NCBI GenBank assembly: GCA_021794275.1
Contig: JAJYRD010000075.1
Span: forward strand, 1 to 46,686
Direction of reading: 5' to 3'
Origin: Pseudomonadota bacterium
GTDB taxonomy: Bacteria > Pseudomonadota > Gammaproteobacteria > Acidiferrobacterales > Acidiferrobacteraceae
DNA length: 46,686 nt
The notes under the pieces: generated by a model
The model's input: the letters and a program-made list of their open reading frames with translations, nothing else
Told to the model about the DNA's origin: nothing
The model's database searches: none
Shown: piece by piece, positions 1 to 46,686 of the stretch
Position numbering within the stretch: position 1 is the first letter of the stretch
How the letters are laid out: the number at the start of each line of letters is the position of its first letter
Translations under genes and position numbers: made by a program

Positions 1-76
1 GTTGGCGCGCCGCTCATCTCACAACATCTTGCCAGGCGAACGGGGAGTCGGCCCGTCCGGGCGTCCTAGGTGGAGC

Positions 77-1276
77 ATGGATCAGTTTCCCCGTATAAAG
101 AGATTACCGCCCTACGTCTTCAACATCGTCAATGATCTGAAAGCCGAGGCCAGACATCGTGGCGAGGATATCATCGACTTTGGGATGGGCAATCCCGATC
201 ACGCGACCCCACAACACATCGTAGACAAGTTGTGCGAGGCCGCGCAACGGGGTGATACGCACCGGTATTCGGTGTCGCGGGGCATACCGCGGCTGCGGCG
301 CGCCATCTGCCGCTGGTACGAGACCCGCTACGGCGTCGCGCTCGACATGGATCGCGAGGCGATCGTGACCATAGGATCCAAGGAGGGGCTCGCCCACTTG
401 GCGCTTGCGACTACAGGTCCGGGCGACGTGGTCCTGGTACCAAACCCGAGCTATCCCATCCACCCTTACGGCTTTGTGATCGCGGGGGCGGATATCCGTC
501 ATGTCCCGCTCGTGCCGGGAGGGGATTTCTGCGCCGAGCTCGAGACTGCGATCCGCAATTGCTGGCCCAAGCCCAAGATGCTGGTGCTGAACTTCCCGAG
601 CAACCCGACCGCGCAATGCGTGGACATAGGTTTCTTTGAAAAGGTGATCGCGGTGGCGCGCGAGCACGGCATCTACGTGATCCATGACCTCGCGTATGCC
701 GATATCGTGTTCGATGGCTACAAGGCCCCGTCCATTCTGCAGGTGCCGGGGGCGATGGAGGTCGCGGCCGAGTTTTTCACGCTCTCGAAGAGCTATGACA
801 TGCCGGGCTGGCGCGTTGGTTTCATGTGCGGGAATCGCGAACTCGTGGCGGCGCTTGCGCGCATGAAGTCGTATCTTGACTATGGGATGTTCACGCCGAT
901 ACAGATCGCAGCAATATTGGCGCTCGAGGGCCCTCAGGAGTGTGTTGGCGAAATCCGCGACCGCTATCAGAGTCGCCGAGACGTATTGTGCGACGGCCTG
1001 AAGGCGGCCGGCTGGGACGTGGACGTGCCAAAGGCCACCATGTTTGTGTGGGCCCGCATTCCTGAGCCGTTCCGTGAACTGAGGTCTCTGGAATTCGCGA
1101 AGAAGCTGCTGCTCGAGGCCAAGGTAGCCGTGTCGCCCGGGATCGGCTTTGGCGAGTACGGTGACGAATACGTTCGCTTTGGTCTTATCGAAAATGAACA
1201 CCGGACCCGCCAGGCGGTGCGCAGCATCCGTGATCTCCTGCGGCGTGCTGGTGTTCCCGCCAAGGAAGCCTCGTGA
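77..1276 (+). CDS. alaC: AlaC-type alanine aminotransferase (class I/II, PLP)
   Basis: This 399-residue fold-type I aminotransferase most likely makes alanine from pyruvate and glutamate in the cytoplasm. The PLP lysine is K238 in [13 protein letters not shown], a signature of the AlaC group. Other family blocks are NPDHATP near residue 39, [11 protein letters not shown] near 122 and NFPSNPTA near 172. ATG 77 is preferred because GGTGGAG lies just upstream and residue 1 then matches the usual N-terminus; the frame is open back to a TTG at the window edge, which would add 25 residues of poor character. It overlaps hom by four bases, and alaC next to hom and thrC is a common gammaproteobacterial order. 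Related aspartate or LL-diaminopimelate aminotransferases cannot be fully excluded. Confidence 0.88.
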
Positions 1277-2583
1277 ACGCAGTCCGCGTCGGTCTCTTGG
1301 GCTTCGGTGTCGTAGGCGGTGGCACGGTCGCGGTATTGACGCGCAATGCGCAGGAAATCGCGCGGCGTGCGGGTCGCGGGATCGAGATCGTGAAGGTCTT
1401 GACGCGCGACCTCGGCAAACCGCGGGCGCAGATCCTGCCGGAAGGCCGTCTCACCACCGATGCGCGGGCGATCCTCGACGATCCGACCATAGACGTGGTC
1501 GTGGAGACGATGGGCGGCATCGAGCCTGCGCGCTCGTACATCCTGGCGGCGATCGCCCAGGGCAAGCACGTCGTGACCGCGAACAAGGCCCTCATCGCGA
1601 CCGCCGGCAACGAGATATTCGCGGCGGCGCGCGCGCGCGGCGTGGTGGTGGCCTTCGAGGCCGCGGTCGCGGGCGGCATCCCGATCATCAAGGCGATCCG
1701 CGAGGGGCTTGCCGGCAACCGGATTCGCGGGGTGGCAGGCATCATCAATGGGACCTGCAACTATATCCTTACCGAGATGCGCGAAAACGGCACCGAATTC
1801 GGAACGGCTTTGGCGCAGGCCCAGGCGCTCGGATATGCCGAGGCCGATCCGCACTTCGATGTGGACGGCGTGGACGCTGCGCACAAGCTTACGATCCTGG
1901 CGGCCATCGCCTTTGGGATACCGCTTGCGTTCTCGCAGGTGCATGTCGAGGGCATACGCGACCTGGAATCCGCGGATATCGCGTATGCCGCGGAACTGGG
2001 CTATCGCGTCAAGCATCTGGGGATAGCGCGGCGGGTTGCCGAAGGCATCGAATTGCGCGTCCATCCGGTCTTGATCCCGCATAAGCGCCTCATCGCCAAC
2101 GTCGACGGCGTCATGAACGCCATTCTGGTGGCGGGCGATGCCGTTGGTTCGACGCTCTTCTACGGACCCGGTGCCGGCGCGGAGCCGACCGGGTCCGCGG
2201 TGGTGGCGGACATCGTCGATGTCGTGCGGACGCTTACCACTGACCCGGAATTACGCGTGCCGCATCTTGCCTTCCAGCCCGATGCCTTGTCCGATGGACC
2301 GATTCTTGGCATGGCCGATGTCGCGACCGCCTGTTATCTGCGTTGTGAGGCTGAAGATAAGCCGGGTGTGCTCGCTGACATAACCCGCATCCTGGCCGAG
2401 CTTGGCATCAGTATCGAAGCGATCTTGCAAAAGGCGCCTGAACCGGGCGCACACACCGTGCCCGTCATCCTGCTGACTCATAGCGTGCGCGAGGCGCAAG
2501 TCGATCAGGCCATAAGCCGCATCGCGGCGCTGCCTGCGATCACCGGCAAGATCCGGCGATTACGCGTCGAGTCATTCGCATAG
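1273..2583 (+). CDS. hom: Homoserine dehydrogenase
   Basis: The enzyme reduces aspartate semialdehyde to homoserine, the branch point to threonine and methionine. The 436 residues begin with a Rossmann NAD(P)-binding loop (GFGVVGGG, residues 9-16). The catalytic domain follows, with [13 protein letters not shown] near 135 and [19 protein letters not shown] near 190, where the lysine is the conserved proton-relay residue. A C-terminal ACT domain (about 350-430, starting [15 protein letters not shown]) is the usual threonine feedback module. The start is GTG at 1273, overlapping the alaC stop, with AAGGAAG about five bases upstream. Length and domain order match monofunctional Hom, not the aspartokinase fusion. 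thrC follows after 10 bases, so the pair is co-transcribed. Confidence 0.95.
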
Positions 2584-2593
2584 GAGCAGTCCC

Positions 2594-3664
2594 ATGACCC
2601 GTTATACCGGCATCATCGCGCGTTACCGCGATTGGCTTCCCATTGCCGATGCAAGCCGCATCGTCACCTTGGGTGAGGGCGACACACCGCTCATCCGTCT
2701 CGACCGCCTAGCGCATACTGTGGGGCGTGAAGCGGCGATCTATGTCAAGTTCGAAGGACTGAACCCGACCGGCTCATTCAAGGATCGGGGTATGTGCTTT
2801 GCGGTAACCAAGGCCTTGGAGAGTGGTGCCCGGGCCGTCATCTGCGCCTCGACCGGCAATACCTCGGCCTCGGCGGCCGCCTATGCCGCGCGCGCGGGGC
2901 TCACGGCCTTCGTGTTGATCCCGGAGGGCAAGATCGCGCTTGGCAAGCTGAGTCAGGCGATGATACATGGGGCCGTGGTTGTGCAGATCCAGGGCAATTT
3001 CGATGCCGGCATGCGACTTGTCAAGGACATCGCGGAATCAACGCCGATCACGCTCGTGAACTCGGTGAATCCGTTCCGTTTGCAGGGGCAGAAGACAGCA
3101 GCCTTCGAGATCGTGGATGCCCTCGGGTTTGCGCCCAACTACCACTACCTGCCGGTGGGCAACGCCGGCAATATCAGCGCTCATTGGCTCGGTTATCGCG
3201 AATACGCGCGCGAGGGACGTTGCGCGCTCCCGAAGCTCGTGGGTTACCAGGCGGCAGGATCCGCGCCTTTCGTGAGCGGGCAGATGGTCGATGAACCGGA
3301 GACCGTGGCCACCGCTATCCGCATAGGCCACCCGCAATCCTGGGCGCTCGCCCAGTCGGCTAAGGAGGCGACCGGCGGATGGTTCGGGGCCGTCGATGAT
3401 GCCGAGATCCTAGCCACCCAGAAGCTTCTGGCGCGCGAGGAGGGGATTTTCTGTGAACCGGCCTCGGCCGTTTCGGTGGCCGGCGCCTTGCGCGATCTGC
3501 GCGCGGGCCGCATCGAGGAAGGTTCGACTGTGGTCTGCACCGTCACGGGCCACGGCCTCAAGGACCCGGATGTGGCGATCCGCCAAGGGGGGGCCACGGA
3601 GCTCGTGACCGTCGCCCCGACTCTGTCGGCAGTGCGCGCCGTGATCCTCGATCGCACATCCTAG
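2594..3664 (+). CDS. thrC: Threonine synthase
   Basis: This PLP enzyme converts O-phosphohomoserine to threonine, the last step of the pathway begun by hom just upstream. The 356-residue protein is the shorter ThrC class, without the long N-terminal extension of the E. coli enzyme. The PLP lysine is K63 in [11 protein letters not shown], and the phosphate loop is the glycine-rich [13 protein letters not shown] stretch near residue 190. [18 protein letters not shown] near 95 is the substrate-binding block. ATG 2594 has GGAGCAG ten bases upstream. It is separated from the next gene by 26 bases, so alaC-hom-thrC reads as one amino-acid operon. Confidence 0.94.
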
Positions 3665-3690
3665 AACGCGCCACGGCAGGAGCGTGCGCC

Positions 3691-4677
3691 TTGCCTAAGC
3701 CGCCTGCGTCGTCTTCGGTCACGATTTACGTCCCCGGCCTCTGCGGGCGTGGAGAATCGCCCCAGCCCGCGCCTCAGTCATTTAGCCGCGCTGCTGCGCG
3801 CGCGCAGCAGCATCCCTGGGAGATAGAGGGCTATACTTCGCGCGCGGTGGCGCTCTTCGACCTCCCCGCGTCTGCGGGCCTTGCCGCCCTGGCCCGACTG
3901 GGGGAAGGCCGCCCGCCCGACCACCGTTGGTGGGTGCGTTGCGACCCGGTTCATCTGGTGGTTGATCGGCACCGTCTGCTGCTACTTGATAACGATACGG
4001 TGATGCTCGACGCCGGGGATGCAGCGCGCCTCGGCGCGCGGGTGGCCGAGGTGTTTGCTTCCGACGGCGGATTGCTCGAGGTCGTGGCGCCGACGCGCTG
4101 GTATCTGAGTCTCGATACCCCCGAGCCCCTGCAAGTCGCGGATCTGGCCGAGGTGGCTGGCCGTGATGTCCATCCGTTCCTGCCGGCGGGCAACGCGCGC
4201 TACTGGCGGACGCGTTTGAACGAGGCGCAGATGCTTTTGCATGAGGGGCTTGCCGGCGGCCATGGCGGCGAGGCGTCTGGCGGGGAGGCCAATAGCGTTT
4301 GGCTATGGGGGCCCGGATACGCGCCCGAGCCTCGGCGCGCGAGTTTCACGCGGGTGTTTGCGGACGATGTTCTGATCCAGGGGATGGCTCGGCTGGCAGA
4401 GGTGGTTGTGGCCTCTCTGCCAGGTGGCCCCGACGCGCTCGATCTCGAGCAGTCCACCCTCGCGGTGTGGCGCGCGACCCACGCCCCCGCGCAATACGGC
4501 GATGGCGACGCCTGGACTGCGTCCCTGGACGCTTTTGTGACGACCTGGTGGGAACCGCTTGCGCGCGAGATGCGCGCAGGTCGTCTGAAGCGGCTCACGG
4601 TCGTGGGCGATCGCGGCCCCATCTATAGTCTGGAACCAGGGCGCTGGCGGAAATGGCTCGGCCGGTGGGCGCGATGA
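3691..4677 (+). CDS. RpfE-type / phosphoglycerate-mutase-like protein of unknown role
   Basis: This 328-residue cytoplasmic protein resembles the family annotated as regulatory protein RpfE or cofactor-independent phosphoglycerate mutase-like, which often sits directly before recJ in beta- and gammaproteobacteria. The recognisable parts are the N-terminal VTIYVPGLCG block, DHRWWVRCDPVHLVVDRHRLLLLD near residue 90, a WLWGPGYAPEP block near 208 and the terminal DRGPIYSLEPGRW. No signal peptide, membrane segment or complete mutase active site is visible. The start is TTG 3691, chosen because AGGAG lies eight bases upstream. Its stop overlaps the likely recJ ATG in an ATGA. No biochemical role is established for this family as far as I can tell, so the name reflects similarity only. 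Confidence 0.7.
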   Translation: MPKPPASSSVTIYVPGLCGRGESPQPAPQSFSRAAARAQQHPWEIEGYTSRAVALFDLPASAGLAALARLGEGRPPDHRWWVRCDPVHLVVDRHRLLLLDNDTVMLDAGDAARLGARVAEVFASDGGLLEVVAPTRWYLSLDTPEPLQVADLAEVAGRDVHPFLPAGNARYWRTRLNEAQMLLHEGLAGGHGGEASGGEANSVWLWGPGYAPEPRRASFTRVFADDVLIQGMARLAEVVVASLPGGPDALDLEQSTLAVWRATHAPAQYGDGDAWTASLDAFVTTWWEPLAREMRAGRLKRLTVVGDRGPIYSLEPGRWRKWLGRWAR

Positions 4678-6338
4678 ACGGATCCCTATCGGAGGCGGCG
4701 CGCGCGGTCCTCGAGCGCGTGTATGCGGCGCGCGGCGCCCCTGATTGGGCAAAGAGCGAACAAGGACTCGAGGCCCTGGCCGCGCCCGACGGCCTGCGGG
4801 GACTCGAGGCGGCGGCAGAGGCGCTCGCGGGCGCACTTGGAAATGACGAGCGCATCCTGGTCATAGGCGACTATGATGCCGACGGGGCGACGGGGACCGC
4901 GTTGGCGGTACGGGGTTTGAGGCGGCTTGGGGCGCGCGACGTCCATTATCTGATCCCGGACCGTTCCCGCGAAGGTTATGGATTAAGTCCCGCGATTGTG
5001 GCGCGAGCGGCGGCCCTTGAGCCGCGCTGGATCATGACGGTCGACAACGGCATCAATAGCCTCGAAGGCGCAAAGGCCGCGAGGGCCCTCGGTCTGCGCT
5101 TGATCGTCACAGACCACCATCTCCCGGGCCCGGTCCTGCCCGGGGCCCGCGCCATCGTCAACCCGAATCAGCCGGGCGACATCTTCCCAAGCAAGGCGCT
5201 CGCGGGCGTCGGCGTCGTGCTCTATCTGTTGATCGCGCTGCGCAGGTATCTCGGGGCGGGCCATGTCGGGCTTGGGGACCTTCTCGATCTCGTCGCGCTC
5301 GGCACGGTGGCCGATTGCGTGCCGCTCGACGCCAACAATCGTATCCTGGTTCGCGAAGGCCTGCGACGCATGAATGGAGGACGTTTGTGCGCTGGCCTGG
5401 AGGCCCTGCTGCTTGTGAGCGGCAAGCGACCCGGGAAGATCTACGCCCAGGACCTCGGGTTTCAGATAGGCCCCCGACTGAACGCCGCGGGACGGCTCGC
5501 CGATATGAGCGTGGGCGTCCGCTGCCTGCTCACGGACGACAGGAAAGAGGCCTTGGCGCTCGCCCAGGAGCTCGACGCCTTGAACCGCGAGCGCCGCGAA
5601 CGGGAGGCGCAGATGCAGGCTGAGGCCTCCGAGCAGCTCGCGGTTGCGGTGGAGGCCGATACGCTTGCGGCCGGCCTCTGCCTCATGGAACCGCATTGGC
5701 ATCCGGGGATCGTGGGCATCCTTGCTGGCCGCTTGAAGGACAAGCACAAACGGCCGGTGGTCGTCTTCGCGCCAGCGGAAGGCGATGTCTTGCGCGGTTC
5801 GGGACGCAGCGTGCCGACCCTTAATCTGCGCGATACGCTGGCCGCTGTCGGCGAGCGCTGTCCCGACCTCATTCGTCAGTTCGGCGGACACGCTGCCGCC
5901 GCGGGACTCACCATAGGTCGCGCCGATTACAGCCGATTCGCGCACGCCTTTGCAGAGGAGGTCGAGCGACGCATAGGACGCGGACCGTTCGTCGATGCGC
6001 ACACGGATGGCGCCCTTTCCGCGGCGGAACTCACGCTTGCGCTCGGGCACGCGGTGCGCGATGGCGGACCATGGGGCAACGGCTTTCCCGAGCCGCTCTT
6101 CGAGGGTCTGTTCGCGGTCGTGAACGCCGCGGTCCTGAAAGGCGCGCACCTGCGCCTCACGTTGTCGCTCGCGGGCCGCGCCGAGCCGTTGAAGGCGCTG
6201 GCATTCCGCTGTGCGAACGCCCCTCCGGCGGGCACCCTCATATCCGCGCGCTACCGGCTGGGGGTGGACGACTTCAATACCCGCGAGGCGCTCTGCCTGT
6301 ACCTCGAGGATTGGTCCGCCGTGTCGCAGGATCCATAA
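4674..6338 (+). CDS. recJ: Single-stranded-DNA 5'-3' exonuclease RecJ
   Basis: RecJ degrades single-stranded DNA 5' to 3' in RecF-pathway recombination and mismatch repair. The DHH phosphoesterase motifs are clear: VIGDYDADGATG (motif I, near residue 66), a DNGINS block, VTDHHLPG (the DHH motif) and the GTVADCVPLDANNR block. The DHHA1 domain follows, with HPGIVGILAGRLKDK, GSGRSV and FGGHAAAAGLTI, then a C-terminal OB-like region. I chose ATG 4674, which overlaps the previous stop as ATGA and gives 554 residues; an in-frame ATG seven codons earlier (4653) is possible. The length is close to E. coli RecJ. A 125-bp gap separates it from cysM and contains no obvious terminator. Confidence 0.95.
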   Translation: MNGSLSEAARAVLERVYAARGAPDWAKSEQGLEALAAPDGLRGLEAAAEALAGALGNDERILVIGDYDADGATGTALAVRGLRRLGARDVHYLIPDRSREGYGLSPAIVARAAALEPRWIMTVDNGINSLEGAKAARALGLRLIVTDHHLPGPVLPGARAIVNPNQPGDIFPSKALAGVGVVLYLLIALRRYLGAGHVGLGDLLDLVALGTVADCVPLDANNRILVREGLRRMNGGRLCAGLEALLLVSGKRPGKIYAQDLGFQIGPRLNAAGRLADMSVGVRCLLTDDRKEALALAQELDALNRERREREAQMQAEASEQLAVAVEADTLAAGLCLMEPHWHPGIVGILAGRLKDKHKRPVVVFAPAEGDVLRGSGRSVPTLNLRDTLAAVGERCPDLIRQFGGHAAAAGLTIGRADYSRFAHAFAEEVERRIGRGPFVDAHTDGALSAAELTLALGHAVRDGGPWGNGFPEPLFEGLFAVVNAAVLKGAHLRLTLSLAGRAEPLKALAFRCANAPPAGTLISARYRLGVDDFNTREALCLYLEDWSAVSQDP

Positions 6339-6463
6339 CTGGGTTACACTTCAAGAGCGGACGCGGGCCCGGACTTGGCTTCGCGCCCGTGGTCCTAAAC
6401 ACCGCGAGCGCTCCTGGGCGGACGCGACCGGCGACCTTAAGACAGGCACCATAGGAATTTCGC

Positions 6464-7357
6464 GTGAACATCAAAACCCTTGCCGAATGCGTCGGGAACA
6501 CGCCGCTTGTCGCCCTGCAACGCCTGGGCACCGAGGGCGGGAACCGTTTGCTGTTAAAGCTCGAAGGCAATAACCCGGCGGGCTCCGTCAAGGATCGGCC
6601 GGCGCTTAATATGATCGAGGCGGCCGAACGGCGCGGGACCATCCGTCCAGGCGATACCTTGATTGAGGCGACCAGCGGCAATACCGGCATTGCGCTGGCC
6701 ATGGCCGCAGCCGTCAAAGGTTATCGCATGATCCTCGTCATGCCGGAACACATGAGCGTTGAGCGTCAGGGGCTCATGCGCGCCTTCGGTGCCCAGCTGG
6801 TCCTCACATCGCGCTCAGGCAGTATGGAGGAGGCGATCGACACCGCGCGCGCCATGGAGGCGCGCGGCGAGGGCCGCATACTCGACCAATTTTCCAATCC
6901 CGACAATCCCGACGCCCACTACCGCACCACGGGGCCCGAGATCTGGCGCGACACCGAGGGGACCATCACCCATTTCGTGAGCGCCATGGGGACCACGGGG
7001 ACCATCATGGGCACCTCGCGCTACCTGAAGGAACGCAACCCAGGTATCGTGATCGTCGGTGTACAACCAACGGCGGGGTCATCGATTCCCGGGATCAGGC
7101 GGTGGCCAGCAGCCTATCTCCCCAAGATCTACGATGCGCAACGCGTCGATCGCGTGATCGACGTCGACCAAAAGGAGGCCGAGGAGATCACGCGGCGTCT
7201 GGCGCGCGAAGAAGGGGTCTTTTGCGGGATATCCTCGGGCGGCGCCGTGGCCGCGGCGCTTGTGCTTGCGCGCGAGCTTGCGAATGCCACCATAGTCAGC
7301 ATCGTCTGCGACCGTGGCGATCGATACCTCTCTACGGGCGTTTTCCCGGCTGTATGA
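6464..7357 (+). CDS. cysM: Cysteine synthase B (O-acetylserine sulfhydrylase)
   Basis: The enzyme forms cysteine from O-acetylserine and sulfide; CysM-type enzymes can also use thiosulfate. The PLP lysine is K43 in NNPAGSVKDRPA, and the asparagine loop is EATSGNTGIALA near residue 70. The cofactor phosphate loop is SAMGTTGTIMGTSRYLKE near 177. The VGVQP(T) block and the 297-residue length fit CysM better than the longer CysK. The start is GTG 6464 with AGGAA about seven bases upstream. The stop overlaps the following exonuclease gene as ATGA, beginning a long run of coupled genes through uvrC. Confidence 0.93.
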   Translation: MNIKTLAECVGNTPLVALQRLGTEGGNRLLLKLEGNNPAGSVKDRPALNMIEAAERRGTIRPGDTLIEATSGNTGIALAMAAAVKGYRMILVMPEHMSVERQGLMRAFGAQLVLTSRSGSMEEAIDTARAMEARGEGRILDQFSNPDNPDAHYRTTGPEIWRDTEGTITHFVSAMGTTGTIMGTSRYLKERNPGIVIVGVQPTAGSSIPGIRRWPAAYLPKIYDAQRVDRVIDVDQKEAEEITRRLAREEGVFCGISSGGAVAAALVLARELANATIVSIVCDRGDRYLSTGVFPAV

Positions 7358-8130
7358 ATGTTCTCGTATTCGACATAGAAACCGTCCCCGATGTTGCGGC
7401 GGGCCGACGCCTCCATCGTCTGGACCTCTCCGACGAGGACGTCGCGCGCGTGATGACGCAAAGGCGGCGTGAGGAGTCCGGGCAGGAGTTTCTGCGCCAT
7501 TATCTGCACAAGGTGGTCGCGATCTCGGTGTTATTGCGGCGCAACGACGAGTGTCGCGTGTGGTCGCTCGGTGATCCGCAATCCTCGGAGGCTGAGATCC
7601 TCGGCCGGTTTTTCGAGGGGATAGAGCGTTTTTCACCGACGCTCGTCTCCTGGAATGGGGGTGGATTCGATCTTCCCGTTCTCCAGTATCGAGCGCTTTT
7701 GCACAAGATCCCGTGCACCCGATATTGGGAGACGGGCGACGGCGATCCGGCGTTCCGCTGGAACAATTATTTGAGCCGTTATCACGCCCGTCATACCGAC
7801 GTCATGGACGTGCTTTCGGGCTATCAGTCACGCGCAGTCGCGCCCCTGGACGACATCGCCGCGTTCCTTGGATTTCCGGGCAAGCAGGGGCATGGCGGTG
7901 CCGAGGTCTGGGGCCGCTACCTGCGGGGGGAGATCGACGGGATCCGCGCCTATTGCGAGACCGATGTTCTGAACACCTATCTCGTGTTTCTGCGGCTCGA
8001 ACTCATGCGGGGGCACCTGTCGCCCGAGGCGCATGAGGCGGAGGAGGCGCGACTGAAAGCCGTCCTGGCGGGCGCCGGCCGTGCCCACCTTGCGGACTTT
8101 GTGAGCGCCTGGGAGTCCAGCGCCCCATGA
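7354..8130 (+). CDS. PolB-like 3'-5' exonuclease
   Basis: This 258-residue protein belongs to the predicted 3'-5' exonucleases related to the proofreading domain of DNA polymerase B. The DEDD-type motifs are visible: ExoI is VFDIETVPD at residues 5-13 (D7 and E9), ExoII is the SWNGGGFDLPVL block near 98, and ExoIII is YCETDVLNTYLVFLRL near 198. The polymerase part is absent, so it is a stand-alone nuclease whose substrate is not known. ATG 7354 overlaps the cysM stop (ATGA), and its own stop overlaps rlmD in the same way. The surrounding repair genes (recJ, udg, uvrC) are consistent with a role in DNA metabolism, but that is inference. Confidence 0.85.
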   Translation: MNVLVFDIETVPDVAAGRRLHRLDLSDEDVARVMTQRRREESGQEFLRHYLHKVVAISVLLRRNDECRVWSLGDPQSSEAEILGRFFEGIERFSPTLVSWNGGGFDLPVLQYRALLHKIPCTRYWETGDGDPAFRWNNYLSRYHARHTDVMDVLSGYQSRAVAPLDDIAAFLGFPGKQGHGGAEVWGRYLRGEIDGIRAYCETDVLNTYLVFLRLELMRGHLSPEAHEAEEARLKAVLAGAGRAHLADFVSAWESSAP

Positions 8131-9446
8131 CCGGGCGCCGCATGCCGCTCGAGGCGATGTGCACCATAGCCTCCCTGAACCATGATGGCTGTGGTGTCGG
8201 CCATTGCGACGGCAAGGTGGTGTTCGTGGATGGGGCGCTGCCGGGCGAAGAGGTACGCTTTCGTTACCTGAACCGCAAACGCCGCTTCGATACCGGTGTG
8301 ACGCAGGAGATCCTCGTTTCCTCGCCGCATCGTGTGGCGCCGCGCTGCCCGCACTTCGGGGTCTGTGGCGGCTGCAGGCTCCAACATCTCGATCCCACGG
8401 AGCAGTTGGCGGCCAAAGAGGGCGTGGTGCGCGAGGCCTTCACCCACATCGCCCGCGTCGAATGCGCGGACTGGGCGCCTGCGGTCGCAGGCCCGATCTT
8501 TGGCTATCGCCGCAAGGCACGGCTCGGGGCGCGGGTTGTGGACAAGAAGGGCGGGCTCTTGGTCGGATTTCGCGAGCGCCGGCACTCGTATATCGCGCCC
8601 TTGTCGCTTTGTCATACGCTCGATGTGCGTATCGGTCAAAGGCTCGTCGATCTGAAGGGGCTCATGGAAGGCTTGTCCTGCCCCGAATCCATACCGCAGG
8701 TCGAGTTCGCCGCGGGCGACGAGGCCGCGGCGCTCGTGTTTCGCCACCTGCGCGACCTGACGGACGAGGATGTGCGGGCGCTTGCCGCCTTTGGGGACGA
8801 CTACGGTTTCGCAATGTATGCCCAGAACGGAGGACCCGAGACCGTACAAGATATCGGCGGCCGTCGCGCACCCTTGCGCTACGCGCTCCCCGAATTCGGC
8901 GTCGAGCTTTCCTTTGGGCCGACCGATTTCATTCAAGTGAACGGCGAGACCAATAAGGCCATGGTGGCGCAGGCCGTGGGCTGGCTCGGCTTGAGTGGCG
9001 AGAGCCGGGTTCTCGACCTCTATTGCGGCCTTGGCAATTTCACCCTGCCGATCGCGCGCCGCGCCGCCTCCGTGTTCGCAGTGGAGGGGGCCGCGGCGCT
9101 CGTGGATAAAGGACGCGCCAACGCCCGCCAAAACGGGCTCGACCATGTCGAGTATGCGACCGCTGATCTGGACTCGGCGCGGCTCGCAGATCTGCTTGGA
9201 GAACGGCGATTCGACGCGGCGCTGCTCGATCCGCCGCGCACGGGGGCCTTGGCCGCCGTGCAGGCGCTGGCTGAGCGCAAGATCCCGCGCCTGGTATATG
9301 TGTCGTGTAATCCGGCGACTTTGGCGCGGGATGCGCAATGGCTCGTCCATTCCGGCGGCTACCGTCTGGAGCGCGCCGGGGTTGTCGACATGTTCCCGCA
9401 CACGCACCACATCGAAGCGATGGCCTTGTTTACGAGGACGTCCTAG
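8127..9446 (+). CDS. rlmD: 23S rRNA (uracil-1939 C5)-methyltransferase
   Basis: RlmD methylates uracil 1939 of 23S rRNA using S-adenosylmethionine. An N-terminal TRAM RNA-binding domain covers about residues 1-60. The 4Fe-4S ligands are C74, C80 and C83 in RCPHFGVCGGC and C162 in LSLCHTLD, matching the spacing known for this family. The Rossmann methyltransferase domain has VLDLYCGLGNFTLPIA near 297 and DPPRTG near 371. The nucleophilic cysteine is in VSCNPATLARD near 394, followed by DMFPHTHHIE. At 439 residues it is full length. It starts by ATGA overlap with the exonuclease gene and abuts the YkuD gene with no gap. Confidence 0.95.
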   Translation: MTGRRMPLEAMCTIASLNHDGCGVGHCDGKVVFVDGALPGEEVRFRYLNRKRRFDTGVTQEILVSSPHRVAPRCPHFGVCGGCRLQHLDPTEQLAAKEGVVREAFTHIARVECADWAPAVAGPIFGYRRKARLGARVVDKKGGLLVGFRERRHSYIAPLSLCHTLDVRIGQRLVDLKGLMEGLSCPESIPQVEFAAGDEAAALVFRHLRDLTDEDVRALAAFGDDYGFAMYAQNGGPETVQDIGGRRAPLRYALPEFGVELSFGPTDFIQVNGETNKAMVAQAVGWLGLSGESRVLDLYCGLGNFTLPIARRAASVFAVEGAAALVDKGRANARQNGLDHVEYATADLDSARLADLLGERRFDAALLDPPRTGALAAVQALAERKIPRLVYVSCNPATLARDAQWLVHSGGYRLERAGVVDMFPHTHHIEAMALFTRTS

Positions 9447-9932
9447 ATGGCTTATATCGAAGTCGACGTCGCGCACCAATGCCTGCGCTTCTTTGAGCGC
9501 GAGGGCGCTCGCACCGCTTGGGAGACAGCGATCGCCACCGCCAAGAACGGAGTGGGGGAGCGCTACGGGAGTTATCAGACGCCGCGCGGCCTACACCTTG
9601 TGCGCGCCAAGATAGGCGCCGGCGCCGCACGTGGAGCGGTGTTCGTAGGCCGCCGACCTACCGGTGAGATCTATAGCCCGGCCTTACGGCAACTGCACCC
9701 CCAGAGGGATTGGGTGCTCACGCGTATCTTATGGTTGAGCGGGCTTACGGTCGGACAGAATCGGCTGGGTGACGTCGATACCATGCGACGCTATATCTAT
9801 ATCCACGGGGCACCCGACGAGGACCCGATGGGCGTGCCTTCTTCGCACGGCTGCGTCAAGATGCGAAACGACGACGTCCTGGAGCTCTTCGAGCGGGTGC
9901 CAGCCGGCACTCGCGTACACATCCTTGCGTAA
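9447..9932 (+). CDS. Cytoplasmic YkuD-family L,D-carboxypeptidase/transpeptidase
   Basis: The 161-residue protein is a bare YkuD catalytic domain with the active-site motif SHGCVKMRN (catalytic C136, H134). It has no signal peptide, lipobox, membrane segment or LysM domain, unlike exported L,D-transpeptidases. That and its position immediately before nagZ, a cytosolic muropeptide-recycling enzyme, make it resemble ElsL/LdcV-type cytoplasmic YkuD proteins, which remove the terminal D-alanine from recycled tetrapeptides. The motif is seen directly; the recycling role is inference from topology and neighbourhood. ATG 9447 follows the rlmD stop directly, and nagZ begins nine bases after its stop with GGAGACG between them. 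Confidence 0.85.
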   Translation: MAYIEVDVAHQCLRFFEREGARTAWETAIATAKNGVGERYGSYQTPRGLHLVRAKIGAGAARGAVFVGRRPTGEIYSPALRQLHPQRDWVLTRILWLSGLTVGQNRLGDVDTMRRYIYIHGAPDEDPMGVPSSHGCVKMRNDDVLELFERVPAGTRVHILA

Positions 9933-9941
9933 GGAGACGCT

Positions 9942-10973
9942 ATGTCCCTAGGTCCGGTCATGATGGATTTGGCGGGAACCAGCCTGTCGCAGGACGAGCG
10001 CCGACGGCTCGTCCACCCGCAGGTCGGCGGGGTCATCCTGTTTTCCCGCAACTACGAAAGCCCAGCGCAGCTGCGCGCCCTGAACGCCGAGATCCGGGCC
10101 CTGCGCAACCCGCCACTCATCATCACCGTCGATCATGAAGGCGGACGTGTGCAGCGTTTCCGGGAAGGATTCACGAAGCTCCCGGCGTGCCGACGGATAG
10201 GCGAGGCTTATGCTAAAGACCGCATGGCGGGGCGCAAGGTGGCGCACGCGGCAGGTTATGTCATGGCGGCCGAACTGCTGGCCCATGGTGTCGACATGAG
10301 CTTCGCGCCGGTCTTGGACCTAGGGCGCGGGGTGTGCGAGGTGATCGGCGACCGCGCCTTCGCCGAAGAGCCGCTCGTGGTGGCCGAGCTCGCCCGGCAA
10401 TACGTGCTTGGCATGACGCAGGCGGGGATGGCCGCCTGCGGCAAGCATTTTCCTGGTCACGGCGGGGTGGCGGGCGACTCGCACAAGGAGCTGCCCGTCG
10501 ACGATCGCCCGCTATCGGCGCTGCGATCGGCCGATCTTGTGCCGTTTTCGCGGCTCTGTCCCACCGTGCTTGCGGCAGTGATGCCGGCGCACGTGCAGTA
10601 TCCGCAGGTCGATGTGGAGCCGGCCGGCTTCTCGCGGATCTGGCTGCAAGACGTGTTGCGCAAAGGGCAGCGGTTCAGCGGCGTGATCTTCAGCGACGAT
10701 CTCAGTATGGTCGGGGCCCATGGCGCGGGCGACCTCGGAGCGCGGGCCAGCAAGGCGCTCGCGGCCGGTTGCGACATCGTCCTTGCCTGCAATGATCCAG
10801 ATGGCCTGGACGGTCTGCTCCAGGCCCTCTCGGGCTACAGCAATCCACTCTCGCAGGCGCGCATGACCCGCCTCCACGGCCGCCCCGCGTGGAGCGCCGA
10901 GGAACTTGTCGAGAACGCCGACTATCGCTCTGCCCGCGAACTCTTGATGTCCTTGCATCCGGACGGCATATGA
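9942..10973 (+). CDS. nagZ: Beta-N-acetylhexosaminidase NagZ
   Basis: NagZ removes N-acetylglucosamine from 1,6-anhydro-muropeptides in the cytoplasm during murein recycling. It is a single-domain glycoside hydrolase family 3 protein of 343 residues. The family signature KHFPGHGGVAGDSHKELP spans residues 168-185, including the histidine that serves as acid/base in NagZ enzymes. The nucleophilic aspartate lies in FSDDLSM at 250-256. DHEGGRVQRF near 64 is the other conserved block. No signal peptide is present, as expected. ATG 9942 has AAGGAGA seven bases upstream. The stop overlaps the next ATG. Confidence 0.94.
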   Translation: MSLGPVMMDLAGTSLSQDERRRLVHPQVGGVILFSRNYESPAQLRALNAEIRALRNPPLIITVDHEGGRVQRFREGFTKLPACRRIGEAYAKDRMAGRKVAHAAGYVMAAELLAHGVDMSFAPVLDLGRGVCEVIGDRAFAEEPLVVAELARQYVLGMTQAGMAACGKHFPGHGGVAGDSHKELPVDDRPLSALRSADLVPFSRLCPTVLAAVMPAHVQYPQVDVEPAGFSRIWLQDVLRKGQRFSGVIFSDDLSMVGAHGAGDLGARASKALAAGCDIVLACNDPDGLDGLLQALSGYSNPLSQARMTRLHGRPAWSAEELVENADYRSARELLMSLHPDGI

Positions 10974-11644
10974 CCAAGGGTGCGACGCGCGGTGTGTTGA
11001 CCGAGGGGGAGGCGGCCCGTGCCGTGCCACTCACGCGCTGTCGGCGCTGTCCACGGCTCGCGGCCTTTCGTGATGAGATCAAGGCCCGCCATCCCGACTA
11101 CCGTTGCCAGCCGGTGCCGGCATTTGGCGACGAGCGCGCGCGGCTTGTCATCGTGGGTCTCGCGCCAGGGCTGCATGGGGCCAACGCCACTGGCCGCCCG
11201 TTCACAGGCGACTACGCTGGCATTCTTCTCTACGAGACCCTGCATCGTTTGGGACTTGCAAATAGGCCGCAATCAGTGGCGATCGCGGACGGGCTCGTGC
11301 TCACCGGTTGCCGGATCACGAATGCGGTCAAATGCGTTCCACCTGCGAATCGGCCAACGGCGGACGAGATCCGAACCTGCGCGCCTTATCTGAACGCAGA
11401 GCTTGCCGGGATAGCAGACGGTAGCGTTATCATGGCCTTAGGGCGCATCGCTCACGAGGCGGTGTTGCGGGCCTTCGGTGTACCCCTTGCGCGCCATAAG
11501 TTCGGGCACGGGGCACGGCATGTGATCGGTCGCCAAGTTCTTTGGGATTCCTACCACTGCAGCCGCTACAACACGCAGACGAAGCGCCTGACTGAGGAGA
11601 TGTTCACGGCGGTCATGAGCGCCGCTTTGCGCGAGGTGTCATGA
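10970..11644 (+). CDS. Uracil-DNA glycosylase, family 5 (UdgB-type)
   Basis: This 224-residue enzyme should excise uracil and other deaminated bases from DNA. Motif A, GLAPGLHGANATGRPFTGD at 63-81, is the family 5 form rather than family 4. Four cysteines, C24 and C27 (CRRC), C122 and C137, fit the 4Fe-4S ligand pattern of families 4 and 5. Motif B is YHCSRYNTQTKRLT at 195-208. In most relatives I recall, the third residue is proline (YHPS), so the cysteine here is unusual. It is coupled by ATGA overlaps to nagZ before it and uvrC after it. No other uracil glycosylase is in the window. Confidence 0.88.
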   Translation: MTKGATRGVLTEGEAARAVPLTRCRRCPRLAAFRDEIKARHPDYRCQPVPAFGDERARLVIVGLAPGLHGANATGRPFTGDYAGILLYETLHRLGLANRPQSVAIADGLVLTGCRITNAVKCVPPANRPTADEIRTCAPYLNAELAGIADGSVIMALGRIAHEAVLRAFGVPLARHKFGHGARHVIGRQVLWDSYHCSRYNTQTKRLTEEMFTAVMSAALREVS

Positions 11645-13443
11645 GCGATCGTCTGCGCGGACTCGTGCGGGGATTGGGCGACTGTCCCGGGGTCTACCGC
11701 ATGCTGGATGAGAACGGGGTCGTGCTCTACGTCGGCAAGGCCGTGAGCCTACGCAAACGCGTGAGCAGCTATCTGCGACCGGCCAAGGCGCCGCGGATCG
11801 CTTCGCTCATGGCGGCGGTACACCATATCGAGGTCACGGTCACGCACACCGAGACCGAGGCGCTGCTGCTCGAAAATAACCTAATAAAAACCTTAAGACC
11901 ACGCTATAACGTATTGTTAAGAGACGATAAGAGCTATCCGCTCATCTTTCTGGGCGGGACCGGGGACTTCCCACGGCTCGGGTTCCACCGGGGCGCCCGC
12001 CGAGAGCCGGGGCGCTATTTCGGGCCCTATCCGAGCGCCACGGCAGTGCGCGAGACCCTAAGTCTTCTGCAGCGTGTCTTTCCGGTCCGCCAATGCGACG
12101 ATTCGGTATTCCGGAATCGCACGCGCCCCTGCCTTCAATACCAGATCCATCGCTGCTCAGGACCCTGCGTGGGGCTCGTTGATAAGGAGAGCTATGCCCG
12201 CGATGTCGAGCACACGCTCCTTTTTCTCGAAGGCCGTAACAAGACCCTGCTCGGCGACCTGAAACGGCAGATGGCGGAGGCGGCAGAACGCCTCGATTAC
12301 GAGCAGGCGGCGCGCCTGCGTGACCGTGTGGCGCTCTTGAGCGCAGCCCAGGAGCGGCAGTACGTTGATAACGACCGAGGAGACGCCGACGTCCTGGCCG
12401 TGGCAGCGGAGGGCGGGACGCTCGCCGTTACGATCTTGCTGATACGCGGTGGCCGCCAGCTCGGCAGCAAGACACTCTTTCCGCGCGTCCCCGAGGCGAT
12501 GCCGGCTGAGGAGGTGCTGGCCTCCCTGCTGCCCCAGTATTATCTGGGGCAGTCGCCCCCGACGCATATCTACCTCGAGGTCTCGATCCCGGGACGCGAG
12601 GCGCTGGCGGAGGCCTTGCGTACGGACTCAGGGCACGCGGTCACGATCGCCATACCATCGCGCGGAATTCCGCGCCAGTGGGTGGCGCTCGCGCGGACCA
12701 ACGCGGCCGATGCCCTGCGCCGCAGGCTGGCGGAACGGGCAAGCCAAGGCGCGCGTTGGCAGGCAATGACGACCGCGCTCGGCCTTACCGGCGCGACTCG
12801 CGTAGAATGCTTTGATATCAGCCATACCCAGGGAGAGCTTCCCGTGGCATCTTGCGTGGTCTTCGGGCCTGAAGGACCGATCAAGAGCGATTATCGGCGT
12901 TTCCACATCGAGGGTGTGGCTGCAGGTGACGACTATGCGGCGATCGGCCAGGCGGTTTTGCGCCGCTATGCCAAGGCGCCGTTGCCGGACCTCGTCTTGA
13001 TCGACGGCGGCGCAGGGCAGGTGGCGCGGGCACAGGAGGCCTTAGAGACCCTGGGGCGAACAGGACGTGTCCTCGGTGTCGCCAAAGGTCCTGACCGCCG
13101 GTTCGGGGACGAGGAGTTCTACGAGCCGGGGCGCCCGAACCCCTTTACGCTGGGCCATAGCCCCGAGGCCTTGTTGCTTCTGGCCTCAGTGCGCGATGAG
13201 GCTCATCGGTTCGCGATCACCGGACACCGCGGGCGGCGCGGCAAGGCACGGCTCGTATCTGAGCTCGACGCGATCCCAGGCGTGGGGCCCAAGCGTCGCC
13301 AGACCCTCGTGAAGGCCATGGGGGGTGCCCGTTTCGTGGCTCAGGCGGAGCTTTCTGATCTGGAACGGCTCCCCGGGATCAGTAAGGAACTCGCGCGGCG
13401 CATCTACGACATCTTCCACCCCAAAGGCGAGCCGTGCCCCTAA
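11641..13443 (+). CDS. uvrC: Excinuclease ABC subunit C
   Basis: UvrC makes the two incisions in nucleotide excision repair. The 600-residue protein has the N-terminal GIY-YIG nuclease (CPGVYRML at about residue 15 and VLYVGKA near 29), a UVR/UvrB-binding coiled coil near 205-240 containing LDYEQAARLRDR, the central RNase H-like endonuclease domain (RVECFDISHTQGE near 384, LVLIDGGAGQV near 451) and a C-terminal tandem helix-hairpin-helix (ELDAIPGVGPKRRQTL and LERLPGISKELARRI, about 541-590). The length is typical. It starts within the udg stop (ATGA) and overlaps pgsA by ten bases. Confidence 0.97.
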   Translation: MSDRLRGLVRGLGDCPGVYRMLDENGVVLYVGKAVSLRKRVSSYLRPAKAPRIASLMAAVHHIEVTVTHTETEALLLENNLIKTLRPRYNVLLRDDKSYPLIFLGGTGDFPRLGFHRGARREPGRYFGPYPSATAVRETLSLLQRVFPVRQCDDSVFRNRTRPCLQYQIHRCSGPCVGLVDKESYARDVEHTLLFLEGRNKTLLGDLKRQMAEAAERLDYEQAARLRDRVALLSAAQERQYVDNDRGDADVLAVAAEGGTLAVTILLIRGGRQLGSKTLFPRVPEAMPAEEVLASLLPQYYLGQSPPTHIYLEVSIPGREALAEALRTDSGHAVTIAIPSRGIPRQWVALARTNAADALRRRLAERASQGARWQAMTTALGLTGATRVECFDISHTQGELPVASCVVFGPEGPIKSDYRRFHIEGVAAGDDYAAIGQAVLRRYAKAPLPDLVLIDGGAGQVARAQEALETLGRTGRVLGVAKGPDRRFGDEEFYEPGRPNPFTLGHSPEALLLLASVRDEAHRFAITGHRGRRGKARLVSELDAIPGVGPKRRQTLVKAMGGARFVAQAELSDLERLPGISKELARRIYDIFHPKGEPCP

Positions 13444-14027
13444 ACGCGCCCAACATCCTGACACTCCTTAGGATCGGACTCATCCCGGTCTTCGTGCTCG
13501 TGTACTTTTTGTCGGTCCCATGGGCCAACGTCGCTACCGCCGGATTCTTCTTGTTGGCGGCCCTCACCGACTGGTTGGATGGTTACCTCGCGAGGCGTTG
13601 GAATCAGTCATCGGCATTCGGGGCCTTCCTCGATCCGGTGGCGGACAAGCTCATGGTGGCCGCCGCTTTGATCATGATCGTGGCGAACCCGGGCCGCCAT
13701 CCCGCCCCGCTCAGTACGCCGCTCTTTTCGGTCGTCGTGCTCGTCATCATCGGCCGCGAGATCGCGGTGTCGGCGCTGCGCGAATGGATGGCCGAGATCG
13801 GCAAGCGCAAGAGCGTCGCGGTGTCCCTGGTCGGAAAATTCAAGACCGGTGTGCAGATGGCGGCGATCCTGCTCTTGCTCTACGAACGGCCGATTCTCGG
13901 TATCCCGGCGTTCCGGGCGGGCGAACTCCTTCTTTACGCCGCGGCCCTGCTTACGCTCTGGTCGATGGGCGTCTACCTGAAGGCCGCGTGGCCGGAGCTC
14001 ACGAAGGAGGACGGTGGCGAGCGGTGA
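13434..14027 (+). CDS. pgsA: CDP-diacylglycerol-glycerol-3-phosphate 3-phosphatidyltransferase
   Basis: PgsA makes phosphatidylglycerophosphate, the committed step to phosphatidylglycerol and cardiolipin, in the inner membrane. The CDP-alcohol phosphotransferase motif D-G-x2-A-R-x8-G-x3-D-x3-D is present as DWLDGYLARRWNQSSAFGAF followed by LDPVADK, residues about 43-69. Several hydrophobic segments follow (about 10-30, 75-95, 127-150, 160-182). The protein has 197 residues, a normal length. The start is GTG 13434 inside the end of uvrC, a gene pair common in proteobacteria. It is the last gene of the long plus-strand block; no clear terminator follows. Confidence 0.93.
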   Translation: MPLNAPNILTLLRIGLIPVFVLVYFLSVPWANVATAGFFLLAALTDWLDGYLARRWNQSSAFGAFLDPVADKLMVAAALIMIVANPGRHPAPLSTPLFSVVVLVIIGREIAVSALREWMAEIGKRKSVAVSLVGKFKTGVQMAAILLLLYERPILGIPAFRAGELLLYAAALLTLWSMGVYLKAAWPELTKEDGGER

Positions 14028-14901
14028 CGAAAGCAGGTGTCCCGCTCGCACATCGCTCACGACAGGGGCCCGCGAGCCGTGGGCGACGCGACATCGAAGC
14101 CGACGGTCCACAGGCTGAGCGCGAGGCCCGAGGTTCGTCTCCCGACACCGCAGCTTGCCGCGGGCCTCACGAGGTTGCTTGCGGTGTCCTGGAAACCGAG
14201 CCGTCTTCGCCTGATCGCCGAGCGAGTGAGGCTCAGAAACGCAGTGGACCACGTCCTGCATCGGGGTTTATGGCGGCTTCCTGTCCATCAGCCATATACG
14301 CTCGAAATTCGACATCAGCTGAAAAAAGACGGTGGGGCGGGCAACCGGCCTTTCCGCCAATCAGCGCCAGGTAGGCGTGGTGAAGAGCCTTGCCTTCGTA
14401 TACTCGCGGTGGTTGTTGTCGGCGCCGTTGTGCTGATCGTAGTCCGCGCGTAAGGCGATTGCTTGGCGAGTTCCACGGAGCATAGTGGCGCCCGTTCTGG
14501 ATCGCGAACGTGGACGCGTCAGACCACCTTTGTCTTCAACGAATAGGCGCGGAGTTGATGTATACCAATTCCACACTTACGTCTGCCTTCTGTCTAGCAT
14601 GAGATCGCAGACAAAACAGCAGTTGCACTACGCGTGAATATGCGCCCAATTCCAAATACCTGTTGAATAAGTAGACCACAACGACACTGAACGTATGGCG
14701 GCTTTTGGCGTTGTGGGCTTTGCACAAACATTGACGTATTCCGTACGCTTTGCATGAGTTCAGGAACGAGGTGTTTATCCGCCTGAGTATGGCGATCGCG
14801 CGATCTCTGTCTACCCCCTCTTAAGGGGGTGGTTTGAAGGGTGCTACGCGGCGGTTGTGGCCACAGAATGGATGGCTATCGATAGAAAACGGATTTCCCG
14901 T
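14028..14901. other. Gene-poor stretch with one possible gene remnant
   Basis: About 870 bases with no convincing intact gene. Base composition becomes AT-richer between about 14540 and 14800. An inverted repeat (ACCCCCT-CTTA-AGGGGGT) lies at 14813-14830; it lacks a T tract, so it is at best a weak terminator. A possible outer-membrane protein fragment on the minus strand is listed separately. Open frames on the plus strand here have no recognisable protein character. Confidence 0.6.
14361..14576 (-). pseudogene. Possible 3' remnant of an outer-membrane barrel protein
   Basis: The minus strand reads ALRADYDQHNGADNN and then REYTKARLFTTPTWR before a stop. The preceding piece in a neighbouring frame reads TFAIQNGRHYAPWNSPSNRL, which together look like amphipathic beta-barrel strands joined across a frameshift near 14460. 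No N-terminal part is recognisable and the family is not identified. It may be a degraded receptor or porin, or chance. Confidence 0.22.
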
Positions 14902-15288
14902 TTATCTCAGCCCCGGACGTTGAGGTACCGTGAGTCGCGTGAAGCGGCCCGTCGCACTCCATCGGGTAAGAAAGCCGTGCCGGGTCGCCGTCATGCGGCC
15001 AAGGGCGGGGTCCAGAAATACAAAAAGATCGCGGATGGGATTACGGCCTACGGCCACCGCGTAGTGACCCACCGATGCCAGACCCTGGCGGGGCGTGATG
15101 ATGAGCGGCCTGCCACGATTGATGTTGTGGTCAATCCCCGTGACCCCGTGGCGGAGCGTTCCGCTGAAGATCGCCACGAAATATCCGACCTGGCGCAGGG
15201 TATCGGCGAGCCCGCGCCCAAAAAAGGGCGGCCAGCTCCAAGGATCAGGTGGCCGTTCAAGAGGCCCGCAAGAGCGCCGGGAGGCGGC
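14902..15288 (-). pseudogene. C39-like cysteine peptidase, N-terminally truncated
   Basis: The minus-strand frame is open from a TGA at 15289-15291 down to TAA at 14902 and encodes about 128 residues. It contains GRPLIITPRQG, then GHYAVAVGRNPIRDLFVFLDPALGR, which match the histidine (HYAVAVG) and aspartate (DPALG) blocks of bacterial C39-like (papain-fold) peptidases, and a terminal ARHGFLTRW-like block (here TRHGFLTRWSATGRF). The N-terminal part with the usual QCGPAAL cysteine motif is missing; an isolated SCGP occurs where the frame overlaps the end of the VWA gene. No good start codon exists before GTG 15177. I read it as the truncated last gene of the minus-strand VWA operon; a short functional protein from 15177 would lack the nucleophile. 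Confidence 0.5.
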
Positions 15289-15910
15289 TCAATTGATGGA
15301 CTATGATGAAGCGCCCACCGCCTTTCGTCACACGCGCGTCCCATCGGCGCATGCGCGCGAGATAACGCGCCGGATTCATGTTCTCGCCGCGCGACTTGAT
15401 GACATTGACCGCGAATACGGAAACCCGGCCCAAGGGCAGGGGGACGTGGCGGACGGCGCCGGGCGGGAGGTCCTGGCGCATGTCGGAGACCACGATGATC
15501 TCTTTGCGCACTGCGGGGACCCCCCGTAGGAAATGTGCGGCCTCAAGGAGTGCGCCGCTGATGTCGGTATAGGCGGTCCCGCGGCGCCCTGCCATGGTCT
15601 TCACGAAGGCTGATATGCGCACCGCGATCGCGCGCTTCTGGGCGTCGGCTTGCGCCGGGCGGCGGGATAGGGTCATCGCGGCCACGCGATCCTTATTCGT
15701 AAAGCTTAAACTTGAGATGCGCGCCACGGCGATTGTGTCGCCGGGCTCCAGGGTCCCCAGGAGATAGCGGACGATCCGCGCGGCCTTCGGGACCGCGTGG
15801 ATATAGGAGCCGGAGGTGTCGACCAGCACATAGACGGCGCGACCATGCGGGCCCGCCGCGCATCCCGACAGGAGCAAGGCCAGAAACAGGGGCGGTAAGA
15901 GGCGCTTCAT
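15257..15910 (-). CDS. VWA-domain lipoprotein
   Basis: The 217-residue protein has a lipoprotein signal (hydrophobic residues 4-16, lipobox LSGC with C17) and a von Willebrand factor A domain. The metal-ion-dependent adhesion site is recognisable: DTSGS at 31-35, the threonine of RGTAYTDISGAL near 111, and VSDMRQD near 142. It should be anchored in the envelope and bind a partner through the metal site. ATG 15910 overlaps the stop of the upstream membrane-protein gene as ATGA, so the two are translationally coupled. No specific function is recognised. VWA proteins paired with membrane proteins occur in envelope stress, chaperone and secretion contexts, but none can be chosen here. Confidence 0.8.
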   Translation of the reverse strand: MKRLLPPLFLALLLSGCAAGPHGRAVYVLVDTSGSYIHAVPKAARIVRYLLGTLEPGDTIAVARISSLSFTNKDRVAAMTLSRRPAQADAQKRAIAVRISAFVKTMAGRRGTAYTDISGALLEAAHFLRGVPAVRKEIIVVSDMRQDLPPGAVRHVPLPLGRVSVFAVNVIKSRGENMNPARYLARMRRWDARVTKGGGRFIIVHQLSRLPALLRAS

Positions 15911-17337
15911 CCGTGCGACTCCGGGCGCGCGAGAGCTTCCGTCCGCTGGCGCTCCAGCATCGCATGCCACGTCTTTTCGATCACGAGTGGCAGGAAGATG
16001 ACGATGTCGTAGAGGGCGTTTACCGCCGCGCCTAGATAGCGCACGAGCCGCCCGACCACATGCAGCACGAGACTCCCAAGACGGAGCAGGCCCACCAGCG
16101 CCATGCCGCCCACCGTACGCGCGGAATAGACGCACGACTCAAGAGGGATCGCGACGAAGGCCAAGGCGAAGGGCAGCATGAAACCCAGGACCATCTGACC
16201 TGCCGTGGGGATCCAGGAGTTGATGGATAGAACGCTTACCCTGGCATGCGCCGTAAGAGAGGCCGCGAGGGCCTCATTGTCAACAGCAAGCTGCTCGCGC
16301 AGGAGCGCGAGCGCGGCTTCGATGCCGGCCATCAAAAGGAGGAGGGTGAGCGCCGCGACCATGAATCGCCGCCGCATCCGTTCATTCATGTGCGCGATCC
16401 GCGGAAAGAGATGGGTGATGCGCACAGATTCCATGAAGAAGAGACCCATCGTGGCCTCGATCAGGATGATCACGAGTGCGGCCACATCGGCCGTCCGGAA
16501 ACTGCCGATATAGCTGCCCCCGCCCACCATCTCCGACATCGGCAGGGCGATCAGATGGAAATTGATCACCGTCCCGCCGAGCGCAACACAGAGGACGAAG
16601 AGAGATACAAATAGTTGTACGAAGGCTGACGATGACAGCGTACTCTGGATCGCATCGGTCTTCTTGGCTATCTGCTCATACCGGTCCATATAAGCGTCCA
16701 TGACGCCGGCACGCTCTGTCAGATGCGCGAGGCGCTTGTCGACGGACTTGAGCGTAGTATCGACGGAGCGCCAGAAGGGGAGCGTGTCCGAGAGCTTCTT
16801 ATGCCGCTCCAGGACCGCATTGCGATATTCGCCAAGAGCCCGTTCCTGCCCCTTGACGACCGTGGTCTTCAGACTCTCGACCACCTCTTCCACCACGCGA
16901 TCCGGACCTGGCTTCATCTTCAGGAGTGGTGTTACGGCCCGGACCCATTCCGGAGGCACGGGGGGGATCTCGCGCGATTGCTGATAATCCTCTTCTATAG
17001 ATGTGATTTCGTCCAAGAGTTTGCGCTGAAGGACCGGGAAGCCCTGTAAGTCCCGCTTTAGGACCGCATCTATCCGCTCGAACTCGCGCTCTATGCGTTG
17101 CCCCACATCTTCCTTACCTTGAGCCAGGAGGACGACCTTGTTCCGTTCCCGCAGCTCGTCTGCAGCCTTGCGCAGCGCATGGCTTCCCAGGCGAAAGGGG
17201 CGACTCAAGGCGCGGGTCGATAGCGTCACCGCCGTTTCAATGGGGCTGCGCGCCAGATACAGACAGACGAGCGTGAGGACTGCGGCTCCCCCGGTTAGCC
17301 ATGGGTGCATGTCCCCATAATGGGCCACGATAGACAT
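15907..17337 (-). CDS. Multi-pass membrane protein with large coiled-coil-like soluble domain
   Basis: I do not recognise the family. The 476 residues contain one N-terminal membrane segment (about 14-30), a charged, helical soluble region (about 45-235) rich in Lys/Glu/Arg that is probably coiled coil, then six hydrophobic segments (about 238-262, 283-302, 325-347, 377-400, 408-430, 436-453). The start ATG 17337 has GAGGGAGA just upstream; longer in-frame extensions look non-coding. It is the first gene of a coupled pair with the VWA lipoprotein, which suggests an inner-membrane partner for that lipoprotein. A MotA/ExbB-like channel was considered, but the segment layout does not match. Composition resembles neighbouring genes. 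Confidence 0.75.
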   Translation of the reverse strand: MSIVAHYGDMHPWLTGGAAVLTLVCLYLARSPIETAVTLSTRALSRPFRLGSHALRKAADELRERNKVVLLAQGKEDVGQRIEREFERIDAVLKRDLQGFPVLQRKLLDEITSIEEDYQQSREIPPVPPEWVRAVTPLLKMKPGPDRVVEEVVESLKTTVVKGQERALGEYRNAVLERHKKLSDTLPFWRSVDTTLKSVDKRLAHLTERAGVMDAYMDRYEQIAKKTDAIQSTLSSSAFVQLFVSLFVLCVALGGTVINFHLIALPMSEMVGGGSYIGSFRTADVAALVIILIEATMGLFFMESVRITHLFPRIAHMNERMRRRFMVAALTLLLLMAGIEAALALLREQLAVDNEALAASLTAHARVSVLSINSWIPTAGQMVLGFMLPFALAFVAIPLESCVYSARTVGGMALVGLLRLGSLVLHVVGRLVRYLGAAVNALYDIVIFLPLVIEKTWHAMLERQRTEALARPESHG

Positions 17338-18139
17338 TCGGTCTCCCTCGCGCTTGCTATGGTCACTATTTATTTGTTCTTTATAGATCGCGGCAAGCGG
17401 CCGCGACCATAGCGACCTGATAAAGCCGCGGTCTCGGGGGACATGCGGAACATACACATTTCAGATGCTAGAAGAATAGATGTCTACAACCGGCTGAAGA
17501 TTAACGATATTTCGGGAATTGGCCGGGAAAGCGACGCTGTGGCGTATCCGACGGTTGGATGCGGCCCCGCAGAAAGTGCGGATGTGACCTGAGTTTACGT
17601 CCGCGGTGTAGGAGAAAGGATATCGCCCGTTGCGGCGCCTTAGTGTCGCGTAATAAACGGGGAGCCGCTTCTAGCAGACTTCACTTCGACAACCTAGCCG
17701 GTGCGCAGTGGGGGTTCTCCGCTTTCAGCATAAGGCCAGTTCATGGTCGGCCTTTTGCGTGAATTCCCAGGATCCGTCCCATGTGCGCTACTCAGATCGC
17801 CAGCAAGGGTCGGAGGACCTATGGGGTTCCGTAGCGATGAAAGGAACGCTGTCTACAAGTGGCTTGTCGCCAAATCACTGATGACCACAGAACGTTGCGG
17901 TGGAGCCTGCGTCCGGAACCTTTGATAAACGGTTCAGACATGGTCTAGATGTGCGGGAAAAAGGGCGTACCGCTGTCATGAGGGTATCTAGCATGCCGTC
18001 AGTGCCCGCGCAGTCGTGAACTCAGTGTCCAGGCCGCGACGCCGGCCGTATGCCACCAAGACGGCACCCATCAACCGGTTTCGCGCCGCCCGTTACGGGG
18101 CTCACGACTGAATCGGTGCCGCAAAAAAAAGGGGGGTGG
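17338..18139. other. Intergenic stretch without a recognisable gene
   Basis: About 800 bases between the membrane-protein gene and a broken TonB receptor. The first 200 bases are AT-richer and must carry the promoter of the minus-strand pair. No plus- or minus-strand frame shows known motifs. A terminator-like hairpin on the plus strand is listed separately; no gene is seen before it. Confidence 0.6.
17732..17756 (+). terminator. Orphan terminator-like hairpin
   Basis: AAGGCC and GGCCTT form a 6-bp stem around an 11-base loop, followed by TTTT. No coding gene lies upstream on the plus strand, so it could end an unseen small RNA or be a leftover. Confidence 0.35.
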
Positions 18140-18700
18140 CTAGAAGGTGAGCGCCGCGCTTCCGCATATAAACACGGCATGCCCTCGAGCACCGACAGAT
18201 AGAGGTTCCCATAGTAGTCGGAGTTATCGGTGGCAGCCACGGCATAATGCTGGTTGAAGGCATTGTCGGTCTTCAAGGCAAGCCTCACGATTTTGGCGTC
18301 GGCCCGGCGGAACGGGATGGCATCGGACAGGCCGATGTAGGTGGCCGTGTAGTCTGTGGTCTCAAGACCCTCCGGAACTCCCCAGAACTGCTGGTTTACG
18401 TATCTCGGGCCCAAGTATCTGGCATCGATGTGTGCATGGAGCCGACCTAGACGCCGGCCAAGCCCCCCATTCGCTATATTCTTCGGGACACTGGTGGTCA
18501 GCTGGTCGATGGGGCCCGTCCGACATACGTGGACTTGAACGAGGAGGTTAATACCCCCTGGATGTAGGAGTAGTGGCATAGGGGAACCAACGGCCGATGA
18601 GTATCCCCGGAGTTCTGCTCGAGCGTGAGATCGACCGCCTGGTAGCGCGAGCGGCCGCCGTTGGTAGTGGTGCTAAACGTCTTAATAATATTGCCGATCA
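18140..18700 (-). pseudogene. TonB-dependent receptor, 3' remnant with frameshifts
   Basis: The minus strand carries the C-terminal part of a TonB-dependent outer-membrane receptor in pieces. One frame reads GNIIKTFSTTTNGGRSRYQAV and LTLEQNSGD, the next GPIDQLTTSVPKNIANGGLG, DARYLGPRYVNQQFWGVPEG and DNAFNQHYAVAATDNSDYYG, and the end shifts again to a GSAALTF stop, giving the terminal phenylalanine expected of a barrel protein. At least two frameshifts (near 18550 and 18175) break it. The plug domain and most of the barrel are missing. It differs in sequence from the intact receptor that starts at 19209. Confidence 0.75.
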
Positions 18701-19138
18701 GCATGCGCAGGGCGGAAGATGCGCGGCCGATGTCCCCGGGGTGATGGATTGCGCTTGCGGGGCGCAAATGTACAGGACGCAATCCGCGTGGACCGACGGG
18801 AACCAGGATACCGATCCGGGGCGCGGCATGTACGGCAAGGGTCGTGGTGACGGTCAGTTGCGCGGCGTGCGCTGTGAGTTCAAGAACGGACCGAAGGATC
18901 CCAAAAGGATGGATGCGATGCCTTAGGAGTATGGGAAAAGGAGAACGAACTGTCCTCCTGATAGATCGGGTCACGGCGGCAGACCGGGAGTGCGAAAGAC
19001 AAGGAACAGCTGGGGGGTTGTGGGTATGCTCCCATAAGGGGCGGGCGTGCCCAACTTATGGGCAGGAGGGTCGTAAAAGAGGCGGGATACATCGCATAAG
19101 AGGGGGCATTGCCCCGGATGGCTTGGAGCTCGCCGTCT
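18701..19138. other. Non-coding upstream region of the intact TonB receptor
   Basis: About 440 bases where I see no gene. It contains several G-rich stretches. Any enhancer sites for the sigma-54-type promoter at 19139 would be expected here, but I could not pick a convincing one. Confidence 0.45.
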
Positions 19139-19154
19139 TGGCACGGTTAGTGCT
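19139..19154 (+). promoter_or_regulatory. Sigma-54-type promoter of the TonB receptor
   Basis: TGGCACGGTTAGTGCT matches the -24/-12 consensus TGGCAC-N5-TTGCW with the invariant GG and GC correctly spaced; only one core base differs. The predicted start site is near 19165, leaving a leader of about 44 bases. A larger inverted repeat, TTGGCAC to GTGCCAA (19138 to about 19196), brackets it. Three matching sites occur elsewhere in this locus. Confidence 0.6.
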
Positions 19155-19162
19155 TTCGGCAC

Positions 19163-19170
19163 TGTATACA
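19163..19170. promoter_or_regulatory. Possible GntR-type operator
   Basis: TGTATACA is a perfect palindrome at the predicted transcription start. Related octamers, TGTACACA at 26853-26860 and TGTATGCA at 34430-34437, follow the promoters of the Mo-hydroxylase operon and exbB. The GntR protein encoded at 33569 is a candidate binder. The match is short. Confidence 0.3.
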
Positions 19171-19208
19171 ACGTCGTGTTGTGCCAACGGAATATTGGGG
19201 AGATGGAA

Positions 19209-21482
19209 ATGCCGTCAGCCACAATCTTTGTAGGACGTCCACGTCAAAGTCTTTGCCGCACTGCGCTCTTTGGTGCCTTGGCTACCGCCTTCCCTGGGCT
19301 TGCGACCGCTCACGCGCGGCCGATGGCGGTCGCGGATCACGCCAAGGTCGTGAAGATCACATCTGTCAGCAAGTCTGGCAAGGAACGCATGCAAAAGGGT
19401 CAAGAGGCGGGGCTCGGGGAGGCACATGGAGCCCCCGTGGCACGCCTCGGCGCACACGCCCTACATCACAATGAGATGTCGGAGAATGCTCAGACGATAT
19501 TGAACCGCATGCCGGGGACCAACGTGACGAGTACGAACCCCCTGGGGACGCGGCCACATATCTCGGTGCGCGGCTTTTCCGGGACCCAGCTTGGCTACAC
19601 CTATGACGGACTGCCCATAGGCGATCTATTCAGCGGCGGACTGACAGGCGGCAACTATAATTACGCGGCTCTTTATAACCTCGTACCAGTGACGCTTGGC
19701 GAAAGCTCGGGGATCAGTGTCATCTATGGCCCGGCGGAGCCGGTCGTGAATTCCATAGGCGGCATTGGGGGGACCGTGGAGTATGCGCCGCGTCTGCCCG
19801 GAAAGTCCTTTTCGGCGTCGGTATTCGGAGGTGTCGGGAGCTTCGATACCAGAAGCTATGGGGCGGAGGTGAATACCGGCGCCTCCAAGCACGGTGGCGC
19901 ACTTTTTCTACGAGCCGCACACCATGGTACTGGCAATTATCTCCAGAACTCCCCGGACCGCGGAAACTCCTTCTACGGCGCCTATGTCCTGCCGTCGCGT
20001 AGCGGGCGGTCGCAGTTCAGCGCGATAGTGCTCTACAACAACAATTCCGGCTATATCCCCGCGCGCATGCCCGCCCCCTTGCTCGCGCTGCATGGGCCGA
20101 ATTACCAATGGCCGCGAAGTTTCACCTATGCCTATGGTCAGGCAACCCACGAGATGGCGATCCTGGGCTACAAAACCTATATGAACCGCTACGTCTTACT
20201 GGATAGCAAGGCCTTCTACGCCTATACGCGCTCCAACCAGCTCGCCTACCAGAACCCGGCGGTGACGCCGACCTATGATGGCAACATCACCTACTTCCCG
20301 TTTGGCAATGGGGCGCCCTACAGTCGCTATATCTATGTCACGCGGACCGCCGGGTTCAGCGAGGCCGTCAATCTCTTGTTCGGGTCGGACAAGGTGACCT
20401 TTGGGGGCTTCGGCGCGGCGTCGATCTACCATTCGAGCCAATATTGGCTCGCGAATCCACAGGCCGCCAGCGTACCCGGTCAGAATAACGCCTGGGACGA
20501 GCACGCCTACCGGATCTACGGCAAGATTTATGCCCAAGCGGAACTCCATTTCCTGGGGGCGCTTACGATTGTACCTGGCGTGAAGGAGGAGTACGTCGAC
20601 ACCGCGATCAATGATATTCCGGGCGCGTACTACTCAGTAGGGGCGAGCAGTGGTAACACTTATGCCAAGCCCTCGCCCTACCTGGGAGCATCGTTCAAGC
20701 TTACAAGGCATCTCAAGCTCTATGGAGGCGTGGCACAGGCCTATAAATTTCCCAACATCTCCGCGTATTACTCGGCTGACTCGTTCGCCACGGCAACGTC
20801 ACCGCCGCCCGGCATTACCGTCGTTCCCGAGAAGGTTACGAGCTACCAGCTCGGTGTCGCGTTTCATAGCCGGCGCATGGCCTTGGGCGCCGCGCTTTAC
20901 CGTCAGTACTTCGCCCACACATTCAGTTCGGTGTATGACGTCACAAACGGCCTGACCTATGAATACAACTACGGGGCGTCGCGCTACACAGGCTTGAATC
21001 TGACGGGCTCCTATGAACCAAGCCGCGGGCTAAAGATCTACGGGAGTTGGTCACTACAGAGTGCGCATTACACGTCCAACGCCACCAACTCCTTCGGCAG
21101 TTCGGTCAAGGCGGGCGATCCAAAACAATATACGCCGCATTATTTGGCCAACATCGGCGTCTCGGACCGTTACGGGCGCTTGACGAGTGCGCTGTGGGCC
21201 AGTTTCGTGGGTTCGCAGGTGATCGGTACTCTCGCTGGGGGGCCTACTACGAGTTCGATGCCGGCCTACCACACCGTGAATGCGTCGTTTACCTACACAT
21301 TGCCGGTGCATGCCCCGGGTATCAAGTCTTTGAGGGCTGCGCTCAATTTCACCAACATCCTGAACAGCCACGCCTACATTTACGAAAAGCAGTTCAGTTA
21401 CCCGAATGGTCCGGGAAACTATAACGAGGCCGAACCCATGATGCCGCGGTTCGTGGGTGTCGAACTGAAGGCGACGTTCTAG
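19209..21482 (+). CDS. TonB-dependent outer-membrane receptor
   Basis: This 757-residue receptor should import a ligand across the outer membrane using energy from TonB-ExbB-ExbD. A signal peptide covers about residues 1-36, ending in ATAHA. The plug domain includes AQTILNRMPGTNV, RPHISVRGFSGTQLGYTYDG and a VIYGPAEPVVNSIGGIGGTV block; the remainder is a 22-strand-like barrel rich in aromatic residues, ending in a terminal phenylalanine (GVELKATF). ATG 19209 is chosen because GGGGAG lies about seven bases upstream; ATGs at 19203 and further upstream are less well placed. The ligand is not evident from sequence. A promoter shared with the heterocycle-catabolism operons and exbB argues for a nitrogen-rich ligand rather than a siderophore, which is inference. 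Confidence 0.9.
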   Translation: MPSATIFVGRPRQSLCRTALFGALATAFPGLATAHARPMAVADHAKVVKITSVSKSGKERMQKGQEAGLGEAHGAPVARLGAHALHHNEMSENAQTILNRMPGTNVTSTNPLGTRPHISVRGFSGTQLGYTYDGLPIGDLFSGGLTGGNYNYAALYNLVPVTLGESSGISVIYGPAEPVVNSIGGIGGTVEYAPRLPGKSFSASVFGGVGSFDTRSYGAEVNTGASKHGGALFLRAAHHGTGNYLQNSPDRGNSFYGAYVLPSRSGRSQFSAIVLYNNNSGYIPARMPAPLLALHGPNYQWPRSFTYAYGQATHEMAILGYKTYMNRYVLLDSKAFYAYTRSNQLAYQNPAVTPTYDGNITYFPFGNGAPYSRYIYVTRTAGFSEAVNLLFGSDKVTFGGFGAASIYHSSQYWLANPQAASVPGQNNAWDEHAYRIYGKIYAQAELHFLGALTIVPGVKEEYVDTAINDIPGAYYSVGASSGNTYAKPSPYLGASFKLTRHLKLYGGVAQAYKFPNISAYYSADSFATATSPPPGITVVPEKVTSYQLGVAFHSRRMALGAALYRQYFAHTFSSVYDVTNGLTYEYNYGASRYTGLNLTGSYEPSRGLKIYGSWSLQSAHYTSNATNSFGSSVKAGDPKQYTPHYLANIGVSDRYGRLTSALWASFVGSQVIGTLAGGPTTSSMPAYHTVNASFTYTLPVHAPGIKSLRAALNFTNILNSHAYIYEKQFSYPNGPGNYNEAEPMMPRFVGVELKATF

Positions 21483-21499
21483 GGAAAGCGGGAGGGCGG

Positions 21500-21530
21500 A
21501 AGGCCTCGGGCCGACGGGCCGGGGGCCTTT
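21500..21530. terminator. Bidirectional terminator between convergent genes
   Basis: A GC-rich hairpin with arms AAGGCC and GGCCTT, with further GGCC pairing inside, and flanking A and T bases on either side, sits between the TonB receptor stop and the convergent NUP gene stop. Confidence 0.6.
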
Positions 21531-21536
21531 GTGTCG

Positions 21537-22484
21537 TCAGGGCCTATGCAAGACGAGCCGGGCGATGATGCGGCGGGTGACGAGGTAGGCATTGCGGGCG
21601 GCGAGCGATCCCGCGTACTCGTCACCCTTGGCAATGATCGCCCCGACCGAGGTCGCGGGCGGCGGAACGTCGATGTCGGATACCGCGCGCACCGATAGAT
21701 AGTGATGCTGAAGGCCGAAGGCTGCGAGTGCGGCGATGTCGCCCAGGTCCTCCATCGCCGTCGTGGCGTAGCGCGCAGTGCTGTGGGTATAAAGTGTGAC
21801 GATGTGGCGGGCGATGCGCTGGTTTTGTCGCCCGATCCAGAAATCGTCCCCCGAGACGTTGGCGCCCTCATAGACGTGCGGGCGTCTGTGCAGACCCAGG
21901 GCAGCGTCGAGGGGCAGCACGGCGGCGCTGTCGGCAAGCGGCATCGCCCGGGTCGCGGTATAGGCGGCCGACAGCTGCCGTGGCGCAACGCGATAGGCGA
22001 GCGTATCCCAGGGATTGTGGGCATAAGGGGGCCGTGGCGGTGCCCAGGCGAGATGGCCTGACCGGGTCAGGTAATGGTGGCCAAATCCCCACGAGACGAT
22101 CCAGTTGGCGAGATAGACCGAGCCGAGGGCCGCGCGGCTTTGCACACCCCCTGCGATGCCGCTGCGTATGAAGAGCGTGGCGCGGCAGTCGAGCGCCGGG
22201 TCGCGCACGATCGCGGTCGTACGCACGGCCGCATTGATCTCGCCTTCTCCTGTGATTGCTACGCATATGTGCTGAGCGTCGCAAATCATGGACCGGGCGA
22301 GCCCTGGAACGGGTACCCTGCGATCATAATGTCCGCTGGCTTGCCAAACGCGGAACTCAAGAGGGAAGGCGGTCAGGACAATGGCCTTGGGGCGGTAAGG
22401 GGGCATGGCGCAGGCAATTGCGGGCATGCCAAGCGCAGCGGCGAGAAAGGCGCGTCGCACCGTATTCTTACCGATATCGATCAT
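21537..22484 (-). CDS. Exported NUP-family purine nucleoside protein
   Basis: The 315-residue protein belongs to the purine nucleoside permease (NUP) family, which despite its name is related to nucleoside phosphorylases and was first described in yeast nucleoside uptake. Family blocks visible are VLTAFPLEFRVW near residue 36, ITGEGEINAA, the GIAGGVQSRAALGSVYLANW block near 108, YEGANVSGDDFW near 212 and a TTAMEDLGDIAAL block. An N-terminal signal peptide (VRRAFLAAALGMPAIACA) places it in the periplasm; the adjacent arginines give it a Tat-like look. ATG 22484 has GGGAG nine bases upstream. It is the last gene of the minus-strand operon and may release bases from nucleosides before import; that role is inference. 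Confidence 0.75.
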   Translation of the reverse strand: MIDIGKNTVRRAFLAAALGMPAIACAMPPYRPKAIVLTAFPLEFRVWQASGHYDRRVPVPGLARSMICDAQHICVAITGEGEINAAVRTTAIVRDPALDCRATLFIRSGIAGGVQSRAALGSVYLANWIVSWGFGHHYLTRSGHLAWAPPRPPYAHNPWDTLAYRVAPRQLSAAYTATRAMPLADSAAVLPLDAALGLHRRPHVYEGANVSGDDFWIGRQNQRIARHIVTLYTHSTARYATTAMEDLGDIAALAAFGLQHHYLSVRAVSDIDVPPPATSVGAIIAKGDEYAGSLAARNAYLVTRRIIARLVLHRP

Positions 22485-22550
22485 GGCAAATGGCTCCCTA
22501 TAAGGTTTGGAACGATCTCAACAGACCTGTTGTGGCCTTTCTGATGCGCC

Positions 22551-24116
22551 TCAGAGCCCCAGGCAAAGACCTTCGCTTCGCGGGTCATGCGCGCCCAGCA
22601 GAAGGTTGCCGCTCTCATTTATGGTGATTGCGCCGGCTTGGCCGGTGCCCGCATTCAAGGCCGACACGATTTCAATGGGGTAGCCGAATTGCTGTAGATC
22701 CCCGATTACCCTGGCGCCGGCGTCCGATTCGATCTTAATGCCTTTGCGGCTATCGAGGAAGGTTGGCCCTACATGGATGCGCGGCCCCGCGAGGGCGGCC
22801 AACGGATCCAAGCCGAAGTCGACGAGCCGGGTCAGGATGTGGGCGAGCGCCTGCGGTTGCCCGTCGCCGCCTTGTGAGCCATAGATGGCGCGCACCTTGC
22901 TGTTTTTACGATATAGGGCTGGGCTCAGCGTATGGAGTGGACGCTTTCCAGGAGCCCAGGCGTTGGGATGGCCGCTGGCGGTCGAGAACGCCGCTCCTCG
23001 GTTGTGCCACAAGACCCCCGTGTCTCCGACGACGACGCCGCTGCCGAAATCGAAAAACAAGCTTTGGATCAGACTCACAGAACCTCCGGCTGGATCGCGT
23101 ACGCCGACCCAAACGGTGTCGCCGGTGCGTGCGGGATGCTCTGTATCGAGGGTGTCGGTCCCGGTGACCTCGTCCGCTGGAGGCGCGCGACCCAGCATCG
23201 TGTGCACGGGCACGGGAACGAAAGCGGGATCCGCTACGAAACGGTTGCGGTCGGCAAGCGCCGTCTTTATCGCCTCGATGAGCAGAACATAATAACGCGT
23301 GTCGTCACGGGGCGCCCGCGGGATATCGAAACGGTTCAAGAGGCGCAGGATTTGCAGAGCCGTGACCCCTTGGGTAGGGGGCGGTAGATTGAATGCCTCC
23401 CCGTGGCGGTAGGGAACGGCGAGCGGCGTCACATAGGCGGCGCGCGTGGCCTTGAGGTCGGCCTGAGTGAGGACGCTTCCAGCAGCGCGCAATCCGGCCG
23501 CGAGGCGCGTAGCGAGGGGTCCCTCGTAAAAGCTGCGTGGCCCACTTTCTGCAATTTGGGTGAGCGTTGCAGCCAGCGCGCTTTGCCGCTGGCTGCTACC
23601 GGTCTCGAGCCCGCCGTCCCCACATTTAAAAGCCTCCTTGAAGCCGGGTTGGCAGTCGAGTTCCTCCCGATGGCTCTTGTGCCAAAAAGCCTGGGATTGG
23701 GTCACCGCGTAGCCCTCTTCGGCGCGGGCGATTGCGGGCCCTAGGACTGCGGGCCAATCGAGGGCTCCCGCCCAGGACTCACGGCTGAACCGGTGGGCAA
23801 GGCGCCAGCTATCGACGGCGCCGGCGGTCGTGAATGCGGCCGCCGGGCCACGCAGGGCAAGCCCCATGTTGGGGGGTCGAGCGGCCGCGGCCTGTCCTAT
23901 GCCAAGGATGCCGAGCGGCTCGGCCCCGTCTCGAGCGACCAGCCAGCAGGCATCGCCTCCAAGACCCGTCATGTGCGGGTAGACGACACATAACATCGCA
24001 GCGGCTGCCAATGCTGCTTCTATGGCGTTACCTCCAGCGCGCAAGATGGCAAGTCCGGCGTACGTGGCGTCGGGATGCGGGGTCGTGACAAGCGCGGTAT
24101 GCGATTGCGCTAGCAT
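22551..24116 (-). CDS. Gamma-glutamyltransferase-family Ntn hydrolase, HpxW-like
   Basis: The 521-residue protein is an N-terminal-nucleophile hydrolase of the gamma-glutamyltransferase fold. GGNAIEAALAAAAMLCVVYP at 29-47 and HMTGLGGDACWL following it are family blocks. The predicted self-cleavage site and nucleophile is T334 in RTGDTVWVGVRD; GGDGQPQALAHIL near 447 is also typical. There is no signal peptide, unlike periplasmic Ggt. The N-terminal blocks resemble HpxW, the cytoplasmic oxamate amidohydrolase of purine catabolism in Klebsiella, more than glutathione-degrading Ggt. The setting among ring-degrading hydrolases fits a small amide substrate. Its ATG overlaps the end of the amidohydrolase gene. 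Substrate assignment is inference. Confidence 0.75.
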   Translation of the reverse strand: MLAQSHTALVTTPHPDATYAGLAILRAGGNAIEAALAAAAMLCVVYPHMTGLGGDACWLVARDGAEPLGILGIGQAAAARPPNMGLALRGPAAAFTTAGAVDSWRLAHRFSRESWAGALDWPAVLGPAIARAEEGYAVTQSQAFWHKSHREELDCQPGFKEAFKCGDGGLETGSSQRQSALAATLTQIAESGPRSFYEGPLATRLAAGLRAAGSVLTQADLKATRAAYVTPLAVPYRHGEAFNLPPPTQGVTALQILRLLNRFDIPRAPRDDTRYYVLLIEAIKTALADRNRFVADPAFVPVPVHTMLGRAPPADEVTGTDTLDTEHPARTGDTVWVGVRDPAGGSVSLIQSLFFDFGSGVVVGDTGVLWHNRGAAFSTASGHPNAWAPGKRPLHTLSPALYRKNSKVRAIYGSQGGDGQPQALAHILTRLVDFGLDPLAALAGPRIHVGPTFLDSRKGIKIESDAGARVIGDLQQFGYPIEIVSALNAGTGQAGAITINESGNLLLGAHDPRSEGLCLGL

Positions 24117-25369
24117 GGCATAAGCGGTTCTGGTAGTGCGGGGCGGCCGCCGACGAAAATCTGCTGCCCCGAAATCCACGTGCCCAGGGCGCGCCGTTCG
24201 AGTTCGGCCGCGGTGCCGTCCAGGAGGTCCTCGAACCACGACTGCGGCGATTGCAGGCGCGCCCCGCGCGGCATGAGTACGAAGTCTCCGCGCTTGCCCA
24301 CGCCCAGATTGCCGGCCACCGCGCCACGTCCCATTGCCCGCGCGCCGGCGATGGTTGCGCGAAACAGGGTCTCTTCGGGATCTACGCGCACGCTGGCGGC
24401 CTGATGCTGGCGTCGGAACCTCTGCATGACATGCAACATGCTATGACTTGGTCCCGCACCAACGTCGGATGCGAGCGCAAATGGGACGCCGTGGCGGCGG
24501 GCGCAAGCGAGGTCAAAACGGCCGCTGTCCAATGCCTCGTTGCTCGACGGGCAGTGCGCGATCCAGCAACCGCGTATTTTGAGACACGACCACTCCCGTT
24601 GGCTCAGATGAAGGCAATGACCGAGCACGGTGCGCGGTCCGAGGAGGCCGGCCGCATCGTAGACGTCGGTATAGTCCAGGGCCTGAGGGAACAGGCGTTC
24701 CACCTCCCGCACCTCGGCTGCGGATTCGGCGAGGTGCGTTTGGACCGCAAGCCCTTCGTGGCGCGCGAAGGTGCCTAGGGCGGCGAGATCATCGGCCGCG
24801 CAATTGAGCGCAAAGCGCGGGGTGACCGCGTAGTGGGCACGCCCTATGGCCTCTGACAGAGAGGCGAGATCGGCGGGCGATTTTGCGCTCGCTGCCATGA
24901 GGTCGGCTGGGGCATTCGCCGTCATCACTACGTTTCCCGTAATCCAGTCGCCGCGCCTCGCGGCATGCGCGATGTGTGCTGCCGCAGGATGTGGGCTCGA
25001 ATAACTCATGCCCATAACGGTGCCGGCAGTGAGGCAATCGTCGTAAAACGTCTCCGCTCGTTGCTGCGCAAGCGCGGTATCAGCGTAGCGCGCCTCTTCC
25101 GGCCATATATGGGCCGCGAGCCACGGCAAAAGGGCTTGCGCGTAACGCCCGCGAACCGCATGTTGCACCCAGTGGATATGGATATCCGCAAAACCCGGAA
25201 GGATCACCCCATCGAGATTCACAGGTTCCCATGGGTAATTCTTGACCAGATCATCGAAGCGACCCAGGGCATGGATTCGACCATCCATGACGAGGAGGCC
25301 GCCATCTTCGAGAAATTGCCATGACCGGACGTCAATGGGATTCAAGATGGCCGCGCGAAACAAAGTCAT
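24110..25369 (-). CDS. Guanine-deaminase-like amidohydrolase
   Basis: This 419-residue metal-dependent amidohydrolase should hydrolyse an amino group from a purine or similar heterocycle. Metal and catalytic residues of the guanine deaminase group are all visible: HIH at 64-66, H212 and E215 in QTHLAES, H251 in GHCLHLS and D302 in [15 protein letters not shown] near 183 and [16 protein letters not shown] near 272 are strong GuaD signatures. The length is close to guanine deaminases (about 430). It overlaps the biuret-hydrolase-like gene (ATGA) upstream and the HpxW-like gene downstream. Guanine to xanthine fits the adjacent xanthine-dehydrogenase-like operon, but deamination of cytosine, triazine or other analogues cannot be excluded. 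Confidence 0.8.
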
Positions 25370-26067
25370 GCCGCGACCAGCGCGGCAAGCGCGGTGCGCA
25401 GATTTGCAGAAGGGGCCGTAGCGCCGAATATTCCCCCTTGCATGCTGATCATACTGATCGCCGCCTCATAGTGGCGCTTCTCGGTCGCGCCGGTACAGTC
25501 GGTCAGGAGTAGGCATTCGAATCCGCGGTCGTTGGCCTCGCGCATGGTGGTGTGTACGCACACGTCGGTTGTGATGCCGGTTAGAATGAGATGAGTGACC
25601 CCAGTCGTCCGCAGGATATGTTCGAGATCGGTCGCATAGAAGCTCCCCTTGCCGGGTTTATCGATAACGATCTCGCCGGGCAGCGGACGCAGTTCCGGGA
25701 CGATCTCCCAACCCGGTTCCCCGCGCACCAGTATCCGTCCGCAGGGACCGGGTTCGCCTATGCCGGGGCATACGTTGCGGCTGCGCCATCCTTTGTTGGC
25801 TGGGAGATCCACGAGCTCGGGCCTGTGCCCTTCACGAGTATGGATGACGTGCATTCCCGGCACTTTGCGCACGACATCGAGGGTCCTTCTGATCGGCTCA
25901 ATGGCCGAGCGCGTAAGGCTCAGATCGTAGCCCATCGTGTCCACATAGCCACCCTCCCCACAGAAATCCGTCTGCATATCGATTATGAGGAATGCGGTCA
26001 TGGCGGCATGAGCCGTTCCGTCGAATGGCCAACGATATGGCTCTGCATCGACATCAAATCCGGTCAT
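25366..26067 (-). CDS. biuH: Biuret-hydrolase-like cysteine hydrolase
   Basis: The 233-residue isochorismatase-fold hydrolase has the Asp-Lys-Cys triad: D34 in [13 protein letters not shown]140 in DKPGKGSF and C170 in [15 protein letters not shown]. The N-terminal [10 protein letters not shown] block, [19 protein letters not shown]-like [17 protein letters not shown] and [14 protein letters not shown] closely resemble the biuret amidohydrolase BiuH of Rhizobium as I remember it. BiuH converts biuret to allophanate and ammonia. Ureidoacrylate amidohydrolase RutB is a related alternative, but the GYDLSL and PANK blocks favour BiuH. ATG 26067 is preceded by AGGAGG. The gene lies 12 bases after the cupin and is coupled to the deaminase-like gene. 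Activity on ureidomalonate rather than biuret is conceivable. Confidence 0.8.
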
Positions 26068-26079
26068 TGTGTCCTCCTA

Positions 26080-26508
26080 TTAGTGTGGATTGTTGTCGAC
26101 GAGTGCCACGGGGCCGCGCCATTGGATAAGAACAAGGCAACCCTCGCGGCTATATACTGAGTGGCGGCTTCCGGTCGGATTGAACACATAAGACCCGGCG
26201 GGATATTCGCCCCGTTCATCACTCTGGCTCCCTTTAATCACGAAGATGTGCTCGTCGCCGGTATGGACATGCAGGGGTACGCTGGCGCCAGGAATATAGG
26301 ATAGAAGCGCTATACGCAGGTCTGTCCCCATGTAGAGTTCGCAAATCCGGACCCCTGGCCTCAGCGCTGCCCAATGCGCACCGTCCAGAGCCAGGTCCGA
26401 TGCGGCCAAGACATAGCGTGACCGCCCACCCATAAACGGCTCGTTCATATCGCCAGGGCTCGAAGCCCTGCGGCGGGATTTATGTGGCTCTTTTTCTGGT
26501 TTCCCCAT
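26080..26508 (-). CDS. Small cupin protein
   Basis: The 142-residue protein is a single cupin barrel. Cupin motif 1 is PLHVHTGDEHIFVIKG (metal-ligand His, His and Glu at about 77-82) and motif 2 is PAGSYVFNPTGSRHSVYS (His near 112). This ChrR/AraC-like small cupin could bind a metal and act as an enzyme, isomerase or ligand sensor; I cannot say which. It is the first gene of the minus-strand operon (cupin, biuH, amidohydrolase, HpxW-like, NUP), 12 bases before biuH. ATG 26508 is used; an in-frame ATG at 26448 is an alternative, and neither has a strong ribosome site. A sigma-54-type promoter lies about 48 bases upstream. Confidence 0.75.
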   Translation of the reverse strand: MGKPEKEPHKSRRRASSPGDMNEPFMGGRSRYVLAASDLALDGAHWAALRPGVRICELYMGTDLRIALLSYIPGASVPLHVHTGDEHIFVIKGSQSDERGEYPAGSYVFNPTGSRHSVYSREGCLVLIQWRGPVALVDNNPH

Positions 26509-26555
26509 GATTCAGCCTCAGGCAGTGGATCATGACCGGGTGTCGCGGGGACCCA

Positions 26556-26571
26556 AGCAGTAAACGTGCCA
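26556..26571 (-). promoter_or_regulatory. Sigma-54-type promoter of the cupin-biuH operon
   Basis: Read on the minus strand, TGGCACGTTTACTGCT has the -24 GG and -12 GC at the correct 10-base spacing. The predicted start near 26545 leaves a leader of about 37 bases before the cupin ATG. It shares the TGGCACG and TGCTT blocks with the sites at 19139 and 34409. Confidence 0.6.
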
Positions 26572-26835
26572 AACTGAGGAGTGTCAGATAGCGAGACCCT
26601 TCCGTGGCTTTTGCCGAAGCGCCACCATCGACCTCACCATTTCCGTGCACCGATCGACGACCCATGCCCCAGCAGGGGGCGCCCCATCTATCGCACAGAA
26701 CCTCGGCGTCCCGGCCGTCTCCCTGGCGATGGGTACCAAGGCAACCGACGGACCGCCGCATTAGGAGCCGTATGAGCGCAGTACGAGCGATGCGACGTGC
26801 GCGCCTTAAAGTGACAGACGGGCGCGACCTCAGGA
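26572..26835. other. Divergent regulatory region
   Basis: About 260 bases between two outward-facing sigma-54-type promoters. A frame spanning it on the minus strand has no protein character. A GTGCACC element at about 26656 resembles half of an NtrC-type enhancer site, but no full dyad was found. Confidence 0.4.
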
Positions 26836-26851
26836 CGGCACGAAAAATGCT
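26836..26851 (+). promoter_or_regulatory. Sigma-54-type promoter of the Mo-hydroxylase operon
   Basis: CGGCACGAAAAATGCT keeps the invariant GG and GC and the GGCACG and TGCTTTG blocks shared with the exbB site; the first base is C, not T. The predicted start (near 26862) falls just before ATG 26864, so the transcript would be nearly leaderless. Confidence 0.5.
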
Positions 26852-26863
26852 TTGTACACATCG

Positions 26864-29122
26864 ATGCATGAGGATGACACATTCGGGGCGCCGCCCGTAC
26901 AGGAGTCCCCTTTACGGAAAGACGGGACCGGGAAGGTGCGCGGCACGGCGCGTTACGTCGCCGATCTCTCGTACCCTGGGATGCTTCACGGTGCGACGTT
27001 GCGTACGCGCCTGCCTGGGGGCACGGTCGTCTCTATCATGTTCGATGAACGCATTCCATGGCGCGAGTATGTGGTTGTGACTGCGAAGGATGTGCCTGGC
27101 GTAAATGCGGTCAAGATGATCGATCAGGATCAACCGGTATTGGTGGAAACGCAGTTCCGGCATGCCGGCGAACCCGTGGTTCTGATAGCGCACCAGGATC
27201 CCGAGGCCTTGGCCCGCGCCGTTGCCGCTATTCACATTGAGGAGCGTGCATGCACCACGGCGCCGGTCTTTACCATAGATGACGCCTTGCAAGCAGGGAC
27301 ACGGCGGATCGTCGCCGGCAATGTCTACCGCGACTATCTTATGGTAAAGGGCTCGGTGACGGATGCCGAGGCCGATACCTGCCATGTCTTCGAAGGGGAA
27401 TATCAGACCGGCGCGCAGGAACACCTCTATATCGAGCCGCAAGGGATGATTGCGCGCGTGGAGGATAACGTATTGACCGTTGAAGGGTCTCTGCAGTGCC
27501 CGTATTACGTCCATGCGGCGCTCGTCGCCGTGACAGCGTTGCCGGAGGAGCGGGTACGTGTCCAGCAATGCACGACGGGTGGTGCGTTCGGGGGCAAGGA
27601 AGAGTACCCGTCTCACATCGCCTGCCATGCGGCGCTTTTGACTTTGAAGGCGGGCGGGCGGCCTGTGGCACTCATCTACCGACGGAGCGAGGACATGGCG
27701 GTGACGCCGAAGCGTCATCCCTCGCGCTCGCGCGTACGCCTCGGGGCGACCAGCGACGGACGTTTACGTTTCATCGACATCGACTTCGCGATCGACGGAG
27801 GTGCTTATCTGACCTTAAGTCCGGTGGTTTTATCGCGCGGCGTTATCCATGCTGCCGGGCCCTACCGTTGCGATAACGTGCGGGTGCGGGGCCGGGCGGT
27901 CGCTACGAATCACCCGCCATTCGGGGCGTTCCGCGGTTTCGGCGCACCTCAGAGTATCTTCGCCCTGGAGGTCGCGCTTGATGGGCTGGCGCGCGCTCTG
28001 GGGATCGCGCCGGACGTGTTGCGCGCCCGTAATGTCCTTGCCCCCGGGGACGTCTCGCCCGCCGGACAGAAGATCGAGGGGCCCCTCGACATGCAGCGGG
28101 TCATCGCTCAGGCCCTGGAGGCCTGCCGTTATCACGACAAAGCTGAGGCCTATCATCGCTGGAACGCGGCGGGTCGCGCAACCCGCAAGGGAATAGGGCT
28201 TGCCACTTTCTATCATGGTGCAGGGTTTACGGGTAACGGGGAGCTCACCTTGCGATCGCGCGCCGGTCTACGCGTGAACGCAGCGGGCGTCGTGGAGATC
28301 CTGACATCCACCACCGAGATGGGGCAGGGCATGCAGACGACGCTCTCGTGGATCGTTGCCGAGGCCCTGCGCATCCCCTATGAAGGTGTATGCATGGCAA
28401 GGCCTGACACTCGTGATGTACCCAACTCCGGCCCTACGGTTGCATCACGGACCTGCATGGTCGTGGGGGCGATACTCGCGCAGGCCGCCCATAAACTCAT
28501 TGCCAGGCTGCGCGCCGACGCCGCGCTGCCGTCCTCCTACAGCTACGACGAGTTTCGCGCCGCGTGCGCGCGCCTCCCTACCGCCGATGGCGTTACAACC
28601 GTAATGGCCGACTACCGGCATCCCGCGGGTAACGACTGGGACGAGTCGACCTTCCAGGGAAGCCCCTACGCAAGCTTTGCGTGGGCCTGTTATGTGGCCG
28701 AGGTCGAGATCGACACCATGACTGGGGAGGTGCGCGTTCTCGATTTTACCGCCGTCCAGGAGGTTGGGCGGGTCATTCATCCGACCGTGGCGGCGGGCCA
28801 GATCGAGGGTGGGGTAGTGCAGGGCATAGGCTATGCCTTGTTCGAGGAGGTGCGTTTCGGGGCGGATGGGCAAATGGCCAACAACCGCGTCACGAACTAC
28901 ATCATCCCGACGAGCGCCGATATTCCGCCCATACAGGTACTTTTCCAGGAATCCCGGCACGGCGCGGGTCCGGGTGGCGCTGCCGGGATCGGCGAGCTGC
29001 CCATGGACGGACCGGCGCCGGCCATCATCAACGCCATAAATGCCGCGCTCGGTACCGAGCTTCGCCATGTGCCGGCGATGCCGGAGCATATCCTGGCGGC
29101 AATGGATCGGAGGACTCCATGA
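26864..29122 (+). CDS. Xanthine-dehydrogenase-family molybdenum-binding large subunit
   Basis: This 752-residue subunit carries the molybdenum cofactor and the hydroxylation site of a three-subunit purine or pyrimidine hydroxylase. Motifs are GGAFGGKEEYPS near residue 240, GAFRGFGAPQ near 350, the TTEMGQGMQTT block near 485, and GIGELPMDGPAPA, where E711 is the catalytic base. The carbon-monoxide-dehydrogenase signature AYRCSFR is absent. The start is ATG 26864, chosen because the family N-terminus (SPLRKDGTGKVRGTARYVADL) follows soon after; a TTG at 26852 is less likely, and no Shine-Dalgarno sequence is seen. The gene order is Mo, Fe-S, FAD. Substrate could be xanthine, hypoxanthine, uracil or a triazine; sequence alone does not decide. 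Confidence 0.88.
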   Translation: MHEDDTFGAPPVQESPLRKDGTGKVRGTARYVADLSYPGMLHGATLRTRLPGGTVVSIMFDERIPWREYVVVTAKDVPGVNAVKMIDQDQPVLVETQFRHAGEPVVLIAHQDPEALARAVAAIHIEERACTTAPVFTIDDALQAGTRRIVAGNVYRDYLMVKGSVTDAEADTCHVFEGEYQTGAQEHLYIEPQGMIARVEDNVLTVEGSLQCPYYVHAALVAVTALPEERVRVQQCTTGGAFGGKEEYPSHIACHAALLTLKAGGRPVALIYRRSEDMAVTPKRHPSRSRVRLGATSDGRLRFIDIDFAIDGGAYLTLSPVVLSRGVIHAAGPYRCDNVRVRGRAVATNHPPFGAFRGFGAPQSIFALEVALDGLARALGIAPDVLRARNVLAPGDVSPAGQKIEGPLDMQRVIAQALEACRYHDKAEAYHRWNAAGRATRKGIGLATFYHGAGFTGNGELTLRSRAGLRVNAAGVVEILTSTTEMGQGMQTTLSWIVAEALRIPYEGVCMARPDTRDVPNSGPTVASRTCMVVGAILAQAAHKLIARLRADAALPSSYSYDEFRAACARLPTADGVTTVMADYRHPAGNDWDESTFQGSPYASFAWACYVAEVEIDTMTGEVRVLDFTAVQEVGRVIHPTVAAGQIEGGVVQGIGYALFEEVRFGADGQMANNRVTNYIIPTSADIPPIQVLFQESRHGAGPGGAAGIGELPMDGPAPAIINAINAALGTELRHVPAMPEHILAAMDRRTP

Positions 29123-29577
29123 CGATCCCATGTCGTTTTACGGTCAATGGATCGGTAGTCCGTGGGAGTTTCGCACCAATGCGCCGCCTGCTCGATGTGT
29201 TGCGCGCTGAGTGCCATTTTATCGCGACCAAGGAGGGGTGCGGGGAGGGCGAGTGCGGATCGTGCGCGGTACTGCTCGATGGCACGCTTGTGAATAGCTG
29301 TCTTGTTCCGATCGCTGATGTGCATGACCGTGAGGTGACAACCCTTGAGGGCCTGCCCGCGGACGATCCCTTGTTTGCGGCGTTTGCCGACGCAGGCGGG
29401 ACGCAGTGCGGCATCTGCACGCCTGGCATGATCATGGCTGCGCGCGCCTTGTTGAATGACCGCCCGTGCCCCGACCTATTCGAGATCCGTCAGGCACTGG
29501 CAGGTAATCTCTGCCGGTGCACAGGCTACACGGGAATCTACGCCGCAGTTCGCGCGGCCTCGACGCAAGGGAAGTGA
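29119..29577 (+). CDS. Xanthine-dehydrogenase-family 2Fe-2S subunit
   Basis: The 152-residue subunit passes electrons from the Mo centre to FAD through two 2Fe-2S clusters. The plant-ferredoxin-type cluster is bound by cysteines of GCGEGECGSC plus the later VNSC, residues about 37-60. The second, helical cluster is bound by CGICTPGM near 100 and CRCTGYTGI near 132. ATG 29119 overlaps the large-subunit stop (ATGA), with GGAGGA upstream. The length is normal for a separate small subunit. Confidence 0.93.
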   Translation: MTIPCRFTVNGSVVRGSFAPMRRLLDVLRAECHFIATKEGCGEGECGSCAVLLDGTLVNSCLVPIADVHDREVTTLEGLPADDPLFAAFADAGGTQCGICTPGMIMAARALLNDRPCPDLFEIRQALAGNLCRCTGYTGIYAAVRAASTQGK

Positions 29578-29579
29578 GT

Positions 29580-30440
29580 ATGTCCTGGTATGCCCCACGG
29601 CATCTCGATGAGGCATTGGCGTTGTTGGCCGAGCACCCGGGGTTGATACCGATCGCGGGAGGGACCGACGTAATGGTGGACGGCAATGCAGGCGCGGCCG
29701 GTCGCGAGTATCTGAGCCTGGCTGGGGTCGCGGGCCTGCGAGGGGTTCGCGAAACGCCTGCGGGACTTGTGATCGGCGCGCTCACGACCATGACCGAGAT
29801 CGGGCGTCACCCGCTCGTTTGCCGAGACCTGCCGGCCCTTGCCGCCTCGGCCCGGGCCACAGGCGCAGTCGCGATACAAAACCGCGCGACCCTTGGGGGC
29901 AACATTATGAATGCGTCACCGGCCGCCGATAACCCCCCGGTCTTGCTGGCCTATGGGGCATTGGTCGTCTTGATGTCGGCCGCGGGTCCGCGGCGCGTTC
30001 CCTATGCGCGGTTTCATAGTGGATACAAGGAAACGGGACGCCGCCCGGGAGAGATCCTTGGAGAAATTCTCGTGCCGTTCCCGCCGCTTAGGGCGCACCA
30101 TTACTTTCGGAAGGTAGGAACGAGGCGTGCCCAGTCGATCAGTAAAGTGGGTCTCGCAGCCTTGCTTGCCGGCCGCCCCGGGGCCTGGGAATGCGTGCGT
30201 TTCGGTTTCGCGAGCATCGCCGCGACCCCGATCCTTGCCTGCGCGTTGGCCGCGACCATCACCGATACCGATCATGGCCTGCCACGCGACGAGGAGTTAG
30301 CCGAGGCACTGGGGCGCGACATAGCCGCCCGTGACGATATCCGATCGACCGCCGACTACCGTCGGCGGGTCGCGATGAATCTGGTGCGCGAGGCCCTCGC
30401 GCCATGGAGACTCCAAGGAGGTTTCGATGCGAGCAACTAA
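29580..30440 (+). CDS. Xanthine-dehydrogenase-family FAD-binding subunit
   Basis: The 286-residue subunit binds FAD and transfers electrons to NAD+ or another acceptor. The two FAD motifs are IAGGTDVMVDG near residue 26 and ATGAVAIQNRATLGGNIMNA near 95. SPAADNPPVLLAYGALV and the YFRKVGTRRAQSISKV block near 170 are typical of the CO-dehydrogenase flavoprotein fold, followed by a C-terminal CODH_FAD_C-like region. ATG 29580 follows the Fe-S stop by two bases. Its last codons overlap the AllA-like gene by 14 bases. The NAD-specific loop could not be judged. Confidence 0.9.
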   Translation: MSWYAPRHLDEALALLAEHPGLIPIAGGTDVMVDGNAGAAGREYLSLAGVAGLRGVRETPAGLVIGALTTMTEIGRHPLVCRDLPALAASARATGAVAIQNRATLGGNIMNASPAADNPPVLLAYGALVVLMSAAGPRRVPYARFHSGYKETGRRPGEILGEILVPFPPLRAHHYFRKVGTRRAQSISKVGLAALLAGRPGAWECVRFGFASIAATPILACALAATITDTDHGLPRDEELAEALGRDIAARDDIRSTADYRRRVAMNLVREALAPWRLQGGFDASN

Positions 30441-30999
30441 GGAACGACCGGTTTTTGAGGTGCCGCTGGTGGATGCCACGGCCGACAATATCAAAGACTA
30501 CGGTGTCATGATAGGCGCCGAAGTTCACAGGCCGGGCCTTGCCATTCCATTCTATGCAAGCGTCGAGGAAGGACAGAATCTGGACTTCTCCTACCATGGC
30601 CGCGCGGTCGTGCGCACCGCGCGCATCAGTAAACGGTCCTCGGATCTCATATGGTTCGAGCGACATCTGCGCATGACGCAACTTTTCATAGGGCTGGGCG
30701 ATCAGCCGTTCGTCATGGTGCTCGCCAAGCCCAACCACGAGTCCGGTCGCAGCTTGCCGGACTTCGCGGATATGGTGGCGTTCCGACTGCCCGCCGGCCA
30801 CGGGGTCATGATTCACAAGGGGACCTGGCACGACTTTCCGATGGCGATCGGCAAGCCGGTTACGGTGTTCACCGCCAATTCAGAGGAGGTCGTGAAGGCC
30901 CTGTGCGCGGTATCGGCCCCCCAGGAGATCGATGACGGAGATGTCTTTAAGATTGACGTCGCCGCCCGTACCGGGCGCATCCCGAGAGTCCCGTTCTGA
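30427..30999 (+). CDS. Ureidoglycolate lyase (AllA)-family protein
   Basis: The 190-residue cupin-like protein matches the AllA family, which splits ureidoglycolate to glyoxylate and urea. Recognisable blocks are FERHLRMTQLFIGLGDQPFV near residue 78 and AFRLPAGHGVMIHKGTWHDFP near 118. ATG 30427 has AAGGAGG seven bases upstream although it lies inside the FAD-subunit gene. No uricase, allantoinase or allantoicase is in the window, so the substrate may be another ureido acid, for example ureidomalonate made by a barbiturase. That is inference. The stop overlaps the next start (TGATG). Confidence 0.78.
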   Translation: MRATKERPVFEVPLVDATADNIKDYGVMIGAEVHRPGLAIPFYASVEEGQNLDFSYHGRAVVRTARISKRSSDLIWFERHLRMTQLFIGLGDQPFVMVLAKPNHESGRSLPDFADMVAFRLPAGHGVMIHKGTWHDFPMAIGKPVTVFTANSEEVVKALCAVSAPQEIDDGDVFKIDVAARTGRIPRVPF

Positions 31000-32075
31000 T
31001 GCGCGCCGATGTCCATCCGTTTATCGCGGCGGCTCCAGACGATGTTGAGGGTCTCGCGCGGGCCTTACGGGATGGCTGCATCGCCGCCGCCGACATCGTG
31101 GCGATAATCGGCAAGACTGAAGGCAACGGCGCGCGCAATGATTTCACGCGGACTATGGCCACTCATGCCTTTACGCGGCTACTGGCGGGGGAGCTCGCGA
31201 GCAGCGAGCGCGACGTGGAGCAGGGCGTCATGCTGTCTTTCTCGGGAGGTTCCGAAGGTGTCATTACGCCTCATTATCTCGTCTGCACGAAAACGGGAAC
31301 GGAGTCACGATCCGAGCCGGCGACGGGCAAGCGGTTGGCGCTCGCGCAAGCCCGTACCCGGGCCTTCGATGCCACGGAAACAGGGACTATTGTTATGGTG
31401 CGCGAGACCGCGGCGGCCGTGCGCCGGGCCCTGGGGGAGCTGCACGTTTCTCCAGATGATGTGCATCTCGTGCATATTAAAGCGGCGCTTCCGAGCGTGG
31501 TGGTCGGCACCGCAAGCCCTCCCCACTGTACCATGGCCTATGCCCGGGCAGCCTCGGCCTTGGGCGTGGCGGTTGCGCTTGGCGAGGTCGATGGCGATGC
31601 ACTTACCGATGACGCCATTGGCACCCGTCTCGACCTTTACTCGCGGGTCGCGAATGTCTCGGCCAAGCCCGGGCTCTGCGTAAGCGAGATCCTCGTGTTC
31701 GCGAATTCGCTCCACTGGGACAGCCCGCGCCGGATACATCACGCCGTGATGCGCGACATCATCGACATCGAGCCGGTGCGCGCCTTGCTGGCGGGCGCCG
31801 GCCTATCCACGTGCGGGCAGCTTGCCCCTGATCAGACGCGGCGTATCCGCGCAATATTCGCTAAATCTGACGCCGATCCCACCCACGTGATTCGCGGTTA
31901 CCGGCATACCATGTGGACGGACGAGGATTTCAGTGATATGCGTTATTCCCGTTGCGTCGTAGGCGGAGTTCTTGCCGCACTCACCGGGACGACCGCCATT
32001 TATGTCTCGACGCGGGCAGAACACATGGGGCCATCCGGCGGTGGGCCAGTGGCCGTGATCGTCGACGATGAGTGA
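30999..32075 (+). CDS. Ring-opening amidohydrolase (cyanuric acid hydrolase / barbiturase family)
   Basis: This rare family opens cyanuric acid or barbituric acid. The 358 residues show its threefold internal repeat, each unit giving one lysine and one serine: K39 (IIGKTEGNG), K161 (VHIKAAL) and K289 (FAKSDADP); S82 (FSGGSEGVITPH), S237 (FANSLHWD) and S346 (GPSGGGPVAV). VIRGYRHTMWTDED near 298 is also conserved. The length is close to AtzD (363). Sequence alone does not tell me whether it acts on cyanurate or barbiturate. The Mo hydroxylase beside it could form barbiturate from uracil, or cyanurate from 5-azauracil; the BiuH-like enzyme favours the cyanurate reading. It is coupled to both neighbours. 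Confidence 0.88.
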   Translation: MRADVHPFIAAAPDDVEGLARALRDGCIAAADIVAIIGKTEGNGARNDFTRTMATHAFTRLLAGELASSERDVEQGVMLSFSGGSEGVITPHYLVCTKTGTESRSEPATGKRLALAQARTRAFDATETGTIVMVRETAAAVRRALGELHVSPDDVHLVHIKAALPSVVVGTASPPHCTMAYARAASALGVAVALGEVDGDALTDDAIGTRLDLYSRVANVSAKPGLCVSEILVFANSLHWDSPRRIHHAVMRDIIDIEPVRALLAGAGLSTCGQLAPDQTRRIRAIFAKSDADPTHVIRGYRHTMWTDEDFSDMRYSRCVVGGVLAALTGTTAIYVSTRAEHMGPSGGGPVAVIVDDE

Positions 32076-32994
32076 GTCGGCCGCGCTCGTCGAAGTCGTG
32101 GTGGTGCAGGTGGCGGGATCAGCGCCTACCGCGATCGGTGATTCCCTGTATCTGGCTGCATCCGGCTGGTACGGCTCGGTGGGCGGCGGAGCGCTCGAGG
32201 AGAGCTTGAAGAGCCGCGCCATCATGTGTCGGGAGCGTGGTGATGGCGCAGTCGTAGAGTTTTCCCTTAATAGCGACCACGATCAATGTTGCGGGGGGCG
32301 CGTGACGGCGCTCATATGCCTGGTGTCGCCCACGGCAGCGCGTTGGGTCGAAGGTGGCGCACCCCGGCTCTACGGTTGGGACCATATGGGTTCGCCACGC
32401 CTTATAGGGGCATGGTGGCAGGGGCGCTGGCAGGCGAGCAGCGCTTGCGACGAATCGGATCTGGCGACAAATGAATGGCCGGCCGGCGTGTGTGCATGGA
32501 GGGGGCGAATGTACTTCCTGAAGCGTGCGGGCTCGAGACCTCCGCTATGGCTTTTTGGTGCCGGACATGTCGGTGCAGCAATCGCAGAAATGGCATGCCG
32601 ACTTGAATATGATGTGTCGGTGTATGATTCGCGGCCCGAGTGGAACGCGGCTTCACGGTTTCCTCCGAAAGTGAATCGCCATATCGTCGCCATGCCGCCT
32701 GCCGAGGAAGTAGTCCCCGCGCCGTCGGTGCTGGTCATGACCCACAGCCACGGCCTTGACTTCGCGATCACGACGATGTTCCTCACTCGTAATGTCCCTT
32801 ATCTCGGCGTGATCGGCAGTCGCACAAAGGCGGCGCTTTTCAGAAAGCGCCTCCAAGACCGCGGATTTTCCACAAACGATCTCGCCAGGCTTCACATGCC
32901 AATGGGGTTTGCGGGTCTTGGGAAGAAGCCCTATGAGGTTGCGGTGGCCGTTCTCGCAGATCTGTTGCAAAGGCGCCATGAGGGGGCTTTGTGA
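32068..32994 (+). CDS. xdhC: XdhC-type molybdenum cofactor insertion protein
   Basis: XdhC binds the molybdenum cofactor, promotes its sulfuration and hands it to xanthine-dehydrogenase-type enzymes. The 308-residue protein has the N-terminal XdhC/CoxI domain (VQVAGSAPTAIGDSL, GSVGGGALEESL, and DQCCGGRVT with the paired cysteines, residues about 12-78) and the C-terminal Rossmann domain (LFGAGHVGAAIAEMACRL near 162, VMTHSHGLDFAI near 222, YLGVIGSRTKAALFRKRL near 243, PMGFAGLGKKPYEVAVAVLADLL near 276). It overlaps the ring-opening hydrolase by eight bases and the next gene by one, so it serves the upstream Mo subunit. Confidence 0.92.
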   Translation: MSESAALVEVVVVQVAGSAPTAIGDSLYLAASGWYGSVGGGALEESLKSRAIMCRERGDGAVVEFSLNSDHDQCCGGRVTALICLVSPTAARWVEGGAPRLYGWDHMGSPRLIGAWWQGRWQASSACDESDLATNEWPAGVCAWRGRMYFLKRAGSRPPLWLFGAGHVGAAIAEMACRLEYDVSVYDSRPEWNAASRFPPKVNRHIVAMPPAEEVVPAPSVLVMTHSHGLDFAITTMFLTRNVPYLGVIGSRTKAALFRKRLQDRGFSTNDLARLHMPMGFAGLGKKPYEVAVAVLADLLQRRHEGAL

Positions 32995-33581
32995 TGGCGG
33001 TGGTGCTGGCGGGCGGCCGTTCGTCACGGGCTCGAGGCCGCAAGGCCTGCCGGCGGATCGACGGCCGTTCCTGGCTCGGCCATCAATGCCGACATTTGCG
33101 CGCTCAAGGGTTCCGGCAGGTGCATGTAGTTGTGGGTTTTTCGGCCATCAAAACCGCGCGCTGCGCACCTTCCGGCGTCCGGCGAATCTGGAACCGGAAG
33201 AGGGCGCATGGGCCATTCGCGAGCCTGCAGGCGGGATTGCAGACGGTCCGGGGCGTCGTACTTGTGCTTCCGGTCGACGCGTGGCCACCGGCGCCCGCCA
33301 CGATCTATCGACTTCGCCAAGCCCTACGGGGAGCGCCCGCGGCCGTTCCTGTCTGGCGCGGACGAGGTGGACACCCCGTCCTGCTGTCACCTGATATGGT
33401 GGCAGCGATCCGTGGCTTGCCGGGCTCGGCGGCAGGTCGCCTGGACCACATGCTCGCGTCCGTTGCTACGCGCCGCGTGTCTGTACGGGACCGCTCCATA
33501 CGACACAATATGAATCGATCCGGTGATTGGTCGCTCTACCTGCGATACCGCAAGCTAAGGAGGCCGCTATGGACCGGTTAG
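32994..33581 (+). CDS. MobA/MocA-family molybdenum cofactor nucleotidyltransferase
   Basis: The 195-residue protein resembles the nucleotidyltransferases that add CMP (MocA) or GMP (MobA) to molybdopterin. The N-terminal phosphate loop is VVLAGGRSSRARG (residues 3-15), GPFASLQAGL lies near 74, the metal aspartate is in LPVDAWPP near 89, and GHPVLLSPDM near 122 is typical. The loop lacks the usual LAGGxSxRMGxDK lysine spacing (RGRKACR here), so activity should be tested. ATG 32994 overlaps the xdhC stop as TGATG. Next to xdhC, a MocA-like function in making the cytosine-dinucleotide cofactor is most likely. Its end overlaps the GntR gene. Confidence 0.75.
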   Translation: MAVVLAGGRSSRARGRKACRRIDGRSWLGHQCRHLRAQGFRQVHVVVGFSAIKTARCAPSGVRRIWNRKRAHGPFASLQAGLQTVRGVVLVLPVDAWPPAPATIYRLRQALRGAPAAVPVWRGRGGHPVLLSPDMVAAIRGLPGSAAGRLDHMLASVATRRVSVRDRSIRHNMNRSGDWSLYLRYRKLRRPLWTG

Positions 33582-34264
33582 CGCCGCGCATCAGCTCGTC
33601 CGCTATTTATGAGCGCCTGAAGGAGATGATCCTGGGCTTTGAGATCTACCCCGGAAGCCGTATCACTGAGTCAGACCTCGCCGCGCATTTCGGCGTGAGC
33701 CGCACCCCGGTGCGCGAGGCTCTACAACGCCTGGCTCAGGAAGGTCAGGTTAGCATTCGCACCAAGCAGGGTTGCTTCGTCCGCCAGATCAATATATCCG
33801 AGCTCTCGCAGTTTTACCGAGTACGTACCGCGCTCGAATGTCTGTCCTTGGAGATCGCCGCAAGATTGATGGCAAAGGACGCGCTGCGTGCGCTTGCAGA
33901 GGAGTGGGATCCGGCGTGTTGTCCGGGGGCCGCAGGCAACCTGACTCTCATGGTACAAAAGGAGGAATCGTTTCATATAGCGCTGGCGCAGGGCGGTGGC
34001 AATGAGGCCCTGGTGACCTATCTGAACGACATAAACGAGCGCATACGGGTCATAAGGCGCCTCGATTTTACGGCGGGCTTTCGCATCGAACGGACCTACG
34101 AGGAGCACCATCGGATGGCCTGTCTCCTGCTGGATGGGGATTTGGCCGCCGCCAAAGCGCTCATGGCGGACCATATCCTGCGGAGCGAGAAGTTTGCGCG
34201 TAGTGTGACACTGGAACAGCTGGCCAGGACCGACAACAGCACGGCCTGGGCCGCCGTCCGCTAG
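33569..34264 (+). CDS. GntR-family regulator, FCD domain
   Basis: The 231-residue regulator has an N-terminal winged helix (IYERLKEMILGFEIYPGSRI, then TESDLAAHFGVSRTPVREALQRLAQEG, residues about 12-62) and a C-terminal FCD ligand-binding domain of the FadR subgroup. FCD metal or ligand residues include the histidines of EESFHIAL and EEHHRMACLLLDG. ATG 33569 has a perfect AAGGAGG six bases upstream, although it begins 13 bases before the MobA-like gene ends. As the last gene of the Mo-hydroxylase operon it probably responds to a pathway intermediate. TGTATACA-like octamers after three promoters are possible targets. A weak hairpin (CCCC-ATTGA-GGGG, 34310-34322) follows it. Confidence 0.88.
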   Translation: MDRLAPRISSSAIYERLKEMILGFEIYPGSRITESDLAAHFGVSRTPVREALQRLAQEGQVSIRTKQGCFVRQINISELSQFYRVRTALECLSLEIAARLMAKDALRALAEEWDPACCPGAAGNLTLMVQKEESFHIALAQGGGNEALVTYLNDINERIRVIRRLDFTAGFRIERTYEEHHRMACLLLDGDLAAAKALMADHILRSEKFARSVTLEQLARTDNSTAWAAVR

Positions 34265-34408
34265 CCGCACAGGCGTGAGCGCTAATGGTGCGCAATCTCG
34301 CCCATAAATCCCCATTGAGGGGCTTTACGCCCTGCGAGCAGGCGACACCAGCCCGACATTAGTGTGGACTTTCGCGGACCCTCGCGGCCCGAGCTCGATG
34401 GTGGCATG

Positions 34409-34424
34409 TGGCACGGAAGATGCT
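34409..34424 (+). promoter_or_regulatory. Sigma-54-type promoter of exbB-exbD-tonB
   Basis: TGGCACGGAAGATGCT has a perfect -24 block and the -12 GC at the right spacing. The predicted start near 34436 gives a leader of about 98 bases that includes a hairpin around the palindrome CGAGTACTCG (34485-34494). It is nearly identical to the TonB-receptor site. Confidence 0.6.
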
Positions 34425-34533
34425 TTGCGTGTATGCAAGGTTGCATCCCGGTCAGTCACCGATATGCGGCACACCATCAGGCCCGCGAGTACTCGGGCGG
34501 GTCCGTTGAACGGTTTATGTTAAGGAGATAAAT

Positions 34534-35250
34534 ATGGTAGTCCTGCAATATATCGTCCATTTGGCGAACTACTCGGATGGCGTCTTGTACATTTTGGCGC
34601 TCGTCATGATGCTTGAGATCGCAGTAATATTCGATAGGTTATGGTTCCTGCGGCGTGGCCTTAGGGGAGGCAAGGAGGTTATTAAAGACATATCACGACG
34701 GGGCAAGATGCAGCGCGATGACCTAAAGGAGATTGCCGAACGCTGCGCCGGGCTGCCTGAAGCACGGCTTGTGGAGGTGGCGGAGCGCTACTTTGGGCTT
34801 ATTCACCATTATGGGAGCGCCCGTGGTGAGGCTTTTGCCAATCGCCTGGATGAATCCATATTTCTTATTACACCCGCTCTCGATAAGAGGTTGTGGCTTC
34901 TCGATACGATCGTGACATTGGCGCCCCTCCTGGGGCTATTTGGCACCATAATCGGGATGTTCCATGCCTTTTCCATACTGGCCCTGCCTGGACACGCGCC
35001 AACTTCGGTAACCGCCGGAGTGGCCGACGCCCTGATCGCCACGGCCACCGGTCTCTTCATAGCCATGGTTGGCCTCATAAGCTTCAACGCCTTTAACAAC
35101 GCCATAGAGAAGATCGTTTATCAGCTGGAATCCTTGAAGATTCTCTTGCTAAACCGTATGGATGGCGCGCCGGTTTGGGCGGAAGCGGGATCGGTAACGC
35201 CCGCGCAAGGGCAAGAGGGCCGACCGGTGGATGGCCGGGTAATGATCTGA
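34534..35250 (+). CDS. exbB: ExbB-type (MotA/TolQ/ExbB) proton channel protein
   Basis: ExbB forms the inner-membrane proton channel that powers TonB. The 238-residue protein has a membrane segment near residues 15-35 (SDGVLYILALVMMLEIAVIF), a cytoplasmic loop, and two further segments near 128-150 and 170-195. The family core is LDTIVTLAPLLGLFGTIIGM (about 125-145) and VADALIATATGLFIAMVGLI (about 165-185). ATG 34534 has TAAGGAGAT seven bases upstream. exbD follows after 11 bases and tonB after a further 52, so the three make a self-contained energising system. Its promoter matches that of the TonB receptor at 19209, suggesting it serves that receptor. Confidence 0.92.
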   Translation: MVVLQYIVHLANYSDGVLYILALVMMLEIAVIFDRLWFLRRGLRGGKEVIKDISRRGKMQRDDLKEIAERCAGLPEARLVEVAERYFGLIHHYGSARGEAFANRLDESIFLITPALDKRLWLLDTIVTLAPLLGLFGTIIGMFHAFSILALPGHAPTSVTAGVADALIATATGLFIAMVGLISFNAFNNAIEKIVYQLESLKILLLNRMDGAPVWAEAGSVTPAQGQEGRPVDGRVMI

Positions 35251-35261
35251 AGGAGGGCAAT

Positions 35262-35663
35262 ATGACGCCACGAATGGGTCGACGCAAGAAGGGTCGGGTG
35301 GAGATCATCCCCATGATCGATGTCATGCTTTTCCTGCTTGTGTTTTTCATTATGATCACGATGCAGATGATATCGGACCGCGGTCTGCATCTTAACCTGC
35401 CGACCTCGAGCCAGGCTCACCCATTGCCACATCCGCGTTTCGTCATCAATGTGAAGACGCCCGGCACGGTGGTGGTAAACGGCAAGCATTATGACCTGGC
35501 TGCCCTTGCCGCCATGCTGCATTCGGACGGCAATCCGGCCAAGACGCAAGTGACGATCGCAGCCGACAAGAAGGTGCCGTTTCAGGAATTCGTGCACGTT
35601 ATGGATGCCTGTCGCAAGGGCGGTGTGAGCCAGATCGGAATCGCGACGGAGCCCAAGCCGTGA
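35262..35663 (+). CDS. exbD: ExbD-type biopolymer transport protein
   Basis: ExbD is the single-pass partner of ExbB. The 133 residues start with a basic cytoplasmic tail (MGRRKKGRVEIIPMIDVMLF), in which the aspartate of PMIDVM at about residue 21 is the essential proton-translocating residue within the membrane segment (about 18-42). A periplasmic domain follows (VVVNGKHYDLAAL, VTIAADKKVPFQEFVHVMDA), as in ExbD/TolR. ATG 35262 has AAGGAGGG seven bases upstream and lies 11 bases after exbB. Confidence 0.92.
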   Translation: MTPRMGRRKKGRVEIIPMIDVMLFLLVFFIMITMQMISDRGLHLNLPTSSQAHPLPHPRFVINVKTPGTVVVNGKHYDLAALAAMLHSDGNPAKTQVTIAADKKVPFQEFVHVMDACRKGGVSQIGIATEPKP

Positions 35664-35715
35664 GCGCTTTGGGGGGAATGCCAGACGGCAGGCGGCGGCC
35701 GTCAAGGAGCCGCGC

Positions 35716-36456
35716 ATGAGCGTCTTGGGATGGCCGGCGGGAAATGAACGGGGCGATGACGGGAACTCGCGGGCGTTTCCGTATGCTTTGGCCGGGGCCT
35801 TCGTGCTGGAGGTTGGCCTGGTCGCGGCCGTGGCCCTTTGGCCTCACAGTAAACCTCATGTCGTGCGGCTAAGCTCGATCGCAGTCCAGATGGTGACCTT
35901 GCCGCAGCCTGTGCCGGCGCAACCGCGGGCAAGGCCGGTGATCCCGCCGCCCTTGGTCCACAAGATTCCGCCTAAACCGATTGTCACTAAGGCGCCGGTG
36001 CACGAGGTCGTGCCGCCGCCCGTGAAGCCCAAGCTAGTTCCAAAGTCGGTACGGGTGATGCCGCCGCATAGACCCATGCCGGTCGTAAGGCCCCATAAGG
36101 TCGCGCCTGTGAAGTCCCATAAGTTGGCGCCGGCGCCCGATCCGTCGCCGCAACTGCTCGCGTCGCTCATGTCACGCTACGTGGGTCTTGTGAGGCCCGT
36201 GATACAGGGGCACTTGCATGTCCCGCCGATGCTGAAGGCAATGGGGCTTTCCGGTCGCTCCACGATAGAATTTCGCCTGTCACCGCTCGGGCATCTCCTG
36301 TGGGCCAAGATCCTCGTACCAAGCCGCATCGGCGCGGTGAACGGCGCCGCGCTCGCGGCCGTAGAGCGTAGCCACTACCCTCCGTTTTTGAAACGTATGC
36401 CGAAGCGGGACACGACCTTCGAGATTACCGTACACATCAGCGGGGACGGTTCGTGA
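35716..36456 (+). CDS. tonB: TonB energy-transducing protein
   Basis: TonB spans the periplasm and transmits energy to outer-membrane receptors. The 246-residue protein has a single membrane anchor (about residues 21-42, AFPYALAGAFVLEVGLVAAV), a long proline- and lysine-rich spacer (about 60-145, with repeated PP, KP and VRP pairs) and a C-terminal TonB domain (about 150-243, including STIEFRLSPLGHLLWAKIL and the AALAAVERSHYPPF block). ATG 35716 has AAGGAG seven bases upstream. It closes the exbB-exbD-tonB set and lies 37 bases before the NCS1 permease. Confidence 0.88.
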   Translation: MSVLGWPAGNERGDDGNSRAFPYALAGAFVLEVGLVAAVALWPHSKPHVVRLSSIAVQMVTLPQPVPAQPRARPVIPPPLVHKIPPKPIVTKAPVHEVVPPPVKPKLVPKSVRVMPPHRPMPVVRPHKVAPVKSHKLAPAPDPSPQLLASLMSRYVGLVRPVIQGHLHVPPMLKAMGLSGRSTIEFRLSPLGHLLWAKILVPSRIGAVNGAALAAVERSHYPPFLKRMPKRDTTFEITVHISGDGS

Positions 36457-36493
36457 GGAGCGGCGATAACGGCGTGAGCGGGGAGGGCGAACT

Positions 36494-37888
36494 ATGGCGC
36501 GCGAACAGCATTCTTTAGGGGCGACCGGCGCGGACGAGCGCGGGGGATCGACGTGGGGGGCGTTCTTCATATGGCTCGCGGCCACCATGACCGCCTCGAC
36601 CATCCCTTTAGGCGGCATCATGGCGCAGATGTTCCCGCACGCACCGTTCCTGTTGGTGATACTGGTGGCGTCCGGGTTTTTCCTTCTGGTCGGCATCGTG
36701 AGCATCCCGGGATTCGTCTACGGCTTGCCTGCCATGGTGATATCCGAGCGCTTGTTCGGGGCGCGCGTCAACCGCGCGATAGCGGCGGCAAACTGGCTCT
36801 CTCAGGTCGGATGGGAGAGTGTCGTTCTGGTGATCGTCACCTATATCGTCCGCAGCCTGCTGTTTCCCGGCGATACTGTCTATCCGTTGATGGCGACACT
36901 GACCGCGCTTGCCGTGTCATTACTCGCTAATTTCGCGGTCCCACTACTGGGATACCGCGCCATCGTCGTGGCACAAAAAGCGGGCGCCGGGGTTTTGATG
37001 GTCCTCTCGATCATTATCCTCTTCCATATCCCCCTCAAGGACAGTCTCGTGCCGGACAGCGCCGTTATGTCGGGGGCCACCCTGCGCAGCGCTCTTGGCG
37101 CCTTGTCCCTGGGGCTCATGGGTGGCGCCCTATCATGGACCATGTTCGCGTCGGACTATTCGCGATTCACCCGGAGCGACGCATCGCTGGCGCGGGTAGC
37201 CCTGACGCCGGCGGCAGGCGGATTTCTCGGAACCTTCGTCATCCTCCTGGTATCCGTGGCCCTCTATCAGGCGGGTGGGGTCACGTTCGGCAGGGATGGG
37301 ATCGCCTTCCCGCGTGGCATGTTTCATAGTGAGGTTTTGTATTACGGCTTTTGCGTCTTTGCCGTCCTCGGATTGCTCGCCTCGAACTTCCTGAATGCGT
37401 TCAGTTCGGCCTTCAGTCTCGCGGTTACCCTGCGGCGTGACCTGAATCGGCGCCTCTCGACATTTGTGGATGCCTCCATAGGGACGGTGGTGGCCACCTG
37501 GATCCTGTTTTATGCCCCTACCTTCCTTGATGTGTTCGAGGTCTTTCTATCGCTCCTTATTATCGTCGCCGCGCCCTGGACGGGCGTGGTCGCCGTGGAG
37601 ATCGTGGGTGACCTTCTCGATAAGGGCGGTCTGCGAGATCCAGTACTATGGGCCCCGGGTCGGCAGGGCCGCGCGGTGGTCCTCGCGCTGTCGATAGCTG
37701 GGAGCGCGGTCTTCTCAAGCAACCCCCTGTGGGTCGGCTATGGCGCCCGCGCGCTCGGGGGTGTCGACATCTCCCCCTTGGTGGGCCTCGCCCTGGGCGC
37801 GCTGCTTGCGACCGGCGTGCGCCTTGCGCGTGGAGCATCCACACGTGCCGGGCTTGAGCGGACCAAGGCCGACGTGCGGCCTTCGTAA
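36494..37888 (+). CDS. NCS1-family (CodB-like) nucleobase permease
   Basis: The 464-residue inner-membrane protein has about 12 hydrophobic segments and resembles the NCS1 cation symporters for cytosine, purines, hydantoin or allantoin. Visible family features are GSTWGAFFIWLAATMTASTI near residue 18, LSLGLMGGALSWTMFASDYS near 198, and the ADYSRF-type motif read here as SDYSRFTR. ATG 36494 has GGAGGGCG seven bases upstream. It lies in the same direction and 37 bases after tonB, so it is probably the inner-membrane importer for the heterocycle taken up by the TonB receptor. Substrate cannot be read from sequence. No clear terminator follows. Confidence 0.82.
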   Translation: MAREQHSLGATGADERGGSTWGAFFIWLAATMTASTIPLGGIMAQMFPHAPFLLVILVASGFFLLVGIVSIPGFVYGLPAMVISERLFGARVNRAIAAANWLSQVGWESVVLVIVTYIVRSLLFPGDTVYPLMATLTALAVSLLANFAVPLLGYRAIVVAQKAGAGVLMVLSIIILFHIPLKDSLVPDSAVMSGATLRSALGALSLGLMGGALSWTMFASDYSRFTRSDASLARVALTPAAGGFLGTFVILLVSVALYQAGGVTFGRDGIAFPRGMFHSEVLYYGFCVFAVLGLLASNFLNAFSSAFSLAVTLRRDLNRRLSTFVDASIGTVVATWILFYAPTFLDVFEVFLSLLIIVAAPWTGVVAVEIVGDLLDKGGLRDPVLWAPGRQGRAVVLALSIAGSAVFSSNPLWVGYGARALGGVDISPLVGLALGALLATGVRLARGASTRAGLERTKADVRPS

Positions 37889-38239
37889 CGGACATGGCTG
37901 CGAAGAAGCCTGATCAGGGCACGGAAAAGTGCCCTCTTCTCGGCGGATTCGCCGCCACTGCGTCTCGCGACCCTACCAGAACGCGCCGCAGTGCTCCGCC
38001 TGGTAGCGCCTAGCCGTTCAGGGGTGGTGACCGGCCATGCGGGCGGCAATGAGCGGGGCTATCGCCCCATGGGCGATCACATCACTCCGGCCTTCCCCGC
38101 TGTTCGACATGGCGGGCCGTGAACAACCCCGTTTGTGGGGGCGTGGCCCATGTATTGCTTGAATACGGACAGGGACGCCACCCACGGTCAGGAGACCGGT
38201 GCTGCGACTCCAGAATACGGGCTTGCTCCCCTAATACCG
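37889..38239. other. Intergenic stretch without a recognisable gene
   Basis: About 350 bases after the permease. No frame on either strand has known motifs. It leads into insertion-sequence remnants and marks the left edge of a scarred accessory region. Confidence 0.55.
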
Positions 38240-38513
38240 TTTCCGATGATCGGCAAACTCCTTGCGCTAGCCAAGCGACTGGTGACCGTTTTCAGAGGGT
38301 TCACAAAGGCGGACGGCAAGACCTTGGGCGCCAACGCCAGGCGCCGACATCCATGGTCCGCCTGACCATGGCATGCCAGCATCTCGCACCCCCCCATTGC
38401 GCGGCCGTGTTTCGGAAGATAGTCTCCCGTCGGTCCCGCGCGGGGCCAGTCAGGCATTTGCATCGATACTTCGTGACCAGAACCACGTGATGGTTCAGGG
38501 TGATACACGCCAT
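38240..38513 (-). pseudogene. tnpA: IS200/IS605 TnpA transposase remnant
   Basis: From ATG 38513 the minus strand reads LNHHVVLVTKYRCKCLTG and then IFRNTAAQWGG, the start of the Y1 REP/IS200 transposase, with the HUH-like neighbourhood altered. A frameshift follows and a second frame continues with KVLPSAFVNPLKTVTSRL, which is the C-terminal block including the helix before the catalytic tyrosine. The catalytic HUH region reads ADHGCR rather than ADHVHL, so the enzyme is dead. It is divergent from a TnpB fragment 46 bases away, the usual IS605 layout. Confidence 0.7.
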
Positions 38514-38559
38514 GATGCGGGGGACTTAGGCGTGTGCCGGGTCCTGGCAACCCGGCGCC

Positions 38560-38660
38560 ATGCGCTTCAAATCCCGCCGCAAAGTCCGCTATCGCCTCTA
38601 TCCCCAGGCCGCCCCAAGCGGAGCGGTGGGAGACGATGCGGGGCTTACACCAATCCCAAG
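38560..38660 (+). pseudogene. tnpB: IS605 TnpB N-terminal fragment
   Basis: From ATG 38560 the plus strand reads MRFKSRRKVRYRLYPQAA, like the start of TnpB (a ...RLYP... opening), then a frameshift and PQAERWETMRGL before the similarity ends. Only about 35 codons remain. The rest of the element has been lost, and the duplicated dehydrogenase fragment begins about 115 bases further on. Confidence 0.45.
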
Positions 38661-38775
38661 AGTAGTTATTCATGGGCTGTCTAGGTCACCCTGGGGGCCG
38701 GCGGGTCGCGGTGGCTGGCCGACGGTTCATGGCGAATACCGTGATACGTACCTGGTCTGCAAGGTAGCCATGAGA

Positions 38776-39285
38776 GTCTTCGTGAACATGGAAAGGCCGG
38801 CCTTCGCCGTCGTATAGGCGCTGTAGCCCTTCCATGGGATGAACTCGTGCACCGAGGTGACGTTGATGATGACGCCACGGGCGTTTTTTTGCATGGCGGC
38901 CAACGCCGCCCGGGCGCAGTGGTAGGGACCTATGAGGTCGACGGCGAGGACTTCTTGCCAGCGTTGCGGGTCGTCTTCGCCCACCACCGCGCAGGTGCCA
39001 TCCATGCCGGCGTTGTTGACGAGAATATCCACGGATCCGAAGGCGCGGTCGACGTCCTGCACGAGCCCTATGGCGGCCTGATGATCCGAGAGGTCGGCGG
39101 AAAAGGCCTGCGCACGCCCCCCGATGGCTTTGATCGCCGTGACCACGCTTTCGGCCTGCGCCTGTCCGCTGCGATAATGGACGGCGACCGTGGCGCCGGC
39201 TTGCGCCAGGGTCAGGGCGATGGCACTGCCGAGACCACCGCTTGCCCCGGTGACGAGTGCGGTACGACCTTCAAGACTGATCTGT
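38776..39285. repeat. 510-bp direct repeat, left copy
   Basis: The 510 bases are the same, as far as I can read, as 42860-43369 (offset 4084), in the same orientation. The right copy is inside the intact dehydrogenase gene. The two copies flank the EamA transporter and the AbiE pair. Confidence 0.9.
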
Positions 39286-39328
39286 TTGACATCCCCCTCG
39301 TCTCTCTTTGGAGCGAGGAGGATGTCAA
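39286..39328. repeat. Inverted repeat abutting the duplication edge
   Basis: Arms TTGACATCCCCCTCG (39286-39300) and CGAGGAGGATGTCAA (39314-39328) pair at 14 of 15 positions around a 13-base loop. The left arm starts at the first base after the 510-bp repeat. It lies 48 bases before a micro-ORF and the EamA gene, so it may be a mobile-element end or a leader hairpin. Confidence 0.65.
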
Positions 39329-39376
39329 GGCATACTTGCGAGCCATTCATCCGACTAGCGAGGAGGAATCGTCACC

Positions 39377-39394
39377 ATGCGCCAGACGTCATGA
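39377..39394 (+). CDS. Five-residue leader micro-ORF
   Basis: ATG 39377 has a strong GAGGAGG about ten bases upstream and encodes MRQTS. Its TGA overlaps the EamA ATG as ATGA. The EamA gene has no other ribosome site nearby, so translation may depend on this coupling. Confidence 0.4.
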   Translation: MRQTS

Positions 39395-40293
39395 CAAAGT
39401 ATCCGTACCTGTCGCGAGTGAGCGACGTATCGCTGACCCTGATAGTCCTCATCGGCATGGCTGCCAACAGCCTGCTCGCGCGCGGCGCACTGGCGCATCA
39501 CCTCATTGGCCCGACGCTCTTTACATTGGTGCGTCTTGCGAGCGGGGCAGCGACGCTCCTGTTGCTTTCCAGGGGCCAGAGTCTCACGCGCCCGAGACGG
39601 AACGCGCTCTGGCTTTTTCTTTACGCGGCCGCCTTCTCCTACACCTATCTCGTTCTGGGAGCCGCAATGGGCGCTCTACTGCTCTTTTTTTCCGTGCAAT
39701 GGACTATGTTCCTCGGAGCCGTCCGGCGGGGAGAGCGCCCGACCCCGAGGCATGTAGTCGGCGGACTCTTGGCGCTCTCCGGGCTTTATACGCTGGTCGC
39801 CCTGCACCTCCACACCCCGGCCCCGTGGGCCGTGATCGGCATGCTGATCGCGGGTAGTGCCTGGGGTCTCTATTCGATGCCGGGGCGGGATCGGGGCAAT
39901 CCTCTCGCGCAGACGACCTCGAATTTCGTGTACGCGGCCCTTTTGGCCCTGGGTCTCGGCGCGATCCGCTTCCTGTCGGGGGTCGCGCCCAGACCCATAC
40001 ACCCACTTGGCCTTGCCGAAGCGATCGTCTCAGGCGCGGTGACGTCGGCGCTCGTCTACCTGCTATGGTATGCGCTCTTGCCGCGACTTGCGACTGTCGT
40101 GGCAGCTACGATCCAGCTCGCGGTGCCCGTGATCGTGGCCTTGGGCGGCTGGCTCTTTCTGCAAGAGGCCCTCACGTATCGCTTCGTACTGGCCGCGAGT
40201 CTTGTCCTCGGCGGTGTGGCGCTCACAATGCGCCGGAGCGGGACGACTGAGGCTTCTTCTTCCGCTGCGCGCGAGCGACGTAGGGGCCCGTAG
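39391..40293 (+). CDS. EamA/DMT-superfamily transporter
   Basis: The 300-residue inner-membrane protein has about ten hydrophobic segments in two EamA halves, as in drug/metabolite transporters. Features include TLIVLIGMAANSLLARGAL at the N-terminus, FLYAAAFSYTYLVLGAAMGA and LLFFSVQWTM near 80-110, and in the second half TSALVYLLWYALLPRLATVV, then LAVPVIVALGGWLFLQEAL near 250. The conserved end-of-domain pattern (GGWLFLQE) is clear. ATG 39391 is coupled to the upstream micro-ORF. The C-terminal tail is short and basic. The substrate is unknown. It is located between the two copies of the 510-bp repeat. Confidence 0.8.
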   Translation: MTKYPYLSRVSDVSLTLIVLIGMAANSLLARGALAHHLIGPTLFTLVRLASGAATLLLLSRGQSLTRPRRNALWLFLYAAAFSYTYLVLGAAMGALLLFFSVQWTMFLGAVRRGERPTPRHVVGGLLALSGLYTLVALHLHTPAPWAVIGMLIAGSAWGLYSMPGRDRGNPLAQTTSNFVYAALLALGLGAIRFLSGVAPRPIHPLGLAEAIVSGAVTSALVYLLWYALLPRLATVVAATIQLAVPVIVALGGWLFLQEALTYRFVLAASLVLGGVALTMRRSGTTEASSSAARERRRGP

Positions 40294-40729
40294 TCCGCCG
40301 AACGCATAGATCCGGGCAGGTGCCTGCCCGGTGATCAGGGGCACCCATTACGAGGGACGCCCGCCGGTGAAGATATGTCTGAATACAGATAAGGCCTTCA
40401 CGATTGGCGGCAGGGCAGTGCGTATCGGCGGTTCGGTGCGTGCTTGAGGAGAAACGGGCCGCTCGCCCTTACGTGGGGTCGTTGGTGGCCTCACCATAAC
40501 CGCTACAGCCTGTGAAAGGCTGATGTGTATGGACGCCATCCTCGCAGTCGAGTATCTGACAAAGTGGCTCGGTGAGAATCCAGTGATCGTGAACGCTCTC
40601 TAGGGCTGGTTTTGCCGGGATACCGTTACCAGCGGGCGTTAAACGCACAAGGGAACTCACTGGCCCTTCGGCATGAACCTCCCCCGAGGGCATGCAACGC
40701 ACTCGGGAGCAGCACCTATGGGCCGGTCC
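40294..40729. other. Intergenic stretch without a recognisable gene
   Basis: About 435 bases between the transporter and the end of the AbiE pair. I see no gene. A short block near 40376 (ATGTCTGAATACAGATAAGG) partly resembles one near 38151 (ATGTATTGCTTGAATACGGA), possibly scraps of the same element. Confidence 0.4.
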
Positions 40730-41738
40730 TTACATGATCGCGGCCTCGGGGTCGCCGTGCGCGCGGATGCACGATCCGGTTAACGCCGCGCGCGCCCAAT
40801 CCGTGAACGAGGCCGCGACCTCGGAGTAGGGCGGCGTCTCCCCCCAAATAAGGGATCGGCAAAGCTGTTCATAGCGTCGCTCGGTGGCCACATCCGATGC
40901 GAGAGAGGCCACAACGTCCAGGAGTATCGAACCCGGATCCTCCCGAAAGGCGGGGAACTGGTTCCCGTAAGTGGTTTGATCGCGAGTCATGACGCGCGCG
41001 ACGAGAGAGATCAGTCGCTCCAGGGGGCACTGGTCGGACGCACGTTGCGAGATGACGTGCACATCGTAAAGGGGGCGCACCAGACGGTCGTCGTAGGCGT
41101 CGCGGCCCAGGCGCGCCTGATCCTGGGCGGTTCGCCGCAGGTAACCCACGATCTTGTCCGCCACGGTATCCGCGATGCTTACCACGGGGACGAGCGGGGC
41201 GGGGGGCCGGTTATCTTGGGGGGCGCCGATCCGGTCCAGGATCGTACGCAAGGGTTTCGTTTCGACCGCGGAGATCGGCGTAAGGGTGGTGATCTCGAGA
41301 TGGATGTGGGGGCGGGGCCTCATCGGACGTAGCGAGCGCGCTCTGATCGGCGAAATGGCCCATGATGTACTCATTGCCGCTGCACCCCTTCATTTCGCCA
41401 TCCAACGGAAACCCGGCGGCCTCCAGGGTGTTCTGGATGGCGGACTTCACCGACGAGAGGAAGCGGCGCTTCGCAGTCTGGCCCGTGACGGTTTCGGGAA
41501 CAACGATGCGGAAGTCAGCATCCTCGGACATGCGCTCGATCACGCCATGGGCCTGGGAGAGGGCGGTCCCTCCGCAAAAGACGATCTGGGCGCCCGCCGC
41601 GGGTCCGACGCGACAGACCGCATCCACGGCGTCGCGGACCAGGGCGTCTTTTTCCAGCATCGCGCCGCTTAAGGCAACCGCGCGCCTGCGGATGATCCTT
41701 TCGATCTCCTGGATCTGGTTATCCGCGAGACCTTTCAT
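40730..41738 (-). pseudogene. abiEii: AbiEii-type nucleotidyltransferase toxin, frameshifted
   Basis: Together two minus-strand frames make an AbiEii/AbiGii nucleotidyltransferase, the toxin half of a type IV toxin-antitoxin and abortive-infection system. The first frame, from ATG 41738, has the core motif FCGGTALSQAHGVIERMSED followed by ADFRI near residue 55-80. It continues to about 41325, where a one-base shift in a run of C and G (GAGGCCCCGCCCCC on that strand) moves the reading to the second frame, PHIHLEITTLTPIS, then ETKPLRTILDRIG, VADKIVGYLRR with the conserved lysine, and on to a stop at 40730. It overlaps the antitoxin gene by 20 bases. If the shift is real, the toxin is broken; a sequencing error in the C run is possible. 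Confidence 0.7.
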
Positions 41739-42153
41739 ACCGGAGCACCCTCTTGCCGAAACCGATCTTGCGAGTGATGCGGGAATCCCCCACATCGTAC
41801 GCGAGCCACGCAGGCACTTGCGTGCTGCGGTTCTCATTATAAGCCCGCGTGACACTATCGGTCCGTGGCGAAATTCCCATCTTGACGAGGAGTTCGCGAG
41901 TGTAGGCGCGATCACTGCAGGCGGGATACACAAACCGTTCGCCACGGTCCTTATCGACAGCCGCGCGCACATACGCGCCATACCCCACCCTGACGAGCAC
42001 CCCCTCCCGCACGAGGGCTGCTAGGACGCGGGCGATCGAGGAATACGAGATCGGAGCCAGCGCAGCGACGAATTCGGCGCACAGAAAGGCATTCTCCTGG
42101 GGGCGGCCGGCCAGATAGGCTTCGAGGGTTTGGCGGGTCTTGGGTGGCTTCAT
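41719..42153 (-). CDS. AbiEi-like antitoxin / transcriptional regulator
   Basis: The 144-residue protein has an N-terminal winged helix-turn-helix (about residues 20-65, SYSSIARVLAALVREGVLVRVGYGAYVRA) typical of the AbiEi antitoxin and related DUF6088 proteins. The C-terminal part (about 75-144) contains ELLVKMGISPRTDSVTRAYN and a GKRVLRYERS ending. It probably represses its own promoter and neutralises the nucleotidyltransferase encoded downstream, with which it overlaps by 20 bases. ATG 42153 is used. The preceding intergenic region should contain the operon promoter. Confidence 0.7.
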   Translation of the reverse strand: MKPPKTRQTLEAYLAGRPQENAFLCAEFVAALAPISYSSIARVLAALVREGVLVRVGYGAYVRAAVDKDRGERFVYPACSDRAYTRELLVKMGISPRTDSVTRAYNENRSTQVPAWLAYDVGDSRITRKIGFGKRVLRYERSRG

Positions 42154-42588
42154 TGGGGCGGCCTCGGCAACATGGACGACTCAATACGCTTGCATGGTAC
42201 TGTAATGCGATATGTTTGTCGAGATCGGGGCCGGCGTGATCGCGTATTGTCGGGCGCGCTGCTCCATTCAGGTATGTGTGAGGGCACAGTGCGTGCAGAA
42301 GCACGCTCTATCTGGCATGGGCGCGTGCGGTAGATCATCAGTACGGTAAGACGCTGCATGGTGCGGGCCACGTCGTTGGTGGAAGTGGCGAGACCGGGGT
42401 CGTGACCGGGAGGCGCGCCCGAATTCCGGCCGCGGCAGGTACGATGTGCCAAAATCGCATCGCCAGGGGTTCAGGCCTCCTTTTTGAGACCGCCCTGAAC
42501 CCGATCTGTCCGCAAGCGACCGCACGGCCTACCGGTCAAGGCCGCCTGCGCGGCGGGTGATGACTTGCCTGTTCCGCGTTGCCCGCGG
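42154..42588. other. Intergenic stretch without a recognisable gene
   Basis: About 435 bases between the AbiE pair and the intact dehydrogenase. No frame has known motifs. The promoter of the AbiE pair should lie near its left end. No clear terminator for the dehydrogenase was found. Confidence 0.5.
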
Positions 42589-43374
42589 TCAACCTCCGTG
42601 GCGGAATTCGGGGTAGATCAACATACCGCCATCCACGGCCACTGTGGTCCCGGTGATGTAGCTTGCCAGGTCGCTCGCGAGGAATGTGACGACGTGGGCG
42701 ATCTCGGAGGGTTTGCCGAGGCGCCCCATCGCGATCTTCTCATCCAAATCCTTCAGCGATTCGGGATCGGACCACACGGGCTCGTTAATCGGCGTCTGGA
42801 TGGCGCCCGGCGCGACGGCGAGCACACGTATGCCCTTGTCAGCGTTTTCCTGGGCCAGGGTCTTCGTGAACATGGAAAGGCCGGCCTTCGCCGTCGTATA
42901 GGCGCTGTAGCCCTTCCATGGGATGAACTCGTGCACCGAGGTGACGTTGATGATGACGCCACGGGCGTTTTTTTGCATGGCGGCCAACGCCGCCCGGGCG
43001 CAGTGGTAGGGACCTATGAGGTCGACGGCGAGGACTTCTTGCCAGCGTTGCGGGTCGTCTTCGCCCACCACCGCGCAGGTGCCATCCATGCCGGCGTTGT
43101 TGACGAGAATATCCACGGATCCGAAGGCGCGGTCGACGTCCTGCACGAGCCCTATGGCGGCCTGATGATCCGAGAGGTCGGCGGAAAAGGCCTGCGCACG
43201 CCCCCCGATGGCTTTGATCGCCGTGACCACGCTTTCGGCCTGCGCCTGTCCGCTGCGATAATGGACGGCGACCGTGGCGCCGGCTTGCGCCAGGGTCAGG
43301 GCGATGGCACTGCCGAGACCACCGCTTGCCCCGGTGACGAGTGCGGTACGACCTTCAAGACTGATCTGTATCAT
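42589..43374 (-). CDS. Short-chain dehydrogenase/reductase, glucose 1-dehydrogenase-like
   Basis: The 261-residue classical SDR has the cofactor motif TGASGGLG near residue 15, DLSD near 67, NNAG near 94, the catalytic serine in NVTSVHEF near 146, and tyrosine and lysine in SAYTTAKAG near 159-163. The C-terminal VAPGAIQTPIN and TGTTVAVDGGMLIYPEF blocks resemble bacterial glucose 1-dehydrogenase-type SDRs. The basic residues after beta-2 (HYRSG) suggest NADP preference. ATG 43374 is preceded by AGGAGGGG. Residues 3 to about 172 are exactly duplicated at 38776-39285. The actual substrate is not certain. Confidence 0.85.
   Translation of the reverse strand: MIQISLEGRTALVTGASGGLGSAIALTLAQAGATVAVHYRSGQAQAESVVTAIKAIGGRAQAFSADLSDHQAAIGLVQDVDRAFGSVDILVNNAGMDGTCAVVGEDDPQRWQEVLAVDLIGPYHCARAALAAMQKNARGVIINVTSVHEFIPWKGYSAYTTAKAGLSMFTKTLAQENADKGIRVLAVAPGAIQTPINEPVWSDPESLKDLDEKIAMGRLGKPSEIAHVVTFLASDLASYITGTTVAVDGGMLIYPEFRHGG
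42860..43369. repeat. 510-bp direct repeat, right copy
   Basis: This is the source copy within the intact dehydrogenase, matching 38776-39285 base for base by eye. Recombination between the copies would delete 4084 bp with the transporter and the AbiE pair. Confidence 0.9.
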
Positions 43375-43737
43375 GAGCCCCTCCTGATTTCATTATGAAA
43401 GTCCTGACCGATCCAATCCCCGTTCTGCGCAGTCAATTGCAGGGTGCGCGCCGCGCAGGGTATCGCCGTCAGGCTGAACGCGTGCCGCGCCAAAGCCTCC
43501 GCAAGGACCTAGGCCTCGAGACGTCGGTCGGGAACGAGGAAGTCCACGCAAGCCCCGAACTGGCGCTGGTTACTCGGCACGCCTACCGCGACCCAGCGGA
43601 ACGCAACACCGCGCTTCATTGCAGCAAGAAAACCCGGACATCCATTCCCCCGGATCACGGGACGTGCTCTTGCGGACAACCGGGCCCGCTTGAGACAGCT
43701 CCAGCTTATTTCGGAAAAACCGAATGCTTGCCAACAC
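43375..43737. other. Intergenic stretch without a recognisable gene
   Basis: About 360 bases between the dehydrogenase start and the end of the GFA-family gene. It holds the dehydrogenase promoter region. Open frames here show no family motifs. Confidence 0.5.
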
Positions 43738-44136
43738 TCAGAGAGGGGATTCCGGGTATTGCGGCAAATCGTCGCTGCAAGACCATTCTGCCCTCGAATC
43801 CCAGAATATCGTTGCCTGGGGCCGCATCGGGGGCTCGGTATCGAGCGATCCGGCCGGAATGACAACCGCCTCGATCTCCGGAACCTCCCTGGCCACAACG
43901 CTTCCGCAGTTGCTGCAGAACTGACGCGAAAAGCGCTTCGCTTCAGGGACTTTGTAACGCCTCAGAAAGTCCTCCCCCTGGGTGAAGACGAGCTTTCCGT
44001 GCTTCACCATAATGTTGGACGCGTGGCCCGTTCCGGTCGACTTCCTGCACCGCTTGCAGTGGCAATGATAGAATCCCGCAGGCTCCCCTTCCAGTTCGTA
44101 TCGGATCGAGCCGCAAAGGCAACCTCCGATCAGCAT
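43738..44136 (-). CDS. GFA-family zinc-binding protein
   Basis: The 132-residue protein belongs to the glutathione-dependent formaldehyde-activating (GFA/CENP-V) family. The zinc ligands are visible as GGCLCGSIRYE near residue 5, HCHCKRCRKSTG near 27 and FCSNCGS near 77, and the family ending (here DDLPQYPESP) is present. It is the small stand-alone form typical of many proteobacteria, with unknown function; a formaldehyde role should not be assumed. ATG 44136 is chosen because GGAGGG lies five bases upstream and the family N-terminus then aligns; a start at 44160 would add eight residues. Confidence 0.85.
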   Translation of the reverse strand: MLIGGCLCGSIRYELEGEPAGFYHCHCKRCRKSTGTGHASNIMVKHGKLVFTQGEDFLRRYKVPEAKRFSRQFCSNCGSVVAREVPEIEAVVIPAGSLDTEPPMRPQATIFWDSRAEWSCSDDLPQYPESPL

Positions 44137-44162
44137 GAATCCCTCCAGGCTTCGCAACAAAA

Positions 44163-44614
44163 TTAGTGAGTATCATTCAATAGCTTTGTATCGATCAGGA
44201 ACCGGTAGAGCCGGCGGCACACGGCGTCGTAGACGACATGCCCTTGTTCATCACGCGCGTGACGCCACAGGGACCACGCGTTTCATCAATGTGCTTTAAG
44301 ATGAGCGTACGAGTGGGAATTTTACGGGCTTTCCCGTCGATATTCACGTGGCATATCAGTTCGCTGCCCAAGGCCCAGAAATAGCCGGCGTACCTCTTCA
44401 CCGTTTTCTTCGTCCGCCGCTCACCGATCAAGGTCAAGAGAAAGGGCGCAAACTCCGCCACGATCCGTCCGCCCACGGGTACGTCCAGATCAGGGAAGCC
44501 GGCCCAACTTCGCGTCCAGCGGTCGAAGTCTCTAAAATAGGTCGTGAGGATTGCCCGGGCATACGAGGATGCCTTAAGCGACCCCTGTTTCGAAAAGGTT
44601 GCACGCTTAGTCAT
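44163..44614 (-). pseudogene. Hypothetical gene with a 3' frameshift
   Basis: From ATG 44614 the minus strand encodes about 112 residues without a known family (MTKRATFSKQG, then RAILTTYFRDFDRWTRSWAG, FLLTLIGERRTKKTVKRYAG). After DETRGP the open frame turns into low-complexity residues and stops at 44195, while a neighbouring frame continues with protein-like LWRHARDEQGHVVYDAV, then RRLYRFLIDTKLLND to a stop at 44163. A small frameshift near 44275 therefore seems likely. I cannot assign a function. Unshifted translation would give a 139-residue product. Confidence 0.4.
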
Positions 44615-44623
44615 GGAACCCAC

Positions 44624-44954
44624 GACGTTATTGAATCGCCGTTATCATTTCAAGGCCTTCGTGTACGGCACGGTCCGGGTTGCGCAAGCCCACGGAAACA
44701 CCATTGTGAGTGCGCGTCGGCCCTCGGCCTGCGGGACGGGACGTCAAGTCGCATTCGCGCTCTCGATCTCGGCGCAACGCATGATCCGACGGCGAAGCTG
44801 CGAGATGTCTGCTGCTGCCCTGCGGCCGAGCTGCGCACGCCTCCGGCGCACAAGACGCTTGCCCACCATAACTGGATGCCGCATCGATGTCCGGGCGGGT
44901 AGTCTACGGCCATCCGTCCGGACCTATGCCTCCCGCGGACTACGCGCCCTCGCC
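44624..44954. other. Degenerate stretch beside the IS110 remnant
   Basis: About 330 bases with no gene. A minus-strand piece (ADISQLRRRI) may be a further decayed scrap of the IS110 transposase, but the similarity is too weak to list. Confidence 0.35.
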
Positions 44955-45216
44955 TCACTCGTCGGGCAGCCCGCGCAGCTGGTTTAGCTGCGCCGTACAG
45001 AACTTGAGGAGCTGAGAGCGCATGCGATGCAAGCCGAGCAGCGCCCGTTGGTTCTCGGTCTTCCCGGCTACGGTGCGCATGCCCGGCTGCTGGACGGCCG
45101 TCCAGATGGCGCGCATCAGTGATGCCCGTCTTGTTATGCGGCACGAAAGGGTGGATGAATTTTGCGCACTGCAACACCGCTTCGCGCCGAAGCGCCTTCA
45201 ATATACGCGCCCACAA
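44955..45216 (-). pseudogene. IS110-family transposase remnant
   Basis: The minus strand reads KFIHPFVPHNKTGITDA in one frame and, after a frameshift near 45110, WTAVQQPGMRTVAGKTENQR, then ALLGLHRMRSQLLKFCTAQL and NQLRGLPDE before a stop. These are the conserved central blocks of IS110-type (DEDD) transposases, normally VKPYVKTNKTDAADAEAI followed by the LLxLHRMRSQLxKxRT block. Only about 85 codons are left and both ends are missing. Confidence 0.7.
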
Positions 45217-45617
45217 GTGTCGGAGTTGCGAGGGCCCTTAGCATGCAGCTCCGGCATCCCCGGTCTTAGGAAAGGGTTCGTACCATCTCCCTGGCGCGCA
45301 GCGACGGACTGAGTGCGCGGCGACAAGAGCACTGGAAATGCGATCGGGCTTCGCCAGGGTCACGGTCAGCTCCGGTCCGTGAAACGCAGCGGTTGTCTCC
45401 AGGCCCCTTCGATTTAGGGTGGCGGGGGCCTCGGCCTGGGCTTGGTATGGAAGGGGTCGGATTGCTACAACACCGGATCCTGGTCTGCCACGAAACACCG
45501 GACGTGGGCGCGCGATTGCTTATTTGGGACCACGATACCTCATCCCGTTGAGTGTCGCAAAATTGCCCCAATTTCGGGCGAGGTAATTGAGACGTGAGCT
45601 GATGCCTCGTGTCTCTG
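45217..45617. other. Intergenic stretch without a recognisable gene
   Basis: About 400 bases between the IS110 remnant and tRNA-Leu, on the 3' side of the tRNA. It may contain further transposon debris; I see no intact gene and found no direct repeat of the tRNA 3' end. Confidence 0.45.
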
Positions 45618-45704
45618 TGGTGCCCGAGGCCGGAATCGAACCGGCATGTCCATGCGGACGAGGGATTTTAAGTCCCTTGCGTCTACCTGTTCCGCCACTC
45701 GGGC
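45618..45704 (-). tRNA. tRNA-Leu (UAA)
   Basis: The minus strand folds as a class II tRNA. The acceptor stem is GCCCGAG paired with CTCGGGC, then discriminator A and an encoded CCA. The T arm has GGTTCGATTCC. The anticodon stem AGGGA/TCCCT encloses the loop CTTAAAA, giving anticodon UAA. The long variable arm fits leucine. The total is 87 bases including CCA. Confidence 0.93.
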
Positions 45705-46066
45705 AGGGGAGGTCAAGACTAGTAGGTCTCGCAGCGCACTGCAATGGCATTGCGGCCCACGGTGCGGATTTTAGACGAGTCAGGGGGTCCTTGAGGGATA
45801 GGCGCGGACGACATGCCCCGCAGGGAAGTTGGGGCACGGTAGGGGGGGTTCGGTCGCCAAGCAGAGCGTTTGCGGGCGCCCTGCGCGCGCAGGGCCCTTG
45901 CATTGCCAGCCGGCCGGGAAGCCTCGCAAGCGCCCGAGGGGCAGGCATCGAGCCGCATACCGCCTTACGAGGGGGTTCTTCTTATGCCGAGAGGATCGAA
46001 TGCGCGCCGCTCACTTGGCGGTGCTGGGGTTTGCGCGCGTTCGCGGTGAGGCGCACCCCGCCGCGT
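45705..46066. other. Intergenic stretch between tRNA-Leu and the next gene
   Basis: About 360 bases without a gene. It contains the tRNA promoter region and an 18-bp perfect palindrome, GCCCTGCGCGCGCAGGGC, at 45878-45895, whose role is not known. Confidence 0.5.
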
Positions 46067-46091
46067 AAAAAAAACCCCGGCAAAGCCGGGG
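46067..46091 (-). terminator. Rho-independent terminator of the beta-helix gene
   Basis: On the minus strand CCCCGGC-TTT-GCCGGGG forms a 7-bp GC stem followed by eight T residues, starting 24 bases after the stop of the parallel beta-helix gene. Confidence 0.93.
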
Positions 46092-46114
46092 CGTAAAGAT
46101 GACGCCAGGAGAAT

Positions 46115-46686
46115 TTATTGTGAGGACTGATAGGCGCCAAGATCGTAGGATCCGCTCGTCGGCCGTGCCACGCCATTGAAGTCGTGGGTTACGGACGGGA
46201 GCACGATACCTGCGTTGATAGCCGGACTATTCGCGCTCAACGTCAGGGTCGAGGTGCTCGCATAGAGCGGGTTGCTCACCGTCGAAGCCTTGTCAAGCCC
46301 CGTGGTCTGCTGCCAGGTCGGGAAGGCCATGCCGTAGATATTCTTGTCATCCCACTCGAAAGTGACGCCGTTCGGGTTGAAGTACAGGTTATGGTCGATA
46401 TGGAGCGTCGCGTAGTTAGTCATGGCGTGCGGCGCGATAACCTCCATAGGCCGGTTGGTCAGGTTATAGAGGACGTTGTTGCGGATGTAGACGTTGGTCC
46501 CCGCCTGCCCGAGCGCCGACTCGTTCGAGATCATGATGCCGCCATGGCGCGTGATCGCTGTGTTATAGCACGAATTGTTGTAGATCTCGGCGTTATACGA
46601 AGACGACTCGGCGAGACACGCGCTCTGGTCATTGGTGATGACGTTGTTCTTCACGATGCTGTTGTAGGACTCGTAGGTCTTGCCCG
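46115..46686 (-). CDS. Right-handed parallel beta-helix protein, C-terminal part
   Basis: The gene continues beyond the right edge of the window; about 190 C-terminal codons are visible. The sequence shows repeated short asparagine-rich turns (KNNVITND, IYNNSCYNTAI, YIRNNVLYNLT, IDHNLYFNPNG) spaced about 22-30 residues apart, characteristic of right-handed parallel beta-helix (NosD- or pectate-lyase-like) proteins. The last part, LTLSANSPAINAG followed by DFNGVARPTSGSYDLGAYQ, is a common ending of secreted choice-of-anchor or polysaccharide-acting beta-helix proteins. Substrate and export signal cannot be judged because the N-terminus is outside. A strong terminator follows. Confidence 0.85.
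   Translation of the reverse strand, partial: GKTYESYNSIVKNNVITNDQSACLAESSSYNAEIYNNSCYNTAITRHGGIMISNESALGQAGTNVYIRNNVLYNLTNRPMEVIAPHAMTNYATLHIDHNLYFNPNGVTFEWDDKNIYGMAFPTWQQTTGLDKASTVSNPLYASTSTLTLSANSPAINAGIVLPSVTHDFNGVARPTSGSYDLGAYQSSQ

Follow-up and report, generated by a model that had tools for sequence, protein, structure and literature searches.

The window analyzed here is a whole stretch of 46,686 nt, contig JAJYRD010000075.1 (GCA_021794275.1) of a member of the Acidiferrobacteraceae, in which the feature under study occupies positions 21537..37888. Profile searches of the window bore out the gene list of the initial annotation, every gene it had named being an intact frame and in place. 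A NUP-family protein, a cupin, a GntR/FCD regulator, an ExbB-ExbD-TonB set and a TonB-dependent receptor are also present and were absent from that list. The genes and promoter-like sites are as follows:

19140..19155, + strand: sigma54-type (-24/-12) site before the receptor gene; exact GGCACGN5TGCTT
19209..21482, + strand: TonB-dependent receptor (PF00593/PF07715), just outside the feature stretch
21537..22484, - strand: NUP-family (purine nucleoside permease/phosphorylase-like) protein (PF06516, 144.8 bits)
22551..24119, - strand: GGT (gamma-glutamyltransferase-family amidohydrolase), HpxW-like (PF01019, 359.7 bits)
24110..25369, - strand: guanine-deaminase-like amidohydrolase (best solved match guanine deaminase 6ohb)
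25366..26067, - strand: apparent biuret hydrolase BiuH (NF050097, 404 bits, cut-off 370)
26080..26508, - strand: Cupin_7 protein (PF12973)
26555..26570, - strand: sigma54-type site before cupin-BiuH-GuaD-GGT; exact pattern, recurs in relatives
26837..26852, + strand: sigma54-type site before the Mo operon, overlapping the TTG frame start; exact pattern, recurs in relatives
26852..29122, + strand: Mo hydroxylase large subunit, xanthine-dehydrogenase type (PF02738/PF20256)
29119..29577, + strand: [2Fe-2S] subunit of the Mo hydroxylase (PF01799/PF00111)
29580..30440, + strand: FAD subunit of the Mo hydroxylase (PF00941/PF03450)
30427..30999, + strand: AllA-like lyase of the cupin type, paired with the Group IV hydrolase (PF04115, 47 bits, cut-off 23)
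30999..32075, + strand: Group IV cyclic amide hydrolase (AtzD/barbiturase family) by signature and clade (PF09663, 388.5 bits)
32068..32994, + strand: XdhC Mo-enzyme maturation factor (TIGR02964, 164.7 bits, cut-off 161.6)
32991..33581, + strand: MobA/MocA-like nucleotidyltransferase (PF12804)
33572..34264, + strand: GntR/FCD regulator (PF00392 and PF07729)
34410..34425, + strand: sigma54-type site before exbB; exact pattern, recurs in relatives
34534..36456, + strand: ExbB, ExbD and TonB (PF01618, PF02472, PF03544)
36494..37888, + strand: NCS1 nucleobase permease (PF02133, 58.2 bits)

Conservation and promoter-like sites

The gene order from GGT to NCS1 is the same in six of the 14 genomes of the genus Acidiferrobacter, with GGT truncated in two of them where the stretch (G005) or the contig (G002) ends, which argues that the locus is more than a chance assembly. 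A seventh genome (G012) carries the hydrolase-to-receptor part, bounded by a contig end; the receptor and NUP genes are present in the window, G003, G012 and G013, and the other stretches end before them. Across the nine genes compared, dN/dS ranges from 0.04 to 0.28.

The exact sigma54-type pattern occurs four times in the window, ahead of four transcription units, and never in 100 shuffles, a test that is partly post hoc since the pattern was composed after the sites had been seen. Recurrence provides separate evidence: three of the four sites are found again in all five other GGT-to-NCS1 loci of the genus, with the cupin-side site in the same place. A looser sigma54 consensus matched at 11 places where 8 were expected, and 18 of 100 shuffles reached 11. 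The sigma54 gene was not found in the window's own assembly and is present in the other 11 genomes searched. The broad initial reading of a nitrogen-heterocycle catabolic locus is supported, with the sigma54-type sites pointing to nitrogen supply. At the Mo operon, the large subunit frame starts with a TTG at 26852, and its true start may be the ATG at 26864.

Assignment of the ring-opening hydrolase

Phylogenetic placement of the ring-opening enzyme, a check proposed in the initial annotation, puts it neither among ordinary cyanuric acid hydrolases (CAHs) nor among barbiturases; judged by its sequence, it is a member of Group IV, a clade given no activity and no gene context in the available part of its description (Peat et al. 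2013, PMC3758960). The signature given there comprises Arg195, Met/Thr321, Arg325, Thr345 and Arg346, in members including Acidithiobacillus and Sulfobacillus. The window hydrolase carries the equivalents of 195, 325, 345 and 346 in our residue table and Met321 in the alignment (rows L036 and L038-L040 were excluded from another residue table used for the motif and signature comparisons). In the tree, Group IV forms a clade of 23 rows, A. caldus inside it, with support of 100/100, five duplicates having been removed from 28 rows. All three Ser-Lys dyads and three Arg residues are retained in 28 of 28 rows, the window included, and five fixed columns differ from those of the 59 other non-barbiturase rows, two of the five holding by choice since the 28 rows were selected by Thr334-Arg335. 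The tree, which is independent of this choice, also supports the clade. Each differing column lies at most two residues from a catalytic Ser or Lys; the active-site surroundings gain a Lys (228) and an Arg (335) and lose Glu230. In an earlier survey, proteins of Group IV reportedly failed to express.

These differences weaken the reading as an ordinary CAH. Where the published CAH motif is SGGxExQGPxGGGP (PMC9118981, as far as its available text goes), the window has STRAEHMGPSGGGP, with Gly at 230, and the NF052395 CAH equivalog scores 352.6 bits, below its 360-bit cut-off. Barbiturase was rejected as the main reading, given that signature and clade both differ: Asn188 and Lys314 (CAH numbering) occur in 16 of 16 barbiturase-clade rows, the window has Arg, Arg and Thr at 188, 314 and 334 against Asn, Lys and Val in barbiturase, and the solved barbiturase 5hwe falls inside the barbiturase clade, apart from the window enzyme. 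Position 188 of barbiturase is given as Gln in the accessible text of PMC4051656; the rows here have Asn, in agreement with that of Peat et al. 2013 (PMC3758960).

An AllA-like partner

The gene directly upstream of the hydrolase reaches the PF04115 gathering score and has the fold of AllA (ureidoglycolate lyase), and it falls below the NCBIfam AllA equivalog cut-offs (best 35 bits against 260). All 19 Group IV loci have such a gene immediately upstream, and none of 61 others does; the latter figure concerns those 61 loci only, within the best 80 of at least 560 confirmed relatives, and includes four (L077, L101, L104 and L122) with less than 650 bp upstream of the match. Both genes were found in the same seven genomes among 60 relatives. 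By record titles, the pair is common to Pseudomonadota, Bacillota, a Cyanobacteria/Obscuribacterales group and a Blastocatellia MAG, and in one locus (L047) it stands without other cluster genes nearby. The pairing is new here; our literature search found nothing that joins a ring-opening amidohydrolase with ureidoglycolate lyase.

Purine-type neighbors

In most acidophile loci the pair lies among genes for guanine deaminase, adenosine deaminase, NUP, NCS1 and a xanthine-type Mo hydroxylase. GuaD, NUP and NCS1 accompany it in Acidiferrobacter, and NCS1, GuaD, adenosine deaminase and NUP do so in six of eight Acidithiobacillus-type loci; the deaminase of one locus (L070) exceeds its NCBIfam cut-off. 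The A. caldus plasmid locus and that of Acidithiobacillus sp. HP-2 (L065) have the Mo genes and the pair, with no NCS1, GuaD, adenosine deaminase or NUP match in the stretch. Acidithiobacillus sp. YTS05 retains the pair along with purine deaminases, and its genome yielded no PF02738 Mo hydroxylase and no urease or allophanate hydrolase over cut-off. In two Bacillota MAGs a Mo hydroxylase of another subfamily adjoins the pair (26-28% identity to the A. caldus one; XdhA-like in the one tested). Within stretches of 3-21 kb, a further locus (L067) and five Obscuribacterales-type loci (L072-L076) gave no match to the purine-type queries. The receptor stands beside the cluster in three loci (L010, L012 and L013) and in Acidithiobacillus loci, the A. 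caldus gene being interrupted by an insertion element.

Within the window, the N-terminus of the NUP-family protein resembles a signal peptide by eye, and the guanine-deaminase-like enzyme scores 327 and 297 bits against NCBIfam cut-offs of 351 and 375. Aligned to 2ckj, which we take to be human xanthine oxidoreductase, the Mo large subunit keeps the equivalents of bovine Glu802, Arg880, Phe914, Phe1009 and Thr1010, presumably substrate-site residues, and of Glu1261, presumably catalytic. The Mo subunits fall below the NCBIfam XDH equivalog cut-offs (best pucD, 463 bits against 784), and our literature search found no link between Acidiferrobacter and xanthine dehydrogenase. The canonical urate route was rejected: uricase was found in none of 10 genomes and HpxO over cut-off in none of 18 (best sub-cut-off match 268 bits against 500, G466), so that the step from urate to an oxidized ring is missing.

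Putative nitrogen-release genes and related systems

The window BiuH looks genuine by model and clade: its nearest solved chain is the biuret hydrolase 6xjm, and in the tree it groups with true BiuHs and not with the TrtA-like proteins (as we call the additional BiuH-family protein that some clusters encode). In the alignment it keeps the Asp-Lys-Cys triad, the second Lys and Gln215, with Ile at the Val218 position, as reported for TrtA. The adjacent Cupin_7 protein is a candidate carboxybiuret/carbamate decarboxylase; in two cyanurate clusters of Rhizobium, relatives with 41-49% identical stretches are encoded beside BiuH or the additional BiuH-family gene. The GGT matches the single-chain structures 2nlz (219 bits) and 2i3o (207 bits) best, followed by chains A and B (200 and 150 bits) of 5hft, which we take to be HpxW. 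After the pair come BiuH and the cupin in Acidiferrobacter and AtzG-AtzE-AtzH in Acidithiobacillus, with GGT in both.

Several known systems resemble parts of this arrangement. Beyond the Group IV of Peat et al. 2013 (PMC3758960, within its available text), the clade shared by the window hydrolase, we add the AllA pairing, the purine context, the sigma54-type sites and further phyla. In atzDGEHF of Pseudomonas sp. ADP the ring-opener is followed, as in Acidithiobacillus, by AtzG, AtzE and AtzH (labelled HpxZ, a name that NCBI gives to both AtzH and HpxZ), but no AllA, GGT, Mo hydroxylase or deaminase is annotated in that stretch and the active-site signature differs from Group IV. Klebsiella hpxWXYZ (oxalurate/oxamate) combines a GGT (HpxW) with AtzG-, AtzE- and AtzH-like HpxX, HpxY and HpxZ, and we observed HpxX, an AtzE-family protein and HpxZ in the record; it lacks an AtzD family member, and Acidiferrobacter has BiuH and the cupin where Klebsiella has HpxXYZ. 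Enterobacteriaceae are described, in the accessible text of PMC6219798, as having ggt-atzGEH, with ggt in place of atzD. The Rhizobium cyanurate clusters combine AtzD and BiuH with a cupin relative, but with a CAH-type AtzD, ABC uptake and, in the stretches examined, no AllA or Mo hydroxylase.

A proposed role and its alternatives

We tentatively favor a reading in which the locus serves acidophiles as a sigma54-controlled cluster for scavenging nitrogen from purines and the products of their oxidation; we infer every substrate and every reaction of this pathway. The TonB-driven receptor and the NCS1 permease would import the substrate, the NUP-family protein may release the base, and the guanine-deaminase-like enzyme and the xanthine-dehydrogenase-type Mo hydroxylase would deaminate and oxidize it. 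The Group IV hydrolase would use Ser-Lys chemistry to open a cyclic ureide that is anionic and derived from a purine, the AllA-like lyase would split a urea-type group off a carbinolamine-type intermediate, and the remaining nitrogen would reach ammonia through BiuH and the cupin (in Acidithiobacillus, AtzG-AtzE-AtzH/HpxZ) together with the HpxW-like GGT. We prefer an oxonate (allantoxanate)-like compound as the ring opened, since opening of the ring, loss of urea and hydrolysis of oxamate would all be normal chemistry for the respective enzyme families; the literature searched contained nothing on oxonic acid and 5-azauracil beyond crystal work. A purine route, named last among the initial schemes, has the best support of them, for the upstream half of the pathway: purine-type genes recur with the pair, and the residues of the xanthine site are preserved in the Mo subunit. 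It is weakened by the sub-equivalog scores of GuaD and the Mo subunits and by pair loci without purine-type matches. Somewhat less probable than this overall role is that the Group IV and AllA-like proteins together constitute a ring-opening module of a new kind, one that needs no uricase and acts on anionic rings derived from purines, for example oxonate.

The strongest alternative, which we consider unlikely, is a triazine route, in which the Mo hydroxylase would yield cyanurate (e.g. from 5-azauracil), the Group IV enzyme carboxybiuret and the cupin biuret for BiuH and allophanate hydrolase, with the Acidithiobacillus AtzEG-AtzH acting on the same carboxybiuret. This triazine-cyanurate-biuret scheme, also in the initial annotation, gains from the apparently genuine BiuH, from a hydrolase that retains all CAH Ser, Lys and Arg residues, and from the ADP-like order of AtzG-AtzE-AtzH after the hydrolase in Acidithiobacillus, whose AtzE is closest (61%) to that of loci with a CAH-type hydrolase; a tree fork did not separate AtzE from HpxY. 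Allophanate hydrolase is over cut-off in six of six Acidiferrobacter genomes with the cluster and one of five without, but in only three of six cluster-bearing Acidithiobacillus genomes. In one genome (G000) the gene by eye adjoins a urea-carboxylase-like gene and ureG, so that allophanate hydrolase is no clean test for biuret. The scheme falters at the ring-opener, with its altered CAH motif (cf. PMC9118981, available text), lost Glu230 and Group IV position, and it leaves GGT, AllA and the purine deaminases without a role. We found no literature that brings together 5-azauracil and cyanuric acid, or all four of molybdenum, cyanuric acid, uric acid and biuret.

Direct, uricase-independent opening of xanthine or urate by the Group IV enzyme, with BiuH or AtzEGH taking off the ureido group, would account for GuaD without Mo genes in YTS05 and for the lack of uricase and of HpxO; the residues at 158 and 230, which are smaller in this clade, also fit. 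It is nevertheless improbable: the new bulky Lys 228 and Arg 335 speak against a larger bicyclic substrate, and AllA and GGT are left without explanation. We give a similarly small chance to a carboxylated pyrimidine route, in which orotate or a similar compound would be opened by the pair, giving an acid of the ureido-fumarate type for AllA to split into urea and oxaloacetate. The family member 5hy0 carries the PDB title 'orotic acid hydrolase', the extra Lys and Arg suit a carboxylate and the pair can stand alone, as in L047; against this, no pyrimidine genes were recognized near the pair, the purine genes and BiuH go unexplained, and YTS05 lacks urease and allophanate hydrolase over cut-off. 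The uracil-to-barbiturate scheme of the initial annotation, in which the Mo hydroxylase would form barbiturate, the Group IV enzyme ureidomalonate, and BiuH or AtzEGH with GGT would finish, is highly improbable and poorly supported: the Mo hydroxylase does adjoin a family ring-opener, and ureidomalonate should chemically resemble oxalurate, but the Asn188 and Lys314 barbiturase signature is missing and barbiturase-clade loci carry, among the matches listed, carbamate kinase (12/16) and FdrA (6/16) and never BiuH or AllA (0/16).

If the proposed purine-derived module is real, it would join purine catabolism to biuret/cyanurate enzymes and give part of the cyanuric acid hydrolase family a natural, non-herbicide role. 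One paper (PMC4051656, available text) states that cyanuric acid is no known natural product, and another (PMC7948467, likewise) that it can arise when uric acid is oxidized. The role of Group IV in acidophiles was left open in the accessible part of Peat et al. 2013 (PMC3758960), and the AllA partner, the purine setting and the promoter sites now place testable constraints on it. A purine-derived substrate would also be relevant to the question of why enzymes of the cyanurate type occur naturally.

Organization and conservation of the cluster

The genes that the initial annotation had assigned to nitrogen-heterocycle catabolism, including an NCS1 permease, a guanine-deaminase-like enzyme (GuaD), a Mo hydroxylase, an AtzD/barbiturase-family ring-opener, a biuret hydrolase (BiuH), an AllA-like lyase and an HpxW-like gamma-glutamyltransferase (GGT), were all recovered with intact frames by window gene calls and profile matches.

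19209 to 37888: cluster from TonB-dependent receptor to NCS1 permease, with two divergent gene blocks plus the receptor, a GntR/FCD regulator and ExbB-ExbD-TonB
30999 to 32075, plus strand: ring-opening hydrolase, with the AllA-like lyase gene directly upstream
38727 to 39350 and 42589 to 43374, minus strand: short-chain dehydrogenase gene and, some 4 kb away, a truncated duplicate, their N-terminal parts seemingly identical
40730 to 42153, minus strand: adjacent frames resembling, by eye, an AbiEi/AbiEii-type pair

The cluster is real and conserved. The ring-opening gene was found in 7 of 14 Acidiferrobacter genomes, counting the window's own 2.68 Mb draft assembly, and in none of the 46 relatives outside the genus covered by the same search. 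Six genus genomes keep the order from GGT to NCS1, the GGT being clipped by the end of the stretch in G005 and by the contig in G002; genome G012 keeps the hydrolase-to-receptor part as far as its contig end. For nine genes, dN/dS between the window and relatives is 0.04-0.28.

The sigma54-type pattern GGCACGN5TGCTT occurs exactly four times in the window and never in 100 shuffles, this exact form having been refined after a looser scan that was itself not significant. Each copy precedes one transcription unit: the receptor, cupin-BiuH-GuaD-GGT, the Mo operon and the exbB operon. The last three sites recur at nearly unchanged distances in all five other GGT-to-NCS1 genus loci, and the receptor site in the one that extends to the receptor; the divergent locus L013 has sigma54-type sites before its Mo and receptor genes. 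A sigma54 gene is present in 11 of 12 genomes searched, and none was found in the window's draft assembly. These motifs suggest that the cluster is probably under nitrogen control.

A distinct clade of ring-opening enzymes

The ring-opener matches PF09663 strongly (388.5 bits), falls below the cyanuric acid hydrolase (CAH) equivalog cut-off (352.6 vs 360 bits), and adopts the CAH/barbiturase fold in its AlphaFold model (pLDDT 92.5). Residues were compared across 103 rows, duplicates counted: the best 80 of 560 confirmed loci found by scanning named genomes, together with proteins from further searches. Twenty-eight rows, the window's among them, were chosen as Group IV by Thr334-Arg335 (CAH numbering), so both columns hold by choice; all 28 also carry Lys228, Ala158 and Ser77, have lost Glu230, and retain the three Ser-Lys dyads as well as the three Arg residues that bind the substrate. 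Against the 59 other non-barbiturase rows, only these five columns (334, 335, 228, 158 and 77) are fixed in Group IV at the thresholds used, each at most two positions from a catalytic Ser or Lys. The 23 Group IV rows left once duplicates are removed form one clade in a tree of 101 rows (support 100/100, stem 0.77), and the 16 Asn188 rows cluster with the solved barbiturase 5hwe.

Peat et al. (2013, PMC3758960) had already described this clade under the name Group IV, using sequences of Acidithiobacillus and Sulfobacillus, and their signature (Arg195, Met/Thr321, Arg325, Thr345 and Arg346) matches the clade here; the relevant passages of that paper give it no activity and suggest a role particular to these acidophiles. 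Group IV departs from the family rule, as worded in an excerpt of PMC4051656, that Glu230 is absolutely conserved. At the CAH motif, SGGxExQGPxGGGP in the corresponding extract of PMC9118981, the window enzyme reads STRAEHMGPSGGGP.

Elsewhere in the family, another sub-clade combines Gly157 with an SGGTEHQ-type loop replacing the usual metal loop (L078-L082, L084, L086-L088, L090, L096, L108-L110, L112, L114); its loci often include a distant AtzE-like amidase. Among the best 80 of 560 loci, 16 belong to the barbiturase clade, with carbamate kinase matches near 12 and FdrA matches near six. Such neighbors (L117, L118, L120-L124, L127, L131-L133, L135, L137) hint that oxidative pyrimidine catabolism may use a carbamoyltransferase to cleave ureidomalonate.

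Genomic context of the Group IV/AllA pair

The upstream half of the pathway points to purines. The Acidiferrobacter cluster encodes GuaD, a purine nucleoside permease/phosphorylase-like protein (NUP), NCS1 and a xanthine dehydrogenase (XDH)-type Mo hydroxylase. NCS1, GuaD, adenosine deaminase and NUP accompany the pair in six of eight Acidithiobacillus-type loci (L061, L062, L063, L068, L070, L071), the L070 deaminase scoring above its NCBIfam cut-off; in L065 and at the A. caldus plasmid locus, the stretches examined contain none of the four. The window Mo subunit falls below every XDH equivalog cut-off. Aligned to xanthine oxidoreductase 2ckj, it retains the equivalents of the substrate-site residues Glu802, Arg880, Phe914, Phe1009 and Thr1010 and of the catalytic Glu1261 (bovine numbering). 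A Mo hydroxylase of a different subfamily adjoins the pair in two Bacillota MAGs (XdhA-like in the one checked). Counting against a purine role, Acidithiobacillus sp. YTS05 has no PF02738 protein genome-wide, though deaminases and the pair are present, and no purine-type matches were found near the pair in L067 and L072-L076. In L072-L076, which come from Obscuribacterales-type and Blastocatellia MAGs, an alpha/beta-hydrolase comes next after the pair; wherever the contig extends far enough, it is joined to a TPP enzyme in one fusion protein. L075 also has a fusion of AllA with a ketopantoate-reductase-like protein.

On the downstream side, the Acidiferrobacter BiuH groups with proven BiuHs, separate from TrtA-like proteins, and the cupin has relatives in two Rhizobium cyanurate clusters. 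AtzE, AtzH/HpxZ and GGT lie 3' of the hydrolase in seven of eight Acidithiobacillus-type loci, the contig of the eighth stopping there; the GGT is therefore common to both genera. This AtzE shares 61% identity with the AtzE of CAH-type-hydrolase loci and 51% with both ADP AtzE and Klebsiella HpxY, and branching among the AtzE/HpxY groups is not settled in its tree. Allophanate hydrolase exceeds its cut-off in 6/6 Acidiferrobacter genomes with the cluster, 1/5 without it and 3/6 Acidithiobacillus genomes with it; for urease alpha the counts are 4/6, 0/5 and 1/6. Neither allophanate nor urea breakdown is therefore a constant part.

Candidate substrates

The catalytic center itself is unchanged, but its surroundings have gained two basic residues and lost an acidic one; for this reason we propose that the ring opened by Group IV enzymes is anionic and related to cyanurate and barbiturate. 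By reasoning alone, oxonate would suit each step: it would undergo ring opening with CO2 loss, the AllA-type lyase would free urea to leave oxamate, and the HpxW-like GGT would hydrolyze the oxamate. Alternatively, the substrate may be cyanurate, which the oxidation of urate may yield according to a figure legend in PMC7948467, or the enzyme may hydrolyze xanthine or urate directly. It may also act on orotate: the PDB title of family member 5hy0 is 'orotic acid hydrolase', so a carboxylated ring has already been considered for this family. Barbiturate is the least likely substrate.

The cluster's components belong to known families, and Group IV is a known clade without an assigned function; the literature searched contained no earlier report of its AllA partner or purine setting. 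The two Acidithiobacillus-type loci without purine genes slightly reduce our confidence in a purine source. Tentatively, and with a little less than even confidence, we favor a role for the cluster in scavenging nitrogen from purines, in which the Group IV enzyme would act on a purine-derived ring.
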